A DNA stretch of 64,000 bases. Origin: Cloeon dipterum (lineage: Eukaryota > Arthropoda > Insecta > Ephemeroptera > Baetidae). The stretch spans positions 10,654,501 through 10,718,500 of the forward strand of contig NC_088787.1 of assembly GCF_949628265.1 (NCBI RefSeq), in the 5' to 3' direction. A model generated the notes under the pieces. The model ran no database searches, had not been told where the DNA came from, and saw only the letters and a program-made list of their open reading frames with translations. Position numbers and translations under genes: made by a program. Of the stretch, positions 1-64,000 are shown in pieces; the first letter of the stretch is position 1, and each line of letters starts with the position of its first letter.

Positions 1-99
1 ATAGTAACAATACATCAAACAAACGATTGGACGCTTTTTATTTACATCGCTGGTTTATAATTCAAATTCAGCAAAAACACTAAATCAGTCAGTCAGCCA

Positions 100-560
100 C
101 AAACAATGTTTGTTTCACGTGCAATCAAACCGAAATTGCCACAATTCCGTTGTAGCCTCGAATGTAATTTAACGGTCTGGGATGCTGAGTGCTCGATTGG
201 CGCGCGTGCAATCAGCTGTGCAGTGGGCGAGTAAGCCGTCCGATAAATTAATCATGACTCATGTTAATTAATGGATCGGCCAGCTTTCAGGCGAATAATA
301 ATTGTTTCTGTGCTTGTCGTCCGGAATATTTCACCCTTTACTTTAATTGTCGCTGCGCTGGCTGCCCGCCGCGGGAGGGGGCTTTTCCTGTCCACTGATT
401 CGGATCTGTTTCGTGACTGTGACAGGCAGCCGGCGCACACGACAATTTTTATGCAGCCCAGCGATTAACATCAACTTCGGATGTCATGCCACGTATAGTG
501 TGCGTGACGTTCGCATCTCATGTGTAATTCTCGAGGCCCAACTGGTGATAATATGATTGA
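100..560. other. GC-richer island 1
   Basis: Noncoding patch with GGCGCGCG, CAGCTG and repeated TAATTAAT words, unlike the AT-rich flanks. It could be a regulatory island. No gene seen. Confidence 0.35.
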
Positions 561-564
561 TTTG

Positions 565-1047
565 AACATAAAAAGTGTAAGTTATCCATCATGGCGTAAA
601 AAAGCAGGCGAAAACTAAATCGGTTGGCTATATTGGAAAACGGTTCAATCTCATTCCAAATGTGCCACTCTGTTGAAAGTTTTTTGAAGGGGAACGTTTT
701 AGACGGGAAGATCATTTAAAATGTGTGGAGCATGTCTAGTGGAAATAAAAATCCGTAGGAAACGTTTCTTCCAGAAGAATGAAATAAATGGAGGTCAAAA
801 TTAATTAGACAGATCGTTCAAGCGTCTTAAATTGCTCATCAGAGCCAACGTGACTGTGGCTTTTTATAATTTGAATCTTTTTCTGAATAATTATTGCTAT
901 CCAACGCTGCATGCCGTTTTTTTCAGGGAATCTCTTGGTGATAAAAAGTAAAAGAGATAGTAGGATGAACCATTAATTGAAAAATACGAAAACTTTAACG
1001 CCATTTTTTTTTTTCAAAATTTACAGAACTTATTGACCATTTGTGTG
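565..1047. other. AT-rich spacer
   Basis: Nothing recognisable. Confidence 0.4.
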
Positions 1048-1448
1048 ACCCCTTAGTGTTCGAAGCCGCCAGCAGATGGCACCACCGTATATTTTCGTAA
1101 TAAATTTCATTTTAAGGCACTTCCGCTGCGATTTCAGACTCAATCCTGCCACTGTGCATTCTTCACTTAATATGCTTTCTTTTGACATGCTGAAAACCAA
1201 AATCAGCTCAGCCATTCGCCGTAGAATCGTCGGAAAAGATTCTTTATTTCAAAAAATTGTTTTTCATGATTCTACGGCGATTGGCTGAGCTGATTTTGCT
1301 TTTCAGCACGTCAAAAGAAAGCATATTAAGTGAAGAACCCACAGAGGTAGGACTGAGTCTGAAATCGCAGCGGAAGTGCCTTAAAACTAAAGTTATTACC
1401 AAAGTATACGGTGGCGCCATCGGTTGGGGCTTCAAATACTAAGGGTTT
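1048..1448. mobile_element. Foldback element copy 1
   Basis: Two inverted arms of about 180 bp surround a short loop near 1226-1262. Ends read CCCTTAGTGTTCGAAG and, inverted, TTCAAATACTAAGGG. Both arms contain AGATGGC(A/G)CCACCGTAT or its complement, and CTGCGATTTCAGACT. No coding content; it would form a long hairpin. Confidence 0.8.
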
Positions 1449-1785
1449 ATACAACTGATGAATTGCCTATAGTTTAACTTACGCTTAGAATCCTTAAGAT
1501 TTAGTTTAAGAAATTGCAACAGAGATTATTTTGTGATTTTCTTCAGAATATTTTCAAAAAAAATTTTTTTATTCTTAATGGCATCCTGAATTGAAGGTGG
1601 CGATTGATGTCATTTTGTGGATTGAAAATTACATTAAATTAATAATTTGGTTTTCCGAAATGTAAGCCAAACAATATTTGATGATTAAAAACGACCTCCA
1701 TCGTTCAATTCTGGCGACCCTTTAAAACTGTGATGCTTTTTTCTATTTTCAAGTTTTTAACTGTCTGGCATCAATTGTGCAAACT
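1449..1785. other. AT-rich spacer
   Basis: Nothing recognisable. Confidence 0.4.
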
Positions 1786-2460
1786 TCAGTGAGGTGTGAC
1801 TCTCGAAATTGGACCTTGTGCAAAGCCAATTACGGATCGTGTTTGCTTTCTATTCATCAGCGTCAGCGGCTCTAATTTTATTATTCTTTTTTCCACACCC
1901 GAGCCGAGTGTCACCGCGCGCGCACTATGTTTGCACAGTGCGCAAATTAACTTTCCGAGAGGCGTATGCACAGACGAACAAACAAACAAACAAACAGTAA
2001 AACGGGTTGCTTATCTCGATTATGCATCGGTTTCCAGGTGGGACTTAATTAAACGAGTCGCCGGCACGAAATGTATAAGTGTGTCTGTGCGTATATGGAG
2101 CCCACACTCGCCTATTTCGCGCGCAGCGAGAGAGAGAAAGAAAAAGCGAGCAACAATTGTTATCACGTCGGCGTCTGCCGTGTCTTATCGCGCGCGGCAA
2201 TGGCTGGCTTTTTGGGCTTTTTGCCGGCGCCGGCAGCTCACCAGAATGCAGATAAGTCGGCTCCGAATGTGGTGCACAAGCGCGTTTTCATGACCCGCAC
2301 AAATTGAAAAGGATTTGATGCACCTCTGAAAGAGCCGCAGATTTGTTCTTTTTCGCTGCGCAATATCGCACGACGCGCTCTGCATATTGAAATCGCGGAA
2401 ATTGCTAAACTTGTTCGCCCCAAGGGAGCTCCACGAACAAGAAGAAGAGCGCAAAGAAAA
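1786..2460. other. GC-richer island 2
   Basis: Contains CGCGCG clusters, AAACAAACAAACAAAC and purine-rich GAGAGAGA. Open frames exist on both strands, but none has recognisable content. Confidence 0.35.
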
Positions 2461-3559
2461 ACTTCACTGAGAATTTGATTATGAAATATGAATATTCGGA
2501 TGTCTTGAGAGCCAATTTTTATTAATGTAAAAACTTTTATAGATGTGAGTGAATATGAGCTGAAATTTAATACATGGTCCAGATTTTAATATCGATTGAA
2601 ACACGCCTATACCATGTTTACTTGCCACTCGGTTTACAAATCACAACGAAAAAGTATTGCGTGTATCAAAATTTTATCTTTTTTTACTAAAGGGTCATGA
2701 GGAAATGTCAAGATAATTCAAACGACAAGCATTGTTTACGTTTAAATTCGTTAGAGATCGAGATTTGGTGGTGACTTTTATTGCAAAAGTCGAAATTTCG
2801 AGTTTATGAGTTTCAAAGTGGAAATTCTCGATAGCAAAAGCAAATATTAGAAAAATCACGCGTGCCTGTTACACTTCTTAAAAGTGTTTCTTTAGATTTA
2901 AAATTATCAACTTAATTCTAAAGTATCAAAACTAGAAAACGATCCATAACCTTTGACCTTGACCGATGCCAAAAATATGATAAATTTGGAGTTCATTCGA
3001 TATTTCTTGAGAGGAGAAATCAAATGTAAACCACAAGGAGTTGAGACATATTGCATTTTTTCCCAGAAATGAAACTTTTTACATGTATATTTTGTTAATT
3101 TTTCTTGAAACGTGTCCACAACAATTGTTCTTCCTTTTTTAACCGTCTAAGAATTTCATTTCATTTCAATTCAATCCTGTAGAGAATTTGGAGCTAAAAC
3201 TGAGAGGATTATAAAAATATAGAGGATTCTCCCTGGATTTCCCCAGGCCCGATTGAATCAAAACAAACTCATGTTCCACATCAGCACAATAAAAACAAAA
3301 AACACGCCCAACAACAATATTTGCACTGCCTCTCTTTCAATATAGGGGAAGTAAATTTTTTTACCCAATTTCATTGAGACTCATGGGATGGTTATGTTTT
3401 GAAAAATATTTCGGATGCAGAAGCAACGTTGCCCCAAGCCTTCCCAGACACAGCTGATTGTGAGGAAAAATACAAGCGCAAAAAAGAGATTAAAAATGAC
3501 TGCCTGCTTTTAATTAGAATTTGAGCAACAGTTTGACGCAATAAATTATTTTCAAACAG
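2461..3559. other. AT-rich spacer
   Basis: About 1.1 kb with no gene, RNA or element recognised. Confidence 0.4.
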
Positions 3560-3900
3560 TTTCCACCTTGTTTACGACTGGCAATTATTACGGCCAAGAT
3601 GAATTCAATTAGCCGGAAAAAGTTGATTAGACGCGGCGGCGGCGGCTTGGCCCAAAGTGTAATGGAGTGGAAAATGGTTCGGCCGTTATTGGCGTATATA
3701 AAGTGGCCGGCCGTAAAATCTCTAAACTCATTACGGCTTTAATGCAGAGACGAGAGGCGTGCTGGCTGCATCAGGTCTCTAGTTGGTCACGCGATTATTT
3801 GCCAACTTGACAGCTTTCTTATATACGCCTCCGTCTAATAAAAAGACCCGTAAAAACAGGTCAAAGTACCCGAATATTGCACGCTGTTCAAACTGAACGG
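3560..3900. promoter_or_regulatory. Island 3 with inverted TATA-like words
   Basis: GGCGTATATAA at 3691-3701 is repeated as its exact reverse complement at 3819-3829. The interval between them is GC-richer (GGCCGGCCG). Each word resembles a TATA box, but neither leads into a recognisable gene. Confidence 0.3.
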
Positions 3901-4220
3901 GAAATACACCTGACAAAAAGAGCAAAACGCCAGATTAAAAAGCGTTTTTGTTCCTGTAGTTAAGTTTTTTGTAGCCAATCAACAAGGAAAATGCTTTTTT
4001 AACAACTTTTTTTATTTGCTCTAAAATTCGTAATATTGTGTCGATGTGTGGACTAGATTTTTTTCTTGGGGATGGATATCCTCGATTCAAGCACTCGTTT
4101 TGGTTGGACTTGTTTAATTTCCAAAAAGGCTTATAAACCGCATTTAATGTCGTTAAACATAAATTGTATACCAAAGTGTTTAGCACGCAAAATAGTTGCC
4201 GCTAAACTTTTGGGAATTTC

Positions 4221-4498
4221 CAGCAGAGGCCAGATTCGTGCGACGCGCAGATATGGCGTCCGGTGGAGTATGGCGCGAAAAAACGGTCACGTAAAAATGC
4301 GTGAAATGAACCAAGTTTTCGTCAATATTGTGACGTATAATTTACATTACTTGTACCAATTGTGTTTTTTGGATCGTAAAAACAAACTCTTGACACTTGT
4401 ACGGCAAGCCAAAGAGAGCTTTTTGTTTCCCACATTCGTACGCCATCTTTGATCTGCGCAGTGGGAACCAATTTTATCACACATCTGGCCCCCCGCTG
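4221..4498. mobile_element. MITE B copy 1
   Basis: About 278 bp with short inverted ends, CAGCAGAGGCCAGATTCG and ACATCTGGCCCCCCGCTG. Internal landmarks are ATATGGCGTCCGGTGGAGTA and a GATCGTAAAAACAAACTCTT segment. No transposase. Confidence 0.75.
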
Positions 4499-4960
4499 AA
4501 CTTAACATGCCATAATAAATTGTAAGTTGAATTTATGTGGGAAAACTCTAGGATTCATTCGTAACATAAAAAATATGGTCATCTTTGTATTGACTACAAG
4601 GCAGCCTTTTTTCAATGAAATTATAAAGCCGAATAAATTATTTCCACGTAACAGGGCTGCAGTTTATAGCCGGAAATAGAAGGCAAAATAAAGACGACCC
4701 TGAGTAGTTTTTTAGTATCTAGTAAATTATAACTAGTAACAATGAATATTTTTCGTTATTATAGAATATTTATGATAATGATTTCCAACTGTGAACTTTA
4801 GGATCGCACTCTAGTCATGCTAGCAATAATTATTACTGACGGGAATTATTAACGTGCAGGGTTATAAAATGAATGAATTGGAGTTACTTTTTAATGAGGT
4901 TCCGAAAAAAATTTTAGGACTAATTATCTCGCGAGAGTAGCTTGAATTTATATTTCAGGA
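4499..4960. other. AT-rich spacer
   Basis: Nothing recognisable. Confidence 0.4.
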
Positions 4961-5640
4961 CAAAGGTGACGCTAATCACATTTGCATAATAATGAATTAT
5001 TCCTCGTTGCGGCGGCGGCGGCGGCCTATTCACTCAAGGAAATTCAGCCTCGTGCGCTTTTAAAGGAGAGTAAAGTAAAGCGCGGGCGAAATGTGTGCAT
5101 GAGTAACGGTGGCGAAATTCTCGCGCTAGTCGTCGGTAATTGCCGGCGGCTGCAAATTGCAATTAAAAGTAAGCGGCCGGGCGGCTGGCTGGCTGGCTGG
5201 CTGCACACTGCACATTCAATAATTTAAAACTAATTAGGCCGCCAGTAATTCTCATTTGCAAACGAATTGCCTGCTCCGAAGCAAGACGCAAAACATGCAA
5301 ATTGAGCCGATCTTGAGCGTACACGCTAGTTGCGACCGAGAAAATAATTGAGCCAATTAAATGCGGCTGAAGGGAATTGGCCAGATGCTTCGTGGGCGGA
5401 CAATCAAACCGCCGCTGCCACCGCCGCGGCTCATTTTTTATTCATACTTTATAGCCTGCTCATGTTAAATTCATCCGCAGCAAAATTGGAAATCAATGAG
5501 GAATTCTCTGCTTGTTGGGTTTGCTCGTCGGCCGCGTCCCAGAACACAGCACACAGCCAACAGGCCGCAAGCAAACCAGAGTACGTGGAATCCATTAAGC
5601 GATTGCTGCTAATTTTGTCGTCGAATGAACAATAATTGAT
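4961..5640. other. GC-richer island 4
   Basis: GGC-triplet runs, (GGCT)n near 5180, several TAATTA and ATTTGCAT/ATGCAAAT words. Compatible with an enhancer-like element. No coding supported. Confidence 0.35.
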
Positions 5641-6729
5641 CTCTGGAAGTAATGGCGAAAGCGTGTTTAATTTCAATTAATTGACCTGTCCAGGCTCTAA
5701 AAAATGTTCACGTGACAGGTCTAAAAACCTCTGATATAATTGCTGTTTTTCGTCCTGTACAAATATTTAAGGATTAAAATATAATGTGCAATAGTAAATT
5801 AAGATAGTTGACTTTTTTGTATATTTACAATTGGCCGTTAAATGAATGTAAATTGAAATCATTCCTTTTAGCTGTTGGAGCTTCATTTTAATAGAAGTAA
5901 AAACAGATTAAATAGGGGAAGTTCAATTCTGAAACGATTCAAATAACAAAATGTTTTGAACGTTTTAAAAAGGATTTACAATATGAGCAATAATTGAAAT
6001 GTTCTAGCATTGTTAGCTCAAGCAATCTGAGTTTTGAAATTATTTTTTAACAATTAGACTCACCAAAGAGAAAAATCTAAAGAGAACCTCAAGCTACGTA
6101 ACAATTCCGATTTTGCCAGTGTAACATAAACTAACTGACCATTTTTCGCAGCAGATTTTGAATTAACTTGACGAGACCTATCGAACAATTAATGTTTTTG
6201 TGACTGTTGAACACTTGATTAATTAAAAAAAAAATATTTCAAGGAGGAAGACGGTACACAACAATTGAAAACCACTCAAATTTAGTTGCCAATTGGTTGG
6301 AAAAATTTACAGTTTTTGGATGTGCTGTAAGAAATAGTTTGTTTTGAAGACCATCAATTTTTAAGTAAGTTTCGCAACGGTAGAAAAAAAAACAAATCCA
6401 AAATATGTACTGCAAAATCCCGGGAAATCCACGTTTTCATTGCTCAGAATGATCCTTATAAGATTTCATTTGAAGCCAAAATAGAGCTGGGTATTCCAAA
6501 GCCAAGAAACGGGTGTTCGGCGGTGGGAAAACTGTCACCGCCGCCCGCAACATCTACGTGTGGTTGCCCCGCGCGTTGGCAGAATTTTGTGGGTCGAGAC
6601 GGAAATATATCTGGTCCCTTTGGTGGTGGACAGCGAGCTATGAACTTTTTAAATGCTGGGAATAAATTAAAACAGACTTCATCCTCGTTGTTCTATTGAA
6701 TTCGTCGTTTTAATTCTCCCAATATGAAC
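5641..6729. other. AT-rich spacer with a small GC patch
   Basis: A GC-richer patch at about 6480-6660 (CACCGCCGCCCGCAAC) is the only distinct part. Nothing coding. Confidence 0.4.
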
Positions 6730-6985
6730 ACAACGTCGAGTGGTCGCCTCTATTTTTAAAGTTAGCACGCTTTTCAAATTCCAAATGGTGAGGGCTGTCT
6801 CCCTACTTGAAATCTTATTTCATTTCACAAAAATGTTTCAATCACCGCATTTGATAGATTTTAAAGAGAAAATTCGGAATTTTCCGAATTTTCCGAAAAA
6901 AGGCAAACGCTGTCAATTTTGGGAGAAAATTGGCAGAATTTTTATGGTCCAATTTCATTATTGCACATTAACAATTTGATACACC
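6730..6985. repeat. Partial, diverged MITE C copy
   Basis: Shares AAAGTTAGC(A/G)(C/T)GCTTTTCAAAT and a TTGAAATC segment with 9437-9872, but neither end is complete. Confidence 0.45.
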
Positions 6986-7077
6986 CCTTACTGTAGACAA
7001 CAATTTAAATAGTCGCTCAACTTAAAAAAATGATTCTTTTGGCAGAAAACTATAGGTTTGTTTTGCTACGTGGGTAT

Positions 7078-7522
7078 TTAAAGTGGAATGATACTGGGCA
7101 ACAATTGAAAATTATTTAAATTGTCGGATGCCTTAAACAATTGACCGATAAACAATTTGTTCAACAATTTGCAATAATAAAAAAAGACGTTCGTTCAATA
7201 AAAATTCAAATTTTGCCAATTTTCTCCTTAATTTACAGTGCTCGAACATATTTTCTTGGCATATTCTGATTCCTCTCGTCGAGATCTGTTCAACGGTGTA
7301 TGCCACTTATTGGGGAAACTCTTGGTTTTCAAATTAAATCGGATTTCAAGTAAGGAGACAGCCATTACCATTTGAAAAGCACAGTAACTTTCCAGCCAAT
7401 TTTCTCAAAAAATTACAGCGCTCCTTAGGTCAACTTAGGCTTTAACTGAATCCTAAGGGATGAGTTTATGCATTGGCAACAAGCATTTTCCAGGCTTTTC
7501 CAGTATCATTCCTCTTTAAATT
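7078..7522. mobile_element. MITE C, left member of an inverted pair
   Basis: Begins AAAGTGGAATGATACTGGG and ends CCAGTATCATTCCTCTTT, which are its own short terminal inverted repeats. It is the reverse complement of 9437-9872 over almost its whole length. Confidence 0.7.
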
Positions 7523-7639
7523 TTAATCCTATCCCTTTTGTTAGTACGAGTGAAAATGTCACTAAAACTCTGACAATGGGATGCAGATGCTATTCATATT
7601 ATGGTAAAAGTATTACAATTTAAAACAATTCTTTCCTTC

Positions 7640-8350
7640 CAGGGCAATAAAGTGAGCAGAAAACAAGGTTTTCATGTCCGACCGCAGCAAGCAAGGAGTA
7701 GAAATATAAAAAAATAAACATATATAAGCGGGCTTAACATAAATTCAATTAAGCAGCCCACTGCGTAGAGCGACACGCACCGCAGTTTTAAGCCGTATGT
7801 AAAAACGAGAGAGAATACAAAACAAGCCAGAGGCCGAATTCCTTATGCAAACTTGCCTCTTCTGTTATCTTTTTTAATTCCCTTCGCAAACACTTTATTC
7901 GACATTGGCTGCGCAAATTAATGAAGATCCAACACGCCGTTTCGGCCCCATTATTTTTGCCATCAGCGCGCACGAACGCGATAAATCCAGAGGAGCGAAA
8001 GGCGTGGCGGATGAGCGGAAATAAATTCGCTCATTTCGCTGATAATTTGACATCGAACATAACGATCGCGGGTGCAGCAGCAGCAGCAGCAGCAGCCAGC
8101 CAGCCGCGGCGTGTGCCAACAGATGCACCATCAATTACTCGTGCGGCCTGCTGCACCAAGTGACACGCCGCAATCGTGCCATTCCGTCCGTCCGTCGCGG
8201 CCGCAGCAGCACACATTGTGCCCCGCTAACAATGCATATAATAATACATATGTATATGTACTATACACACAACAATCGGCCGCATACATTTTAACTGCGA
8301 TTCCAGATCCAGACATCTCTGGCAATGATGATTTCAATTCAACGAATTTC
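7640..8350. other. GC-richer island 5, between the MITE C pair
   Basis: Contains the (GCA)n tract, CAGCCAGCCAGCC and CGGCCGC words. It lies between the two inverted MITE C copies. Open frames are repeat-driven. Confidence 0.35.
8073..8096. repeat. (GCA)n simple repeat
   Basis: About eight GCA/CAG triplets in a GC-rich island. No supported reading frame runs through them. Confidence 0.9.
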
Positions 8351-9436
8351 AATTGAAAATTGTACAATTTGATAAAATCTTAAATTTCCAAGTTAGACGT
8401 TTCCTTTGAATTGGTTACTCTCTATTATGATAGAATGGAGCCTTAGATATATTTATTAATTAATACAAAATAAAACATCAAATTATCTCATTTAATATTT
8501 TGTAAAAAATTTTAAACTAATTAATGTCAAGTAAAATATATTGACCTTTCATAGCAAAAACTTAAATAATTAATAAATAAAAAACAAATAACTTGAAAAT
8601 TGCTTTAAAAAATATTTAATAAAACAATTTTTAATTAAACTAAAATAAGTTCATTTTAAATTCAAGTTAAACCATTAGTAAAATTAATATTCGCAATTTT
8701 TCTTTGCTCAAATTGACATAATTTCTATTGCCATTTTTACTGTTTAAATGGTTTTTCTGGACCGCACTAATGCTTTTACGTGGTAAAAGTTTAAAATTTT
8801 GCGAAGTTTAAGCATCAAGGTTAGGGTTTAAAGTACTATTAAATTTCAATGAATGGAAAGAACCAAGACTGAGCCTGGCGCACTTTTAAAAAAATCTAAA
8901 ATCACTTTCAAGTCATTTTAAACGTGTGTGAAATTTTCATAAGTGCAAAACTTGATCAGATTTCTATCCTTTCCGAGAAATTTGACTAGAAATCTGGAAA
9001 ATGATTTATATTTAAACGCCAAATCTCGGGATCTGACTGTAAAAATATGAACTGTGTATCAATTGGCTTGTCTCGACCTCTCCTGGTGAACTGGAGAGGA
9101 ATGCTCAAATTACTGATTTTGTTTTCATAAAATAAATGCTTAAAACAAACAGAATTGCATAGAATCCTAATGAAACTAAAAATTTGTTAGCTCTCCGCTC
9201 CTACTCTGACTTGTGAAAATAAATTTAGACAAAGTAAGTCAGATGAGTTGACTGCCTCCCTTTAAAAGTAGAGCTTTACAGACCAACAATAAAAAAACAT
9301 TAAGCATTGTGTAGCCTATAGCAAGTGGTTCATTAAGACTATTCTTCGTGGAATTTAGCAACAGTTTATCTGCTTCAATGCACAATAATGAAATCAGGAC
9401 CAAGTGACTGTTTAAGTCCAGATTTTGTAAATTTTT
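8351..9436. other. Very AT-rich spacer
   Basis: The stretch 8430-8700 is especially AT-rich. No gene or element recognised. Confidence 0.4.
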
Positions 9437-9872
9437 TTAAAGAGGAATGATACTGCAAAAGCCTGGAAAATGCTTTTTGCGAATGCATAAACTCGTCCCT
9501 TAGGATTCAGTTAAAGTCAAAATTGACCTAAGAAGCACTCTAATGTTTTGAGAAAAATGGCTGGAAAGTTAGCGTGCTTTTCAAATGGTAATAGTTACTT
9601 GAAATCCGATTTAATTGAAAAACCAAGAGTTTCCCCAATAAGTGGCATACACCGTTGGACAGATCTCGGCGAGAGGAATCGGAATATGCCAAGAAAATAT
9701 GTTCAAGCACTGTAAATTTTGGAAAAAATTGGCAAAATTTGAATTTTTGCTGTAAGAAAGGCCGTTTTTTATTATTGCAAATTGTTGAACCAATTGTTTA
9801 TCGGTCAATTGTTTAAGGCATGCAACAATTCGAATAATTTTCAATTGTTACCCAGTATCATTCCACTTTAAG
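9437..9872. mobile_element. MITE C, right member of an inverted pair
   Basis: Begins AAAGAGGAATGATACTG and ends CCAGTATCATTCCACTTT. It shares CCTTAGGATTCAGTTAAAG and ATAAGTGGCATACACCG with the left member in inverted order. Confidence 0.7.
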
Positions 9873-9879
9873 AATCAAA

Positions 9880-10210
9880 CTGTTTGTCAATGGTTTTTTG
9901 CTTGATTTCGATTCCTCTCGTTGCGATCTATCCAAACGGTTTGCGAATCGTGAGATAAATTTCCCTCTTCGTGAAATAAATCCTGATTTTCAATGGGAAG
10001 ACAGTGCTACCAATTGATTCGCATGCAAACTTTGCAACTGGTTTTCTCACAAATTTTAACGGCAGCTTGGGAAAAATTTAGCTCATCTTTCTTTATTTTT
10101 AGAGAGTATTTCGTGCATAGATATAACGGATTTTGCTCAATTTTTCTGTAGACCGTGCGATGGTTTTCATGTAGCAAACTATTTTTTAAGTTTCGTCCGC
10201 AACTGTGCAA
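9880..10210. repeat. Unclassified dispersed repeat, copy 1
   Basis: Contains GATTTCGATTCCTCTCGTTG and GATCTATCCAA, with GCATGCAAACTTTG, which reappear inverted at 13433-13632. Boundaries are unclear. Confidence 0.45.
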
Positions 10211-10249
10211 TATTGAATAAATTCAAGCTTAGTTTCAAATAAGTGGAAT

Positions 10250-10920
10250 CTCATCCTAAGCACAGCAGGTGATAATAAATGACTTTCAGCTGTGCAACTA
10301 GTTAGAAAAGCCCATAAAACACGCAGCCTTTTTACGCGAGTCACAGTTACAAATAGCATACACCACAATTCAGGCGTTTTTGGACAGCAAAACACAAAAG
10401 CTGCGCGTGAATGAAAAGCACATAGACACGCAATAACCTGGCGTAAAAGCGGCTCTAATGATCACTTTCTGGCCCGGATAATGCAGCAGGAGACACCCCC
10501 TGCCCTGGAGGGCGGCGTGTGCTTTTTCTCCGACGCACTGCTGCCACACAACAGCCTATGCGTACATATATGTATATTTTTATGAGGCACGCACTCACTC
10601 TCATTATCATAAATCTCAATTAGTGGTGGTTGCAGCACTGGGTCGACGCGCTTTTCGTTCGTTCGTCGTCGGAGAATCGTAACGATTTTCCACACGCCAG
10701 TTGGAATGACGAGCCGCCGCAGCCGCCGGGCTCGAGGACGCGAACGCCTCGCACTTTTGCCTCGGAACCAAGGAGGAAGGAGAGAGAGAGAGAAAAGACG
10801 TGTACGTGCGCTTAATTAAATGGACGTGTAAACAGCCTCTCACGCTGCTGAGCTAAATATGAAATAAATGGGACTTGGCACACTCACGCGCGGCTCACTA
10901 CACTTCGCGGGCAAATCGGT
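10250..10920. other. GC-richer island 6
   Basis: Mixed GC-rich sequence with GGAGAGAGAGAGAG and CCGCCGCAGCCGCC. No supported gene. Confidence 0.35.
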
Positions 10921-11094
10921 TAAGGGGAAAGCTGCGTTTGATCCGAAAATGTTTCAGAATTATAAGAAGAGCTGAATTTCAGAATTCATCTTAACTTTTT
11001 ACAATTAATGCAAATCTATCAGTATTTATTTGATTTCATTCTTGGCAAGGGTCTTTAGAATTTTTGACCAATGCTGAACCCTAAAATAATAGGC

Positions 11095-11745
11095 CAAAAT
11101 ACCAAAATTGCTTGCTTTACAGGGGCTAAAAGGAGAAAATAAGAATTAAACTAGTAAAAACTCTAATGCTACCCCATTTTGATTATGGTGATATCGTGTT
11201 CTGTAACCTTAGCGCGGAGCAACTGAATAAGCTGCAAGTTTTACAGAACAACCTCATGAGGTATATATTTGACGTCAAACGCGCGCAAAACTTGTCATCT
11301 TTGTATAAAAAGTGTCGTATCTTAAAGATTACAGACAGACGTCAATTGCATGTATTAACACAAACACATAAGATTTTGTACAATAATTGCCCTGAATATT
11401 TAAAATGTTATGTTACCCCCATGCGCGATGTTGACTTGATAGGCAGGTCCAGAGCTCATCGATTGAGGCTTCTGGCTCCGCGTGTAAATGTTACTGTGCC
11501 TGAACAGTGCTTCCAAGTGCAGTGCTATCGTCATTGGAATAGTCTTTCACCAAATTTGTGTATGAACGAGAATTCAAGTGCATTTAAGAAGAAAATTGAA
11601 GAAGCAATATTCTCAAGCTACCATTAATTATTACTTCCTTCCAAATGTTGATCCTACATAATTGTATCATTACTTTATGGATGTGTGCTGATTTGGGGCA
11701 GAGTTGCCCTGTCAGCCCATAATAAACTTAAATTTTGAAACTAAA
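11095..11745 (+). mobile_element. Non-LTR retrotransposon, 5'-truncated 3' end
   Basis: An open frame from about 11125 to 11627 encodes the region just after the reverse-transcriptase catalytic core: LPHFDYGDIVF, LNKLQVLQNNLMRYIF, TDRRQLHVL, CPEYLKC, and the closing RHWNSLSPN with FKKKIEEAI. This order is typical of CR1/L2/Jockey-like LINEs. A 3' UTR with AATAAA near 11721 follows. All catalytic motifs upstream are missing, so it is a dead insertion. Confidence 0.8.
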
Positions 11746-11965
11746 AGGATTTTTTTTTTTCAAATCTAGTTTTTCAAACGGTTGTAACTTGATAAATTGA
11801 AGTTAATGGTGAGGAAAATTTTGTTTATGAATCGCCAAACAATTCAATATTGATCATTGACGAACCATGAGGTCAAAATTCAAGGTCATTAAACGTGATT
11901 ATTAAGTTCAAGAAATTCACCACATATCAAAGGACAAATTTTTTACATGCCAAAATACGCCCCAT

Positions 11966-12355
11966 TTAAAGACCGTCTTTGACGAAGTTTCTGAGCACAC
12001 CAATCGATTCTTGAGGGTCCAATTAGGCAAAGTGGATATTTTTTCCAACCTATTTGCGAAGCACAAATTTAATATAACTTTTTTTACCGCCAAAACAATA
12101 TGAGCCTATCTGCTAGAAGTGCGTATGCGTCAGAGCTTGCTGGATCTGACAAAGAAATCATTCGTACAGGCGGTCTAACCAGCTCTGACGCATGCGCACT
12201 GCTCGCTTTTATATCGTTTTGGCGGGAAAAAAGTTCTATTTTGTGCTACGCACGTCGCGCTGGACTTTTTGGTCTGAAAAAATATCCAATTTGCCTAATT
12301 GGACCCTCAAGAATCGATTGGTGTGCTCAGAAACTTCGTCAACAACGGTCTTTAA
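11966..12355. mobile_element. Foldback element, second family
   Basis: The left arm starts TTAAAGACCGTCTTTGACGA, and the right arm ends with the imperfect reverse complement. Both arms carry CACCAATCGATTCTTGAGGG or its complement and CATGCG/TATGCG with GCTCTGACGC. Total length is about 390 bp, separated by a short loop near 12130-12170. No coding content. Confidence 0.75.
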
Positions 12356-13330
12356 TGGTGAATAACATATCTAAAAATGTTTACACGGTTTTTTTAATCT
12401 TTTTTCGAGATATTTTGGGCCCAAATTGAAATAACGTGGGTTTTGCACCCGAAAAAAGAAGGTTTAACTTGAAATTTTCCCAGATTTCGAGCATGAATAT
12501 TAAAGATTTTTCAGTTAGTTGAGGGTTGGAAATCCTGCCTCCAAGGTTGGTTTTTGGGCTTAATTTAACTCACTCTAAACATGAAGAACTTGAAGTCAAA
12601 ATTCATGTTTTTCACCATTACAAAATATTTTTATATTCCAAAGTAAAATTAAATTAAAAAGAATCACTTCCTGCCTAAATGACATGAACCTTTCAAAATT
12701 AGTACCTAATTGTAAGCTTTTTTTCTTAATAATTAATCAGACAGTTAAGGGGAAAGGTTGACACATTTTAATTTCGAGTCAAGTTGGGCGACCCCGCGGC
12801 AGCTTCGTGCGCTTCAAACACATCGCTAATTAGGCCGCCGCTGCTGGCAGTTGGCAAGCGACTGGCTGACTGACTGACTTTTCAAAAATTGTGCCATATT
12901 CAGAGTGGGCAAAATATTATTTCACGTGCTTATAAGCACGACACTGAGTGAGAGGGGAGACTTGGGCCCATTAAAAAGCGACGTGCGCGGCAGCAGCAAC
13001 GGCGGCGGCGTTCGCGGAGCTTGCATAATAAGGGAACCCGTTGAATAAATACGTACACTCGAAACGAACTCTTTTATTCGAGAGGCGCGCCCGCTGCTTT
13101 TTGCCTTTGAGAGCTGATTATCATTTCGCCCTCGCGTCAGACCAGCGAGCTTTTGTCGCAAATTCATTAATCACGACCAACGTTTTGAGCCAGCTTCCAT
13201 ACGCGCACAACTCGCACATTTCACTTTATTATTTACACTACACTCTCGGCATTTATTTTTGCGGTGAACGTCACGTACTTTGAATAATTATTATCATCGT
13301 GTTTTGTCAAAGAGCAACAGCTGCGTTTTA
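12356..13330. other. Spacer and GC-richer island 7
   Basis: AT-rich to about 12780, then a GC-richer part with CTAATTAGGCCGCC (also near 5229), GACTGACTGACT and CGGCGGCGG. No supported gene. Confidence 0.35.
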
Positions 13331-13432
13331 TCCTGCCCTTCGTTAATGCGGATTTTTGTTTTTCTTTTGTTTATTTTTAAACTGACTCGTCTCTGTCGTG
13401 CATGACATGTGTGCTACAATGGTTAAAACACT

Positions 13433-13632
13433 TAAAAAAAAAATTGGAAAGAGCTCAAACTTGTCCAGAGTGCCGGTTAAATTACCGTAAAAGTTTGCCC
13501 CGAAGTTTGCATGCTAACCAAGTGGTTGAGCATTTTATCCATATTGAAAATCACTATTTTTTTCTTCAGAAGGAAACTTTCCTCCTAATTCACACAGCAT
13601 TGGATAGATCGTACCGAGAGGAATCGAAATGA
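13433..13632. repeat. Unclassified dispersed repeat, copy 2 (inverted)
   Basis: Reverse complement shares TTTCGATTCCTCTCGG, GATCTATCCAA and GCATGCAAACTT with 9880-10210. Confidence 0.45.
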
Positions 13633-13639
13633 AGCGTAA

Positions 13640-14400
13640 AATTATTAATAAGTCAATTAATTTTAGAGAAATTCTAAAATTTAATCACTTATTGGTCCTG
13701 ATTCGATAATTTCACATTGTATAGATAAACTAACAGCTAAATTCCCCAAAAATAGACTCAATGAACCACTTCCTGAAGCCAAATGGTCTTAGTTGTTGGC
13801 CTGTGGATCTCCACATCATGTCATGTGCGTCAGTAAATTATTTATAAAAATAGAAAAAAGAAAAATATAGCTGCGGTAGGGAGTCTAAAAAATTAATAAA
13901 TCACGAAACTGCTTTGCTCAGTGAAGAATCGACTAAATATGGGTGTCTGCGAGTGAAATTTGAAGAGAAAAATTAAATCCCTCGCAGTTAGGTGCGCATA
14001 CCTCATAAGCAGTACTGTACCTTCAAAGCAAAATTCATGCCACTCTACCCTTTGCATAACATAATCAAGAAGAGCGAGAGCAAGTGAATAAATCTTGTGA
14101 AAGCCACTTGGCCTCCCTGTGATATAACTCTCCCTCACAAAAATTCACAGAGCCTAAAATTCCATTCTTTATTCAAACCTACTTTCTCGCAAAAAAATTT
14201 GCAGGGAAAAATCCAATTATCCTTTCTGACGGATACAACTGCTGCCCTCACCAAAAAATGGGTTTTCAGCAAAGCCAAAGCACCTTGACGTATATTTTTC
14301 CGTTTGAAAAGTTATCAAAAGCCACACACTAGGCATTAAGTTTTGGGAAACTCCGAGGATTTTTAGACAATTTTTTGGGAAAATTGTTTATGGTGCAAAA
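13640..14400. other. AT-rich spacer
   Basis: Nothing recognisable. Confidence 0.4.
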
Positions 14401-14680
14401 CAGCGGGGTCCAGATGTGCGACAAAATTGGTTCACATTGCGCAGATGCAAGATGGCGTCTGAATGTTGGAAACAAAAAGCTCTCTTTGGATTCTAATACG
14501 AGTGTCGAGAGTTTGTTTTTACGATCCAAAAGACACAATCAGTACAAGTAATGCAAATTATGTCAAAATATTTACGAAAACTTGGTTCTTTTCGCGCATT
14601 TTCACGTGACCGTTTTTTCGCGCCATAATCCACCGGACGCCATATCTGCGCGTCGCATGAATCTAATTCCCATCTGGTGC
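14401..14680. mobile_element. MITE B copy 2 (opposite orientation)
   Basis: Starts CAGCGGGGTCCAGATGTG and ends CCCATCTGGTG. It contains AAGATGGCGTCTGAATGT and CACCGGACGCCATATCTGCG in reverse order relative to copy 1. Confidence 0.75.
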
Positions 14681-14929
14681 AAAAATAGACAGGTTTTTAC
14701 ACCTAATCAAATTCTCTTCCTCGAAAATCTTACATCTTTTGGTCATAATACCTATACATAAAAAACGTGATTTTTTTCATAAAAAATCTAATTAAATAAT
14801 AATTTCTGAGTGTAGAACAATATCCACTGATCGAAAAGCCGCTTTTCATTGCAACAAAAGCACGTCCTCGCTGCAAAAATAAATTTTCAATTTGCATAGT
14901 TGCCATATAATATAGAGGACAAAAGCGCT

Positions 14930-15740
14930 GCTGGACTAACTATTTGCGTTGCATACCACGGCGCGGAAGAGATGCTCACAGCCGCAAGCCACATATTTTT
15001 GCTGATTTTCAAAGTAAACGCGGACATTCCTGCGAGCGAATAAATAATGGATGGTGGCGCGTCAATGTAACTTTTGCTCGCGGAGCGCGCACGTCTTTAA
15101 TATCGCAGAAACTTTGCCATTTGCAACCACCAGCCTTCCTCCACCGCCGAGTCAAACTTGACGGTTATTATTAGCGTATCACATAAAACACTGCACGTCC
15201 CTGGCACGATAAGAAGAGCAGACCTCATTTGCCGGCGCGCGCAGATTAAAAATGCCGCATTTCTCAGCAAAGGCATAAAAGTTTCTCCCTTTTTTACGCG
15301 AATTCCACCGCAATTGGCGAAAACACAGCGGTGCTGCCGGAATTGCTCAAAAGTTACGCCGCCGCAGAGTTGCTTGCTTAAATTTAATTCGCGCGCCCGC
15401 ATGTGTATTTGTGTTGTGTGTTGCAGGTGCGTCATTCCGGGGGCGACAAATTCAATTTCCTGCTGTCGCACAGGGGCACGCGGAATCGAACTTCTTGCTG
15501 CTGAGAGACGATTGAAAAATGGCCACGCACGCACGGAGAAAAGAAAGTCTTTTGTCACCGAGGAGGTGTTAAAGTGCACCTGCACACCTAGTGCGCGGGC
15601 GGCTTGTTACTTTCCGCAGCTGGCGGTATTGGAAAAACGTTGCGGGTGCGTGTCGCCCTGTCAAATTTACCCCGCGTGTTGCAAAAGTCCTGTCAAAAAA
15701 CGATTCCCTTTCTAGTCTCTTGACGGTGTAACTATAGGCG
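14930..15740. other. GC-richer island 8
   Basis: Long open frames run on both strands over 15097-15715. They overlap head-on and show no domain, signal or plausible gene context, so I treat them as chance openings in GC-rich DNA. Confidence 0.35.
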
Positions 15741-16920
15741 CAAATGTACACGTAAATAAACATAATTAAATCAATTTGTTTGTTTGCACAGCACATAAAC
15801 CTATTCATAAACAGCGAAAATGTTAAGGGATTCCCAGAGGTATTAAAAATCCCTGAATAACAACAATAATAATAACAAGAAGAATTACTACCACAACACC
15901 CATTTACAATTTAGCTTTCCCGATTGCTTAATTTCATGTTTACATTAGCTGTTTGATTATTTATTTAACTGAATCTAAACTGAAAAAGGGAGAATAACAT
16001 AAAAAATTATATCGAATGAGCTAAATTTTTCCGATAGAATTCCGAGAAAATCCTCAGAAGGGGAATTTACCACATGATTCCCACACGGTAAAAAAGATCG
16101 CGACAAGAATTAAAGAAAAATCAAGCAAAAAATAAAAAAAACAATCCCGTTTGATTTTTCGATACATTTGGCAAAATATGAAATTAAACTGTTCATAGGT
16201 CCTGATTGTATTTTTGTATGTTGTGGTTATAAATTGTTGCCATATTCCACAAAGAAAAATATCAAGCGACAATTTTTGAAAAATAAAAATGCAAAATTTC
16301 ATAAATTTTTGCATCTATAGGGCTGCCACAACAACAATTCTGAGACATTTCCACTCTGATTTTAAATTTAATTACGTTCTAGATGTGCTGAAAATTAAAA
16401 CCAGTTGGACCAATCACGGTAGACACGCTAAACAAAAATATAATAATTTTGAAATGAAAAATAATTGAAGTTTCTACCGCAAAATGGTTGAACCTTTTTT
16501 CAGCACATAAATATATATTGAATTTGCAGTCTTAAATGAAAAGTAGTAAGATTAAAAGCGCAGAGGACCAAAAACTCGCAAATTGACGTCGGAGCCAGTT
16601 TTAAAGAGATTTTAAAAACGATTTTTGTCACTTTATCGTCCAGAATGAGTCATCAATGCCTCAAAATTTCGTAATAATTTATCCACGTTTTAAGACATTA
16701 TCTCCCTTGTGCTTATCTTTTTTGGGCTCGCCAGATTTTTCATTATGAAAAGTATATTTTGTGGTGAGTGCATTGAAAAGTATGTTTAATAGAAAAACGA
16801 GTCTGATTGTCAGAGAGGCAGCAAAACTATTCAAAAAAATAAGTTATTGTAGTGTTGTAGGCACCTAGAGCGTTTAATAAATTTTATCTTCTCTATAAAA
16901 AAGTGATAAAACGCGTACCC
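15741..16920. other. AT-rich spacer
   Basis: Nothing recognisable. Confidence 0.4.
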
Positions 16921-17400
16921 TTTATTTCTGGTTGTGACACCAAATCTATGCGACTCTCAGTCAAATTTTTTCGCTTTGAACCGGAATTGCTCGTACAATA
17001 GCATCGTCCGTCAGGGAATTGCTTGCGACAACCAAAGGCATGTGGTTTTTTCTCCCCAAAGTACGGCCGCACTCAATAACTCTGCATACAAAAGTGTTTC
17101 GACCACTCTGCGGTACTAACAGAAAAGCCGATGAAATTCGTTTTCGAACACTAATGTTGACAAGGCTTATTCTAGCACTTGAGTAATGGCCCATGAAGGA
17201 GAGTGGAGAGGCTCTGGGTCCGCAGTGAAATCCGGAGTGCCGGGGCTGTTTGCTATGGCGGTCTCGCCTCGCTGTGCGGCCGGGAAATAGGGTCAAGTAT
17301 TGGCTTTTCGACGACAAGATATCATTCAGCCCCCGTTACCGATGGACATTATTGGATTGCTCGAAAGTGGGAAACGCAAAAAGAAGCCGCTTAACAAAGC
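16921..17400. other. Unassigned mid-GC stretch
   Basis: Open frames on both strands (reverse 17317-16961; forward 17203-17528). Composition is more even than in the islands, so it could be a decayed element or exon, but I recognise no protein family. Confidence 0.3.
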
Positions 17401-18289
17401 CAAAATTCTGGTCTTCTCGAAAATCAAATTATTTAAAAATATTTTTTGCTCATAGCAAAGACGAATATTTTATCTGTGCGCCAGATTTCATCCCAGACAC
17501 CAAACCAACTCAAATCATGAAATTTTAAGTGTGTGCCAGAATTTAAACAGACTCTAAAACCGTCTTTTGCTCCCAAAACTGTCGAAATAATGCCTGGAAG
17601 AATATAAAACTCATAAAATCGAGCAAAGTGGCACACTGTAGATGATTTTAAGATTTATTTTCATCGTAAAATTAATTTTTTCCTGTGATATTCGAAGTAG
17701 AAATTAATAGTGGGCTTTAAATCACAATTTTCGCATATTTTGGCCATGTCGTTTTATTAATATTGTTGATTTTGCTATCGGAAACAGGAGCTAAACCAAA
17801 TATTGGACCTATATATTTTGAGCTAAAATATATCAAGGAAAATTTGGTTTACATAATTTATTAAACTACATATTATTAACAAAATTTCTGGCTTATGAAG
17901 GGCCTATAGGAGTAAAGAAATCAGACCATGAAAAATTTCCCAATTTTGATCCATTTTCATTAAAAAAAAATCGCCCCGAAATCCATCTGAATTTTGCCTA
18001 ATAGATTTTTTAATTGCGAAATCTTTTAAAAATTGCTATAACCTTAAAATCTTCATATTATTAGCATGAAAAATAGACAAAAACAGAATTGGCTTCAAAA
18101 GCGTCTGAAGAAAATTCGTAATGTTTATTTCGAAACAAAAACCCAAAATGTTGCAAAACCTATACTTATTAGTAAATAAAAATGTAATTCTTATTTCGCT
18201 TTCAAATTAACACTAAAAAAACGTGAAAAGAAAAACTTTGCGAGATTATATTAAAAAATTAGCTGGCTGCTCGTTACGGCAAAAACTGG
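17401..18289. other. AT-rich spacer
   Basis: Nothing recognisable. Confidence 0.4.
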
Positions 18290-18770
18290 AAAGATTGAGT
18301 GTTCAAGGAGAAGAAGCGAGCGCTCGGAGGCTTTGCAAACAAAGCTCTTTGTTCTTTTGGGCGTGCAGTGGCCCGCCAAGATAGGTGCCAAGCTATAGCT
18401 GTATATTTCCCTCACACCAGCAGCACAGCAGCACTTTCATATATTTCGCCCAGCGAAAATCATTGCCCGCGCGCCACCATCGTTCGCTGCGTTTTTTACT
18501 TTACACTTTTTACGCACAGGTCCCGTTTACGAGCGATAAACACGGTCCATTTTTCACCCTCGCCAGCAATAAAAAAGGCAATTATTCGCGGCAATTTTTA
18601 TTTTTTATTTTTTGCCTCGGCCGCAACCGCATCAAATTTAAACACTCTCACTGGATCCACTTTCTCCCTTTTAATACACAAAGAGCCTTATGATACTTTG
18701 ACACGAGAGTACAGTGAAATGCACGCTGTAAAAATGTCCCTAATGTAAAAAACCGCAGTTAGTTCAAACC
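18290..18770. other. GC-richer island 9
   Basis: Includes AGCAGCACAGCAGCAC and GCCCGCGCGCCACC. No supported gene. Confidence 0.35.
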
Positions 18771-20279
18771 CTTTAGCTCTTTGTGCGATGCTGCTTTGCG
18801 ATTGATCGTAAATATTTCAAACATTTGTGATTTTTTAATGTAACGATAGTTTTTATATATTAATTATAATTCTTAAGTCACTAATAAACTTTTTTTAAAT
18901 TTTAAATATTTTTCAAAAAAAATTTAGATTTAAAATTATGTCCACAACATTCCTCTCAAAAAGTTCAATTGTAAGACTAAGAATTCTTAAGCCACCCCAA
19001 AACGGATTTATACAACTGTAACCTGTCATTTTGTCAGACGAAAAGTGTGTATTTTAATATTTCTGTATATTGAGTGCCACTAAAATTTCTCATTTTTAAA
19101 ACTATATTTTTGCACAAGGAGTTAGAGCAATTTATGTCCAGATGAAAATATAGCAGAGATTTCATACAATTCTTGAGAGGGAAATGAATAACCAGACTTG
19201 CTGATCCTCGTTAATTTCAGAGTTATTTTTAAATAAACAACCGGCATTGGCGCCCTATTTAATGAAATAGGGCGCGTACTGGATTCGCAGAAACTGGTAG
19301 ATGTAATTTAAAAAAAAAATCTCAAAAATCAACGAAGAGCGAATTTTACTACCGTAAAATTGTTGGAAATTGGACATTTCACTGCTACCTTTAATTTAAA
19401 CACCACACACCTAAAAGGATTTAAAATTTCAGTATTTTTTCATCCTTGAGGTTTAAGGAATATTTTCTAAAAACTTCTGTAAACTTCGTAATTTCTAATT
19501 CAACCCACATATTTTCAGATTTCACTGTTTCGGAGAAAAATGTTACACGCGTTGACGCTGCAGTTCGCCAGCAGTGACAACCGAATGAATGAGTCACAAA
19601 CATCCGTTTTATTTTGCCAGATTCTACATCATTCCAGCTTGAAATTGAAACGAGTTGATTTTCAAACCTTTGCATATGAAACATATGGATTTTTGCACCA
19701 AAACCTTGGTAGCACTTTAAATATGGCTTCAAAGTTTGTTTGTTTGTTTGACACGATCACGAAGGGAGGAATTAAAAGAAAAAATCGAAATAGTGACAAA
19801 CTTTGACTTTTGATTCTAGACTGTGACAAAACCAAAAGGCACTTCTTCAGTCCAATTTATTGAATATGGAAAGGGTGAAATGTATGATTTTCGAAGTAGT
19901 TCAATATTTTTTTGAACGAGAATATAGCAAGCGTTACTAACTTTTTCAACGTTTATTTTCTGGAATTTACTAATTTTTAAATAATTAATAATTTTTTGAG
20001 GCTAAAAAACCTTTTGAGAACACAAAATTTAATATAAAATTATTTGCGTGCTATTTTTCAGATCGAGCTTGAGAGGAAAATCAAGATATAAACACGAAGA
20101 AGCAAATTAGTATTTTTATTTTTGTCCATTTCAAAACGATTTAATGTTTGTTTGGTGAAATAAAGTCTATTTATTTGGGCTCGAGGAAAAAATAAAATTC
20201 CTCGTGTCTTTAGTCTTACATTTTCTGTTATGTTCGAAAGTTTAAAAATCGACTTATAACTCAGCAGTAGGGTAGCGGG
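18771..20279. other. AT-rich spacer
   Basis: About 1.5 kb. Nothing recognisable. Confidence 0.4.
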
Positions 20280-20900
20280 TTCTGCACGAAACGCAACAAA
20301 TGAACGTAATGAAAAATATACATCCCAGAGCCACGCGCAACGGGAAAATTCGATGCGAGACTCTTTACTTTTACAGCTGCCGACAGTGGTGGGTGCGTGT
20401 TGTCGGTCATGTCGGCGCGTTCTTTCCCGGCCCAGCGTTAAATGGAGCACTACGGCAGGGTGCGATACAATCTAAACAGCCGCCGTCGATTCACGTATAA
20501 TTCAAACAAAACACACACACGTACGCGTGCCGCCAGAGTTTGGTTGGCAGTTGTAGCGGCGCCGGCCGTGTTCCCCTGCGCGTAAAATTTTCTGTATTTC
20601 GGCGCGGAAATTAGTAGAGTTGCGGCCACAATGTTGTACTGTGAGTAATTTAAACGCTTTTAGCCGCAGGCTGGTGTGTGTCGCATTATTTCATAATAGT
20701 GTGCGACAAGAGAAAGCAGCAGGCAGGCGAGTGCGGGATTAAATTACGACCCTGCTTATATGCAGCCATTTAGCCCTCACGCGCGTTTACTGCCACGCGT
20801 ACAATTGTCATAATTAGCGGCTATGCCGTCGACTTTTGGGCCTTGCGTTACTCCCAGTTTACGCTTTGAATAATAACAAGACAGAGCCGGATCCATATAA
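20280..20900. other. GC-richer island 10
   Basis: Contains ACACACACACGTACGCGTG and GGCGCCGGCCG. No supported gene. Confidence 0.35.
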
Positions 20901-21091
20901 GCTTAATTTCTAATAGGATTCATGCAAATATTTAGACTCCCATGAAGATGCATTTTTTTCGAAAAAAAAAGGTTTCCTCGGATTGTGATTTATTGATGTT
21001 CCAGTAACAGTAATTTAATACAATTTGGATATATAAAAGTCAGGAAAATAAGATAGTTCAATTTGTAGCTCTTAACATATCAGTTAAATAA

Positions 21092-21491
21092 GCCCTTAGT
21101 GTTGGAAGCTGTAAACAGATGGCGCCACCGTATACTTTCGTAATGAATTTAATTTTAAGGCAATTCCGCTGCGAGTTCAGACTCAATCCTGCCACTGTGC
21201 ATTCTTCACTTAATATGCTTTCTTTTGACATGCTGAAAACCAAAATCGGTTAAGCCGATCGCCGTAGAATCACGAAAAACAATTTTTTTAAAATATAAAA
21301 TCTTTTCCGACGTTTCTACGGCAAATGGCTGGACTGATTTTGGTTTTCAGCACGTCAAAAGAAAGAATATTATGTGAAGAATGTACTGTGGCAGGATTGA
21401 GTCTGAAATCGCAGCGGAAGTGCCTTAAAATTAAATTTATTAAGAAATTATATGGTGGCGCCATCTGTTGGTGTCTTCGAACACTGAGGGT
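21092..21491. mobile_element. Foldback element copy 2
   Basis: Same family as 1048-1448. It starts GCCCTTAGTGTTGGAAG and ends CTTCGAACACTGAGGG, with arms sharing AGATGGCGCCACCGTAT and CCTGCCACTGTGCATTC. Confidence 0.8.
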
Positions 21492-21779
21492 TTTTGCAAC
21501 AACTGGAGAATTGTTTTGAAAACACAGAGTTTCTCACAAAGCACGCAATTTCAGTCATTTAAATTTTCCCCATCACTTATAAAAATAAAATTAAACCATG
21601 AATATTTAAATAAATAAATAAAATAATATAAATAAAGAGAAAAATCATTAAGAAAAAAAAATTATTTTTATAACTTCAGAGCAATCATTTATTCTATTTC
21701 AATAATTTGATACTCCCGCCAGATTAAACGTGCATGATTGAAAGAGATTAATTTGCAAAGTTAATTTAAATTTCGAAAG

Positions 21780-22390
21780 AACATACTCGCACACGTGGTT
21801 GACTAATTATAACTAATTATGCGGAAGACGCATGAAGAGAGACTCTGTTTTACACACCTGGGGCCTAATGAAATGCGTGCCATGCCGGGGCCCAGTCATA
21901 ATCGGGCTTTTGCGCGCCTTTGCGAAATTAGCCAGCCAGCCTGCCTGCAGAGCCGAGCAAAAAGAGCGAAAGGGAGCTAGCAGGCTATACGCGGTGTCGC
22001 TTTAAAACGCGGCTTGGCGGGTTGGGCAGCAGCAACCCTAACCTAGCATCCTGCGACTGCTGTTTGCTCTTTTCCACGAGACACGAGAAGAGCAAAGGAA
22101 TGCAGCACGGCGGAATTTCATCGGAACTGCATTGCGGATGGGTTTCGTTTAAATTTCGCGTCCTTTGCCACGGGTGGCGGATGAAATTGTATAAGCTTGC
22201 GAGCGAAAGCAGCAGGGCGGTTTGCTTTGACGATATGCTCGACAAAACACCAACATGCGTGCCTCTATTCGTATGGTAATGCACGCGGTGGCGTCAAATT
22301 CCGTGAAAATGTGTAAATTAATAGCTATGGAAATGGCTCCTTCCGGTTACACGGTTGAGAATTTTAGAGAATACGTAAGTGCGCAAAAAC
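21780..22390. other. GC-richer island 11
   Basis: Contains GCCAGCCAGCCTGCCTGC and repeated AACTAATTA. No supported gene. Confidence 0.35.
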
Positions 22391-25240
22391 TGGTCAGAAA
22401 ACAGAGAATTCGGAGCTAAATGTTAGGATTACTACGTTAAAAAGTCTATCTCCCGTAAGACTCGTTGAAAATGGTCTCTTTATATTTAACCTTACTAGTT
22501 TTAGTTACCAACTGCAGCCCGCCCATTTCATGGAATAATTAATATGGAGTTTATTCTTATTACAAATAAATAAGAAAGGTGATGAAATTTTTTTAAATAC
22601 TTTTTACTGATTTTCACGTTTGTAAAATCGTTTTGTCTTTTCTTTGTTAATTTCCAATTTTGTTTTTTTTTATATTTTGCTGTGTGAATTATGAATTCCG
22701 TGTGTATTTTTCAATGAAAATTAACTGTAGAAAACCATTAGACAAAATTAAAAAAGCACCAGTTTCAATCACGCATGTCCTATTTTTTTTTCATAAATCC
22801 TGCTTTCAAAATGGCATTTTAATTACCTTTCGTCAGTTTAATTTGTGCTCACAAAATCATTTTGTTCGTTTAATAGTATTGCAGCAGCTGGCACAGTGGC
22901 AAATTTGCATTCGCCTATATGATATGCAAATGAGAGCAAGTTACTTTGCAAACACTCAAAGTTGACGAGTTTCAGATTTGAGATAAATTTGAATGCACAC
23001 ACGTATATAAGGGTGAAATTACAGTGCTTTACATTTAGATGAAAGCTAAATTAGATCCTGCTTCAACAATAGCAATATATGGCATACTTCAAACCAGGTT
23101 TATTCGCTAGTTTTCAAAGGGGTGAACAATTTTGTTTCACACATACATTCTTGATTTACAAATTTCAGTATGGTGGAAAATTATTCCAAGGAAATTAAAG
23201 GTATTCCTGGCAGTCGATTATTAAATTATATGGAAGACGCAAGCCTTAATAATCAAAATCCCTCACTTAATTAATTTATTTCCCAACGGTTGAGTCTCGG
23301 CTGAAATTAATCTTGTCGGAAGAAAATTTGTCAAGAAAACCGGATGAGTGATTTTCAAAGCACTTTCTGCTTACTGATGTTCGTGATTCATTTTACGCTA
23401 CATGGATTCATTTTCCTCAAAGGCTTCCTACATTGAAATTGACAAGGGAAATCTTGAAATCATCCCAGGGAAGCATGAAACAAGAAAAATGTCGTGGAAA
23501 TTGTTGAAATTTTAAGCAAATTCCTGATTTTGACTGTTGATTTTTTTGTATTGTAGAATAATCATTGTTTCTCCTTCAAACAGTCAATCCCTTAATTAAT
23601 TGATGTTAACAATGCATTTTCTATTTAGATGAAGCCCATGTAGTTAGAACACTTCAAATTTGACCTCAATTTTTTTTTAAATAGCTCGAAATTAAGCCCC
23701 AATTATTTGAATTGGAAATTTAAATCAACCGATAATTTTACCGAAACTTCTGAAGACTGCAATAAGATGAACATACGATTGCTGAATTACGAATTTTTAA
23801 AGTAGAAACTGATTAATTTAAATCAACTAAATTTAAAAAAAAAGCTGCAACAAAATTGCGGACAGAAATCTCCGATTTTCTTTGAAGTCTTGATTTCCTC
23901 TCAAACTGTCAAACATTTTAACTTTGAATTAACTTTGACCCCAAATAGTGACCTTCGTCATTGGAAATGTAGCTCCTCTTGAAGGAGTAAAAACGGATGT
24001 GAAGTCTATCAAAGCCCAGAAAATAAATACGTGCGTTAGCTAAATTTTCGTTTTGAAGAATATTGACTGTTTCAACAACGTTTTCACCAGGAAATCGAAT
24101 TAAAACCTACTCTATTGGTAAAATTTATGTGGAAATTGAAAATTATTAAAATTCTCTTCTCAATAAAGCATAAAATTGTTTAGTATATCACTTCCCAAGT
24201 TTCTCTCAGCCTTAAGACCAGAGACAAATTAGCTTTCTAGTTTAATTTTATTTCTCACGTCATGTGTGTAAACTTAAAAGCAAAGTTATACAACTCAGGG
24301 AGATAATTTCCGAAGTTTTTAGCCGAATAAATCGATCTTATAGGATTACATATGAAAATTTTTAGAAATCGTTTCCCGTGTTTAATGTGTTCAGGTGCTC
24401 GGCACCCCGCAAAGTTTCTAAAGCGACATAAATTGCGAGATTACACGGAAGACGGCATGCACAGCGCACGGGTATTTCCTTCAAGCCAATGTTCCGAAAG
24501 CTTAATCTCACAGGTAATGCATGCAGTTTAAAACAGGGTTTGCACAGTAACTGTGTCGCTGGATTTCCAAAAATTGAAAAAAAAAGGAAAGATATATTCT
24601 GATTTTTCCAGAATCAGAGGGAAACAAATACATTCTAAGAAGTAAAACATATTATATGTCAATATTTTATTTATATTGCTCCACGTAAATGACTCGTTTA
24701 GTATATATTTGAAGGATTCTTTTTCAAGAGAAATAGATAAATATTTTATCTTGGAGAAGTTTTAGAAAAAATATTTTTCGTCTGTGAACGATGTCTCCCA
24801 ACATTGATTGGTTTAAAAATTAAAACCCACCGTGGAAAGTTTAGTGAAACATAAAAAGTTTAAAATATTCTTGGAGCAGGGATTTTTATGTAGGACTATG
24901 AGGATATTAAAGTTATATTGGAATAAAAGCTACGTTTAAGGAAATTTAAATTACTATTACCAATTTAAAAAAACGGATATCCTATTAATATTAACGTCTA
25001 AAAACAACCATGGGTTTTGTTAAATAACCGCCCTTTAGTCAAACCTTGTTTTAAAATTCAGCAGGAGTTGCGAATTACCACACAGATCATGCAGCACACG
25101 AAAGACAGACAGACAGACAGACATTCCCTCTGCGGCAAACGGCAGAGCATGCGGAAAAAATTGGTATTGGTGTTCTCACCTGCCCACTCCATAAACTTTG
25201 TAACAACAGGATTATTAAATAGCTCCGTGGTGAATGATTT
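22391..25240. other. Long AT-rich spacer
   Basis: About 2.8 kb without a recognised gene or element. The (ACAG)n repeat lies near its right end. Confidence 0.4.
25102..25122. repeat. (ACAG)n simple repeat
   Basis: About five copies of ACAG in tandem. Confidence 0.85.
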
Positions 25241-25790
25241 CTAGTGCCAACTAGCGCGAACAACTAACGGGGAGGGGGTCCTCTAGGCAGGGCCGACAGG
25301 GGTGACTGCTGCGTTAGCTCAACTGTTTTTTTTTTCTTACAACTTGTTAGTCAAAAATTGCGGCTAAATCTGCTCTCAACTAACGCAAAAACTCACACGC
25401 ACGCACACACCAAGAACAAACTGAGAAGCGGCAGCACTCTAAATTGTAAGTCGCGGGGTGATAGAATTTGTTCTGTTGCGTGAGTTTGGCTTTTTTGTGT
25501 GTGTTGCTGCAAAATGGGTACCTGCGACGAGACGGAGAGCGAGCGAGCGAGCGAGAGAGCGACTGGCCCGACTGCCTGCAGGAGATCCTATGCGGCGAAC
25601 GGCGACCCACTGCTGCAGTATACCCTTCGCCTCCGACGCCACTTGCGATGACAGCCCCAGCGCCTCTGCGGCCAACCCCTGCATCAGGCGGCCGCCCTAG
25701 TCCCACCCGCCCTATTTTTACTGCTTGCTTCTCTGGGCGTTTTCTCCTGCATAAAGGAAAAAAACAGGTCGAGTCGACAGAATTATAATA
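25241..25790. other. GC-richer island 12
   Basis: Contains the (GAGC)n tract and open frames on both strands that follow its GC bias. No supported gene. Confidence 0.35.
25535..25560. repeat. (GAGC)n simple repeat
   Basis: GAGC repeated about five times within a GC-rich island. Confidence 0.85.
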
Positions 25791-26668
25791 AAATTCATAC
25801 AAAAGAATTAATATTTTTTCTTAAGCCCTGATCACTGAAAGCAGATTTTTTTCGAATCTTTTGATTAATACCAGGAACCTAAATTCAACAAAAGTAGGAC
25901 AAAAAGTCATGGAAACTGTCCAACTTCATCTATATCGAGTTGCATTCTCATCCATGCAACAGATATTCGCCCTGAATTTAGATTTTCATAAATGATTGAA
26001 TTTTAATGTTTCCCTGACTTAAAATATTCACTCGGACGATCAGAACGAAAAATTATTATTTATTTTTAATTAAATTAAATTGCGTCAAACCTAGGCCTCG
26101 CCAGCAAACTTGACACTCGAACAACCCATAAATTTATGGAAAAATTTTACATTTCATCTCAGATTTAAAATCTAAAACCGGAAAATTTTTAAATTCAATT
26201 TTTACATACTGTTTTTTTGGTGGAGTAAAAAGACTTTAAAGTCAGGATTAAATTTACAATTTTTTTTCAATTTGACCTTTGAGGTTTCGGAAAACTTTTC
26301 AACACGTCTTCGTCCTTTTGTGCTGAAAAGCATTTGTTATTTTGGTTTCAATTTTCCTTTAGGGGTCCTAAATTTCTAATAAAAACTTATTGGGCTTATT
26401 TTTGTCAGATCTTTGAAGTTTGAAAACGTTTTCTGGCATTCAACTATTGGTACTCGCCTAAAATTTAGTGTCAACAAGCAGTTTGACTAAAAAATTCACC
26501 ATTAAATTGAATTGATACAAGACAACAATGGAAATTCAATTGAATAGTTGACTAAAATTGGCTACAATTAGCAGTTGATCAAATTATTTGTTTATTTCTG
26601 CAATGAGTACTAATTGACAGTTGTATTTCAGAATTTGCCAAATTTCACGAAATATGAAAGGGTATTTG
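25791..26668. other. AT-rich spacer
   Basis: Nothing recognisable. Confidence 0.4.
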
Positions 26669-26945
26669 CAGCGGGGTCCAGATTCGTGGTATGCGCAGAT
26701 ATGGCGTCCGGTGGAGTATGGCGCGAAAAAACGGTCAAGTGCGAAAATGCGCGAAAAGAACCAAGTTTTCGTCAATATCGTGACATAAATTTCATTACTT
26801 GTTCGATTTGTGTCTTTTTTATCGTAAAAAAAACTCTTGACACTCGTACGGGAATCCAAAGAGAGCTCTTTGTTTCCCACATTCAGACGCCATCTTGGAT
26901 CTGCGCAGTGGCAACCTATTTTACCGCACATCTGACCCCCACTGG
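26669..26945. mobile_element. MITE B copy 3
   Basis: Same orientation as copy 1: CAGCGGGGTCCAGATTCG to CACATCTGACCCCCACTGG, with ATATGGCGTCCGGTGGAGTA inside. Confidence 0.75.
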
Positions 26946-27179
26946 AAAATTCCCAATTTTCAGGGCATATTTAAGGTAAGATTGAAGAACTTTTCTGAAT
27001 TTGTCAGTATACTCTGATTTACTTTTAGGGGCCTTTAAAAAGAAACTTTTCCCAATTGGATATCAAAGTAAATCTAGAAAACCTTTTGAGCATTGAGCGT
27101 AAAAATCAGATTTAGATCCAAGTCCTTTCTTTTGCGTCATAAAATTTGCCTAATAATGTCTCATGAAACTGCCTCTTTC

Positions 27180-27484
27180 TCTCTATCGCCTATGCGTAAG
27201 TCGTGAATAAACTGAATGCTGCACTTTACGAGCTAATTTCTGCGCCAACTTCTGCCATTTATGGAGCTAATCTCCAGTGCATGCTCGTCTCGTTTTTCGC
27301 AATGCCGGTCACGCGTGGACCGGTGCCGAAATTTAGGGCCGCGCTGCTGCCATTGCTGCTGCTGCTGCTGCGCCTCTTTGTTTCTGAGAGGCCGGCGGCT
27401 TGTTTATTGTTTCTAATGCGACAAAGGGTGCTTGGGGTTTTTCTCCGCTCGTCTTTCTCTCTCTCTGTAGTTGCTGTGTGAGCG
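27180..27484. other. GC-richer island 13, left part
   Basis: Contains GCTGCTGCTGCTGCTGCG and a CT-rich tract. The 1.9 kb TIR element is inserted at its right edge, and GC-rich sequence resumes briefly at 29384-29480. Confidence 0.35.
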
Positions 27485-27561
27485 ACACCGCACTGTATCT
27501 AAAATGAGTCAAGCTGACAAGGAAAAAGCTGGTCAGCGACGTAGTGACGAGGTTAAACCTT

Positions 27562-28190
27562 GTCGCGACAAGGATAAAACTTGTCAAAGTGCGATGACAC
27601 GGTTAAAACGTGTTGTAATGAGAGGTTTTATCCATGTCAAAATATCCTGCTTAAAATGACATGGTTAAAACTTGTCAAAACGCGATGACACGGTTTAAAC
27701 GGGTCGCAATGAGAGGCTTTATCCATGTCAAAATTTCCTGCTCAAAATGACACGGTTAAAACTTGTCAAAGCGCTGTGACACGGTTTAAACGTGTTTCAA
27801 TGACAAGTTTTAACCATGTCAAAATATCCTACTCAAAATGACACGGTTAAAACTTGTCAAAACGCGATGACATGGTTCAAACGTGTCGCAATGAGAGGCT
27901 TTATCCATGTCAAAATTTCCTGCTCAAAATGACACGGTTAAAACTTGTCAAAACGCGATGACATGGTTCAAACGTGTCGCAATGAGAGGCTTTATCCATG
28001 TCAAAATTTCCTGCTCAAAATGACACGGTTAAAACTTGTCAAAACGCGATGACACGGTTTAAACGGGTCGCAATGAGAGGCTTTAACCATGTCAAAATTT
28101 CCTGCTCAAAATGACATGGTTAAAACTTGTCAAAGCGCTTTGACGCGGTTCAAACGTGTTGCAGCAAGAGGTTTTATCCGTGCTACGACG
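27562..28190. repeat. 91-bp tandem repeat array
   Basis: Unit starts AAAATGACACGGTTAAAAC recur at 27653, 27744, 27835, 27926, 28017 and 28108, exactly 91 bp apart, with a partial unit before. Each has an inner symmetry of TGACACGGTT...AACC/ATGTCA words. Confidence 0.9.
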
Positions 28191-29032
28191 CAGGCAAACC
28201 GTCAATCTCGCGTGAGCTTCAAATCTCAGACTTAGAGCAACACCAACGGTCATTAACGATGTGCGTCCAGTTTTATCCGAGAATTCAGTGCGATACATTT
28301 GATTTTTAGTGCATATTCCCGCTCATGGTCGGAAGCTTTGAGGAATATGCACATTAATTATCCAAATTGTGCGAAATTTGGTGTTCGTGGTGCCTCTGGT
28401 GCTGGATTAAACCAAAAAGGTAAGACGCATTTTTATTTAATTGGGATAAATATCATAATTCAATGTCGCGCGGCGAACACCTGGGGCGGCGGTCAATTGG
28501 GTGGCCACGCCGGAGGCGGCCAGCACCGGGGAGGGGGGCATAACTTATCGGGGCGGCCGGTCAGAGGTAGTGGCCACCACCAGGAGCGGCCGCAGCGGAG
28601 GCGGCCATAGCACCGGGGATGGCGAACGTTTGAGCGGCTGGCCAGCGGTAGTGGCCAACATCGGGAGCGGCCGCGGAGGAGGCGGCCAACACCGGGGGGT
28701 GGCGAGCGGTAGTGGCGTGACCGCAGCGAAGGCGGCGAGCTGTAGTGGCGTGGCCGCAGCGAAGGCGGCCAGCAGCGGCAGGCTACCAATGACGCTTGTC
28801 AATTTGACAAGTTTTTTCCTTGTCAAATTGACGTTTAAAATTTTTAACGAGGCAGCCGCCGCATTAATTGGAAGCATCCAGCGTTAGCTGCGGCGGCCAG
28901 CGTGCGGCGGCCTGCGTAAAGCGGCCGTGGGGTGACAGGCCAGCGTACGCGGTGGTCACGGGGTTGCAGGCCAGCGTCCAGCGTACGCCACGGCGGCCAG
29001 CGTGCAGCGGCGGCACGGCGGCAGGCCAGCAG

Positions 29033-29275
29033 TGACACGGTTTAAGCTTGTCAAATTGACGATGACCGCGTTTTAACGAGTTTTAAGCTAGTCAGCGACG
29101 TGGCTCTGACAAGCTTAAACCATGTCAAATTGACGATGACCGCGTTTTAACCAGTTTTAAGCTTGTCAGCGACATGGCTCTGACAAGCTTAAACCATGTC
29201 AAATTGACGATGACCGCGTTTTAACTAGTTTTAAGCTAGTCAGCGACAGTATGCTCTGACAAGCTTTTAGCTAGT
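29033..29275. repeat. 74-bp tandem repeat array
   Basis: AAATTGACGATGACCGCG recurs at 29053, 29127 and 29201. A related inverted stretch follows and leads into the right TIR. Confidence 0.88.
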
Positions 29276-29806
29276 CAAGAGCTTAAAACCGTGACGAGTT
29301 TAAAGCTTGTTAAAACGCGGTCATCGTCAATTTGACAAGTTTTTTCCTTGTCAAATTGACCCATTTTAGATACAGTGCGGTGTACACAAAGGCGCGGCGG
29401 CTGCGAATTGCGTGTTATTGGTGCCAACTTTAGTGTCTCGCCCAACAACTTTAAGCAGTGCGCGGTGTGGCAGTTTCTTTTACTTAAAAGAGATTAATGA
29501 AGGAGGAAGTAGATCGATTAGAAAATTTAATGCAATTTTCCTACATAAGATAATATAGTACTTAATGCAACAAAAGAAATTTAATTTTTTCAACTGTTAA
29601 TTATTAAAAAAACGCTTTGATCAAGTAATCTATCTTGATCGAAAATATTGATAAAATTTATAAGCATAAGACTAATTCTTTTCCGGCGCAAAATAACTGT
29701 TTTTAGTTTATTAAATTTATTTTAATTTAATGGTAAGAACTTGAGTATATTAACTGAAACCTAATTAAAAACTCAAGCTTAACCAAACGATCCTTAAGGA
29801 AAAACA

Positions 29807-30093
29807 CAGCGGGGGCCAGATGTGCGATACAAATAGTTCCCACTGCGCAGATCCAAGATGGCGTCTGAATGTGGGAAGCAAAAAGCTCTCTTTGGATTTC
29901 CATACAAGTATATCAAGAGTTTGTTTTTACGATCCAAAAGACACAATTATTGCAAGTAATGCAAATTACACGTCACAATATTGACGGAAACTTTTTTCTT
30001 TCTTCTTTTTGCGCATTTTCACGTGACCATTTTTTCGCGCCTTTCTCCACTGGACGCTATATCTGCGCGTCGCACTAATCTGGCCCTCTTTGG
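29807..30093. mobile_element. MITE B copy 4 (opposite orientation)
   Basis: Starts CAGCGGGGGCCAGATGTG and ends ATCTGGCCCTCTTTGG. It shares AAGATGGCGTCTGAATGTG with copy 2. Confidence 0.75.
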
Positions 30094-30189
30094 AAAAACA
30101 ATTTTATCTGCGGTGGTGGGAATTAGGCAAAATTATTTAAACACTGTTAATCTAGAGAATATCTGAATCAAATTGCTTTCCATTTAGCA

Positions 30190-31380
30190 AACTGAGAGGC
30201 TATCACATAATACAACACGACGGAGAGTTGTGAGCGGCAATTTGGCAGATCAGTCGACAAACTGAACACAGATCAAAGCAGCGGATGGTAAACACACGCA
30301 AGAGCAAGTCCCAAAGGAGCCTTTCGCGGCACCAATCACCGCTTTGATATACGTTATTCTGGCCTGCTCGCCCGTGTCCATTTAGCACCAACAGGTTGGA
30401 TTTGCGGTGTAATCATCATAATTAAAACCCCTCATAATTAAACAGCAAAGTCTGACAAAATAAATAGCAAACAAGAGTGTTTGGACGGGCAAAGGTGCCA
30501 AATCGGTCGACCCGCTAATTGATGGAGAGCAGAGGCTGCTGTTCGTTGACACGTCGCAAGCGTTTTATTTTTTTTTATCAAGACGGATGGCTTGCTGATC
30601 CGCCGTTGGAGCTGGCGGCCCAGTAATGGCATCCATATCGTGTGGGTGAGCGGGCCAGACCGTTCGGTGTAAATGCAGCCGGCACTCACTGGCCAGGACA
30701 GGTGGGTGGCAAGGTTGACCCACTTTTTCTTCTTTGCAGCTTCGAATGGCAGTTGGAAAATACGAGTTATCGCCAGACACCTTACTGCGCTGCGGTTGCC
30801 GAGTGACTTGACAATGAGCTTCAATGCCCTTGCAAAGAAATAAAAATTTTGCACTTGCTCAATAATTAAATACAAACTTTTACATAAAACATTTCAAAAT
30901 ATTTAACTCTTTTAAAACCATAAAATAATAAAATACAGCTTTAAATTAATAGGATGTTTTTAATCCATATTTCATTGCTGCACATTAAAAAAAGTCAAAA
31001 TATCTATAATCTCAAACAACAACTTATTCAGATCCTTCTTTTATTGGCCTCATCAGATTTTGAGCTGAATCAAAAAGAGAGCAGAAATTCCACGAAAAAT
31101 CTTGCTACGCAGCGCTTTGGAGGTGGCAACCCAGCGTGAGGAGAGATTGAAGACGAATTTTTCCTTGTTTGCTTTCTACTCGACGAGTCCGGCGGAGGAA
31201 AAAGTGAAAAGTGCCCTTGGGTCTTACATTTGTGAAACGGCGCCTCGCAGACAGACGTGCTGTGGCCTTTTCAAGTGTGACCTTTGGCGCAAAGCTAAAT
31301 TTGGAACGCATCACCTGCGTCCAACGATTGCGTATAAATGAATGCTGCAAGCCACCAGCATTAAAGCGGATCGATCGAAT
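30190..31380. other. GC-richer islands 14 and 15
   Basis: Two patches (about 30190-30850 and 31100-31380) flank an AT-rich gap. Open frames on both strands have no recognisable content. Confidence 0.35.
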
Positions 31381-31633
31381 TTTTATTTAATCATTTCTGC
31401 GAATGAAATCCTTCTCCATTTTCTTCAAAACTTACACAAAGCCAATTGCAAAATAATTCCTAAATTTTATTAAAAAAAAATTAACTAAAAAATTGCACCA
31501 TCTCCGCACTGAATTGCAATTACCAAAAACGTGGAATTTATTTTATTTCTTGCAAACATTTCATAAAAGCAACATCATTCGTAATTGATAAGTTTTATTA
31601 AATATATGTTACTTTTTCGTTTTCTGTTTTGAA

Positions 31634-31837
31634 ATGAAAATATTTTTGCGCACCAGCATATTTAATTTATTTTTCACAATCTTGAGTTCTGCCTCGTTTG
31701 TTCTCGCACACTATGGCGGTATGAAATCTAGCCACTTGTTTTACGTTTTCGAATCTGCCAGTGACGGGGAATTAAAAAAAAATCCGTCTGTCTCCTATAG
31801 AGCAGCTTTGACAATGCACGCAGATGTGGAAAAATAG
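31634..31837 (+). CDS. Possible small secreted peptide, doubtful
   Basis: A 67-codon frame opens with a signal-peptide-like stretch (MKIFLRTSIFNLFFTILSSA, then SFVLA). The rest has no recognisable motif or cysteine pattern. No paralogue in the window supports it, and the surrounding DNA is ordinary AT-rich spacer. It is listed only because of its N-terminus. Confidence 0.2.
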   Translation: MKIFLRTSIFNLFFTILSSASFVLAHYGGMKSSHLFYVFESASDGELKKNPSVSYRAALTMHADVEK

Positions 31838-32259
31838 GGGCTTGTGAGGTATATATGTGAAGTGTGAGCGCTTGAAAATGAATAATATACTGCTGGTATG
31901 ACAGCTCAATAAAGAACGCGTTTTGTGCGATCGGTGGCAGGCCACTTATCCAAAGAAAAACTTGGCTCTCGCGGCGACAGCGTGTCTGAGTCTGAAGACT
32001 TGTTATAGTCCACTCAAAAGCAGCATTTTTTGACATCTAGGACATATGAAAATGCGTGTGATGAGCTACAACCACAAATTTAAATGAACCAGAAACAAAT
32101 CGCACCTCTCATAGAATAAAAAATGCGCTACATTTGAAAATGGTGCTTCACTAAATAATATAGTAGGCAGAGTACCGCCAAATTGATCGCCTTTTGTAAA
32201 ATATTTAAAGCAAAACATATTATGTCGCTCAATGCACAGCAACAAAATTTGCATTTTTC

Positions 32260-32388
32260 GAGCAAACCAACGTTGCCACTGTATTGAAACGGTACACGGT
32301 TAAAACAAACCATATCATCCGTTTCGTTTTTGCTTCCTGCTCTGTTCGCCATCGACTGCTAAACAGTTGACACGTACAAATCGTCAAT
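32260..32388 (+). promoter_or_regulatory. Conserved 5' block upstream of gene A
   Basis: This stretch aligns nearly base for base with 39098-39226 upstream of gene B. Shared pieces include CCAACGTT, GTATTGAAACGGT, CTGTTCGCCATCGAC and CTAAACAGTT just before the ATG. It probably contains the promoter and 5' UTR. I see no clear TATA box. Confidence 0.5.
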
Positions 32389-33932
32389 ATGTGGAGCAGA
32401 AAAATTAAACTCTTGGTAACCACTGGAACATTAATTATTTTATGTGGTATGGTAAGTAAGAAACACGCACGAAAAAGACAAATGAAAGTCTTAAATCTGC
32501 TTTTTAGTTGGTACAGTCGTCTCAAAGAGGACTACCAAAAAAGCCAATGAAAGATTTAAGAAATTCGCATCAAGCTTCAAGAACTCGTAATTTAAAGAAA
32601 TTAAATTGCTTTTTATTCACTCTGCCCGTTTTTCCAGCGGAGTTTAAACGCAGAAGAATTTACATTATCAAGTGCTGCGGGAAAAAAACGTGTTTACCCG
32701 CTCATCCAAAATTACGCGCAAGCATCATCAATTTTTTAATCTTTCTATCAATATATTTATTCTTACGCTCTCTCATCAGTCAAAAAATTTGGAAAACCAC
32801 ACAACCGTATCATCCACAGAAGTTAAAGAAACTTCCCAAGCGCCTAATCTAAAACAAACAACAGTTGACCTTCCAGAGCCTTCAATTCAAGCAACAGAGC
32901 AAACCACAGACCCTTATGACGCAAATAAATTAACGGACACTACAGCAAATCTGAATCCCACGGCAGGTAGAAGTGCAATGATTTATTTCGATGAATATAA
33001 ATTGAAATTTTGCATTTTATATTTTTTCAAAGCTCAAAACATATATGGCACCAACATAAATATTTTAATATTGTTATATCTGCACCAATTTCGAATATGA
33101 TCCTGCCATACTGCATGTTATAGAGTTTCTAGACGTGAAGTCAATTTATTTTTTATGTGCACTAAACTAACGACATTTATAAACAACGAATAAGTAAATT
33201 TGCCATCAAAGCAAAAAATATAATATTTCATTCGAGACTTCCGAAATTAGCTGGAATGATTTTTGTTCTCAACAAAAATCACATGGCACACTTTAGCAGC
33301 ATTGAACTCGAAATTGGTGCGGATAATTAAAATGTATTGGAATGCCTTCTGTTTGCAGCATCAAAATTGATTCCGAATCCAAATTTTCTAAATTGAAACG
33401 AATCATATTTCCAGATAAAACAGATTTTGTTAAGCCAATATCAAAAGAAATAAATCCGTCCACTACATCTGGTGATGATGTAACAGAAGAATCGACATCG
33501 GCACTTTCCAATTTACCGGAAACAACTTTTGCTGCAGAGACACTCTCAACAGAACAACAATCGTCGAGTACTTCAACTCCAGCAACAATACATCAAGAAA
33601 TTATTACAACACTCAAACCATCATCTGCAGCTACAACCACAGCAAAAATCACTACCAAAGCCTCGACTAAGGTATTAACAAATCGGCCGACGACCTTGAG
33701 AACATCATCAACCAAAACCACCACCACGTTTAGACCTCTTACCAAAGATGTGCGCAGCAATGCTAAATTTTCTTTCAGCTCTTGTATCAAATTTTTAAAT
33801 TAATTTTTTAGAGACTATACACATGCAGCTCTACCAAGTGCACAAAAAATGTAATTTAGCTTATTATCTTCGTAAATATGTTAATTTTTTTTTGTTTTTA
33901 GAATTCGTTGGCAAAAAGTGATCCAGCATTCG
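32389..33932 (+). CDS. Gene A exons 1-7: signal peptide, Cys motif, mucin-like region
   Basis: Exons are 32389-32451, 32508-32586, 32638-32717, 32780-32966, 33415-33749, 33812-33850 and 33902-33932. Exon 3 carries RRIYIIKCCGKKTCLP and ends at a GC donor (32718). Exons 4 and 5 are rich in Thr, Ser, Glu and Pro, as expected for an O-glycosylated spacer. Exon 6 (39 nt) encodes a peptide with two cysteines ending CTKN, and exon 7 encodes SDPAFG. Exons 6 and 7 begin the first CTLD block. Confidence 0.8.
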
Positions 33933-36900
33933 GTAAAATCTTATTATAAAACTTTCTCATCATATTTTAACAACGCACAATTCAAGTGTATCGCTCTACT
34001 TGGTACAGTGCATGCGGGAGTTCATTCATTTTCGGAACACAACTGGTAACATTTAGCCAGCTATCGATATACAGTATAAATTATTTTTTTTTAAATCAGG
34101 TTGATTGGGAGGAAAACTTCAAAATGTGTTGCAGTGTAGGAATGGTCCCAATTTCAATAGAAAATGAAGGAAAGCGCTCTTGTATGGCGTCACAAATGAA
34201 CCGTGAGAATATTTTAACTCTCTCTTTACTTTTAATTTCACTATATGATTAAATTTGTAGATAACTGGCCGTTCAGCATTTATTATTGGACATCTGGCAG
34301 AAAACTTTTCCACCCAAACTCGACTTTCGAATTTTGTCTTTCAAGGGGTAACATAGTAACAAACAAAACACCTAAAATGTGGGCTCCTGGCGAGCCTGTG
34401 GGAACGTGGGATAAACTGTGCCTTATGTTGGCGCTTGACAAGGATAAAACGAGTGCGTTGTTTTACGCCAGAAACTGTACAGAAAAATTCATCTTCGCTT
34501 GCCAGGTGGGATAGGAAATTGTTGAAAATATAAAGGATTTTTCTTTAATTAATGCATCAGGGACCGATGACCACCACTCCAGCACCGAATCCTCGCTACA
34601 ACAACTGTAAAAAGGTGTCGAATTGCACGAAAAATGTAATAAAATCTTAAGGTTAATTTTTAAATGGTATCTAATGCGGACTTAATTTTTTCCAGAGCGC
34701 CCTGTTCACAGAATTACCAAATAAGGGCGTTGAATTGACGAGTCTATTTCACCAAAATCAATCATAGTAATTTAATTATGTTTATTTTGTTTATTTTAGA
34801 TTTTGAGAAGTATGGAATGTGGTTGTTTCAATCTGGCAGAGCGTATTTGATCAGCCCATCTACTGCAACTGTACGAATTTATTTCTTATTTTGATTTAAT
34901 TCTAAGCCACCTCTCAATTAGTGGGCAGACGCTTCCGCTACTTGTTGCAGTATTGGAATGAAATTGCTCAGCATCGACTACACCTTCAAGTATGACAGCC
35001 TGACTACTATCTTGACAGGTAGATTATTATACATTTTGACAAGTTTAAAACAACACCAATTGCATGTAAATAGAAAATAAAAGTATTGCCGATACGTATT
35101 GGACATCTGGCGCGAGAATCGGGGACAAGAACATCTTTGGCTGGTGCGCGACCGACAAAAGGGTGAGAGATGCAAAGTGGGCACCAGGCCTGCCAGGAAG
35201 CGCGGACGACTGTGTGGCGGTTAATTTGATAGACAACAAGGTCCAGATTGCAGACAAGAACTGCCAAAATACCTACAAGTACATCTGCGAGGTAAAAAAA
35301 AAACAATAATTTCTTCCTATTCTGACATTCAGATTTAAAAACCGCGGTGCACTAATTGATGACAGTTTACAATGTTATGTAGTAAATGAACTTATTTATT
35401 TTTAAAATTTAAATAAAGGCTAGAGACACGAGAACGTCGGCAACAGCTGGTCGGGCAATATTAAACGAATGCGGCTTACTTTACAATGTTACTGAAGGTA
35501 TGTATCTCTTCAATTTTCTTTATTGCAAAATTCATAAATAATTCAAACAAAAATACCAATTTAGAACAAAGTGACTCTCTGTGGTCATCAAAAACATTCG
35601 ATCTGCGTCTAAAAGTATATTTAAATATTAGTCAAAATATTTTAACAAGCCTGTAACTGCAATAAATTATAGTGCTATGTAAAGTGCGTTGGCGAATTTG
35701 GCAACTATGTCAGCTATGTTTATTATCATAGAAAATTTTATGTAACATTTTGGTCTCGGTTTTAGATAGTGGATGGTCAAATAGTGACACAAGAATTGAT
35801 TAAATCGGCACAAGATCTTTCCCTCAGCTCCGACATGGACACGTACAACAAAAATGTTGCTGCTGCCTCAATTTGCGGAAATCAAGGTATGTAATATTAT
35901 TTTGTTTCGAAACACAGCACTTACATTTCCGAGGAATTTGTGTTTTCATCAGTCGGCATGGACGAGTGTGACACTGCATCGCTCGCGTTTTCCTGCGTCC
36001 AGGATGAGTCACCGGATATTGTGCAGCGCGCCATACTGAATGTAGAAACAAGCAATGCAGTGGTACGATTTGAAAAGTCTTATTTATTGCAAAGCCAGAC
36101 CAATTATTATTTATTTTAATGGCATTATGTGAGATGGAATGTGTTTCTGTGCTCTATTGGCAGTGCAGACTGTGTTATCGGGCGTAGTGAGCAACCCCAA
36201 GTTCCCCCTCCACTTTGGGGCTTCCTTGATCCTGCCAAATTTGCCCATTCGTGCCCCTAAAATCGTTGAAAAAGTTCAAATAAACTTCTTGCACGTTGCA
36301 TAGGTGTTATTGCACTTTAAATTAAACTTCCTGTGCGTAATAACGGATATCTTACTCATGCACGTTGAAGGTGAAATTAAAATTATATTCTTTGGTTAAA
36401 ATCATCAAAATCATCTCCAAATTATAATTCCTGGAACCCTGCAAACACGTTGTACCCCAGAGGTGCACCTCCTTGGATCCCGGTGCTTCCCTACCTAAAA
36501 TCCCGGTGAAAATTTTGACCCTAGTCTGGCAATGAAGTGCAGAAGGTGCTCCCTATATAGCTTCTGTTTTAAAAAATTTTATTGAATTCAATTCACAATC
36601 CTGCATACATTTTAATCATTTTTCCTCAAACAGCTGGTCCTGCTCGTGAACGAGCAATTTAAATTGTTCAAGAGAAGCACAAATGCTGTTTTTGCGGTGC
36701 TGAAAAGCGTTTCATATTAATGTTTCAGGAATTTGCAGCATTGCCATCAGCACAGGCCCTTTGCTACGATAGCTCATTGGGGAAATTTCAATTCAATGTG
36801 CGTAGAATTTCTTGAGTATTAAATCATTCTTACCGTAACAAGTTTAAGATTTTCAAACAATATAATATCAGCACTGCAATTATTTGTATTTGCTTTTTGT

Positions 36901-37559
36901 GTGTAGGTTAAATGTAGAATGGCCTACGTGAATGAAGATCGTAAGATAGATTAAAATTCACCAATGCTAATCGTAATCGGGCTTCGACCTATTATTGCAG
37001 CAAACCCATGCGGAAAAAGAGCATTTTACAATGTTTGTGGGGGACGTAACTACATATTGACTAACTTCTACCCCACGGTATAAGGCTTATTTCATGTGAC
37101 CAGGCGGTTTACAAAAAAAAATCTGGTTTTAATCCATTTCATAGAAAAACATTGATTATGCTTCTGGGGCGTGTGTGGAGTGGGGCCTGAAACTCGCATC
37201 GTTTGAAACATATGAAGAATTTATGTGTGTCGCTGAACTATTTGCAAGTAAGTCAAAATTAATTAATTATTATTTTAATTTTAAGAATACGATTTTGAGT
37301 GTCAAATCAAACTGTTTATGCGTGGACATCTGGTTCTTTCTGGATTGTGAGCGACAAGCCCGTCTGGTGTGGTTCAAATGCTCCTTTGGAGACGTCAAAA
37401 TATCCGTGGAACCTTAATGGAACTGGAGAGTTGGCGGGAACACCTTTCAGTACAGATTTCTTTGTCCAACTAGTAATCCCTGCGAATAATCCTAAAGCCT
37501 CGTTTTTAAAGACTGTTACTAACAGTCTACAGCCAGGTGGAAGTATCTGTGAGAACTAA
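32389..37559 (+). CDS. CTLD-CTLD-OBP-CTLD secreted protein, gene A (25 exons, 888 aa)
   Basis: Predicted secreted multidomain protein, role unknown. Residues 1-21 (from MWSRK) are a hydrophobic signal peptide, followed by the Cys motif (C60, C61, C66), a Thr/Ser-rich region at about 75-248, CTLD1 at about 272-407, CTLD2 at about 448-576, a classical OBP domain at 577-708 and CTLD3 at about 743-888. No transmembrane segment follows CTLD3, so it is probably released. The start is the only ATG of exon 1 and aligns with gene B. The spliced CDS is 2667 nt and stays open throughout. AATAAA lies at 37564. Intron 3 uses a GC donor. The closest relative here is gene B. CTLD and OBP assignments rest on motifs I can see; ligands are unknown. 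Confidence 0.85.
33987..34505 (+). CDS. Gene A CTLD1 (exons 8-10)
   Basis: Exons are 33987-34045, 34100-34202 and 34261-34505. Lectin-fold marks are FKMCCSVGMVPISIE in the helix-2/Cys region, YYWTSGRK, MWAPGEPVGTWDKLCLML and the closing Cys strand FIFACQ. The position of the calcium/sugar EPN triad reads EPV, so canonical mannose binding is doubtful. NST and NCT sequons are present. Confidence 0.85.
34561..35291 (+). CDS. Gene A linker and CTLD2 (exons 11-15)
   Basis: Exons are 34561-34635, 34696-34741, 34800-34870, 34922-35018 and 35074-35291. Exon 11 is a TTTPAPNPRY linker with two cysteines ending CTKN. CTLD2 shows SATCCSIGMKLLSID, YWTSGARIGDKN, GLPGSADDC and KYICE. Exon 12 ends ACG A at gtctat, one base beyond the place expected by eye, and this keeps the phase found in B, C and D. 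Confidence 0.85.
35419..36062 (+). CDS. Gene A OBP domain (exons 16-20)
   Basis: Exons are 35419-35497, 35565-35614, 35673-35708, 35766-35886 and 35953-36062. The six cysteines are C594, C620, C624, C668, C677 and C686, giving C-x25-C-x3-C-x43-C-x8-C-x8-C. This is the classical insect OBP (PBP/GOBP) signature, including the invariant x3 and x8 spacings. CYVKC and DECDTASLAFSC are the core motifs. The block starts and ends at phase-0 introns. The family usually binds small hydrophobic ligands in a helical pocket; the ligand here is unknown. Confidence 0.88.
36729..37559 (+). CDS. Gene A CTLD3 (exons 21-25)
   Basis: Exons are 36729-36797, 36907-36940, 37001-37077, 37145-37247 and 37300-37559. 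Marks are YNVCGGRNY, GLKLASFETYEEF, YAWTSGSFW, VWCGSN, KYPWN and the terminal GSICEN. It follows the three-exon intron pattern of CTLD1 and CTLD2 but lacks their CC pair and any EPN/QPD triad. The 666-nt intron before it is larger than in B and holds no coding that I recognise. Confidence 0.8.
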
Positions 37560-38196
37560 ATCTAATAAAATTGTGGTGCTTCAGATTTAATCTTATTTTT
37601 CAAAGCCCTATATTTTTATTTTAAAATGTCTTTTCAGTTTAAAACTGAATTTTTCAATTTCAACTTAGGGAGATTCATTGAATAGAATCCTGGCTGGTAT
37701 ATTGTAATTTATTATGGTTAAAACTTGTAAAAGAAATTGTCATTTTGGTTGTTTACTGTACATAGCTATATAGTAATGATAGGTATTTTAAAATAGAAGA
37801 AATGCACACAGGGTTCATCTTTAAATTTTAGAAACTGTTTCTTCAATTGAAAGAATATAATCATAGGTATTGTTGCGAAGTTATCATACCCGTCTGAAAA
37901 ATCGATCGTTACGCTTCTGGAAAAGAAGTACACTTGAATTATACGTCAGCGAACAAAAGGTACACCTGCAGTTTTCGTGATTTTACATGAGGGGTTTTAT
38001 TTTGTCTGCTGCTCTAACCAAGCACACACCGTTTTATCGAGAAGAGGATAAATGGCCCTTTAATTGCCAGCTATATATATTCGTAGCTATATTATTTTAA
38101 AATTTAATATCTAAAGCGAAGTCAGATAATGTTGAATATATTTAATAGCAGACAGGTTACTGGACAAATGAATGACATAATATGCATCACTATCCA

Positions 38197-38201
38197 TTTT
38201 T

Positions 38202-38232
<31 letters not shown>
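38197..38232. repeat. Poly-T tract
   Basis: About 36 consecutive bases are T apart from one early A. It could be the poly-A tail of a reverse-strand retrocopy, but no retro-sequence is recognisable beside it. Confidence 0.8.
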
Positions 38233-38490
38233 GTTAAAGATCTTTGCCACAGTATAAATAATTGATGGTGGAAGAGCAGTTTGGCTTTATAAATCAGCGG
38301 CTAGCGAAAAATTCTTGACAAATTCAGAAACATAAAAATGTGTCTCAATATTAACGCTTAATCTGAGGATCTCCGCAATTTCGGAAGACAAACTATTACG
38401 TTTAAAATCAAATTTCTTGGTAAAGGACTTATGACAAACTAAAAAATGAATGCTAATTTCGGCTGAAAATAACCGAAGCCGAAAAATCCG

Positions 38491-38626
38491 CTGGAGACTC
38501 CTATTTCACGGCACACTCTGTAAAGCAATGTAGGCATTTGGCTGATCACTTATGCCTAATAGGTTGCATACCTTTGGAACTCTTTGTTAACGCAGGCTCC
38601 ACCAGAGTGAAGCACACGATTGATGA
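38491..38626. pseudogene. Degraded copy of the MIC13 upstream flank
   Basis: It matches 46337-46454 with many substitutions. Shared pieces are CTGGAG, ATGTAGGCATTT, GTTGTATACCTT (here GTTGCATACCTT), and CACCAGAGTGAAGCACACGA. No MIC13 exon 2 or 3 follows. It marks an old segmental duplication that included the MIC13 neighbourhood. Confidence 0.55.
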
Positions 38627-39097
38627 GTTTCAGAGTTCAGATGCATGCAAAATTGAATCAAACTATTTATTTATTTAACCACAATTTCTAAAATTCTTTT
38701 AGCAAAGTTTCCATCCCAGCAGCTGTCAACCAATATATAGTACACGTATCTTAATTATTTAACTTTTTGTGAAATAGGTTCTACACACGACGATCATACT
38801 TATAGTTCTTTTAGCAGATATCCGCTGCCCCTAAATCCAATAGGGATGTATTGAATTGTAAAAATGGTCAAACTAATAAATTTAATGAAAACGTCAGGGC
38901 AGAAAAAATACAGGCTGAGCTGATAAAGACGAATTCGGGTATCGTTAAGGAAGATTAGGGGAAAAAGCAAAAAGAAACAAGCAAATTGTAGACTAAAATT
39001 GTTCATTGAAAGCTTTTTATCACTTAAATTATGTCAAATTGATCGTCTTCTGGAAATCATTTTTCAGTCGCTCACTGCACAACTACAAAATTTGTAT

Positions 39098-39226
39098 TTT
39101 TCGAGCGGACCAACGTTCGAAACTGTATTGAAACGGTTGTAACAAACTGTATCATCCGTTCTGTTTTTACCTTCCTGTTCTGTTCGCCATCGACAGCTAA
39201 ACAGTTAGGACGTAAAATTTGTCAAA
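39098..39226 (+). promoter_or_regulatory. Conserved 5' block upstream of gene B
   Basis: Counterpart of 32260-32388. GTATTGAAACGGT, TATCATCCGTT and TGTTCGCCATCGAC are kept in order with small indels. It probably holds the promoter and 5' UTR. Confidence 0.5.
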
Positions 39227-41165
39227 ATGTGGGGCAGAAAAACGAAACTTTTGGTAACTTTTGTAACACTCATCATTTTATTTGGCGTGGTAAGTAATGA
39301 AAATATGAAAAAAGACAAAATAATTTTTTTATGTTTTTTAGTTGGTCCAGTCTTCTCAAAGAGGACTACCAAAAAAACCAATAAAAAATGCAAGAAATTC
39401 TCAACAAGCTGCAAGAACTCGTAACTCAAAGAAATTAAATAATTGCTTTCTTAATCTTTATACACGCGTCCTCTCTCCCGTTTTTCCAGAGAAGTTTAAA
39501 AACAGAAGAAATTACATTATCAAGTGCTGTGGGAAAAAAACGTGTTTACCGGCTCATCCAAAATTACGCGCAAGCATCATTGATTTTTTAATCTTTCTAT
39601 CAATATATTTATTCTTACGCTCTCTCATCAGTCAAAAAATTTGGAAAACCACACAACCGTATCATCCACAGAAGTCAAAGAAACTTCCCAATCGCCTAAT
39701 CTAAAACAAACAACAGTTGACCTTCCAGAGTCTTCAATTCAAGCAACCGAGCAAATCACAGACGCAAATAAATTAACGGAAACTACAGCATATCTTGATC
39801 CCACGGCAGGTAGAAATGCAATGGTTTTTTCCTCTTGAATAAAATAAAAAAAAATCAATTTTTATTTTACCCCGTTTTCAAATGTCAAAACGGATATGGC
39901 ACCACCATAATATATATTATTATTTCTGCGCCTATTTCGAATCTGAGCCTGTCATACTACTGCATGTTCTAGAGTTTCTAGACTCTAGACGTGAAGTTAA
40001 TTCTTTTTTTATAAGCACGAAATGACCGACATTTAAAGAACGGAATAGGGAATTTTCATCAAACCAAATCAGTAGAACCAATAGATGGAACGATTTTTTT
40101 CCCCAGCACATCAATAGGAAATATTTCGCGTCTGACGACATCGGAGCGGATATAGGCAATTTAAAATATTTTGGAATGCCTTCTGTTTACAGCTTCAAAA
40201 TTCATTCCACGTCCTAAATTTCTAAATTAAAATGTATCATATTTCCAGATAAAACAGATGTTGTCCCACTGGTTTCACACGAAACAGATCCATCCACAAC
40301 ATCTAGTAATGTTGTAACAGAAGAATCGACATCAGCCCTTTCCAGTTTACTGGAAACAACTCTTGCCGCAGAGACGTTATCAACAGGACAGCAATCCGCA
40401 ATGACTACAGCCAATTATCAGCAAATATCAGCCACACAAGATTTAGCAAATCTCACTACATCTTTCAAAATTTCAAGCCCCGCGTCGAGTGCTTCAACTC
40501 CAGCAACAGTAACTCAAAAAATTACTACAACACTCAAACCATCATCAATCACTACTAAACCATCATCGATCGGAGTATCAACAGTTCCAACCACAACAAA
40601 AATCACTACCAAAGCCTCGACTGTAGTGGTAGCGTCGACTAAGATATCTACAAGCAGCTCAGCCAAAATTACATCAACTACAACAGCAAAACCAATAATT
40701 ACAACAGCAAAACCAACTACAACAGCAATATCAACTACAACAGCAAAGCAAATTACAACCGCAAATCCAACTACAACAGCAAAACCAACAACAACAGCAA
40801 AACCAACTACAACGGCCAATCCAACTACAACAGCAAAACCAACTACAACAACAAAACCAACTACAACAACAAAACCAACTACAACAACAAAACCAACTAC
40901 AACCCTTAGAGCATTAACAAATCGGCCAACTACCTTGAGAACATCTTCAACCACAACCACTACCACGTTTAGACCTCTTACCAAAGAGGTGCAGCATGCT
41001 AAATTTCCAATTTGCTCTTTATAAAATTAATTTTTTAGAGACTATACACATGCGGTTCTGCCCAGTGCACAAAAAATGTAATTATAGCTTATCTTCGTAA
41101 ATATTTTTTAAGTCTTTTTTTGTTTTTCATCCAGGACACGTTGGCAAAAAGTGATCCAGCATTTG
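39227..41165 (+). CDS. Gene B exons 1-7: signal peptide, Cys motif, Thr-rich mucin region
   Basis: Exons are 39227-39289, 39342-39420, 39490-39569, 39632-39809, 40249-40988, 41039-41077 and 41135-41165. Exon 3 (KCCGKKTCLP) ends at a GC donor, as in gene A. Exon 5 is 740 nt against 335 in A, because of added TTT-AKP/TKP/ANP units. Exons 6 and 7 encode the two-Cys CTKN peptide and SDPAFG. Confidence 0.82.
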
Positions 41166-44100
41166 GTAAAACCCTTATCCTTATATATTTTTACATTTTT
41201 CTTCATATTGTAACAACGCATAATTCTAGTGTATCGCTCTACTTGGTACACTGCTTGCGGGAAATCATTCATTTTCGGAACAAAACTCGTACAATTGTGC
41301 TAGCTATCGCTATACTCATAATTATTATTTTTTTAATTCAGGTTAATTGGGAGGAAAACTTTAAAATGTGTTGCAGCGTAGGAATGATCCCAATTTCAAT
41401 TGAGAGTGAAGCAAAGCGCTCATGTTTAGCGTCTCTTATGAATTGTGAGTTCCTTTCTATTCTCTTTCTTTGCGCAGTATCATTATCATCGAGTTTCCAG
41501 CAAAGTGGCCTTTTAGTATTTATTATTGGACATCTGGCAGAAAACTTTTCCATCCAAACTCGACTTTCGAGTTTTGCCTTTCTAGCGGTAACATTGTGAC
41601 AAACACAACAGCTAAAATTTGGGCACCTGGTGAGCCTGTAGCAATGTGGGATAGGCTGTGCCTTATGTTGGCGCTTGACAAGGACAAGAGAAATGCGTTG
41701 ATGTATGCTAGAAATTGCACGGAACAATACATCTTCGCTTGCCAGGTAGACAACTCTCAAACCAAACTCACTATTTGATGTTTTTAAATTACGCTGTAGG
41801 GCCCGGTGACCACAACTCCAGCTCCCAATCCACGATACAAAAACTGCGAAAAGGTTTCAAGGTGCACGAAAGATGTAAACTATATCTTGTATCGATATAA
41901 GCTTTGGAGTTAGAGTCATACTTTCAGAGCACCCTGTTTAGAGAACTGGTCAATAAGGCTGTAGTATTGAATGGTCTGATAAGCCAGTAAATTAAATTAT
42001 TAAAAATAATAAATAATTCTTAATTGTAGATCATCAGAAATATGGAACCTGGTTATATCAGTCTGGCAGAGCGTATTTAATCAGCCCTTCTGCTGCCAAT
42101 GTATGATTTTTTTCTTCCACTAAAATCATGGATTTCAAGCTTTTGGATTCAGTGGACAGATGCTTCAGCTGCGTGTTGCAAAATCGGATTAAAATTGCTC
42201 AGCATCGACTACAACTTTAAATACGACAGCCTGATATCTCTCTTGCAAAGTAAAATTGAATTTTAACGAGCGGAGGAGCCAGGTAATCCAATCGTCTCAA
42301 TAGAAGATAAAAACATCGCCGATACGTATTGGACATCTGGCGCGAGGATCGGTGATAACAAAGTTTTCGGTTGGTGCTCGAGTGACAGGACAGTGAGAAA
42401 TGCGAAATGGGCACCAGGCCTGCCAGGAAACGCAGACGACTGTGTGGTGGTTAACTTGATGGACAACAAGGTCCAGATTGCAGACAAGGACTGCAAAAAT
42501 ACTTACAAGTATATTTGCGAGGTAATTAAATTAATTAAAATTGCTTCGTTTTTCTCTTCCCGTGGATAATTCTGAGAATAGAATATATTCAAATCCATTA
42601 AATTGAAGATGTAGCAATTTTTAACTACATATCAGCTAATAATTTTATGCAGTTTAAATTTTGGATTTTAAAAATGTACCTTTTAAATTATTTTTTATTG
42701 TATTATAAAATCAGGCGAGAGATACGAGGACATCAACATCACCTGGACGTGCGATATTAATCGAATGTGGCCTTCTATACAATATAACTGAAGGTTAAAT
42801 TAAATTTAAAAAAAAATTTAAAAAAACTGCAATTCAATAAATAAATTAACAATTTTTAGATCAAGTCGATTCGCTGTGGTCTTCTAGCGCATTTGACTTG
42901 CGTCTAAAGGTATCTAATTTTTTTAATTGAAATTGAAAACATTTATTTATCTTCTGAAATCTCAAAAGTGCTTTGTCAAGTGTGTTGGCGAGTTCGGGAA
43001 TCTGGTCAGATTTTTTAATTGTACATTTAATGCACTATATTTTTCCGCCAACTAGATAATTGATGGTCGGGTTGTGACGCAAGAAATGATTAAGTTGGCC
43101 CAAGAACTGTCTCTCGGCGCTGATATGAACACGTACACCCAAAACGTTGCTATTGCCTCTGTTTGTGGAAATCAAGGTATTGTTTTGATGATTTCCTGCC
43201 AAACACAGCGCTTACCAGGAATTTGTTTGCGTCACGCGATTTCATCAGTCGGCATGGACGAGTGTGACACTGCGTCATTAGCGTTCTCCTGCGTCCAGGA
43301 GCAGTCCCCGGATATTGTCCAGCGCGCCATGCTGAACCAAGAAAATAGCGGCTCAATAGTGCGACGCAATTATTATCATACATATAAGAGTGCTTCATAA
43401 TTAATTTAATTTGTTATTTTTAATGAAAATATACAATATAACCAAAAGAAAATCAATAGGACCACAGAATAAATCAGCTCTTTTGAATAGGAATAATTAA
43501 TTTTACATGCAAATGGCAAAATATTGCGAGACGAGTGTCTTTTAGACATTTGCCAAAATGACGAACTTCCAGGATATGAATTAAAATATCTAAAAAGGAG
43601 CGATAAAAATATTAAATCATAGAAAAATGATTAATTCTCTTCAAGGAAAAATAGATCAATGTACATTTTACAGTTTAAAATAACATTTTCAGGACTTTGC
43701 TGCGTTACCATCAGCACAGTCTCTTTGTCGGGATCTCTCATCTGTGGCCTCTAATTTGAACGTATGTATTTTAAATTGAAATTGGCATTTGCTTACTTTA
43801 ATTTTATGCACATATTTTGAAACGGTACCCGTTTATCTGACATTACACTAATTTCATTACTTGACATGTGGCACTGTAAAGATCGAGTGCAGGAAAGCCT
43901 ATGTGAATCAAGATCGTAAGAAGCGTGATCTGCTGTTGGCGTATTTAATTACAAAAATTTCCTTCCAACATTCCAGCAAATCCATGTGGGAGAAGAGCGT
44001 ATTACAACGTTTGCGGAGGTCGGAATTACGTTTTGGTTGATAACCCTTGGACGGTGAATGAAATTCAATAAGGACAAGGTAATTTAATTATCATAAATAC

Positions 44101-44510
44101 AGAAAGGTATTGGGCCAGCCAACGCAGCGTGCATGGATTTGGGTCTGAAACTCGCTTCGTTTGAAACATTTGAAGAGTTCAAATGTGTCACTGACATGTT
44201 TGCACGTTAGTCAACAACTCAGTTGAATTATTACAGACTTAATAATTAATAAATTAATTAATCAGTGCCATCTAGAACAATCTATATGTGGGTATCTGGA
44301 TCTTTCTGGAATATGGCGACCAAGCCCGTATGGTGTGGCTCAAACACCCCTTTAGACACTACAAAGTATCCGTGGAATCTTGATGGCAATGGGAAACCAG
44401 CTCTTACGGGACCGGGTATTTTCGTTCAAGTAGTAATCAAGTCAAGTGGTTCATTTTTGAAGAATATTCCTAATAATAACCAAACTTGTGGCAGTCTCTG
44501 CGAAAATTAA
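39227..44510 (+). CDS. CTLD-CTLD-OBP-CTLD secreted protein, gene B (25 exons, 1015 aa)
   Basis: Sister of gene A and the longest of the four. It has a signal peptide (1-21), Cys motif (C60, C61, C66), an expanded Thr-rich region at about 75-380, CTLD1 at about 404-539, CTLD2 at about 580-708, an OBP domain at 709-840 and CTLD3 at about 875-1015. The spliced CDS is 3048 nt with no internal stop, and every intron phase matches A, C and D. Exon 5 alone gives about 247 residues, much of it TTTAKP-type repeats. AATAAA lies at 44600. It is expected to be a secreted glycoprotein; its role is unknown. Confidence 0.87.
40670..40905 (+). repeat. Coding minisatellite, TTTAKP units in gene B exon 5
   Basis: An 18-nt unit based on CCAACTACAACAGCAAAA is repeated in frame about a dozen times with small changes. 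It encodes Thr-Thr-Thr-(Ala/Thr)-(Lys/Asn)-Pro units, typical of mucin-like O-glycosylation substrates. Genes A, C and D lack this expansion. Confidence 0.85.
41230..41745 (+). CDS. Gene B CTLD1 (exons 8-10)
   Basis: Exons are 41230-41288, 41342-41444 and 41501-41745. Marks are FKMCCSVGMIPISIE, IYYWTSGRKLF, APGEPVAMWDRLCLML and YIFACQ. The triad position again reads EPV. Confidence 0.85.
41800..42521 (+). CDS. Gene B linker and CTLD2 (exons 11-15)
   Basis: Exons are 41800-41874, 41928-41973, 42030-42100, 42153-42249 and 42304-42521. Marks are AACCKIGLKLLSID, TYWTSGARIGDNK, GLPGNADDC and KYICE. Confidence 0.85.
42715..43358 (+). CDS. Gene B OBP domain (exons 16-20)
   Basis: Exons are 42715-42793, 42860-42909, 42969-43004, 43056-43176 and 43249-43358. 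Cysteines are 726, 752, 756, 800, 809 and 818, with the same spacing as gene A. Motifs are CFVKC and DECDTASLAFSC. Confidence 0.88.
43693..44510 (+). CDS. Gene B CTLD3 (exons 21-25)
   Basis: Exons are 43693-43761, 43882-43915, 43977-44053, 44103-44205 and 44266-44510. Marks are YNVCGGRNYVL, GLKLASFETFEEF, VSGSFW, VWCGSN, KYPWN and GSLCEN. The usual WTSG is WVSG here. Confidence 0.8.
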
Positions 44511-46317
44511 TCATATTATAATAGTTCTATTTTGATCGCAAAAAAATATTTGTTGTGCTGCATAACCTGTATAAAATCACGCACAATTATAATTCGTTGA
44601 ATAAACTGGTTTTCATTGAATAACGTACAGCTATAAGTAAAATAATTTAAACCGTGAAAAATACAAAACGATTCTGAATGCTATTTTACGTGTGTCCGTA
44701 CGTAGGACTTTATTTAAAATGGAATGATAATGAATCACTCATAAAACAAACCACTCCCGAATCTTGTCAATCAACCGGGACCACCGAGAAATGAAAGAAT
44801 TATGAAATTTGTAAAAATTTTGAGGATGAGGATAGACATGTATTTACTCGATTTGCATGCCATGGATATCACTATTTGTTATGTTCAATTCAGATGTATA
44901 ATTATTGTAGGATAATTGTAAATTTAGATTTTGTGGTGAACAGTGTGAAAAGTATCATATTTTGAAATGCTTAGCAAAGAGAATTAATTTAAGGAGAAGC
45001 AGCAAAGAGTTGTAAGAATTGATTGTAGGATTAGTGTCGCACGCATATTATGCGTTTAATAATAAATTCATTCAAATTTGTATAAATAAAAAATGATACA
45101 ACTTTCACTAAGTTAAATAAATATAAAATATATCATACAAATATTTTGGGAAGTGCCACCTGCATTGCAAAAGGGCACGGATCTATGTAGCTAACAGGTT
45201 TTCATCGTGGAGAAACAGGAAATCTGAATAAAATTGCATATTAATACTATATTTTGCAGAAATTTTAGCATTCTTGGGTCTCAAATGGCCAGTGGCAAGG
45301 TCACCGACTCTTGATTTTTTAATAGTTAAAATTAAGCTAAATAACTCCCAATTTTAACTGCAAGGAAATTTATGGAATGAATACTAGGCCTGAAAATTTT
45401 GCAAGATATTAATAGGAAATAAATTTATCGTCCCTTCTAGAGACTTATTTTCGAATTTTACGAATTTTATTTATTTAAAGAAACAAATTATATTTATTGG
45501 AAACCTTACCAGCCCGGAAAAAGAAGAATTATCACCGCAGGGTTTGACAAAAAAACTTGTCCAGTGGGTTTTCCCGGAAATTTCGTACAATATTCAGTTT
45601 TTCAATGTCTTTGATATTGATACGTATGGGAATTTTGAGTCCCTCTAATTTATAATTGATAATTGGTATTATTAAGGGAATTTTTTCCTGCAAAAATCTC
45701 AGGAAAACTTGCCCGTTTCCAATTTAAGCATCTCCTACATCATAAGAAGCACGAAAACTTTATATAAACGGCAAAAATTATCCAGAAAATTTTATAATGA
45801 TGCTCGTTTTGATATAAGCACCAGCCGTTAATTCTTCGGAATTGGCTGGACTTCCAAAGATTACAAATAAATATTCTTCTTAAAAAAAAAATATATAGAT
45901 TTAAATCAACATTACAAGTAGCTTTCTCTGATGTCAAATGTTTTTCTAGCCCTCCGAAGCTCAAGATTTTTAGCACAAAAATATAGTTAACTAAGACATT
46001 TTTTACTTATTTTTTAAGTCTCAATTAAAAAAATTTACCTTTGGTCAGTGGCTTTAACGAGTCATAATCACGTCTAGAAACAGATAAAAATTATTTAAAA
46101 ATAATCGAGTGGGCAACTTAGAAAGATTATTTGTGCTCTAATTAGCTTTTAGACCTGCACTTTTTGGTAATATTTTTGAGACTTAAAAAATTCAAAAAAT
46201 AGCTACAGTCTGGGAAAAAATGAGGACGGTAAACTGTGCGAACCCTTTATTGAAAGGTTTTTCTGAGCTCTTTTTAATTAACAGTGTATGTAGTTATTTA
46301 ATTAAACGAGAATGATA
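44511..46317. other. Intergenic B-MIC13, AT-rich
   Basis: Gene B's AATAAA is at 44600. No exon, RNA or mobile element is recognisable in the rest. A short piece at 45160-45184 (TGCAAAAGGGC) resembles 63369-63393 downstream of gene D. Confidence 0.5.
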
Positions 46318-46533
46318 TTAAACAATATTTAAAATACTGGAGCGCCTGTTCAAGTCGATGTAGGCATTTTGCTCTGCACTTTTGATACGCGGGTTGTATA
46401 CCTTCGAGCTGATTGTTCCTGCTGGCCTCACCAGAGCGAAGCACACGACAATGAGAACGCCACGCGCCACGCCCCCTTTTACAGTCGTTTGTTGACATTC
46501 AGAGGTCGAGGCTGCCGGTCGTGCACCGAAAAA
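46318..46533. promoter_or_regulatory. GC-richer 5' region of MIC13
   Basis: This is the only GC-richer patch between genes B and C, and it ends at the MIC13 start. Part of it (46337-46454) is duplicated in decayed form at 38491-38626. The reverse strand is open from 46683 to 46318, but it has no recognisable product. Confidence 0.45.
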
Positions 46534-47426
46534 ATGCTGTCCCGGCTTTTCTCGTGAGTGTTTGCCGCAGAATTTCGGGGTAGGAGTTTCAGAATTGATT
46601 TGTTCACAGGTGGAGCGTGCGAGGCGGACTGGCCGGAGGTGCCGTCTACTACAGCACCCAGGAAGGCCTGTGGGGCGATGCAAAGTCCACCATTAGCATG
46701 TACGAGAGGACATGTGACAAAACTAAGAGCCTCGTTAAGGACGTTCCAATTGAGGTTCGCTGCATTTATATTTCACAAATCAAGTACTAACCGAAGAATG
46801 AATTATTAATTAGTTTGGTTGTCATTATTAAACAAAAAATATTCCTATTTTATGGCTAACAATAAGGAAAATGTTGATCAGGTTAAAACTAAAATTTAGT
46901 ACTTTTATCAACAAGATACTTTTCAAAGCAACCAGTTACATACATGTCTCACTGAGTAATAGTAAATTAAATGTTTTGAAATAATTAATCTAAAAGTTCA
47001 GGAAATATTTTATTCAACTGCGTTAAAATTAAGCTTTTAAATCCAACTAGACCAGCACAAACAGACACTGCTAAGTTATTAAGAATTGCTACAGATATTT
47101 CAAAACTCGTAGTTAAACAAAAGTTTAAAAAAAATAGATTTTTCCAGAGATTTTTAATTTTTTACCACTTGGAAACTGTTCATGTTCAACCTCATTTAAT
47201 TGTATTCCACAATTAAAAATAAACTTATTATTTGCAGTTTCCAACCATTGATGTACCCAGACCCACTGAAATCGGAGCATTTTGCCGTGTGAACTGGAAC
47301 AAGGCTGTCTACGCCGCTTTTGATGGCTTGTCAGCGGCCCCCAAGAAAATTAGGCAGTGGACATCTTGTGGCTATGACAGCATAGTAAAGCTCATCAACG
47401 AACCACCTAAGCCAGTGCAGGGATAA
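46534..47426 (+). CDS. MIC13: MICOS complex subunit MIC13 (QIL1)
   Basis: Three exons, 46534-46553, 46610-46754 and 47238-47426, give 117 residues, the usual MIC13/QIL1 length. Exon 2 carries the family hallmark, a glycine-rich membrane segment (GGLAGGAVYY) followed by GLWGD. Exon 3 has the C-terminal part (VNWNKAVYAAFDG). The phases fit (2, then 0). MIC13 sits in the mitochondrial inner membrane and supports MIC10 assembly at crista junctions. AATAAA lies at 47480. An in-frame upstream ATG at 46369 exists, but the short start gives the family N-terminus. If exon 2 were not spliced, it would end 36 nt later at a TAA. It is unrelated to the flanking lectin genes. Confidence 0.8.
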
Positions 47427-48351
47427 GCATGTTGCGTTAAAACTCTCCTAGTATTAGCGTGTTGAGAAAATTGTACAGAAATAAAGCGAGCATTAAATCT
47501 TACGCCTAGGTATTTACCTCCACTCTGCCCTTAAGCAGTAATTTTAGAAAAAACTGATTTTATTTAATTAAATTTTTCCAATTTAAGTCAAAATTTACTG
47601 CACATTTCTTAAACTTGTTTAACAAAACAGTAATAAAATGACTATTGCAATTAATTGTTCGTTGCAGAACTATGTTTAATCCACCGCTAAACACTACCTG
47701 CTCAAATTATTAGTAAATCAGTTAGTATGTTTATCGTTGAAAGACCTCTCTTACTAATCATCAAAATAATATCACAAAATTTAATGTTATTTTACTCTGT
47801 CGCACCTAATTTTGACATTTCACGTCCCATAAATTGTTAAAAAAAGGAAATTGTACATTTTCATGAACAATATTGCGACTAGATATAAAACCAGATTTTT
47901 TACCAGGTTGTGTAAATACGGAGAGAAAAATTCGAAAAATTCATTCATCTCACTGTATAATTTCCGTAATCAGACAAAACACTATCTTTTCCAAATTATA
48001 ATTAAAACGGACTTCATTCTCGTTGCTTTAATGAAGTCCGTTTTAATTAAAATACAACAACCACGAACTCGAGTGAGTGGTCATGATGCATTTTCTGGTT
48101 AAAACTGGTGCCTGTGTCTGAACGAGTAAAATGATTATAAATTACAGTAGCACCATATTGCCAACCATTTCTCAATTTCATTAAAAATAATATTTTAACA
48201 GACGTTTTGATGCGAAATTTAATTATTAAAAGGAACCATAAATCAACGTTTCACTCAATATTAATTATTGAATTTCAAACAGATTGTTCCAGCATGATAG
48301 AGTGGTTTTGAATTTGAACGTGTGTGGAACAAACTTTTCACAAACGCCGGC
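47427..48351. other. Intergenic MIC13-relic, AT-rich
   Basis: MIC13's AATAAA is at 47480. Otherwise I see no gene, repeat or element. The short ORFs here have no recognisable features. Confidence 0.5.
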
Positions 48352-48540
48352 ATTTGATTACTAGGAAAAATGTGCCCAATTAAAAGTCACTTTTCCTTCA
48401 TGTCCTGCCGCGGTAGCAACACATAACAAATCCGTGTCAAACTTGAATGCTGACGATCGATTCGCTGCGAAATGAAATTTATTTCTTGCTTTTGCAATTT
48501 CTCACAAACATTGCTAATAATTTTCTCCAATCATCCCAGC
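48352..48540 (+). pseudogene. Promoter and exon-1 relic of a C/D-type lectin-OBP gene
   Basis: It aligns with the 5' blocks of C (49180-49383) and D (57410-57607). TACTAGGAA, CCAATTAAA, TCATGTCCTGCC, and ATTTATTTCTTGCTTTTGC in exon 1 are in the same order. The ATG at 48472 is kept, but the exon-1 donor is lost and none of exons 2-25 follow before gene C. It is a dead fragment left by tandem duplication or deletion. Confidence 0.6.
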
Positions 48541-49179
48541 ATGTATGTTGGAAAGACAAAGATGCAGTGTAAAACAGTGCAAAAGCAGAGAATTTCGGGA
48601 ATAAAGTGGGGTTTGGATTCGGTCTTTATATTTTTTAGAGATAAATACAAAATTTATAGCACAATTATGCGATTGCAACAGTTTTAGATTTCAAGAAATT
48701 AAAGGCGATACATGCTGTGTGTTATGGAGGAATCGTTTTTTTATGGTTTTTACGTCTATCGAGATAAGCGACATTCTCATTGGGAGCAACTCGCGACCCA
48801 ATATCATATATACCTTAAATTAAGTTTCATTTTAATCCATTAGAACCACGAATCAGTTGCCGTAAGATTTTGATGATTTCCATTGGTTTTTTAATTTATT
48901 ATACGTATATATGAGATGTGTTGCATGATGCACAATTTATTTTATGTTTTGATGAATACAGCAGCCTGAAATGAAGGAAAAACAAATTCAATAAAACAAA
49001 TTACAACAAGAAATAAATCCCCACCGACACATCAATATAATATATGAACCTCCATTATTTCTACAGGTTTGATCCGCGAAAATTTTCAACCATATTAGAT
49101 TGGCATCAAGGGATAAGCATTCGGTGCAGAGTTGACATGGCTCACAAACAACGTTAGATCAACTATGACACATCGTCGA
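48541..49179. other. Spacer between relic and gene C
   Basis: AT-rich sequence in which I recognise nothing. Confidence 0.4.
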
Positions 49180-49305
49180 TTTGTTACTAGGAAATATAAT
49201 ACGTGTCCAATTAAATTTTTCCAGGCCTTTCACTTCCTGCCCTGTCGATAGCGACACATTCCGAACTCGTGTCAACTTTAACACATAATCTACGATACTG
49301 CGGTG
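49180..49305 (+). promoter_or_regulatory. Conserved 5' block upstream of gene C
   Basis: Shared with D (57410-57541) and the relic (48352-48471): TTACTAGGAA, GTCCAATTAAATTTT, TTTCACTTCCTG, CCTGTCGATAGC and GTCAACTTTAACAC. It differs from the A/B block, so the two sub-groups have distinct proximal promoters. Confidence 0.5.
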
Positions 49306-51504
49306 ATGACGACGTGCGGCAAAATTAAATTAATATTTCTTGCTTTCGCGATCTTGGTGATCGTTTTCGGAGAGTGCGGTAAAGTAAGTGCTTTTGCACC
49401 TTGCTTTTCTTTCATCTAATAACGAAATGACTGCGTATTTTTTATTACAAGATAAGTGGCCGCTCTGACATTCGGGATGCAAAGAGATCCAACATCAATG
49501 TTGTTAAATTAAATCAAATAGCAAAATCTCGTAAGTGGGATATTTTAATTACTTGTTTCTACTGCCCCAATTCAATTTTGTAGAAAAGGCAAAAAATGTT
49601 AGGCGGATCCATATTATTAAGTGCTGTGGAGGGAAATCCTGCATTCCAAAAAAATTAATTTCTCATGTGAGAACCATTTTGTTCAATTTTAGTTAACTCT
49701 TTTTATCTGAACACTTGAAACTCAGTCAAAAATTGTTGATAACCGCACGACTCCAGCGAACAAGCCTCCAGAAATTAGAGCGACGACGCTAATACCTAGC
49801 CGCGAACAATCCGTTGCAGAACCTTTTACTGAACCTTTGAAAGTGAATGTGGAAACCACAGAATCCCAAGGAACGAAAGATAAAACTGACTCTATACCAG
49901 GTATAAGCATTTGATCATGACACTAAAACTATAGGCGCGAACAAGTCGTTGCAGTACATTTTACTGAACCTTTGAAAGTGAATGTGGAAACCACAGAATC
50001 CCAAGGAACAAAAGATAAAACCGAATCTGTACCAGGTAAGCATATGATCATGACGCTAATAACTACAGCCGCAAACAATGCGTTGCAGAACATTCTACGG
50101 TATCTTTAAAAGTGGAAACCACAGAATCCCAAGGAACAAAAGATAATACCGTATCTACAGTATCTACATCAGGCAAGCATTTGATCATAAAGAAAAAATG
50201 CCCTTTTTTTCAGCGTCATTTTAATTTAAACAATAAACTACAGAAACAACGCTGACCACAACCTCTTACACTACGAAGGCCCCTATTTACTTAACAAACA
50301 GGCCAACAGTCATCAAAACATCTACAATTCGTACTACAACCATATCTGTACCGCTGACAGCTGAAGTGCGAAAATTCCTTATTTTCGCTTATTGTATTTA
50401 TACATATATACATAATTTGTTGCAGAGATTGTATTCTTGCAGTTCCATTCCATGCGACAAAAATTCATTTTACGTAATTTTCCTCGTCTTAATAGGGCTG
50501 TGAGATTTACTCGATTATTTTGGAATCGACAAACCTTTTTAGAATGTTTTTGGTGAAAAGAGTCAGTTTTGCGCTTCGTTTAAAACGCAATAATTCACAC
50601 TGTCTTTAAATGGCACTTAATTTTAATTTTTGCGGGGATAATATGGTATTATATTTACACCAGTCTAATTTTGCAGATTAAAATAGCTTAATATACATCA
50701 TTTGGAATTATAAAAAATGAAGTCATAAAGTTAGAAACAAATATAAAATTTTATCAATATTCACCACAAATGGTGAATTTTATGTTTTTTAAATTTCAAT
50801 TTTAACAAGAATGGCTTTTGTCCTGTTTAGCCATAGAAGAAAAGTTCTAATTTTTCTCAAAATGCAAAAAATAACTCTCCTAATTGAAACAAATACTGCA
50901 TTTAAATGATTTAAATTAATTTTGTAAATTGTGTTTCGGTAACGTTTCAAACCTCTGTATTTTATAAAAATTGATGCATTGCTTACACGAAATCACAAAC
51001 TTAATTTACTACCAAGTATAACGTGTATCATAATTATTATCTCGAATTAATTCAAAACTACAAAACGCATTAAAATTTGTTACATAATATCCCCCAAATA
51101 TAAAAAGGCTAAATAATATACCATTAAAAAATCAGCAAATACACGGAGCTACATTTGAAAAGGTTTTGGACTAAAATGTAATGAAAGAATGTGTCCAGGA
51201 TGTAATATTTTACATGAAAATTTAAATATAAATGAAGATAAATTAATGAAATTTTTCCAAAAACGATTGAAAAAAAGATTTGTACTTTTACCAACGGATT
51301 TTTGGCCGACATGCAGTTTAAGACCATTTTAGATAATATTATAATGATGGTTTATTGATTTGAATCTGATTATTTGATTGGATCGTAGCCCAGAAATACA
51401 ATTTATCGTCTAAATTTCACAGCCCAAATTAATTTAAATTGCACTTTCAATGAGTACAAATTTATCCACTTAGAAACATTTGGAGGCAAGTGATCCAGCA
51501 ATTG
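49306..51504 (+). CDS. Gene C exons 1-7: signal peptide, Cys motif, Thr-rich region
   Basis: Exons are 49306-49383, 49452-49530, 49584-49666, 49726-49900, 50244-50365, 50426-50473 and 51474-51504. Exon 3 encodes RRIHIIKCCGGKSCIP and ends at an ordinary GT donor, unlike A and B. Exon 6 is 48 nt, nine longer than elsewhere, because its donor lies further downstream. Exon 7 encodes SDPAIG after a 1 kb AT-rich intron. Confidence 0.78.
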
Positions 51505-54500
51505 GTAAAAGAAGCATTTATTTGTAACTTTACATAATTTATTTCACGAGCAACTCAAATTATCTAGAATATCGCGCTACTTGGTTCAGCGCCTGCGGCA
51601 ACTCTTTTATATTTGGAACGCAATTAGTACATTATTCTTGTCGACAGAATTATTATTTTACGCAGGATTACATTTCATTAGCTTACGTGGGAGGAAAACA
51701 TCAATAAGTGTTGCAGTATTGGCATGATTCCGATATCAATAGAAAATGAAGAAAAACGTTCTTGTATGGCGTCCCTCATGAAGTGTGAGTCCTAATTTAT
51801 TGTTCGTCTAAAGATAAATGTCGTTGATTATTGGATTTTAGCCGACTGGCCTTTTAGCATGTATTATTGGACGTCCGGCAGAAAACTGTTTCACCTCAAC
51901 TCGAGTTTCGAATTTTGTCACTCTGGTGCTCAAATTGTGACGAGAGCGACAGCTAAAATTTGGGCTTATTTGGAGCCTTCGCGATTATGGGATAAATTGT
52001 GCATTCTCGTATCGTTTGAAAAAGACCAAGCACGAGCGCAATTGTTTGCAAAAAACTGTTCTGAAAAACATATTTTTGCCTGCCAGGTACGCAACTTATA
52101 CACGCGGTTATATTGTCTTTATTTTTAAATATGAAAATTTTAGGGCCCGTTGACCACTACTCAGCCACCTAATCTGCGTTACAGCAATTGTCAAAAGATA
52201 TCAAAATGTGCGAAAAATGTGAGACTTTACACTGCATATAAAATATATGTATTTTGACTTGGAAAACTATACAATAATCTTCAGGACGCGTTATTCACTT
52301 CATTGCCAAATGGAGGCGTTTTGTTGAAAGGTTTAAAATGTTTTATATACAACCAATAGTAAATAACCAAGTTTGGAAAATTAATCAGATTACATGAGCT
52401 ATGGATCGTGGTTAACATTGTCAGGCAGAGTTTACTTGATCAGCCCATCAACAGCGACTGTAAATTATTAGCTTCGAATTGGCATTTTACAAAAGTTCTT
52501 AGTGTTCAAAGTCGCGAATAAATGGCACCAGCTGTTACCTACTTTTTTTAAGGCACTACTTATTCCGCTGCGATTGAAGGCTCAATCCTTCTGCTGGGCA
52601 TTCTGCACCTAAAATTGTATCTTTTATGAATCTAAAATTGGTTCAGTCAACCACCGTAGAGCCGACGAAAACAATTTTTCAATCTTTCCTACGGTGAATG
52701 GTTGGACTGAGTTTTGTTTTCAACTCATCAAAAGAAATAATTTGAAGTGAAGATTGCACAACATAAGGATTGTGTTTTAAATTGCAGCAGACGCGCCTCA
52801 AAATAAAACGTAACCGCTGGCGCCATCCATCTAAGGGTTTAATCATATTGTGAGTGTATGCATTTTTATATAGTGGAAGGATGCTGCGGCTGCGTGCTGC
52901 AGTATTGGACTAAAACTGCTTAGCATTGACTACACCTTTAAGTACGACAGTCTTGCCACTTTCTTGCAACGTAATGAAATTTTAACTTTCACTGATAAAT
53001 ACATTATTTCATCGACTAGAAAATAAAATTAAAAACGACATTTACTGGACTTCTGGGGCAAGAATTGGGGACAACAATATTTTCGGATGGTGCGCGACCA
53101 AAAAAAGGGTCAGAGATGCCAAGTGGACGCCGGGTCTTCCAGGCAGCGCTGATGACTGCGTGGCAGTTAGCTTGATGAACAATAAGGTCCAGATTGAAGA
53201 CAAGAGTTGCGAAAGTAGTTACAACTATATTTGCGAGGTAAAATTCAAACTTGGTCTTTAAAATTAATATTGTTGCTGTTGTTTTCACACAACTTGACAA
53301 TTTAATACTTTATTTCACTGCATCTTTTTGAAAAATTCCATTGTTCATTTTAGGACGAGATTTAATGAATATTCACAGTTAATTTGATTGCAAAGTTTGA
53401 AATACCTTCCCTGGTGCGGTGAAATTTCAGTTTCGGAAAAAGGTCTTGCGGCTTGTGCTATTCCATGTTATTCTGTTTGAGAATGTCATGGCTCATTACC
53501 AATTATTGCTTTAGCATAAATGCCATTTCTCAATCAGAGAACCAGCATTAAAAAATTGAAAAATGAAAAACGCAAAATTATCTGTCTAACAAATATGCCC
53601 TCTGCCATCTCTGACAATCGTGGGTAGGCAGAAACGCCGATTATTGTTAAGAAATAATAAAAATTTCGCTAGTTGTTGATCCTAACCAATAACGATCTGT
53701 AACTAATAATGCTTTTTGTCATTAATATAATAAGGGAAGAGATATGAGTACGTCATCAACTGCTGGCCGCGCAATTTTGAACGAATGTGGTTTACTTTAC
53801 AATATAACCCAAGGTATACTTAAAACACTTAAGAATCGTGTAATCGCTGAAATACAATCCAATTAAATATTCATCAATTAGAACAAGTTGATTCCCTTTG
53901 GGCCACAAAAGAATATGATATACGTCTAAAGGTATAGATGATATATTATCAAATAATGTAAAAAAAACTAATGACATTTTTGCTAGTGTTATATGCAGTG
54001 TGTTGGTGAATTCGGCAACATGGTTTTATTTATCAAATCCAAAATTGCACATAAATGAAATTAAATAAAATGTTTCTTTAGATGGTTAACGGTCAAATAT
54101 TAACACAGAATATGATGAACATGGCTCAAGAAATGTTTTGGGAAAAAAATTCAGACACGTCCAGCAAAAACACCGCTACTGCTATCAAATGCGGAAATCA
54201 AGGTATGAATCTCGTTCTTTCCTTTGCACTTTCACGCTGTGCCAATAATTAAATTTACGTCTACTTCATCAGCCGGCATGGATGAGTGCGACACCGCATC
54301 TGTCACTTTCTCTTGCATCCAGGATGAGTCACCGGATATGATTAAACTTGCTTTGTTGGAAGTAGAAAGAAGCCAGTCGGTGGTATAGCACAATAGGGTT
54401 CAAAAGGACAAAGTCAATCTCAAATTTAAAAATACGATAGCAAAAAGAGCGAGTTGCAATGAATTATTTATTTAAAACGCAAAAAATCATCAAGCAATTT

Positions 54501-54579
54501 ATAGATTTATTTAGAAATCTTGCACGATTTTCTTTTGGCCCTGATGGTTTTTTTATTATCTAGAAACACACACACACAA

Positions 54580-54640
<61 letters not shown>

Positions 54641-56191
54641 TGCGCTATAATCGATACGTGATATTTTGCAGTTTTTGTATGGCTCGTAATAAAAATACTA
54701 TAAATGTTCTATATAATCAGGCCTCAATAAATCAGAGCATTTAAGATCTGTTCGCATATAATTCCGATCTTAATTTACATCGTTGATAATTGTATTTGAT
54801 TGATATTTATTTCGCAATACCATTAATAACATAATTAATCCAGCAGCTAGTTTGCATTTATTAAACACATTGACTCGCCCCATTTTTATTTTCTGTTTCT
54901 TTTCGACTTAACATAAGAAATTAAATTTAAATGCTATTTGATTTCATATTCCCAGGAATATGCTGCTTTGCCATCAGCACAGGCTCTTTGCTCAACAGCG
55001 CTATCGACAGACAAAGTAGTTGTGCGTATTATTCGTATATTATTAAAATATTTATCGAAGCAGGCAAAATAGAAGTTCGTCTTGTTTTCTCTTGAAAAGC
55101 TCTACATATTGAAAACTCTCCTTCTATTTTTATTTATTTTTCCTTTGAGCATTAATAATAATTAACTATTTCTACATGTGTGCTGCTGTTAAGGAGTCAT
55201 ATAGGAATCGATATTTGAATGAGGACCGTAATATATGCATGACTTTTCCCGATAATTTAATTAGTTTCCATGCATAATAGCAACCCCGGCTGGACCTGTA
55301 TTATCATATTACAACGTTTGCGGAGGGCGAAACTACCTGTTCGATAACAACACTGTGTTTAAGGATTCGGTGAGCATAGAGGATATAGCACCCGATCATT
55401 GGGATCTTTTACTAAAATTTTATTGAGAGATGCTGTAAATAAGGGATGGTATGTTAGGCGTTCCAAAAATCCCATAGTGATAAACTGATTAATATAAACT
55501 TTTTGGTTAATCCAGGAATTAGAAAAAAAGCAAAAAACTATTAATTTTTTATTTCTCCAATGCAAGATTGTGCTGACATGATTTATCTGCCTTTAATTAC
55601 AATTTGTCTCTTATTCCCCCATCCTAATAAAATACATAATACACTCATTAAATTGAGCCACATATGTATTTATAGCTTATTTAAAATATAAATGCATTTT
55701 GTAATAATTAACAGTTTTTATATACCGATTAGAATAAACATTAATGTAATTCTTAGGCTTCAATCGATCGTGCACTGCAATTTTGTGTTCGTTTGGGTTT
55801 GAAACCCGCATCTTTCGAAACATTCGAAGAATTCAAATGTGTCACAGACCTGATAGCAAGTGAGTAAAACTTAATTTAATTCTATTATTATACTCTCTAC
55901 ATTCTTTGGTATTGATATGATTCAACAGACTCACAACCAACTCAAAAGTTAAGTCTTTGGACATCTGGATCTTTTTTGAACGTGCCCGAGAACCCTGTCT
56001 GGTGCAGTTCAAACACTCCTATGGACCCGTCTAAGTACCCTTGGAACCTCGATAGCACCGGAATGCTGCAGGGAACAGACTTCACAAAGAATTATTATGT
56101 TCAAGTGATCATCACTCCCAATGGCTCGTTTTTGAAAACCGTTCCAAATAACGTTAGTAGCACCTTTGGATCATTGTGTGAAGATTATTGA
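49306..56191 (+). CDS. CTLD-CTLD-OBP-CTLD secreted protein, gene C (25 exons, 826 aa)
   Basis: Shortest of the four proteins, because its Thr-rich region is small. It has a signal peptide (1-26, from MTTCGK), the Cys motif (C66, C67, C72), a Thr/Pro-rich region at about 81-179, CTLD1 at about 206-341, CTLD2 at about 382-510, an OBP domain at 511-642 and CTLD3 at about 676-826. The spliced CDS of 2481 nt has no internal stop. The gene is spread over 6.9 kb because introns 4, 7, 13, 15, 20 and 23 are enlarged, and intron 13 holds a foldback element. Introns 4-5 contain two ghost exons. It pairs with gene D. Confidence 0.85.
49935..50172 (+). pseudogene. Two ghost copies of exon 4 in gene C
   Basis: Segments 49935-50035 and 50069-50172 repeat most of exon 4, including GTGGAAACCACAGAATCCCA. 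Each begins at a fortuitous AG. When joined to exon 4 in phase 1, both read into an early stop, and the second ends at a GC rather than a GT. They are best read as tandem exon duplications now skipped. Confidence 0.65.
51568..52086 (+). CDS. Gene C CTLD1 (exons 8-10)
   Basis: Exons are 51568-51626, 51682-51784 and 51842-52086. Marks are NKCCSIGMIPISIE, MYYWTSGRKLF, EPSRLWDKLC and HIFACQ. The A/B motif APGEPV is replaced by YLEPSR. Confidence 0.85.
52144..53237 (+). CDS. Gene C linker and CTLD2 (exons 11-15)
   Basis: Exons are 52144-52218, 52285-52330, 52389-52459, 52874-52970 and 53020-53237. Marks are AACCSIGLKLLSID, IYWTSGARIGDNN, GLPGSADDC and NYICE. Intron 13 (52460-52873) is filled by a foldback insertion. 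Confidence 0.83.
52494..52840. mobile_element. Foldback element copy 3, in intron 13 of gene C
   Basis: It resembles the elements at 1048-1448 and 21092-21491: TTCTTAGTGTTCAAAG at one end and GGCGCCATCC...CTAAGGGTTT at the other, with inverted arms between. It is more diverged and slightly shorter. It sits wholly between a donor and an acceptor, so coding is intact. Confidence 0.7.
53735..54382 (+). CDS. Gene C OBP domain (exons 16-20)
   Basis: Exons are 53735-53813, 53882-53931, 53987-54022, 54082-54202 and 54273-54382. Cysteines are 528, 554, 558, 602, 611 and 620, with the same spacing as the other copies. Motifs are CYMQC and DECDTASVTFSC. Confidence 0.88.
54564..54638. repeat. (CA)n/(TA)n microsatellite in gene C intron 20
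   Basis: Runs of CA, then TA, then about 18 further CA dinucleotides. Intronic. Confidence 0.95.
54956..56191 (+). CDS. Gene C CTLD3 (exons 21-25)
   Basis: Exons are 54956-55021, 55194-55227, 55281-55369, 55757-55859 and 55929-56191. Marks are YNVCGGRNYLF, GLKPASFETFEEF, LWTSGSFL, VWCSSN, KYPWN and GSLCED. AATAAA is at 56450. Confidence 0.8.
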
Positions 56192-57409
56192 CCTAAAATG
56201 GTCAATATCATTTTTTACGGCCATACATTTTAACGGCCAGCTTTAAATTAACTTTCAGTGAAAAATTGAAATGTTTGACCACATTTAAAAAAGGAACACA
56301 TGAAGTTTGTTTTAGCACTTTGGTAATAGGTATAAAAAGCACCACTTTTGAACAATTTTCACGGTTTCATTCCCGTCCTTTCTTCAAACTTACCCAAAGA
56401 CAAACCTCAGGAGAAAAGTACCTCTTTTACTTTATTGTACTATCATTGAAATAAAAAAGCTTTTTCAAACTGATTAATTGCAGCAGTCTTGATGTTGAAC
56501 GATAATGACCATATGATTTGAAAAACTTATTTTTTGTACGAGTATACAAATATTGGCTTGCATTATTGGGGCATTGCTAGCAGTGTCAAGGAAATTGAAG
56601 ATGTTTTAACACTTCGAAGATCTATTACTAGCTACCCAATGTCAAAGATGGTTAATTAGGGGACTTTGTAATGCTATATTAGCCCAGCGGGGTGGGAGGC
56701 GCACTCGCAACTTTGCTACACATTAGCTTTTCGTACCTTCCCAGCGGCTTTAGGGACAATCAATAAAAGAGCTTGGTGAAAGAAGCCGAATTAGGTCCAA
56801 AACTATAGAAGAAACAATTACTTATTAAAAGAATGTGAGCTAGGCATCATCATTAAATATTAAATTTAGTGCTGAAGCACACGTGCCTGCTGCGGTTTCC
56901 ATCGGGATGATTCATTTGCACGCGCGCGTCTAAAAATTTCACTCCACGCGCTCGGTGTTTTTCCTTGCAGCCTTGAGCATCATCAACAACGAGTGTCCTC
57001 GCTCCTTATGAAAACCACAGCCAACTCTACATTAAAATTATCCTGCTCAGGTTCAAATTTTTCGAGCTGATATTCAAAATATGCAAATCAACCAGCCGTG
57101 AGAAAAATGCTGGCCGGATTATATTGAATAGACGACACACTAAAAAAATATAATATCCATTTCAAAGAGCATCGAATGGACAATTAAAATATACAGTGAC
57201 ATGTTTAGACAATAAACAAATTTATTGAAAATATTTATACAGTAAGAATAAAAATCAATAGTACAAAATAACCCATATTGAGCAATTTTTTAGGATTTAT
57301 GAGCCAGTAAAAGTTGAATCTGCGGGCATTTTCCTATAAATTTTAATTAGGTTGATAAATATCAAACAAATTGACACGGCGGTTCTCGACAACATAGCAT
57401 CGAATTTGA
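56192..57409. other. Intergenic C-D
   Basis: No gene seen. A slightly GC-richer patch lies at about 56680-57000. The rest is AT-rich. Confidence 0.5.
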
Positions 57410-57541
57410 CAGAACGACGTTTTTTACCAGGAATGCACGCGTGTATCCAATTAAATTTTACTAGGTGTTTCACTTCCTGTCCTGCTGATAGCAAAAAATT
57501 CCGAAACTCGAGTCAACTAAACACAATATTTTTCGTTAACG
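57410..57541 (+). promoter_or_regulatory. Conserved 5' block upstream of gene D
   Basis: Matches the gene C block: TACCAGGAATG, TATCCAATTAAATTTTA, TTTCACTTCCTGTCCTG and GAGTCAACTAAACAC, ending at the ATG. Confidence 0.5.
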
Positions 57542-58684
57542 ATGATGAGGGGTGGCAAAGTGAAATTATTTCTTGCTATTGCTATCTCAGTCTCTGTATA
57601 TAGAGAAGTAAGTGCTCAAAACCTGATAATTTTCTCTACTTTATACTTCTCAAATCCTTATAGATAACAGGGAGCTCTAAAATTGGGAAAGCTGAAAGAT
57701 CAATCAAAGCTGTTGTTAAATTCAACCAAAACACAAAATTTCGTAAGTTAAGGTTCTTCAATTATTTCCCTCAAATTCCTTAAATTAATTTTGCAGAAAT
57801 AACAAAAAATGCCAGAAGAATCCACATCATCAAGTGCTGTGGAGGGCAATCCTGCATTCCGAAAAAATTAATTTTGCGAGTGAGGAGCGTGTTTTACAAT
57901 TTTGATATAACCCCTAACCTGAATTTTCAAAACACAGTCGAAAATTTCTACTAACCGCACGACTCCAGTAGCTAGCGTAGTAACGACGTTAATGCCTAGC
58001 CGCGAACAAACCACGGTTCAAGAACATCCTAATCCTACGGAACCTATGATGCAAGTGAAAGTTGACACCACAGAATCCCAGGGGAAGACAGAAAATACCG
58101 GATCTATGCCAGGTAAACATATAATCGTAAGAAAAAAAGCATTCTTAAAAATAAATCTTAACAGAAACATCAGAAGCTAAAACGAGTGGTGCACCATTAT
58201 CTTCTATTAGTCCCATTCAACCCCAAGAAACAACATCAACTGAATCAACATTGACCTCATCGGCATTAACCTCATTGAAAACTACCGTGGCAACCACCCT
58301 GATATTTTTAACAATTAATAGGCCAATAGGTCAACCCCAAGAAACAACAGCAACTGAATCAACATTGACCTCATCTTTATTTCCCTCATTGAAGACTACC
58401 GTATCAACTACCCTGATATTTTTAACAAATAGGCCTACGGTCATCAAAACATCTACAACCACAACCCCAACGACATTTGTACCTCTTACAGATAAAGTGC
58501 AAAAATACAGCTTCTGTGTTGCTTGTATTCATGCCAAATTTAATTGCAGAGACTTTATTCTTGCAGTTCCAACCCGTGCGAGAAAAATGTATTCTATATA
58601 TAATATATAATTTGTAATTGTAACTATGCAAATTTATAATTTTTAATGTTTAGCAACTTTTGGAGGCAAGCGATCCTGCGATTG
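57542..58684 (+). CDS. Gene D exons 1-7: signal peptide, Cys motif, Thr/Ser-rich region
   Basis: Exons are 57542-57607, 57664-57742, 57797-57879, 57938-58112, 58165-58496, 58550-58588 and 58654-58684. Exon 3 encodes RRIHIIKCCGGQSCIP with a GT donor. Exon 5 contains a direct repeat of about 38 codons (QPQETT...TESTLTSS twice). Confidence 0.8.
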
Positions 58685-61600
58685 GTATTAATATTATGGA
58701 TTTAATTTAGATATTTTCGAATGTTGTACAATTCTAGACAATCGCGCAGCTTGGTACAGCGCCTGCGGCAACTCGTTCATTTTTGGAACGCAACTGGTAA
58801 ATTCTTACTCTGGTTGTAAATAAATCTATATTACACTTCTACTAGGCTACGTGGGAGGAAAACTTCAATAAGTGTTGCAGCATTGGCATGATTCCGATAT
58901 CAATAGAAAATGAGGCAAAACGCTCTTGTATGGCGTCTCTCATGAACTGTGAGTTCCCAATTTTTTTTTGTCTCGCGCGCCTTAAGATAAATGTCGCTGT
59001 TTATGGGATTTTAGCCGACTGGCCTTTTAGCATTTATTATTGGACGTCCGGCAGAAAACTGTTCCACCTAAACTCGAGTTTCGAATTTTGTCACTCTGGT
59101 GCTCAAATTGTGACAAATACTACGGCTAAAATTTGGGCTCGTAAGCAACCTGTGGGAGAATGGGATAAATTGTGCCTTCTCTTGGCGTTTGAAAAAAGCA
59201 AAGCGAGCGCGCTGTTGTACGCCAAAAATTGTGAGGAAAAACACATCTTCGCTTGCCAGGTTCGAGGGCAGGAATATTTTGATTGGACTTAATTTTTTTT
59301 TAAATTTGACAATTTAGAGACCACTTACCACAACTCCAGCACCAAATATACGCTACAGCAACTGTCCAAAGATTACAAACTGCACAAAAAATGTACAGAT
59401 TTATTAACGAAAATTTTTCTTCGCAAAAATTATTTTTTTCAGGCCGCACTATTCACATCATTGCCAAATGGAGGCATTTTGTTGAAAGGTCAGTATTTTA
59501 TATTGAGTATATAAACATCATTTGTTAGCAATAAGAAAATAAATCAGATTACCCGAGCTATGGAACTTGGATAACCCTGTCTGGCAGAGTCTACTTGATC
59601 AGTCCATCCACTGCAACAGTATTATAATTTCTAGCTTTATTTGCATTTACTTTCAAACCTTTTTTAAATAGTGGATGGATGCCGCGAATGCGTGCTGCAG
59701 CATAGGACTTAAACTGCTCAGCTTTGACTACGCTTTTAAGTATGACAGCCTCACCGCTCTCTTGCAACGTATTTAATTTAATTTAGCTTATGCGAAAGTA
59801 AATTTGTTAATTTATACGGGCAGAAATGAAAATTACAAATGACATATACTGGACATCTGGAGCGAGGATAGGAGACAACAATATTTTCGGATGGTGCGCG
59901 TCTAAAAAACGGATGAGAAATGCAAAGTGGGCTCCGGGCCTGCCAGGGAGCGCAGATGACTGTGTGGCGGTCGACTTGATGGACAACAAGGTGGTCCAGA
60001 TTGCAGAAAACAGTTGTCAAAATGCATACAAGTACATCTGCGAGGTATAATTTTACATTTAACAATTCAAAACTATATAGTCGCTTTCCGCTGTCCCAAA
60101 ATTTGTATTCAAAACACCATTTTTTAGCATGTGAAACAATCTAATGGAGTTGATTATTCACTTATTTTATGCATATCTGTTAAAATAGACTGCAGACGAT
60201 CACAATTATTGCTTTACGAGAGATTAACACTTTTAGGGGAGAGATGTGAGTACATCATCAACGGTTGGTCGCGCAATATTGAACGAATGTGGTTTGCTTT
60301 ACAACATAACTCAAGGTAATAGTATAGTTGTATTCGAGAATTCAGAAATATGACAACTAAATTTACCAACGAAAAGAACAAGCGGAATCCCTTTGGTCTA
60401 CGAAAGCATTTGATCTATCTCTCAAGGTACCAAGAGAAAAAATAATTTAAAATATAAATCAATCTCATATTTCTATTGTCTGTCAGTGCTATATGAAGTG
60501 TGTAGGCGAATTCGGCAACTTGGTCAGTTAAATAATTAAAAATTGTGACTGAATGCTCTATAAAACAGAGTCACTAGATGGTGGACGGTCAAATAGTGAC
60601 GCAAACAATGATGAATTTGGCACAAGAAATGTATTCTGAAAGAAACTCAGTCACATCCAGCAAAGATACCGCTGCTGCTATATATTGCGGTAATCAAGGT
60701 ATTTGTATTGTGCTTTCCATTCCACTAGAACACAGAGATAAATTTTGTGTCTCTCTCGATTTTACCAGTCGGCATGGATGAGTGCGACACAGCGTCTCTC
60801 ACATACTCCTGCATCCAAGATGAGTCACCAGATATGATCAAACTCTCCTTATTGAAAGTAGAAAGAAGCAATTCGCTGGTATGGCTTTAGGCACAAGAGA
60901 TTTTTCTGATTTAATATCAATTCACTTTTTTTCTCGAAAACTCGTAAACACAGCTTTTAGATACTATATACGGAATTTTCAGTCACAAAAAAGGACCAAT
61001 CCAATATTAATTTCGCTTCTCCAAAAGAGCAACAATGATATGATAAAATACCTTAATCGTTACTCCACAGGAATTTGCTGCTTTACCATCAGCACAGGCG
61101 CTATGCTACGCAGGTCCACTAACTTCAACCACAGTCGTTGTGAGTAAATTACACAACTATTTCAAATCAATGACAATATTTTTTTTATGCTGTTCTTGTT
61201 TGCTCATTCATATTTATACTCTTTAAGCGTAATTACTAATATTTAATATTTTTTGTTTCATGTGGTGCTGTAAAGGAACTATATAGGACAGACTATTTAA
61301 ATGAAAATCGTACTATGACCTATCCCATGAAAATTTTAAAATAATTTTTACATAATAATAGCAAACTTCATTGGTTCGCGAACTGTACCGTATTACAATG
61401 TTTGCGGAGGGCGCAATTATGTGATGTATAATGATTCTACAATGGGTTCCGGGGTGAGGAATAAATGCATGTGTATAATAATATAAAGTGATACATGCTT
61501 TACTGATTTAATTGTTCGAGTGGTGAATATTGGATTTTGACGGTGATATGGCTGTTAAACTGACTGACTATGTGTGCATGTGTCTGATCAAACTGGAGTA

Positions 61601-62533
61601 ATACAAATAGCTATTAGGGCAACAATTCTAATAACAATTATAAAAAATTTAAACTATTTTGGGTGTGTGAGAAATTGTCAGAATCTGAATGTATGAGTTG
61701 AAAATGAGCAAAATTGATATAAAAGGGACAGTGGCGAAATACAAATTTCAAAATATGTGCTTTTTTAATTTTACCTATGATGTATTCCTTTTTAAGTGAT
61801 AAATTTGGTGCATATATTGGAACGGGACAGCAACAAGTAGTGAAATTAAGATCATAAAAATAAAGCAACACCCACTACTCAAATTTCTATCTACAAATAA
61901 AATTACCGATACCACCTTTTTGTTAGGGGTAAATTTTGGCTTCGGCCCTATCCTTAAGCATCTTAGCTTATTATGCCCTTTGTGGCGAGAATTTTCAATG
62001 GGTTTTCAGTGTAGTTTCCCTTTAAAATTTTAGTAGAGATAATTTGCTAATTTTGTGCTTTTATACTGTTCAAAGATTTTAATATTATAATGTTATTTCT
62101 AGACCACGATCAACAATATAATCACACAGTGTTACATCCTTGGTCTGAAACTCGTGTCATTTGAGACATATGAAGAATTCAAGTGCGTTACGGAATTAAT
62201 TGCGAGTGAGTTAAAAATTAAATACAATAATATAGCCATGAGTTTCTTTGGTTTTAATTTGGTTCAACAGGACCAACTCAGAATTTTTCTCTTTGGACAT
62301 CTGGATCCTTCATGAATATGCCAGATAAACCTGTCTGGTGCAGTTCCAATGCTCCTATGGACCCATCGAAGTATCCTTGGAACCTTGATAGCACCGGAAC
62401 GCTGCAAGGCACAGATTTTTCTAAGAATCATTACGTTCACGTGGTCATCACTGCCAAAAGCTCATTTTTGAAAACTATTCCTGACGGCTTTGTTAACTCT
62501 GTTGGATCTTTGTGTGAAGATAACATCTTATAA
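57542..62533 (+). CDS. CTLD-CTLD-OBP-CTLD secreted protein, gene D (25 exons, 892 aa)
   Basis: Compact sister of gene C. It has a signal peptide (1-22; two adjacent ATGs at 57542 and 57545, the second giving the length used by A and B), the Cys motif (C62, C63, C68), a Thr/Ser-rich region at about 77-245, CTLD1 at about 269-404, CTLD2 at about 445-574, an OBP domain at 575-706 and CTLD3 at about 741-892. The spliced CDS of 2679 nt is open. Exon 15 is one codon longer than in the other copies (a doubled Val). AATAAA is at 62609. It is expected to be secreted; ligand and tissue are unknown. Confidence 0.86.
58738..59259 (+). CDS. Gene D CTLD1 (exons 8-10)
   Basis: Exons are 58738-58796, 58846-58948 and 59015-59259. 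Marks are NKCCSIGMIPISIE, YYWTSGRKLF, KQPVGEWDKLCLLL and HIFACQ. Confidence 0.85.
59318..60044 (+). CDS. Gene D linker and CTLD2 (exons 11-15)
   Basis: Exons are 59318-59392, 59443-59488, 59548-59618, 59672-59768 and 59824-60044. Marks are NACCSIGLKLLSFD, IYWTSGARIGDNN, GLPGSADDC and KYICE. Confidence 0.85.
60237..60878 (+). CDS. Gene D OBP domain (exons 16-20)
   Basis: Exons are 60237-60315, 60377-60426, 60487-60522, 60578-60698 and 60769-60878. Cysteines are 592, 618, 622, 666, 675 and 684, with the same spacing as the other copies. Motifs are CYMKC and DECDTASLTYSC. Confidence 0.88.
61071..62533 (+). CDS. Gene D CTLD3 (exons 21-25)
   Basis: Exons are 61071-61139, 61276-61309, 61362-61453, 62103-62205 and 62271-62533. 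Marks are YNVCGGRNYVM, GLKLVSFETYEEF, LWTSGSFM, VWCSSN, KYPWN and GSLCED. Intron 23 is about 650 nt and AT-rich. Confidence 0.8.
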
Positions 62534-63865
62534 ACAAAATTTGGTCATAATTTAGGTTTGAAAACTTCATTAATCTGGGACACAGCTTTTTGGTTGATAT
62601 AAAAAGTAAATAAAGTTTAATCACAATCAGCAGAGACACAAAAATGTTTATCATAGCACTTTGGTTGTCAATTTATCCTTCACATTGGCTCTGTTGAGAA
62701 TTGCTGCTTGCAATAAAAAACCACATATATTTCGCATCACGGCGATTTCGCTACACATTGTTTTAAATTTTTATCTTTTAAAAATGTCCTAAGTTTGTTT
62801 TTTTCATTTTGACCTGTATTTTAATCTAGAGAAACACAGTCAACGTTGATATGAAAATTTTCTAGATGGAATATTTGAGTTTTGTATTTTCAAATAAAAA
62901 ATTTTGCTCTCTGATGGCTTCTTGTCAAAAATCGATTTTTATTGTAAATCCACGCAGCACGCACCCTTACATGATTAGATGAAAAATATTCTTACAATTA
63001 GTACGGAGAATCCTAGAAATTGAAATCAAAATAATACTATCTTTCATTACTCTATTTGATAGTGAATATTCCGATCACATGGAATCTAACTGTCAGAGGT
63101 ATGAGCTATTATAATAAAAAAAACTGTACACGAGGTGGAATCGAAAATAATGTCCCTTTCGGACTCGATTTTCCCCTGATTTTCTCTTCTAAGACCCGAT
63201 TGCTCTTCACTCTTCATTCAAAGACACAGCGTAAAGACTATTGGATGGCCAGCCAACGTTATACATATAGGGAACAATGAAAATTATATAGTGAAATTGG
63301 ATTTAAATAAAACCTCTTGGATTTCTAATAAAAGATTTCCCCGTCCATTTAATAAAGTGTCCTTTTTCCTGCACTGCAAAAGGGCGCAGATCTTGGTCTG
63401 ACCAGAAAAAGGCCAGCGTGATAAGGCACCACAAGAAGCGAGTATTATAAAGAGTCAGTTTTTACAAATAAATTGGGTGTGCTTGGATTGTTTTCAAAGT
63501 AAACAGGCTATGAGTTAAATATGTAATTTCTCAACACATTTTGTTCAATATTAAATGGCGAAGTTTGCATTTATTCATCTATTCTCGCTAAAAAAACGGG
63601 TGACCACCAAGAAATATCTTTTACAATAGAAAGACCAGGCATTTGTCCCCAAAGCCACCACGGAGGCGCAAACATACGCCAGTAGCAATAAGTCGGTGCC
63701 AATGTTTTCAATGCCTGTTCAAATTTTCACCATAAATTAACCACTTTTGCTATCTCTGATATTAGACAGTCAGTTTTATATCCTAGAAATGCTAAAATAT
63801 CTTCCGTTTAAAATTGCCACAAAACAAACAATTCATATCATATATCATTTTCCGGAAAAAAACTT
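62534..63865. other. Intergenic downstream of gene D
   Basis: Gene D's AATAAA is at 62609. I recognise no exon of the lectin-OBP family here, apart from a short 3'-flank resemblance at 63369-63393. An open frame at 63056-63280 has no recognisable domain. Confidence 0.45.
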
Positions 63866-64000
63866 TTCTTCGCAACTATATTTTTACCTCCGCAAGCTTA
63901 AGTGCGAAGATGCCTACTTCTCGCTTATTCTATACATAATTTGTTGCAGAGATTGGATTCTTGTAGTTCCATCCCAAGCAGGGTTCGCCAATTTTGCTAT
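63866..64000 (+). pseudogene. Fifth lectin-OBP copy, decayed, cut by the window edge
   Basis: It matches gene C from the tail of exon 5 through intron 5 into exon 6, including CATAATTTGTTGCAGAGATT. The end of exon 5 carries an in-frame TAA where C has GAA. In exon 6 (from 63950) the second Cys codon is Ser. No exons 1-4 are seen before it. It is probably a truncated pseudogene, but the rest lies outside the window. Confidence 0.6.

Follow-up and report, generated by a model that had tools for sequence, protein, structure and literature searches.

The baetid mayfly Cloeon dipterum encodes a family of proteins in which C-type-lectin-like domains (CTLDs) and a classical six-cysteine odorant-binding protein (OBP) domain are joined in a single chain. 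That the two are fused is practically certain, and it is very highly probable that the fusions form a large, genome-wide family. An initial annotation of one tandem array had described CTLDs and an OBP in one chain with a mucin-like stalk, and this was borne out both by open spliced models of its four genes (A–D) and by joins of the two domains inside one exon at 104 loci.

The window (the whole stretch of DNA analysed, 64,000 nucleotides; C2:10654501-10718500) belongs to an assembly of 190.1 Mb in 10 contigs, in which the large contigs C1–C5 are 33–43 Mb each. C. dipterum has five chromosome pairs. Self-comparison of the window revealed four tandem copies at 32–62.6 kb. The features of the array, in window coordinates, are as follows (OBP cysteines are written Cys1–Cys6).

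32389..37559, + strand: gene A, 25 exons, 888 aa; hydrophobic N-terminus, IIKCCG, stalk, CTLD1, CTLD2, OBP and CTLD3 in that order; spliced model
32780..33749, + strand: gene A, Ser/Thr/Pro-rich (mucin-like) stalk, exons 4–5; 43% S+T+P
33812..34505, + strand: gene A, CTLD1 unit, exons 6–10; internal phases 0,1,0,1
34561..35291, + strand: gene A, CTLD2 unit, exons 11–15; internal phases 0,1,0,1; Pfam PF00059 and PDB matches
35419..36062, + strand: gene A, OBP cassette, exons 16–20, residues 577–708; cysteine spacing 25-3-43-8-8; PF01395 E 3.8e-7
36729..37559, + strand: gene A, linker and CTLD3 unit, exons 21–25; internal phases 0,1,0,1
39227..44510, + strand: gene B, 25 exons, 1015 aa; spliced model, Pfam scan
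42715..43358, + strand: gene B, OBP cassette; PF01395 E 8.6e-6
49306..56191, + strand: gene C, 27 exons, 881 aa; one stalk exon in three versions; spliced model
53735..54382, + strand: gene C, OBP cassette; PF01395 E 1.2e-7
57542..62533, + strand: gene D, 25 exons, 892 aa; spliced model
60237..60878, + strand: gene D, OBP cassette; PF01395 E 5.7e-7
66326-71648: gene E, fifth complete copy, just past the window end

Gene A was built by eye; for B–E, a splice-aware search was constrained to the phases of A or D, and the stalk exons were corrected by reading. Genes A–D are open from ATG to stop with no internal stops; their acceptors are all AG, and their donors GT, save for a single GC donor in each of A, B and C. 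Intron phases are identical across A, B and D, and C has the same set plus two additional phase-1 introns. Since the search imposed the A or D phases, this agreement means that open, splice-consistent solutions exist and is not an independent count. The start, end, 25 exons and OBP position (residues 577–708) initially given for gene A all match the rebuilt model. The initial annotation had listed four complete 25-exon genes with the same phases; all four are complete, but the exon number and the phases hold for A, B and D and not for C, and the phases of B–D were imposed in the search. The 304 kb examined around the array, reaching from 110 kb before the window to 130 kb past its end, yielded nothing more than copy E and a minus-strand scrap of CTLD3.

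The chains of A–E share one order: a hydrophobic N-terminus, the IIKCCG motif, the stalk, two CTLDs, the six-cysteine OBP, a linker and a last CTLD. The N-termini were judged hydrophobic by eye (weakly so in D), and on this reading A–E appear to be secreted. No transmembrane-like stretch was detected in A–E, with no 19-residue window beyond residue 40 scoring above 1.33 on the Kyte-Doolittle scale. The stalks hold 42–51% S+T+P, are mucin-like by composition and may be O-glycosylated, and an N-x-T sequon near Cys1 of the OBP is invariant in the array (N23, T25). In gene A, each of the three CTLD units consists of five exons with phases 0,1,0,1 inside, and all unit boundaries are phase 0, both sides of the OBP cassette included, which lets one regard the OBP as a symmetrical 0-0 cassette set between units 2 and 3. 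The CTLDs and OBP of A–E are under purifying selection, with dN/dS values (Nei-Gojobori, A–E, ten pairs) of 0.10–0.39 for the CTLDs and 0.05–0.32 for the OBP; the corresponding values are 0.23–0.42 for the linker (one pair saturated) and 0.51–0.70 for the stalk. With OBP dN/dS in that range, the anatomy of A–D is far beyond chance.

The window models rest on inferred splicing, and they could in principle be an artefact in which adjacent lectin and OBP genes were joined by mistake. The intron between CTLD2 and the OBP is 127 bases long in gene A, and in none of the five CTLD2-OBP introns of A–E is there an ATG that stays open to the OBP acceptor. Short ATG frames (at least 15 aa, stopping before the acceptor) do occur in the introns of B, C and E; TATA-like words stand in those of B, D and E, and AATAAA- or ATTAAA-like words in all but that of D. 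Given these, a hidden extra first exon might conceivably exist there. The genome was also searched with a joint query of 92 residues that runs from the end of the CTLD into the OBP as far as Cys1 (150 of 405 candidates scored, at least 150 matches). Of the 150 joint matches listed, 104 run through Cys1 without a stop (43 on C1, 39 on C4, 10 on C5, seven on C3 and five on C2), and the end of the CTLD and the start of the OBP thus lie inside one stop-free exon, where no splicing inference is needed. Mistaken joining was rejected on the intron ATG result together with these one-exon loci and has a negligible probability; the initial annotation had likewise argued against a gene-model artefact.

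The OBP module was identified both by profile and by structure-database searches. PF01395 matches all 11 OBP regions scanned at E ≤ 0.01 (A–E and six paralogues described below, L028 not being included). Scanned as a domain, the gene A OBP scores 30.6 bits against a PF01395 cut-off of 22; in longer Pfam scans (A at full length, B–D from CTLD1 on), PF01395 is above cut-off in B, C and D, and A is not listed. At E ≤ 0.01, an 11-row OBP profile has matches to 16 distinct sequences of the PDB, every one of them of OBP or pheromone-binding class, counting the AGAP- and AAEL-named entries as OBPs. The top PDB match of the gene A OBP alone is an Anopheles protein (E 0.0014). A five-row profile made weak contact with a long D7 chain (E 0.23), and at the loose limit of E ≤ 1 its sole match outside the OBP class, among 12, was vinculin (0.7). 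All six cysteines are kept in the 12 aligned members (A–E and seven paralogues), with a spacing of 25-3-43-8-8 in A–E and 25-3-41/42-8-8 in six paralogues; the seventh, L028, has 33 in place of 41–43, within a doubtful exon, and L031 has one extra cysteine between Cys5 and Cys6. Another helical domain mimicking an OBP was rejected on the Pfam (11/11) and PDB (16/16) results.

The three CTLDs differ in how readily they are recognised. CTLD2 is above the PF00059 cut-off in all four window genes, and its profile matches LY75 and mannose receptor chains best in the PDB (E down to 4.6e-11), with mosGCTL-1 at 9.4e-7. The CTLD1 profile is weak against the PDB (0.025) and aligns to CTLD2 by hhalign at 9.4e-11. 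CTLD3 of A–E is degenerate, with no Pfam CTLD match and a PDB value of 0.36; by hhalign it aligns to CTLD2 (90.9%, 1.2e-6), but to CTLD1 at only 18%. A CTLD3 profile of 12 members, with the seven paralogues added, matches CTLD proteins of the PDB with E down to 3e-5, and only two of the 12 CTLD3 sequences match PF00059, even at E ≤ 1 (best 0.011). The Pfam check proposed at the outset, with PF00059 and PF01395, was thus positive for CTLD2 and for the OBP regions but not for CTLD3 of A–E. The sugar-binding motifs EPN, QPD and WND are absent from all five array proteins, and the CTLDs of A–E are more likely to be protein-binding or scaffold modules than calcium-dependent sugar binders, judging from their sequences. 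Glycan binding by the window genes, as first suggested, is not supported. Among the paralogues, CTLD2 carries EPN in L026 and L029 and QPD in L028; WND occurs in none of the 12 members.

When the same genome was searched at the protein level, 68 of 541 candidates were scored and gave at least 90 matches; seven paralogous loci were fetched from among these, on the four other large contigs: two each on C1, C3 and C5, and one on C4. Their models used the exons of gene D from CTLD1 on as template, which imposed the phases. Each of the seven has an open solution running CTLD1-CTLD2-OBP-linker-CTLD3 to a stop, with one doubtful exon in L028; this locus, possibly a broken copy, lacks a frame-keeping acceptor for the exon that follows Cys3 of its OBP. 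The best-scoring version has the last CTLD2 exon continuous with the first OBP exon in L026, L028 and L029 and keeps the two apart in the remaining four; L032 has two CTLD2 exons merged as one. In the 12-row alignment of A–E and the paralogues, 86 columns are invariant, and cysteine accounts for 25 of these. In a tree of the 12 genes, the window array forms one clade (100/100) on a long branch. A recent, one-off fusion confined to the window array was rejected, as there are paralogues on C1, C3, C4 and C5.

A PF01395 profile search of the genome returned one exon, because the profile was applied exon by exon, and is uninformative on family number. A motif just after Cys6 of the OBP gave 77 matches at no more than one mismatch, compared with three for the reversed-pattern control, and for 74 of the 77 a same-strand CTLD exon lies no more than 3 kb upstream; two of those 74 (C1:17069338 and C5:27974862) lie beyond a nearer OBP and share the CTLD of that OBP. 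When OBP C-terminal exons among the matches listed were paired loosely, 81 of 89 had a CTLD within 3 kb (median 522 bases), and the controls gave a single hit, at −50 kb, with none on the opposite strand, at +50 kb or at +200 kb. A strict one-to-one recount, which added one row left out by the first criterion, found 80 of 90 listed OBP exons with a CTLD of their own upstream on the same strand (median 520, maximum 1543 bases). Two of the remaining ten (L038 and L039) were fetched, and both have a CTLD directly upstream and are thus fused; two more (C5:27974825 and C1:17069224) are possible remnants, each sitting on the 3′ side of a complete gene.

Together, these searches give at least 137 CTLD-OBP loci, i.e., 104 of the one-exon type and 33 of the split-exon type (31 together with L038 and L039). 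These are loci rather than proven intact genes, openness having been checked in 12 (A–E and the seven paralogues, L028 being doubtful), and since all family queries came from fused OBPs the searches are biased towards fusions, so that 137 is not a fraction of all OBPs. The four genes of the array, to which the family was at first confined, are real but understate it, with copy E and these loci to be added. The family probably includes much of the OBP repertoire of this insect. One gene on C1 was read upstream to its start by eye: it has a hydrophobic N-terminus, IIKCCG, a Gly/Ser/Thr-rich stalk and four CTLDs, with the OBP placed between the third and the fourth, and L034–L036 look similar over the parts fetched.

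In the one-exon type, about 15–20 residues separate the last CTLD cysteine from Cys1 of the OBP. This bears on the idea that the chains are precursors, cut by proteases in their linkers to free ordinary OBPs and lectins. OBPs elsewhere work as free small proteins, and the family has linkers between its domains, but the short stretch in the one-exon type speaks against such processing, which we regard as very doubtful.

One apparently stand-alone OBP was seen, on contig C3, in searches biased towards fusions. No CTLD occurs within the 3.2 kb fetched around it, in which its first exon was not identified. Read by eye, its introns are in phase 0 directly before Cys2 and in phase 1 between Cys4 and Cys5. 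The fusion cassette has both of these intron positions and one more after Cys3, suggesting that a true OBP gene was the source of the cassette. A phase-0/phase-0 OBP exon cassette from such a gene would have entered a multi-CTLD gene, and the fusion would then have spread through tandem duplication. The L001 type has no close relative, and its two further matches have E values of 1.1 and 2.5.

The best explanation of the data as a whole, and one that we consider fairly probable, is a large secreted CTLD-OBP-CTLD family of cassette origin whose members act as matrix-anchored carriers. The OBP domain would hold small hydrophobic ligands, and the CTLDs and O-glycosylatable stalk would retain the protein in a gel outside the cell, be it mucus, glycocalyx or the surface of a sensillum or gill, so making carriers that might resist wash-out in water. 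Taken by itself, the matrix-anchored ligand-carrier role is a sequence-based proposal that we hold with slightly less than even confidence; since A–E lack EPN, QPD and WND, their CTLDs more likely anchor the chain in a matrix or bind proteins than bind sugars with calcium. The proteins might instead form structures or barriers, in gill mucus, the peritrophic matrix, an egg coat or an adhesive, with the OBP as a ligand-free disulfide module, as the mucin-like stalk (42–51% S+T+P) and the A–E CTLDs without sugar motifs would allow. This is quite improbable in view of the six OBP cysteines kept in 12/12 members and the purifying selection in A–E, although a purely structural part is still compatible with both.

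In a different role, in immunity or scavenging, microbes or debris would be bound by the CTLDs, lipidic or aromatic molecules would be sequestered by the OBP, and chemosensation would have no part. Tandem arrays with many diverging copies, the multi-CTLD layout, and EPN or QPD in CTLD2 of L026, L028 and L029 are consistent with it, but EPN and QPD are missing in A–E, and the C. dipterum OBP expression described in the main text of PMC7250882 (nymphal head and gill) suits a sensory or surface role at least equally. We consider an immune or scavenger role unlikely. According to the same main text, 82 of 167 OBPs are expressed in gills, three were shown in gill cell clusters, and the OBP-expressing clusters are HRP-positive (PMC7250882). 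A bolder reading, which we put forward tentatively, is that the record-size 'OBP' repertoire of mayflies could consist mostly of lectin-OBP chimeras. In such a mode of aquatic chemoreception, the odorant carriers would be multi-lectin mucins anchored in the matrix of gill and head surfaces rather than free proteins of the sensillar lymph.

No CTLD-OBP fusion was described in the titles and abstract openings of the open-licence papers searched, in line with the initial annotation, which knew of no described family with an OBP between lectin domains. OBPs and CTLDs are known kinds of domain; what is new, relative to those papers, is their union in one chain, at 137 or more loci. Insect OBPs are regarded as free small carriers, and a count of at least 137 CTLD-OBP loci against one apparently stand-alone OBP, in fusion-biased searches, would overturn that view for this insect, and possibly for the lineage to which it belongs. 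If the chimera reading is true, mayfly OBP counts and gill 'olfaction' would need to be re-read, and surface-anchored carriers offer a concrete hypothesis for how an aquatic insect could keep ligand carriers at a wet chemosensory surface.

One of the known systems close to the family is the published OBP set of C. dipterum itself, for which the main text of PMC7250882 gives 191 OBP genes in a 180 Mb assembly, the largest repertoire then described. Both sets are extremely large; the word 'lectin' does not occur in that main text, and the genes are treated there as OBPs (PMC7250882). With the mannose receptor and DEC-205/LY75, the best matches of CTLD2, A–E share several CTLDs in a row; they differ in having an OBP between the CTLDs and, by Kyte-Doolittle windows, in having no transmembrane-like stretch, where the mannose receptor family has a transmembrane segment and a cytoplasmic tail. 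Secreted insect C-type lectins are represented by mosGCTL-1, which CTLD2 of the fusion matches; the solved mosGCTL chains are 151–198 residues long, the size of one CTLD, and A–E are without sugar-binding motifs. With classical insect OBPs (PBP/GOBP, PF01395) the fusion has in common the six-cysteine spacing, the Pfam and PDB matches and two intron positions, but a classical OBP is a free small protein, and the fusion OBP is an internal module of an 881–1015 aa chain (A–E) without a start of its own; in A–E and the one-exon loci, the OBP does not show the family trait of being a small protein secreted by itself behind a signal peptide. In the D7 and double-domain OBPs of flies and mosquitoes, OBP is joined to OBP. 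These resemble the fusion family in placing an OBP fold within a larger secreted protein, and differ in that the partners of the OBP in C. dipterum are lectin-type domains and a mucin-like stalk.

A single-copy OBP gene (by search) that is apparently stand-alone lies on contig C3, and two of its intron positions are common to the fusion cassette, the OBP exons between CTLD2 and CTLD3. Further clusters of CTLD exons on contigs C2 and C3 are candidates for the parental multi-CTLD genes, and some of the four possibly lack an OBP.

C3:3623995-3627165, minus strand: apparently stand-alone OBP gene (L001)
C3:2.37-2.44 Mb: CTLD exon cluster
C3:1.40-1.48 Mb: CTLD exon cluster
C2:8.30-8.33 Mb: CTLD exon cluster
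C2:0.94-0.99 Mb: CTLD exon cluster

Two OBP-motif matches on contig C1, each with one mismatch, were without a counted CTLD joint, i.e., a CTLD end plus the OBP start through its first cysteine. That at C1:21698922 (plus strand) may be due to chance. Near the motif match at C1:41344210 (plus strand) there is a CTLD match ending before cysteine C1.

The fusion family has probably also left damaged copies. The CTLD3 scrap past gene E is a remnant of another copy, and the degenerate stretches 3′ of complete genes are probably remnants of further ones. The paralogue L028 may be a broken family member; its OBP exon after cysteine C3 has no frame-keeping acceptor (reverse complement, ~2890-3010).

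~72491-72622 (window coordinates; L002), minus strand: CTLD3 exon scrap in reverse orientation, shortly beyond gene E
L027, ~3950-4920, reverse complement: degenerate stretches resembling CTLD and OBP sequence, 3′ to a complete gene
C1:17069224-17069400: degenerate CTLD-/OBP-like stretch 3′ of a complete gene

The window itself carries several repeats and mobile-element-like sequences. Copies of the dispersed repeat are about 81-88% identical.

27567-28182: tandem repeat, 91-base period
4212-4498, 14397-14664, 26654-26944 and 29803-30107, both orientations: dispersed ~280-base repeat
1032-1463 and 21090-21493: pair of related stretches of ~400 bases, each an inverted repeat of itself
11130-11627, plus strand: open frame, read by eye

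The inverted-repeat pair are possibly foldback-type elements, and the open frame resembles, by eye, the final part of a non-LTR reverse transcriptase.
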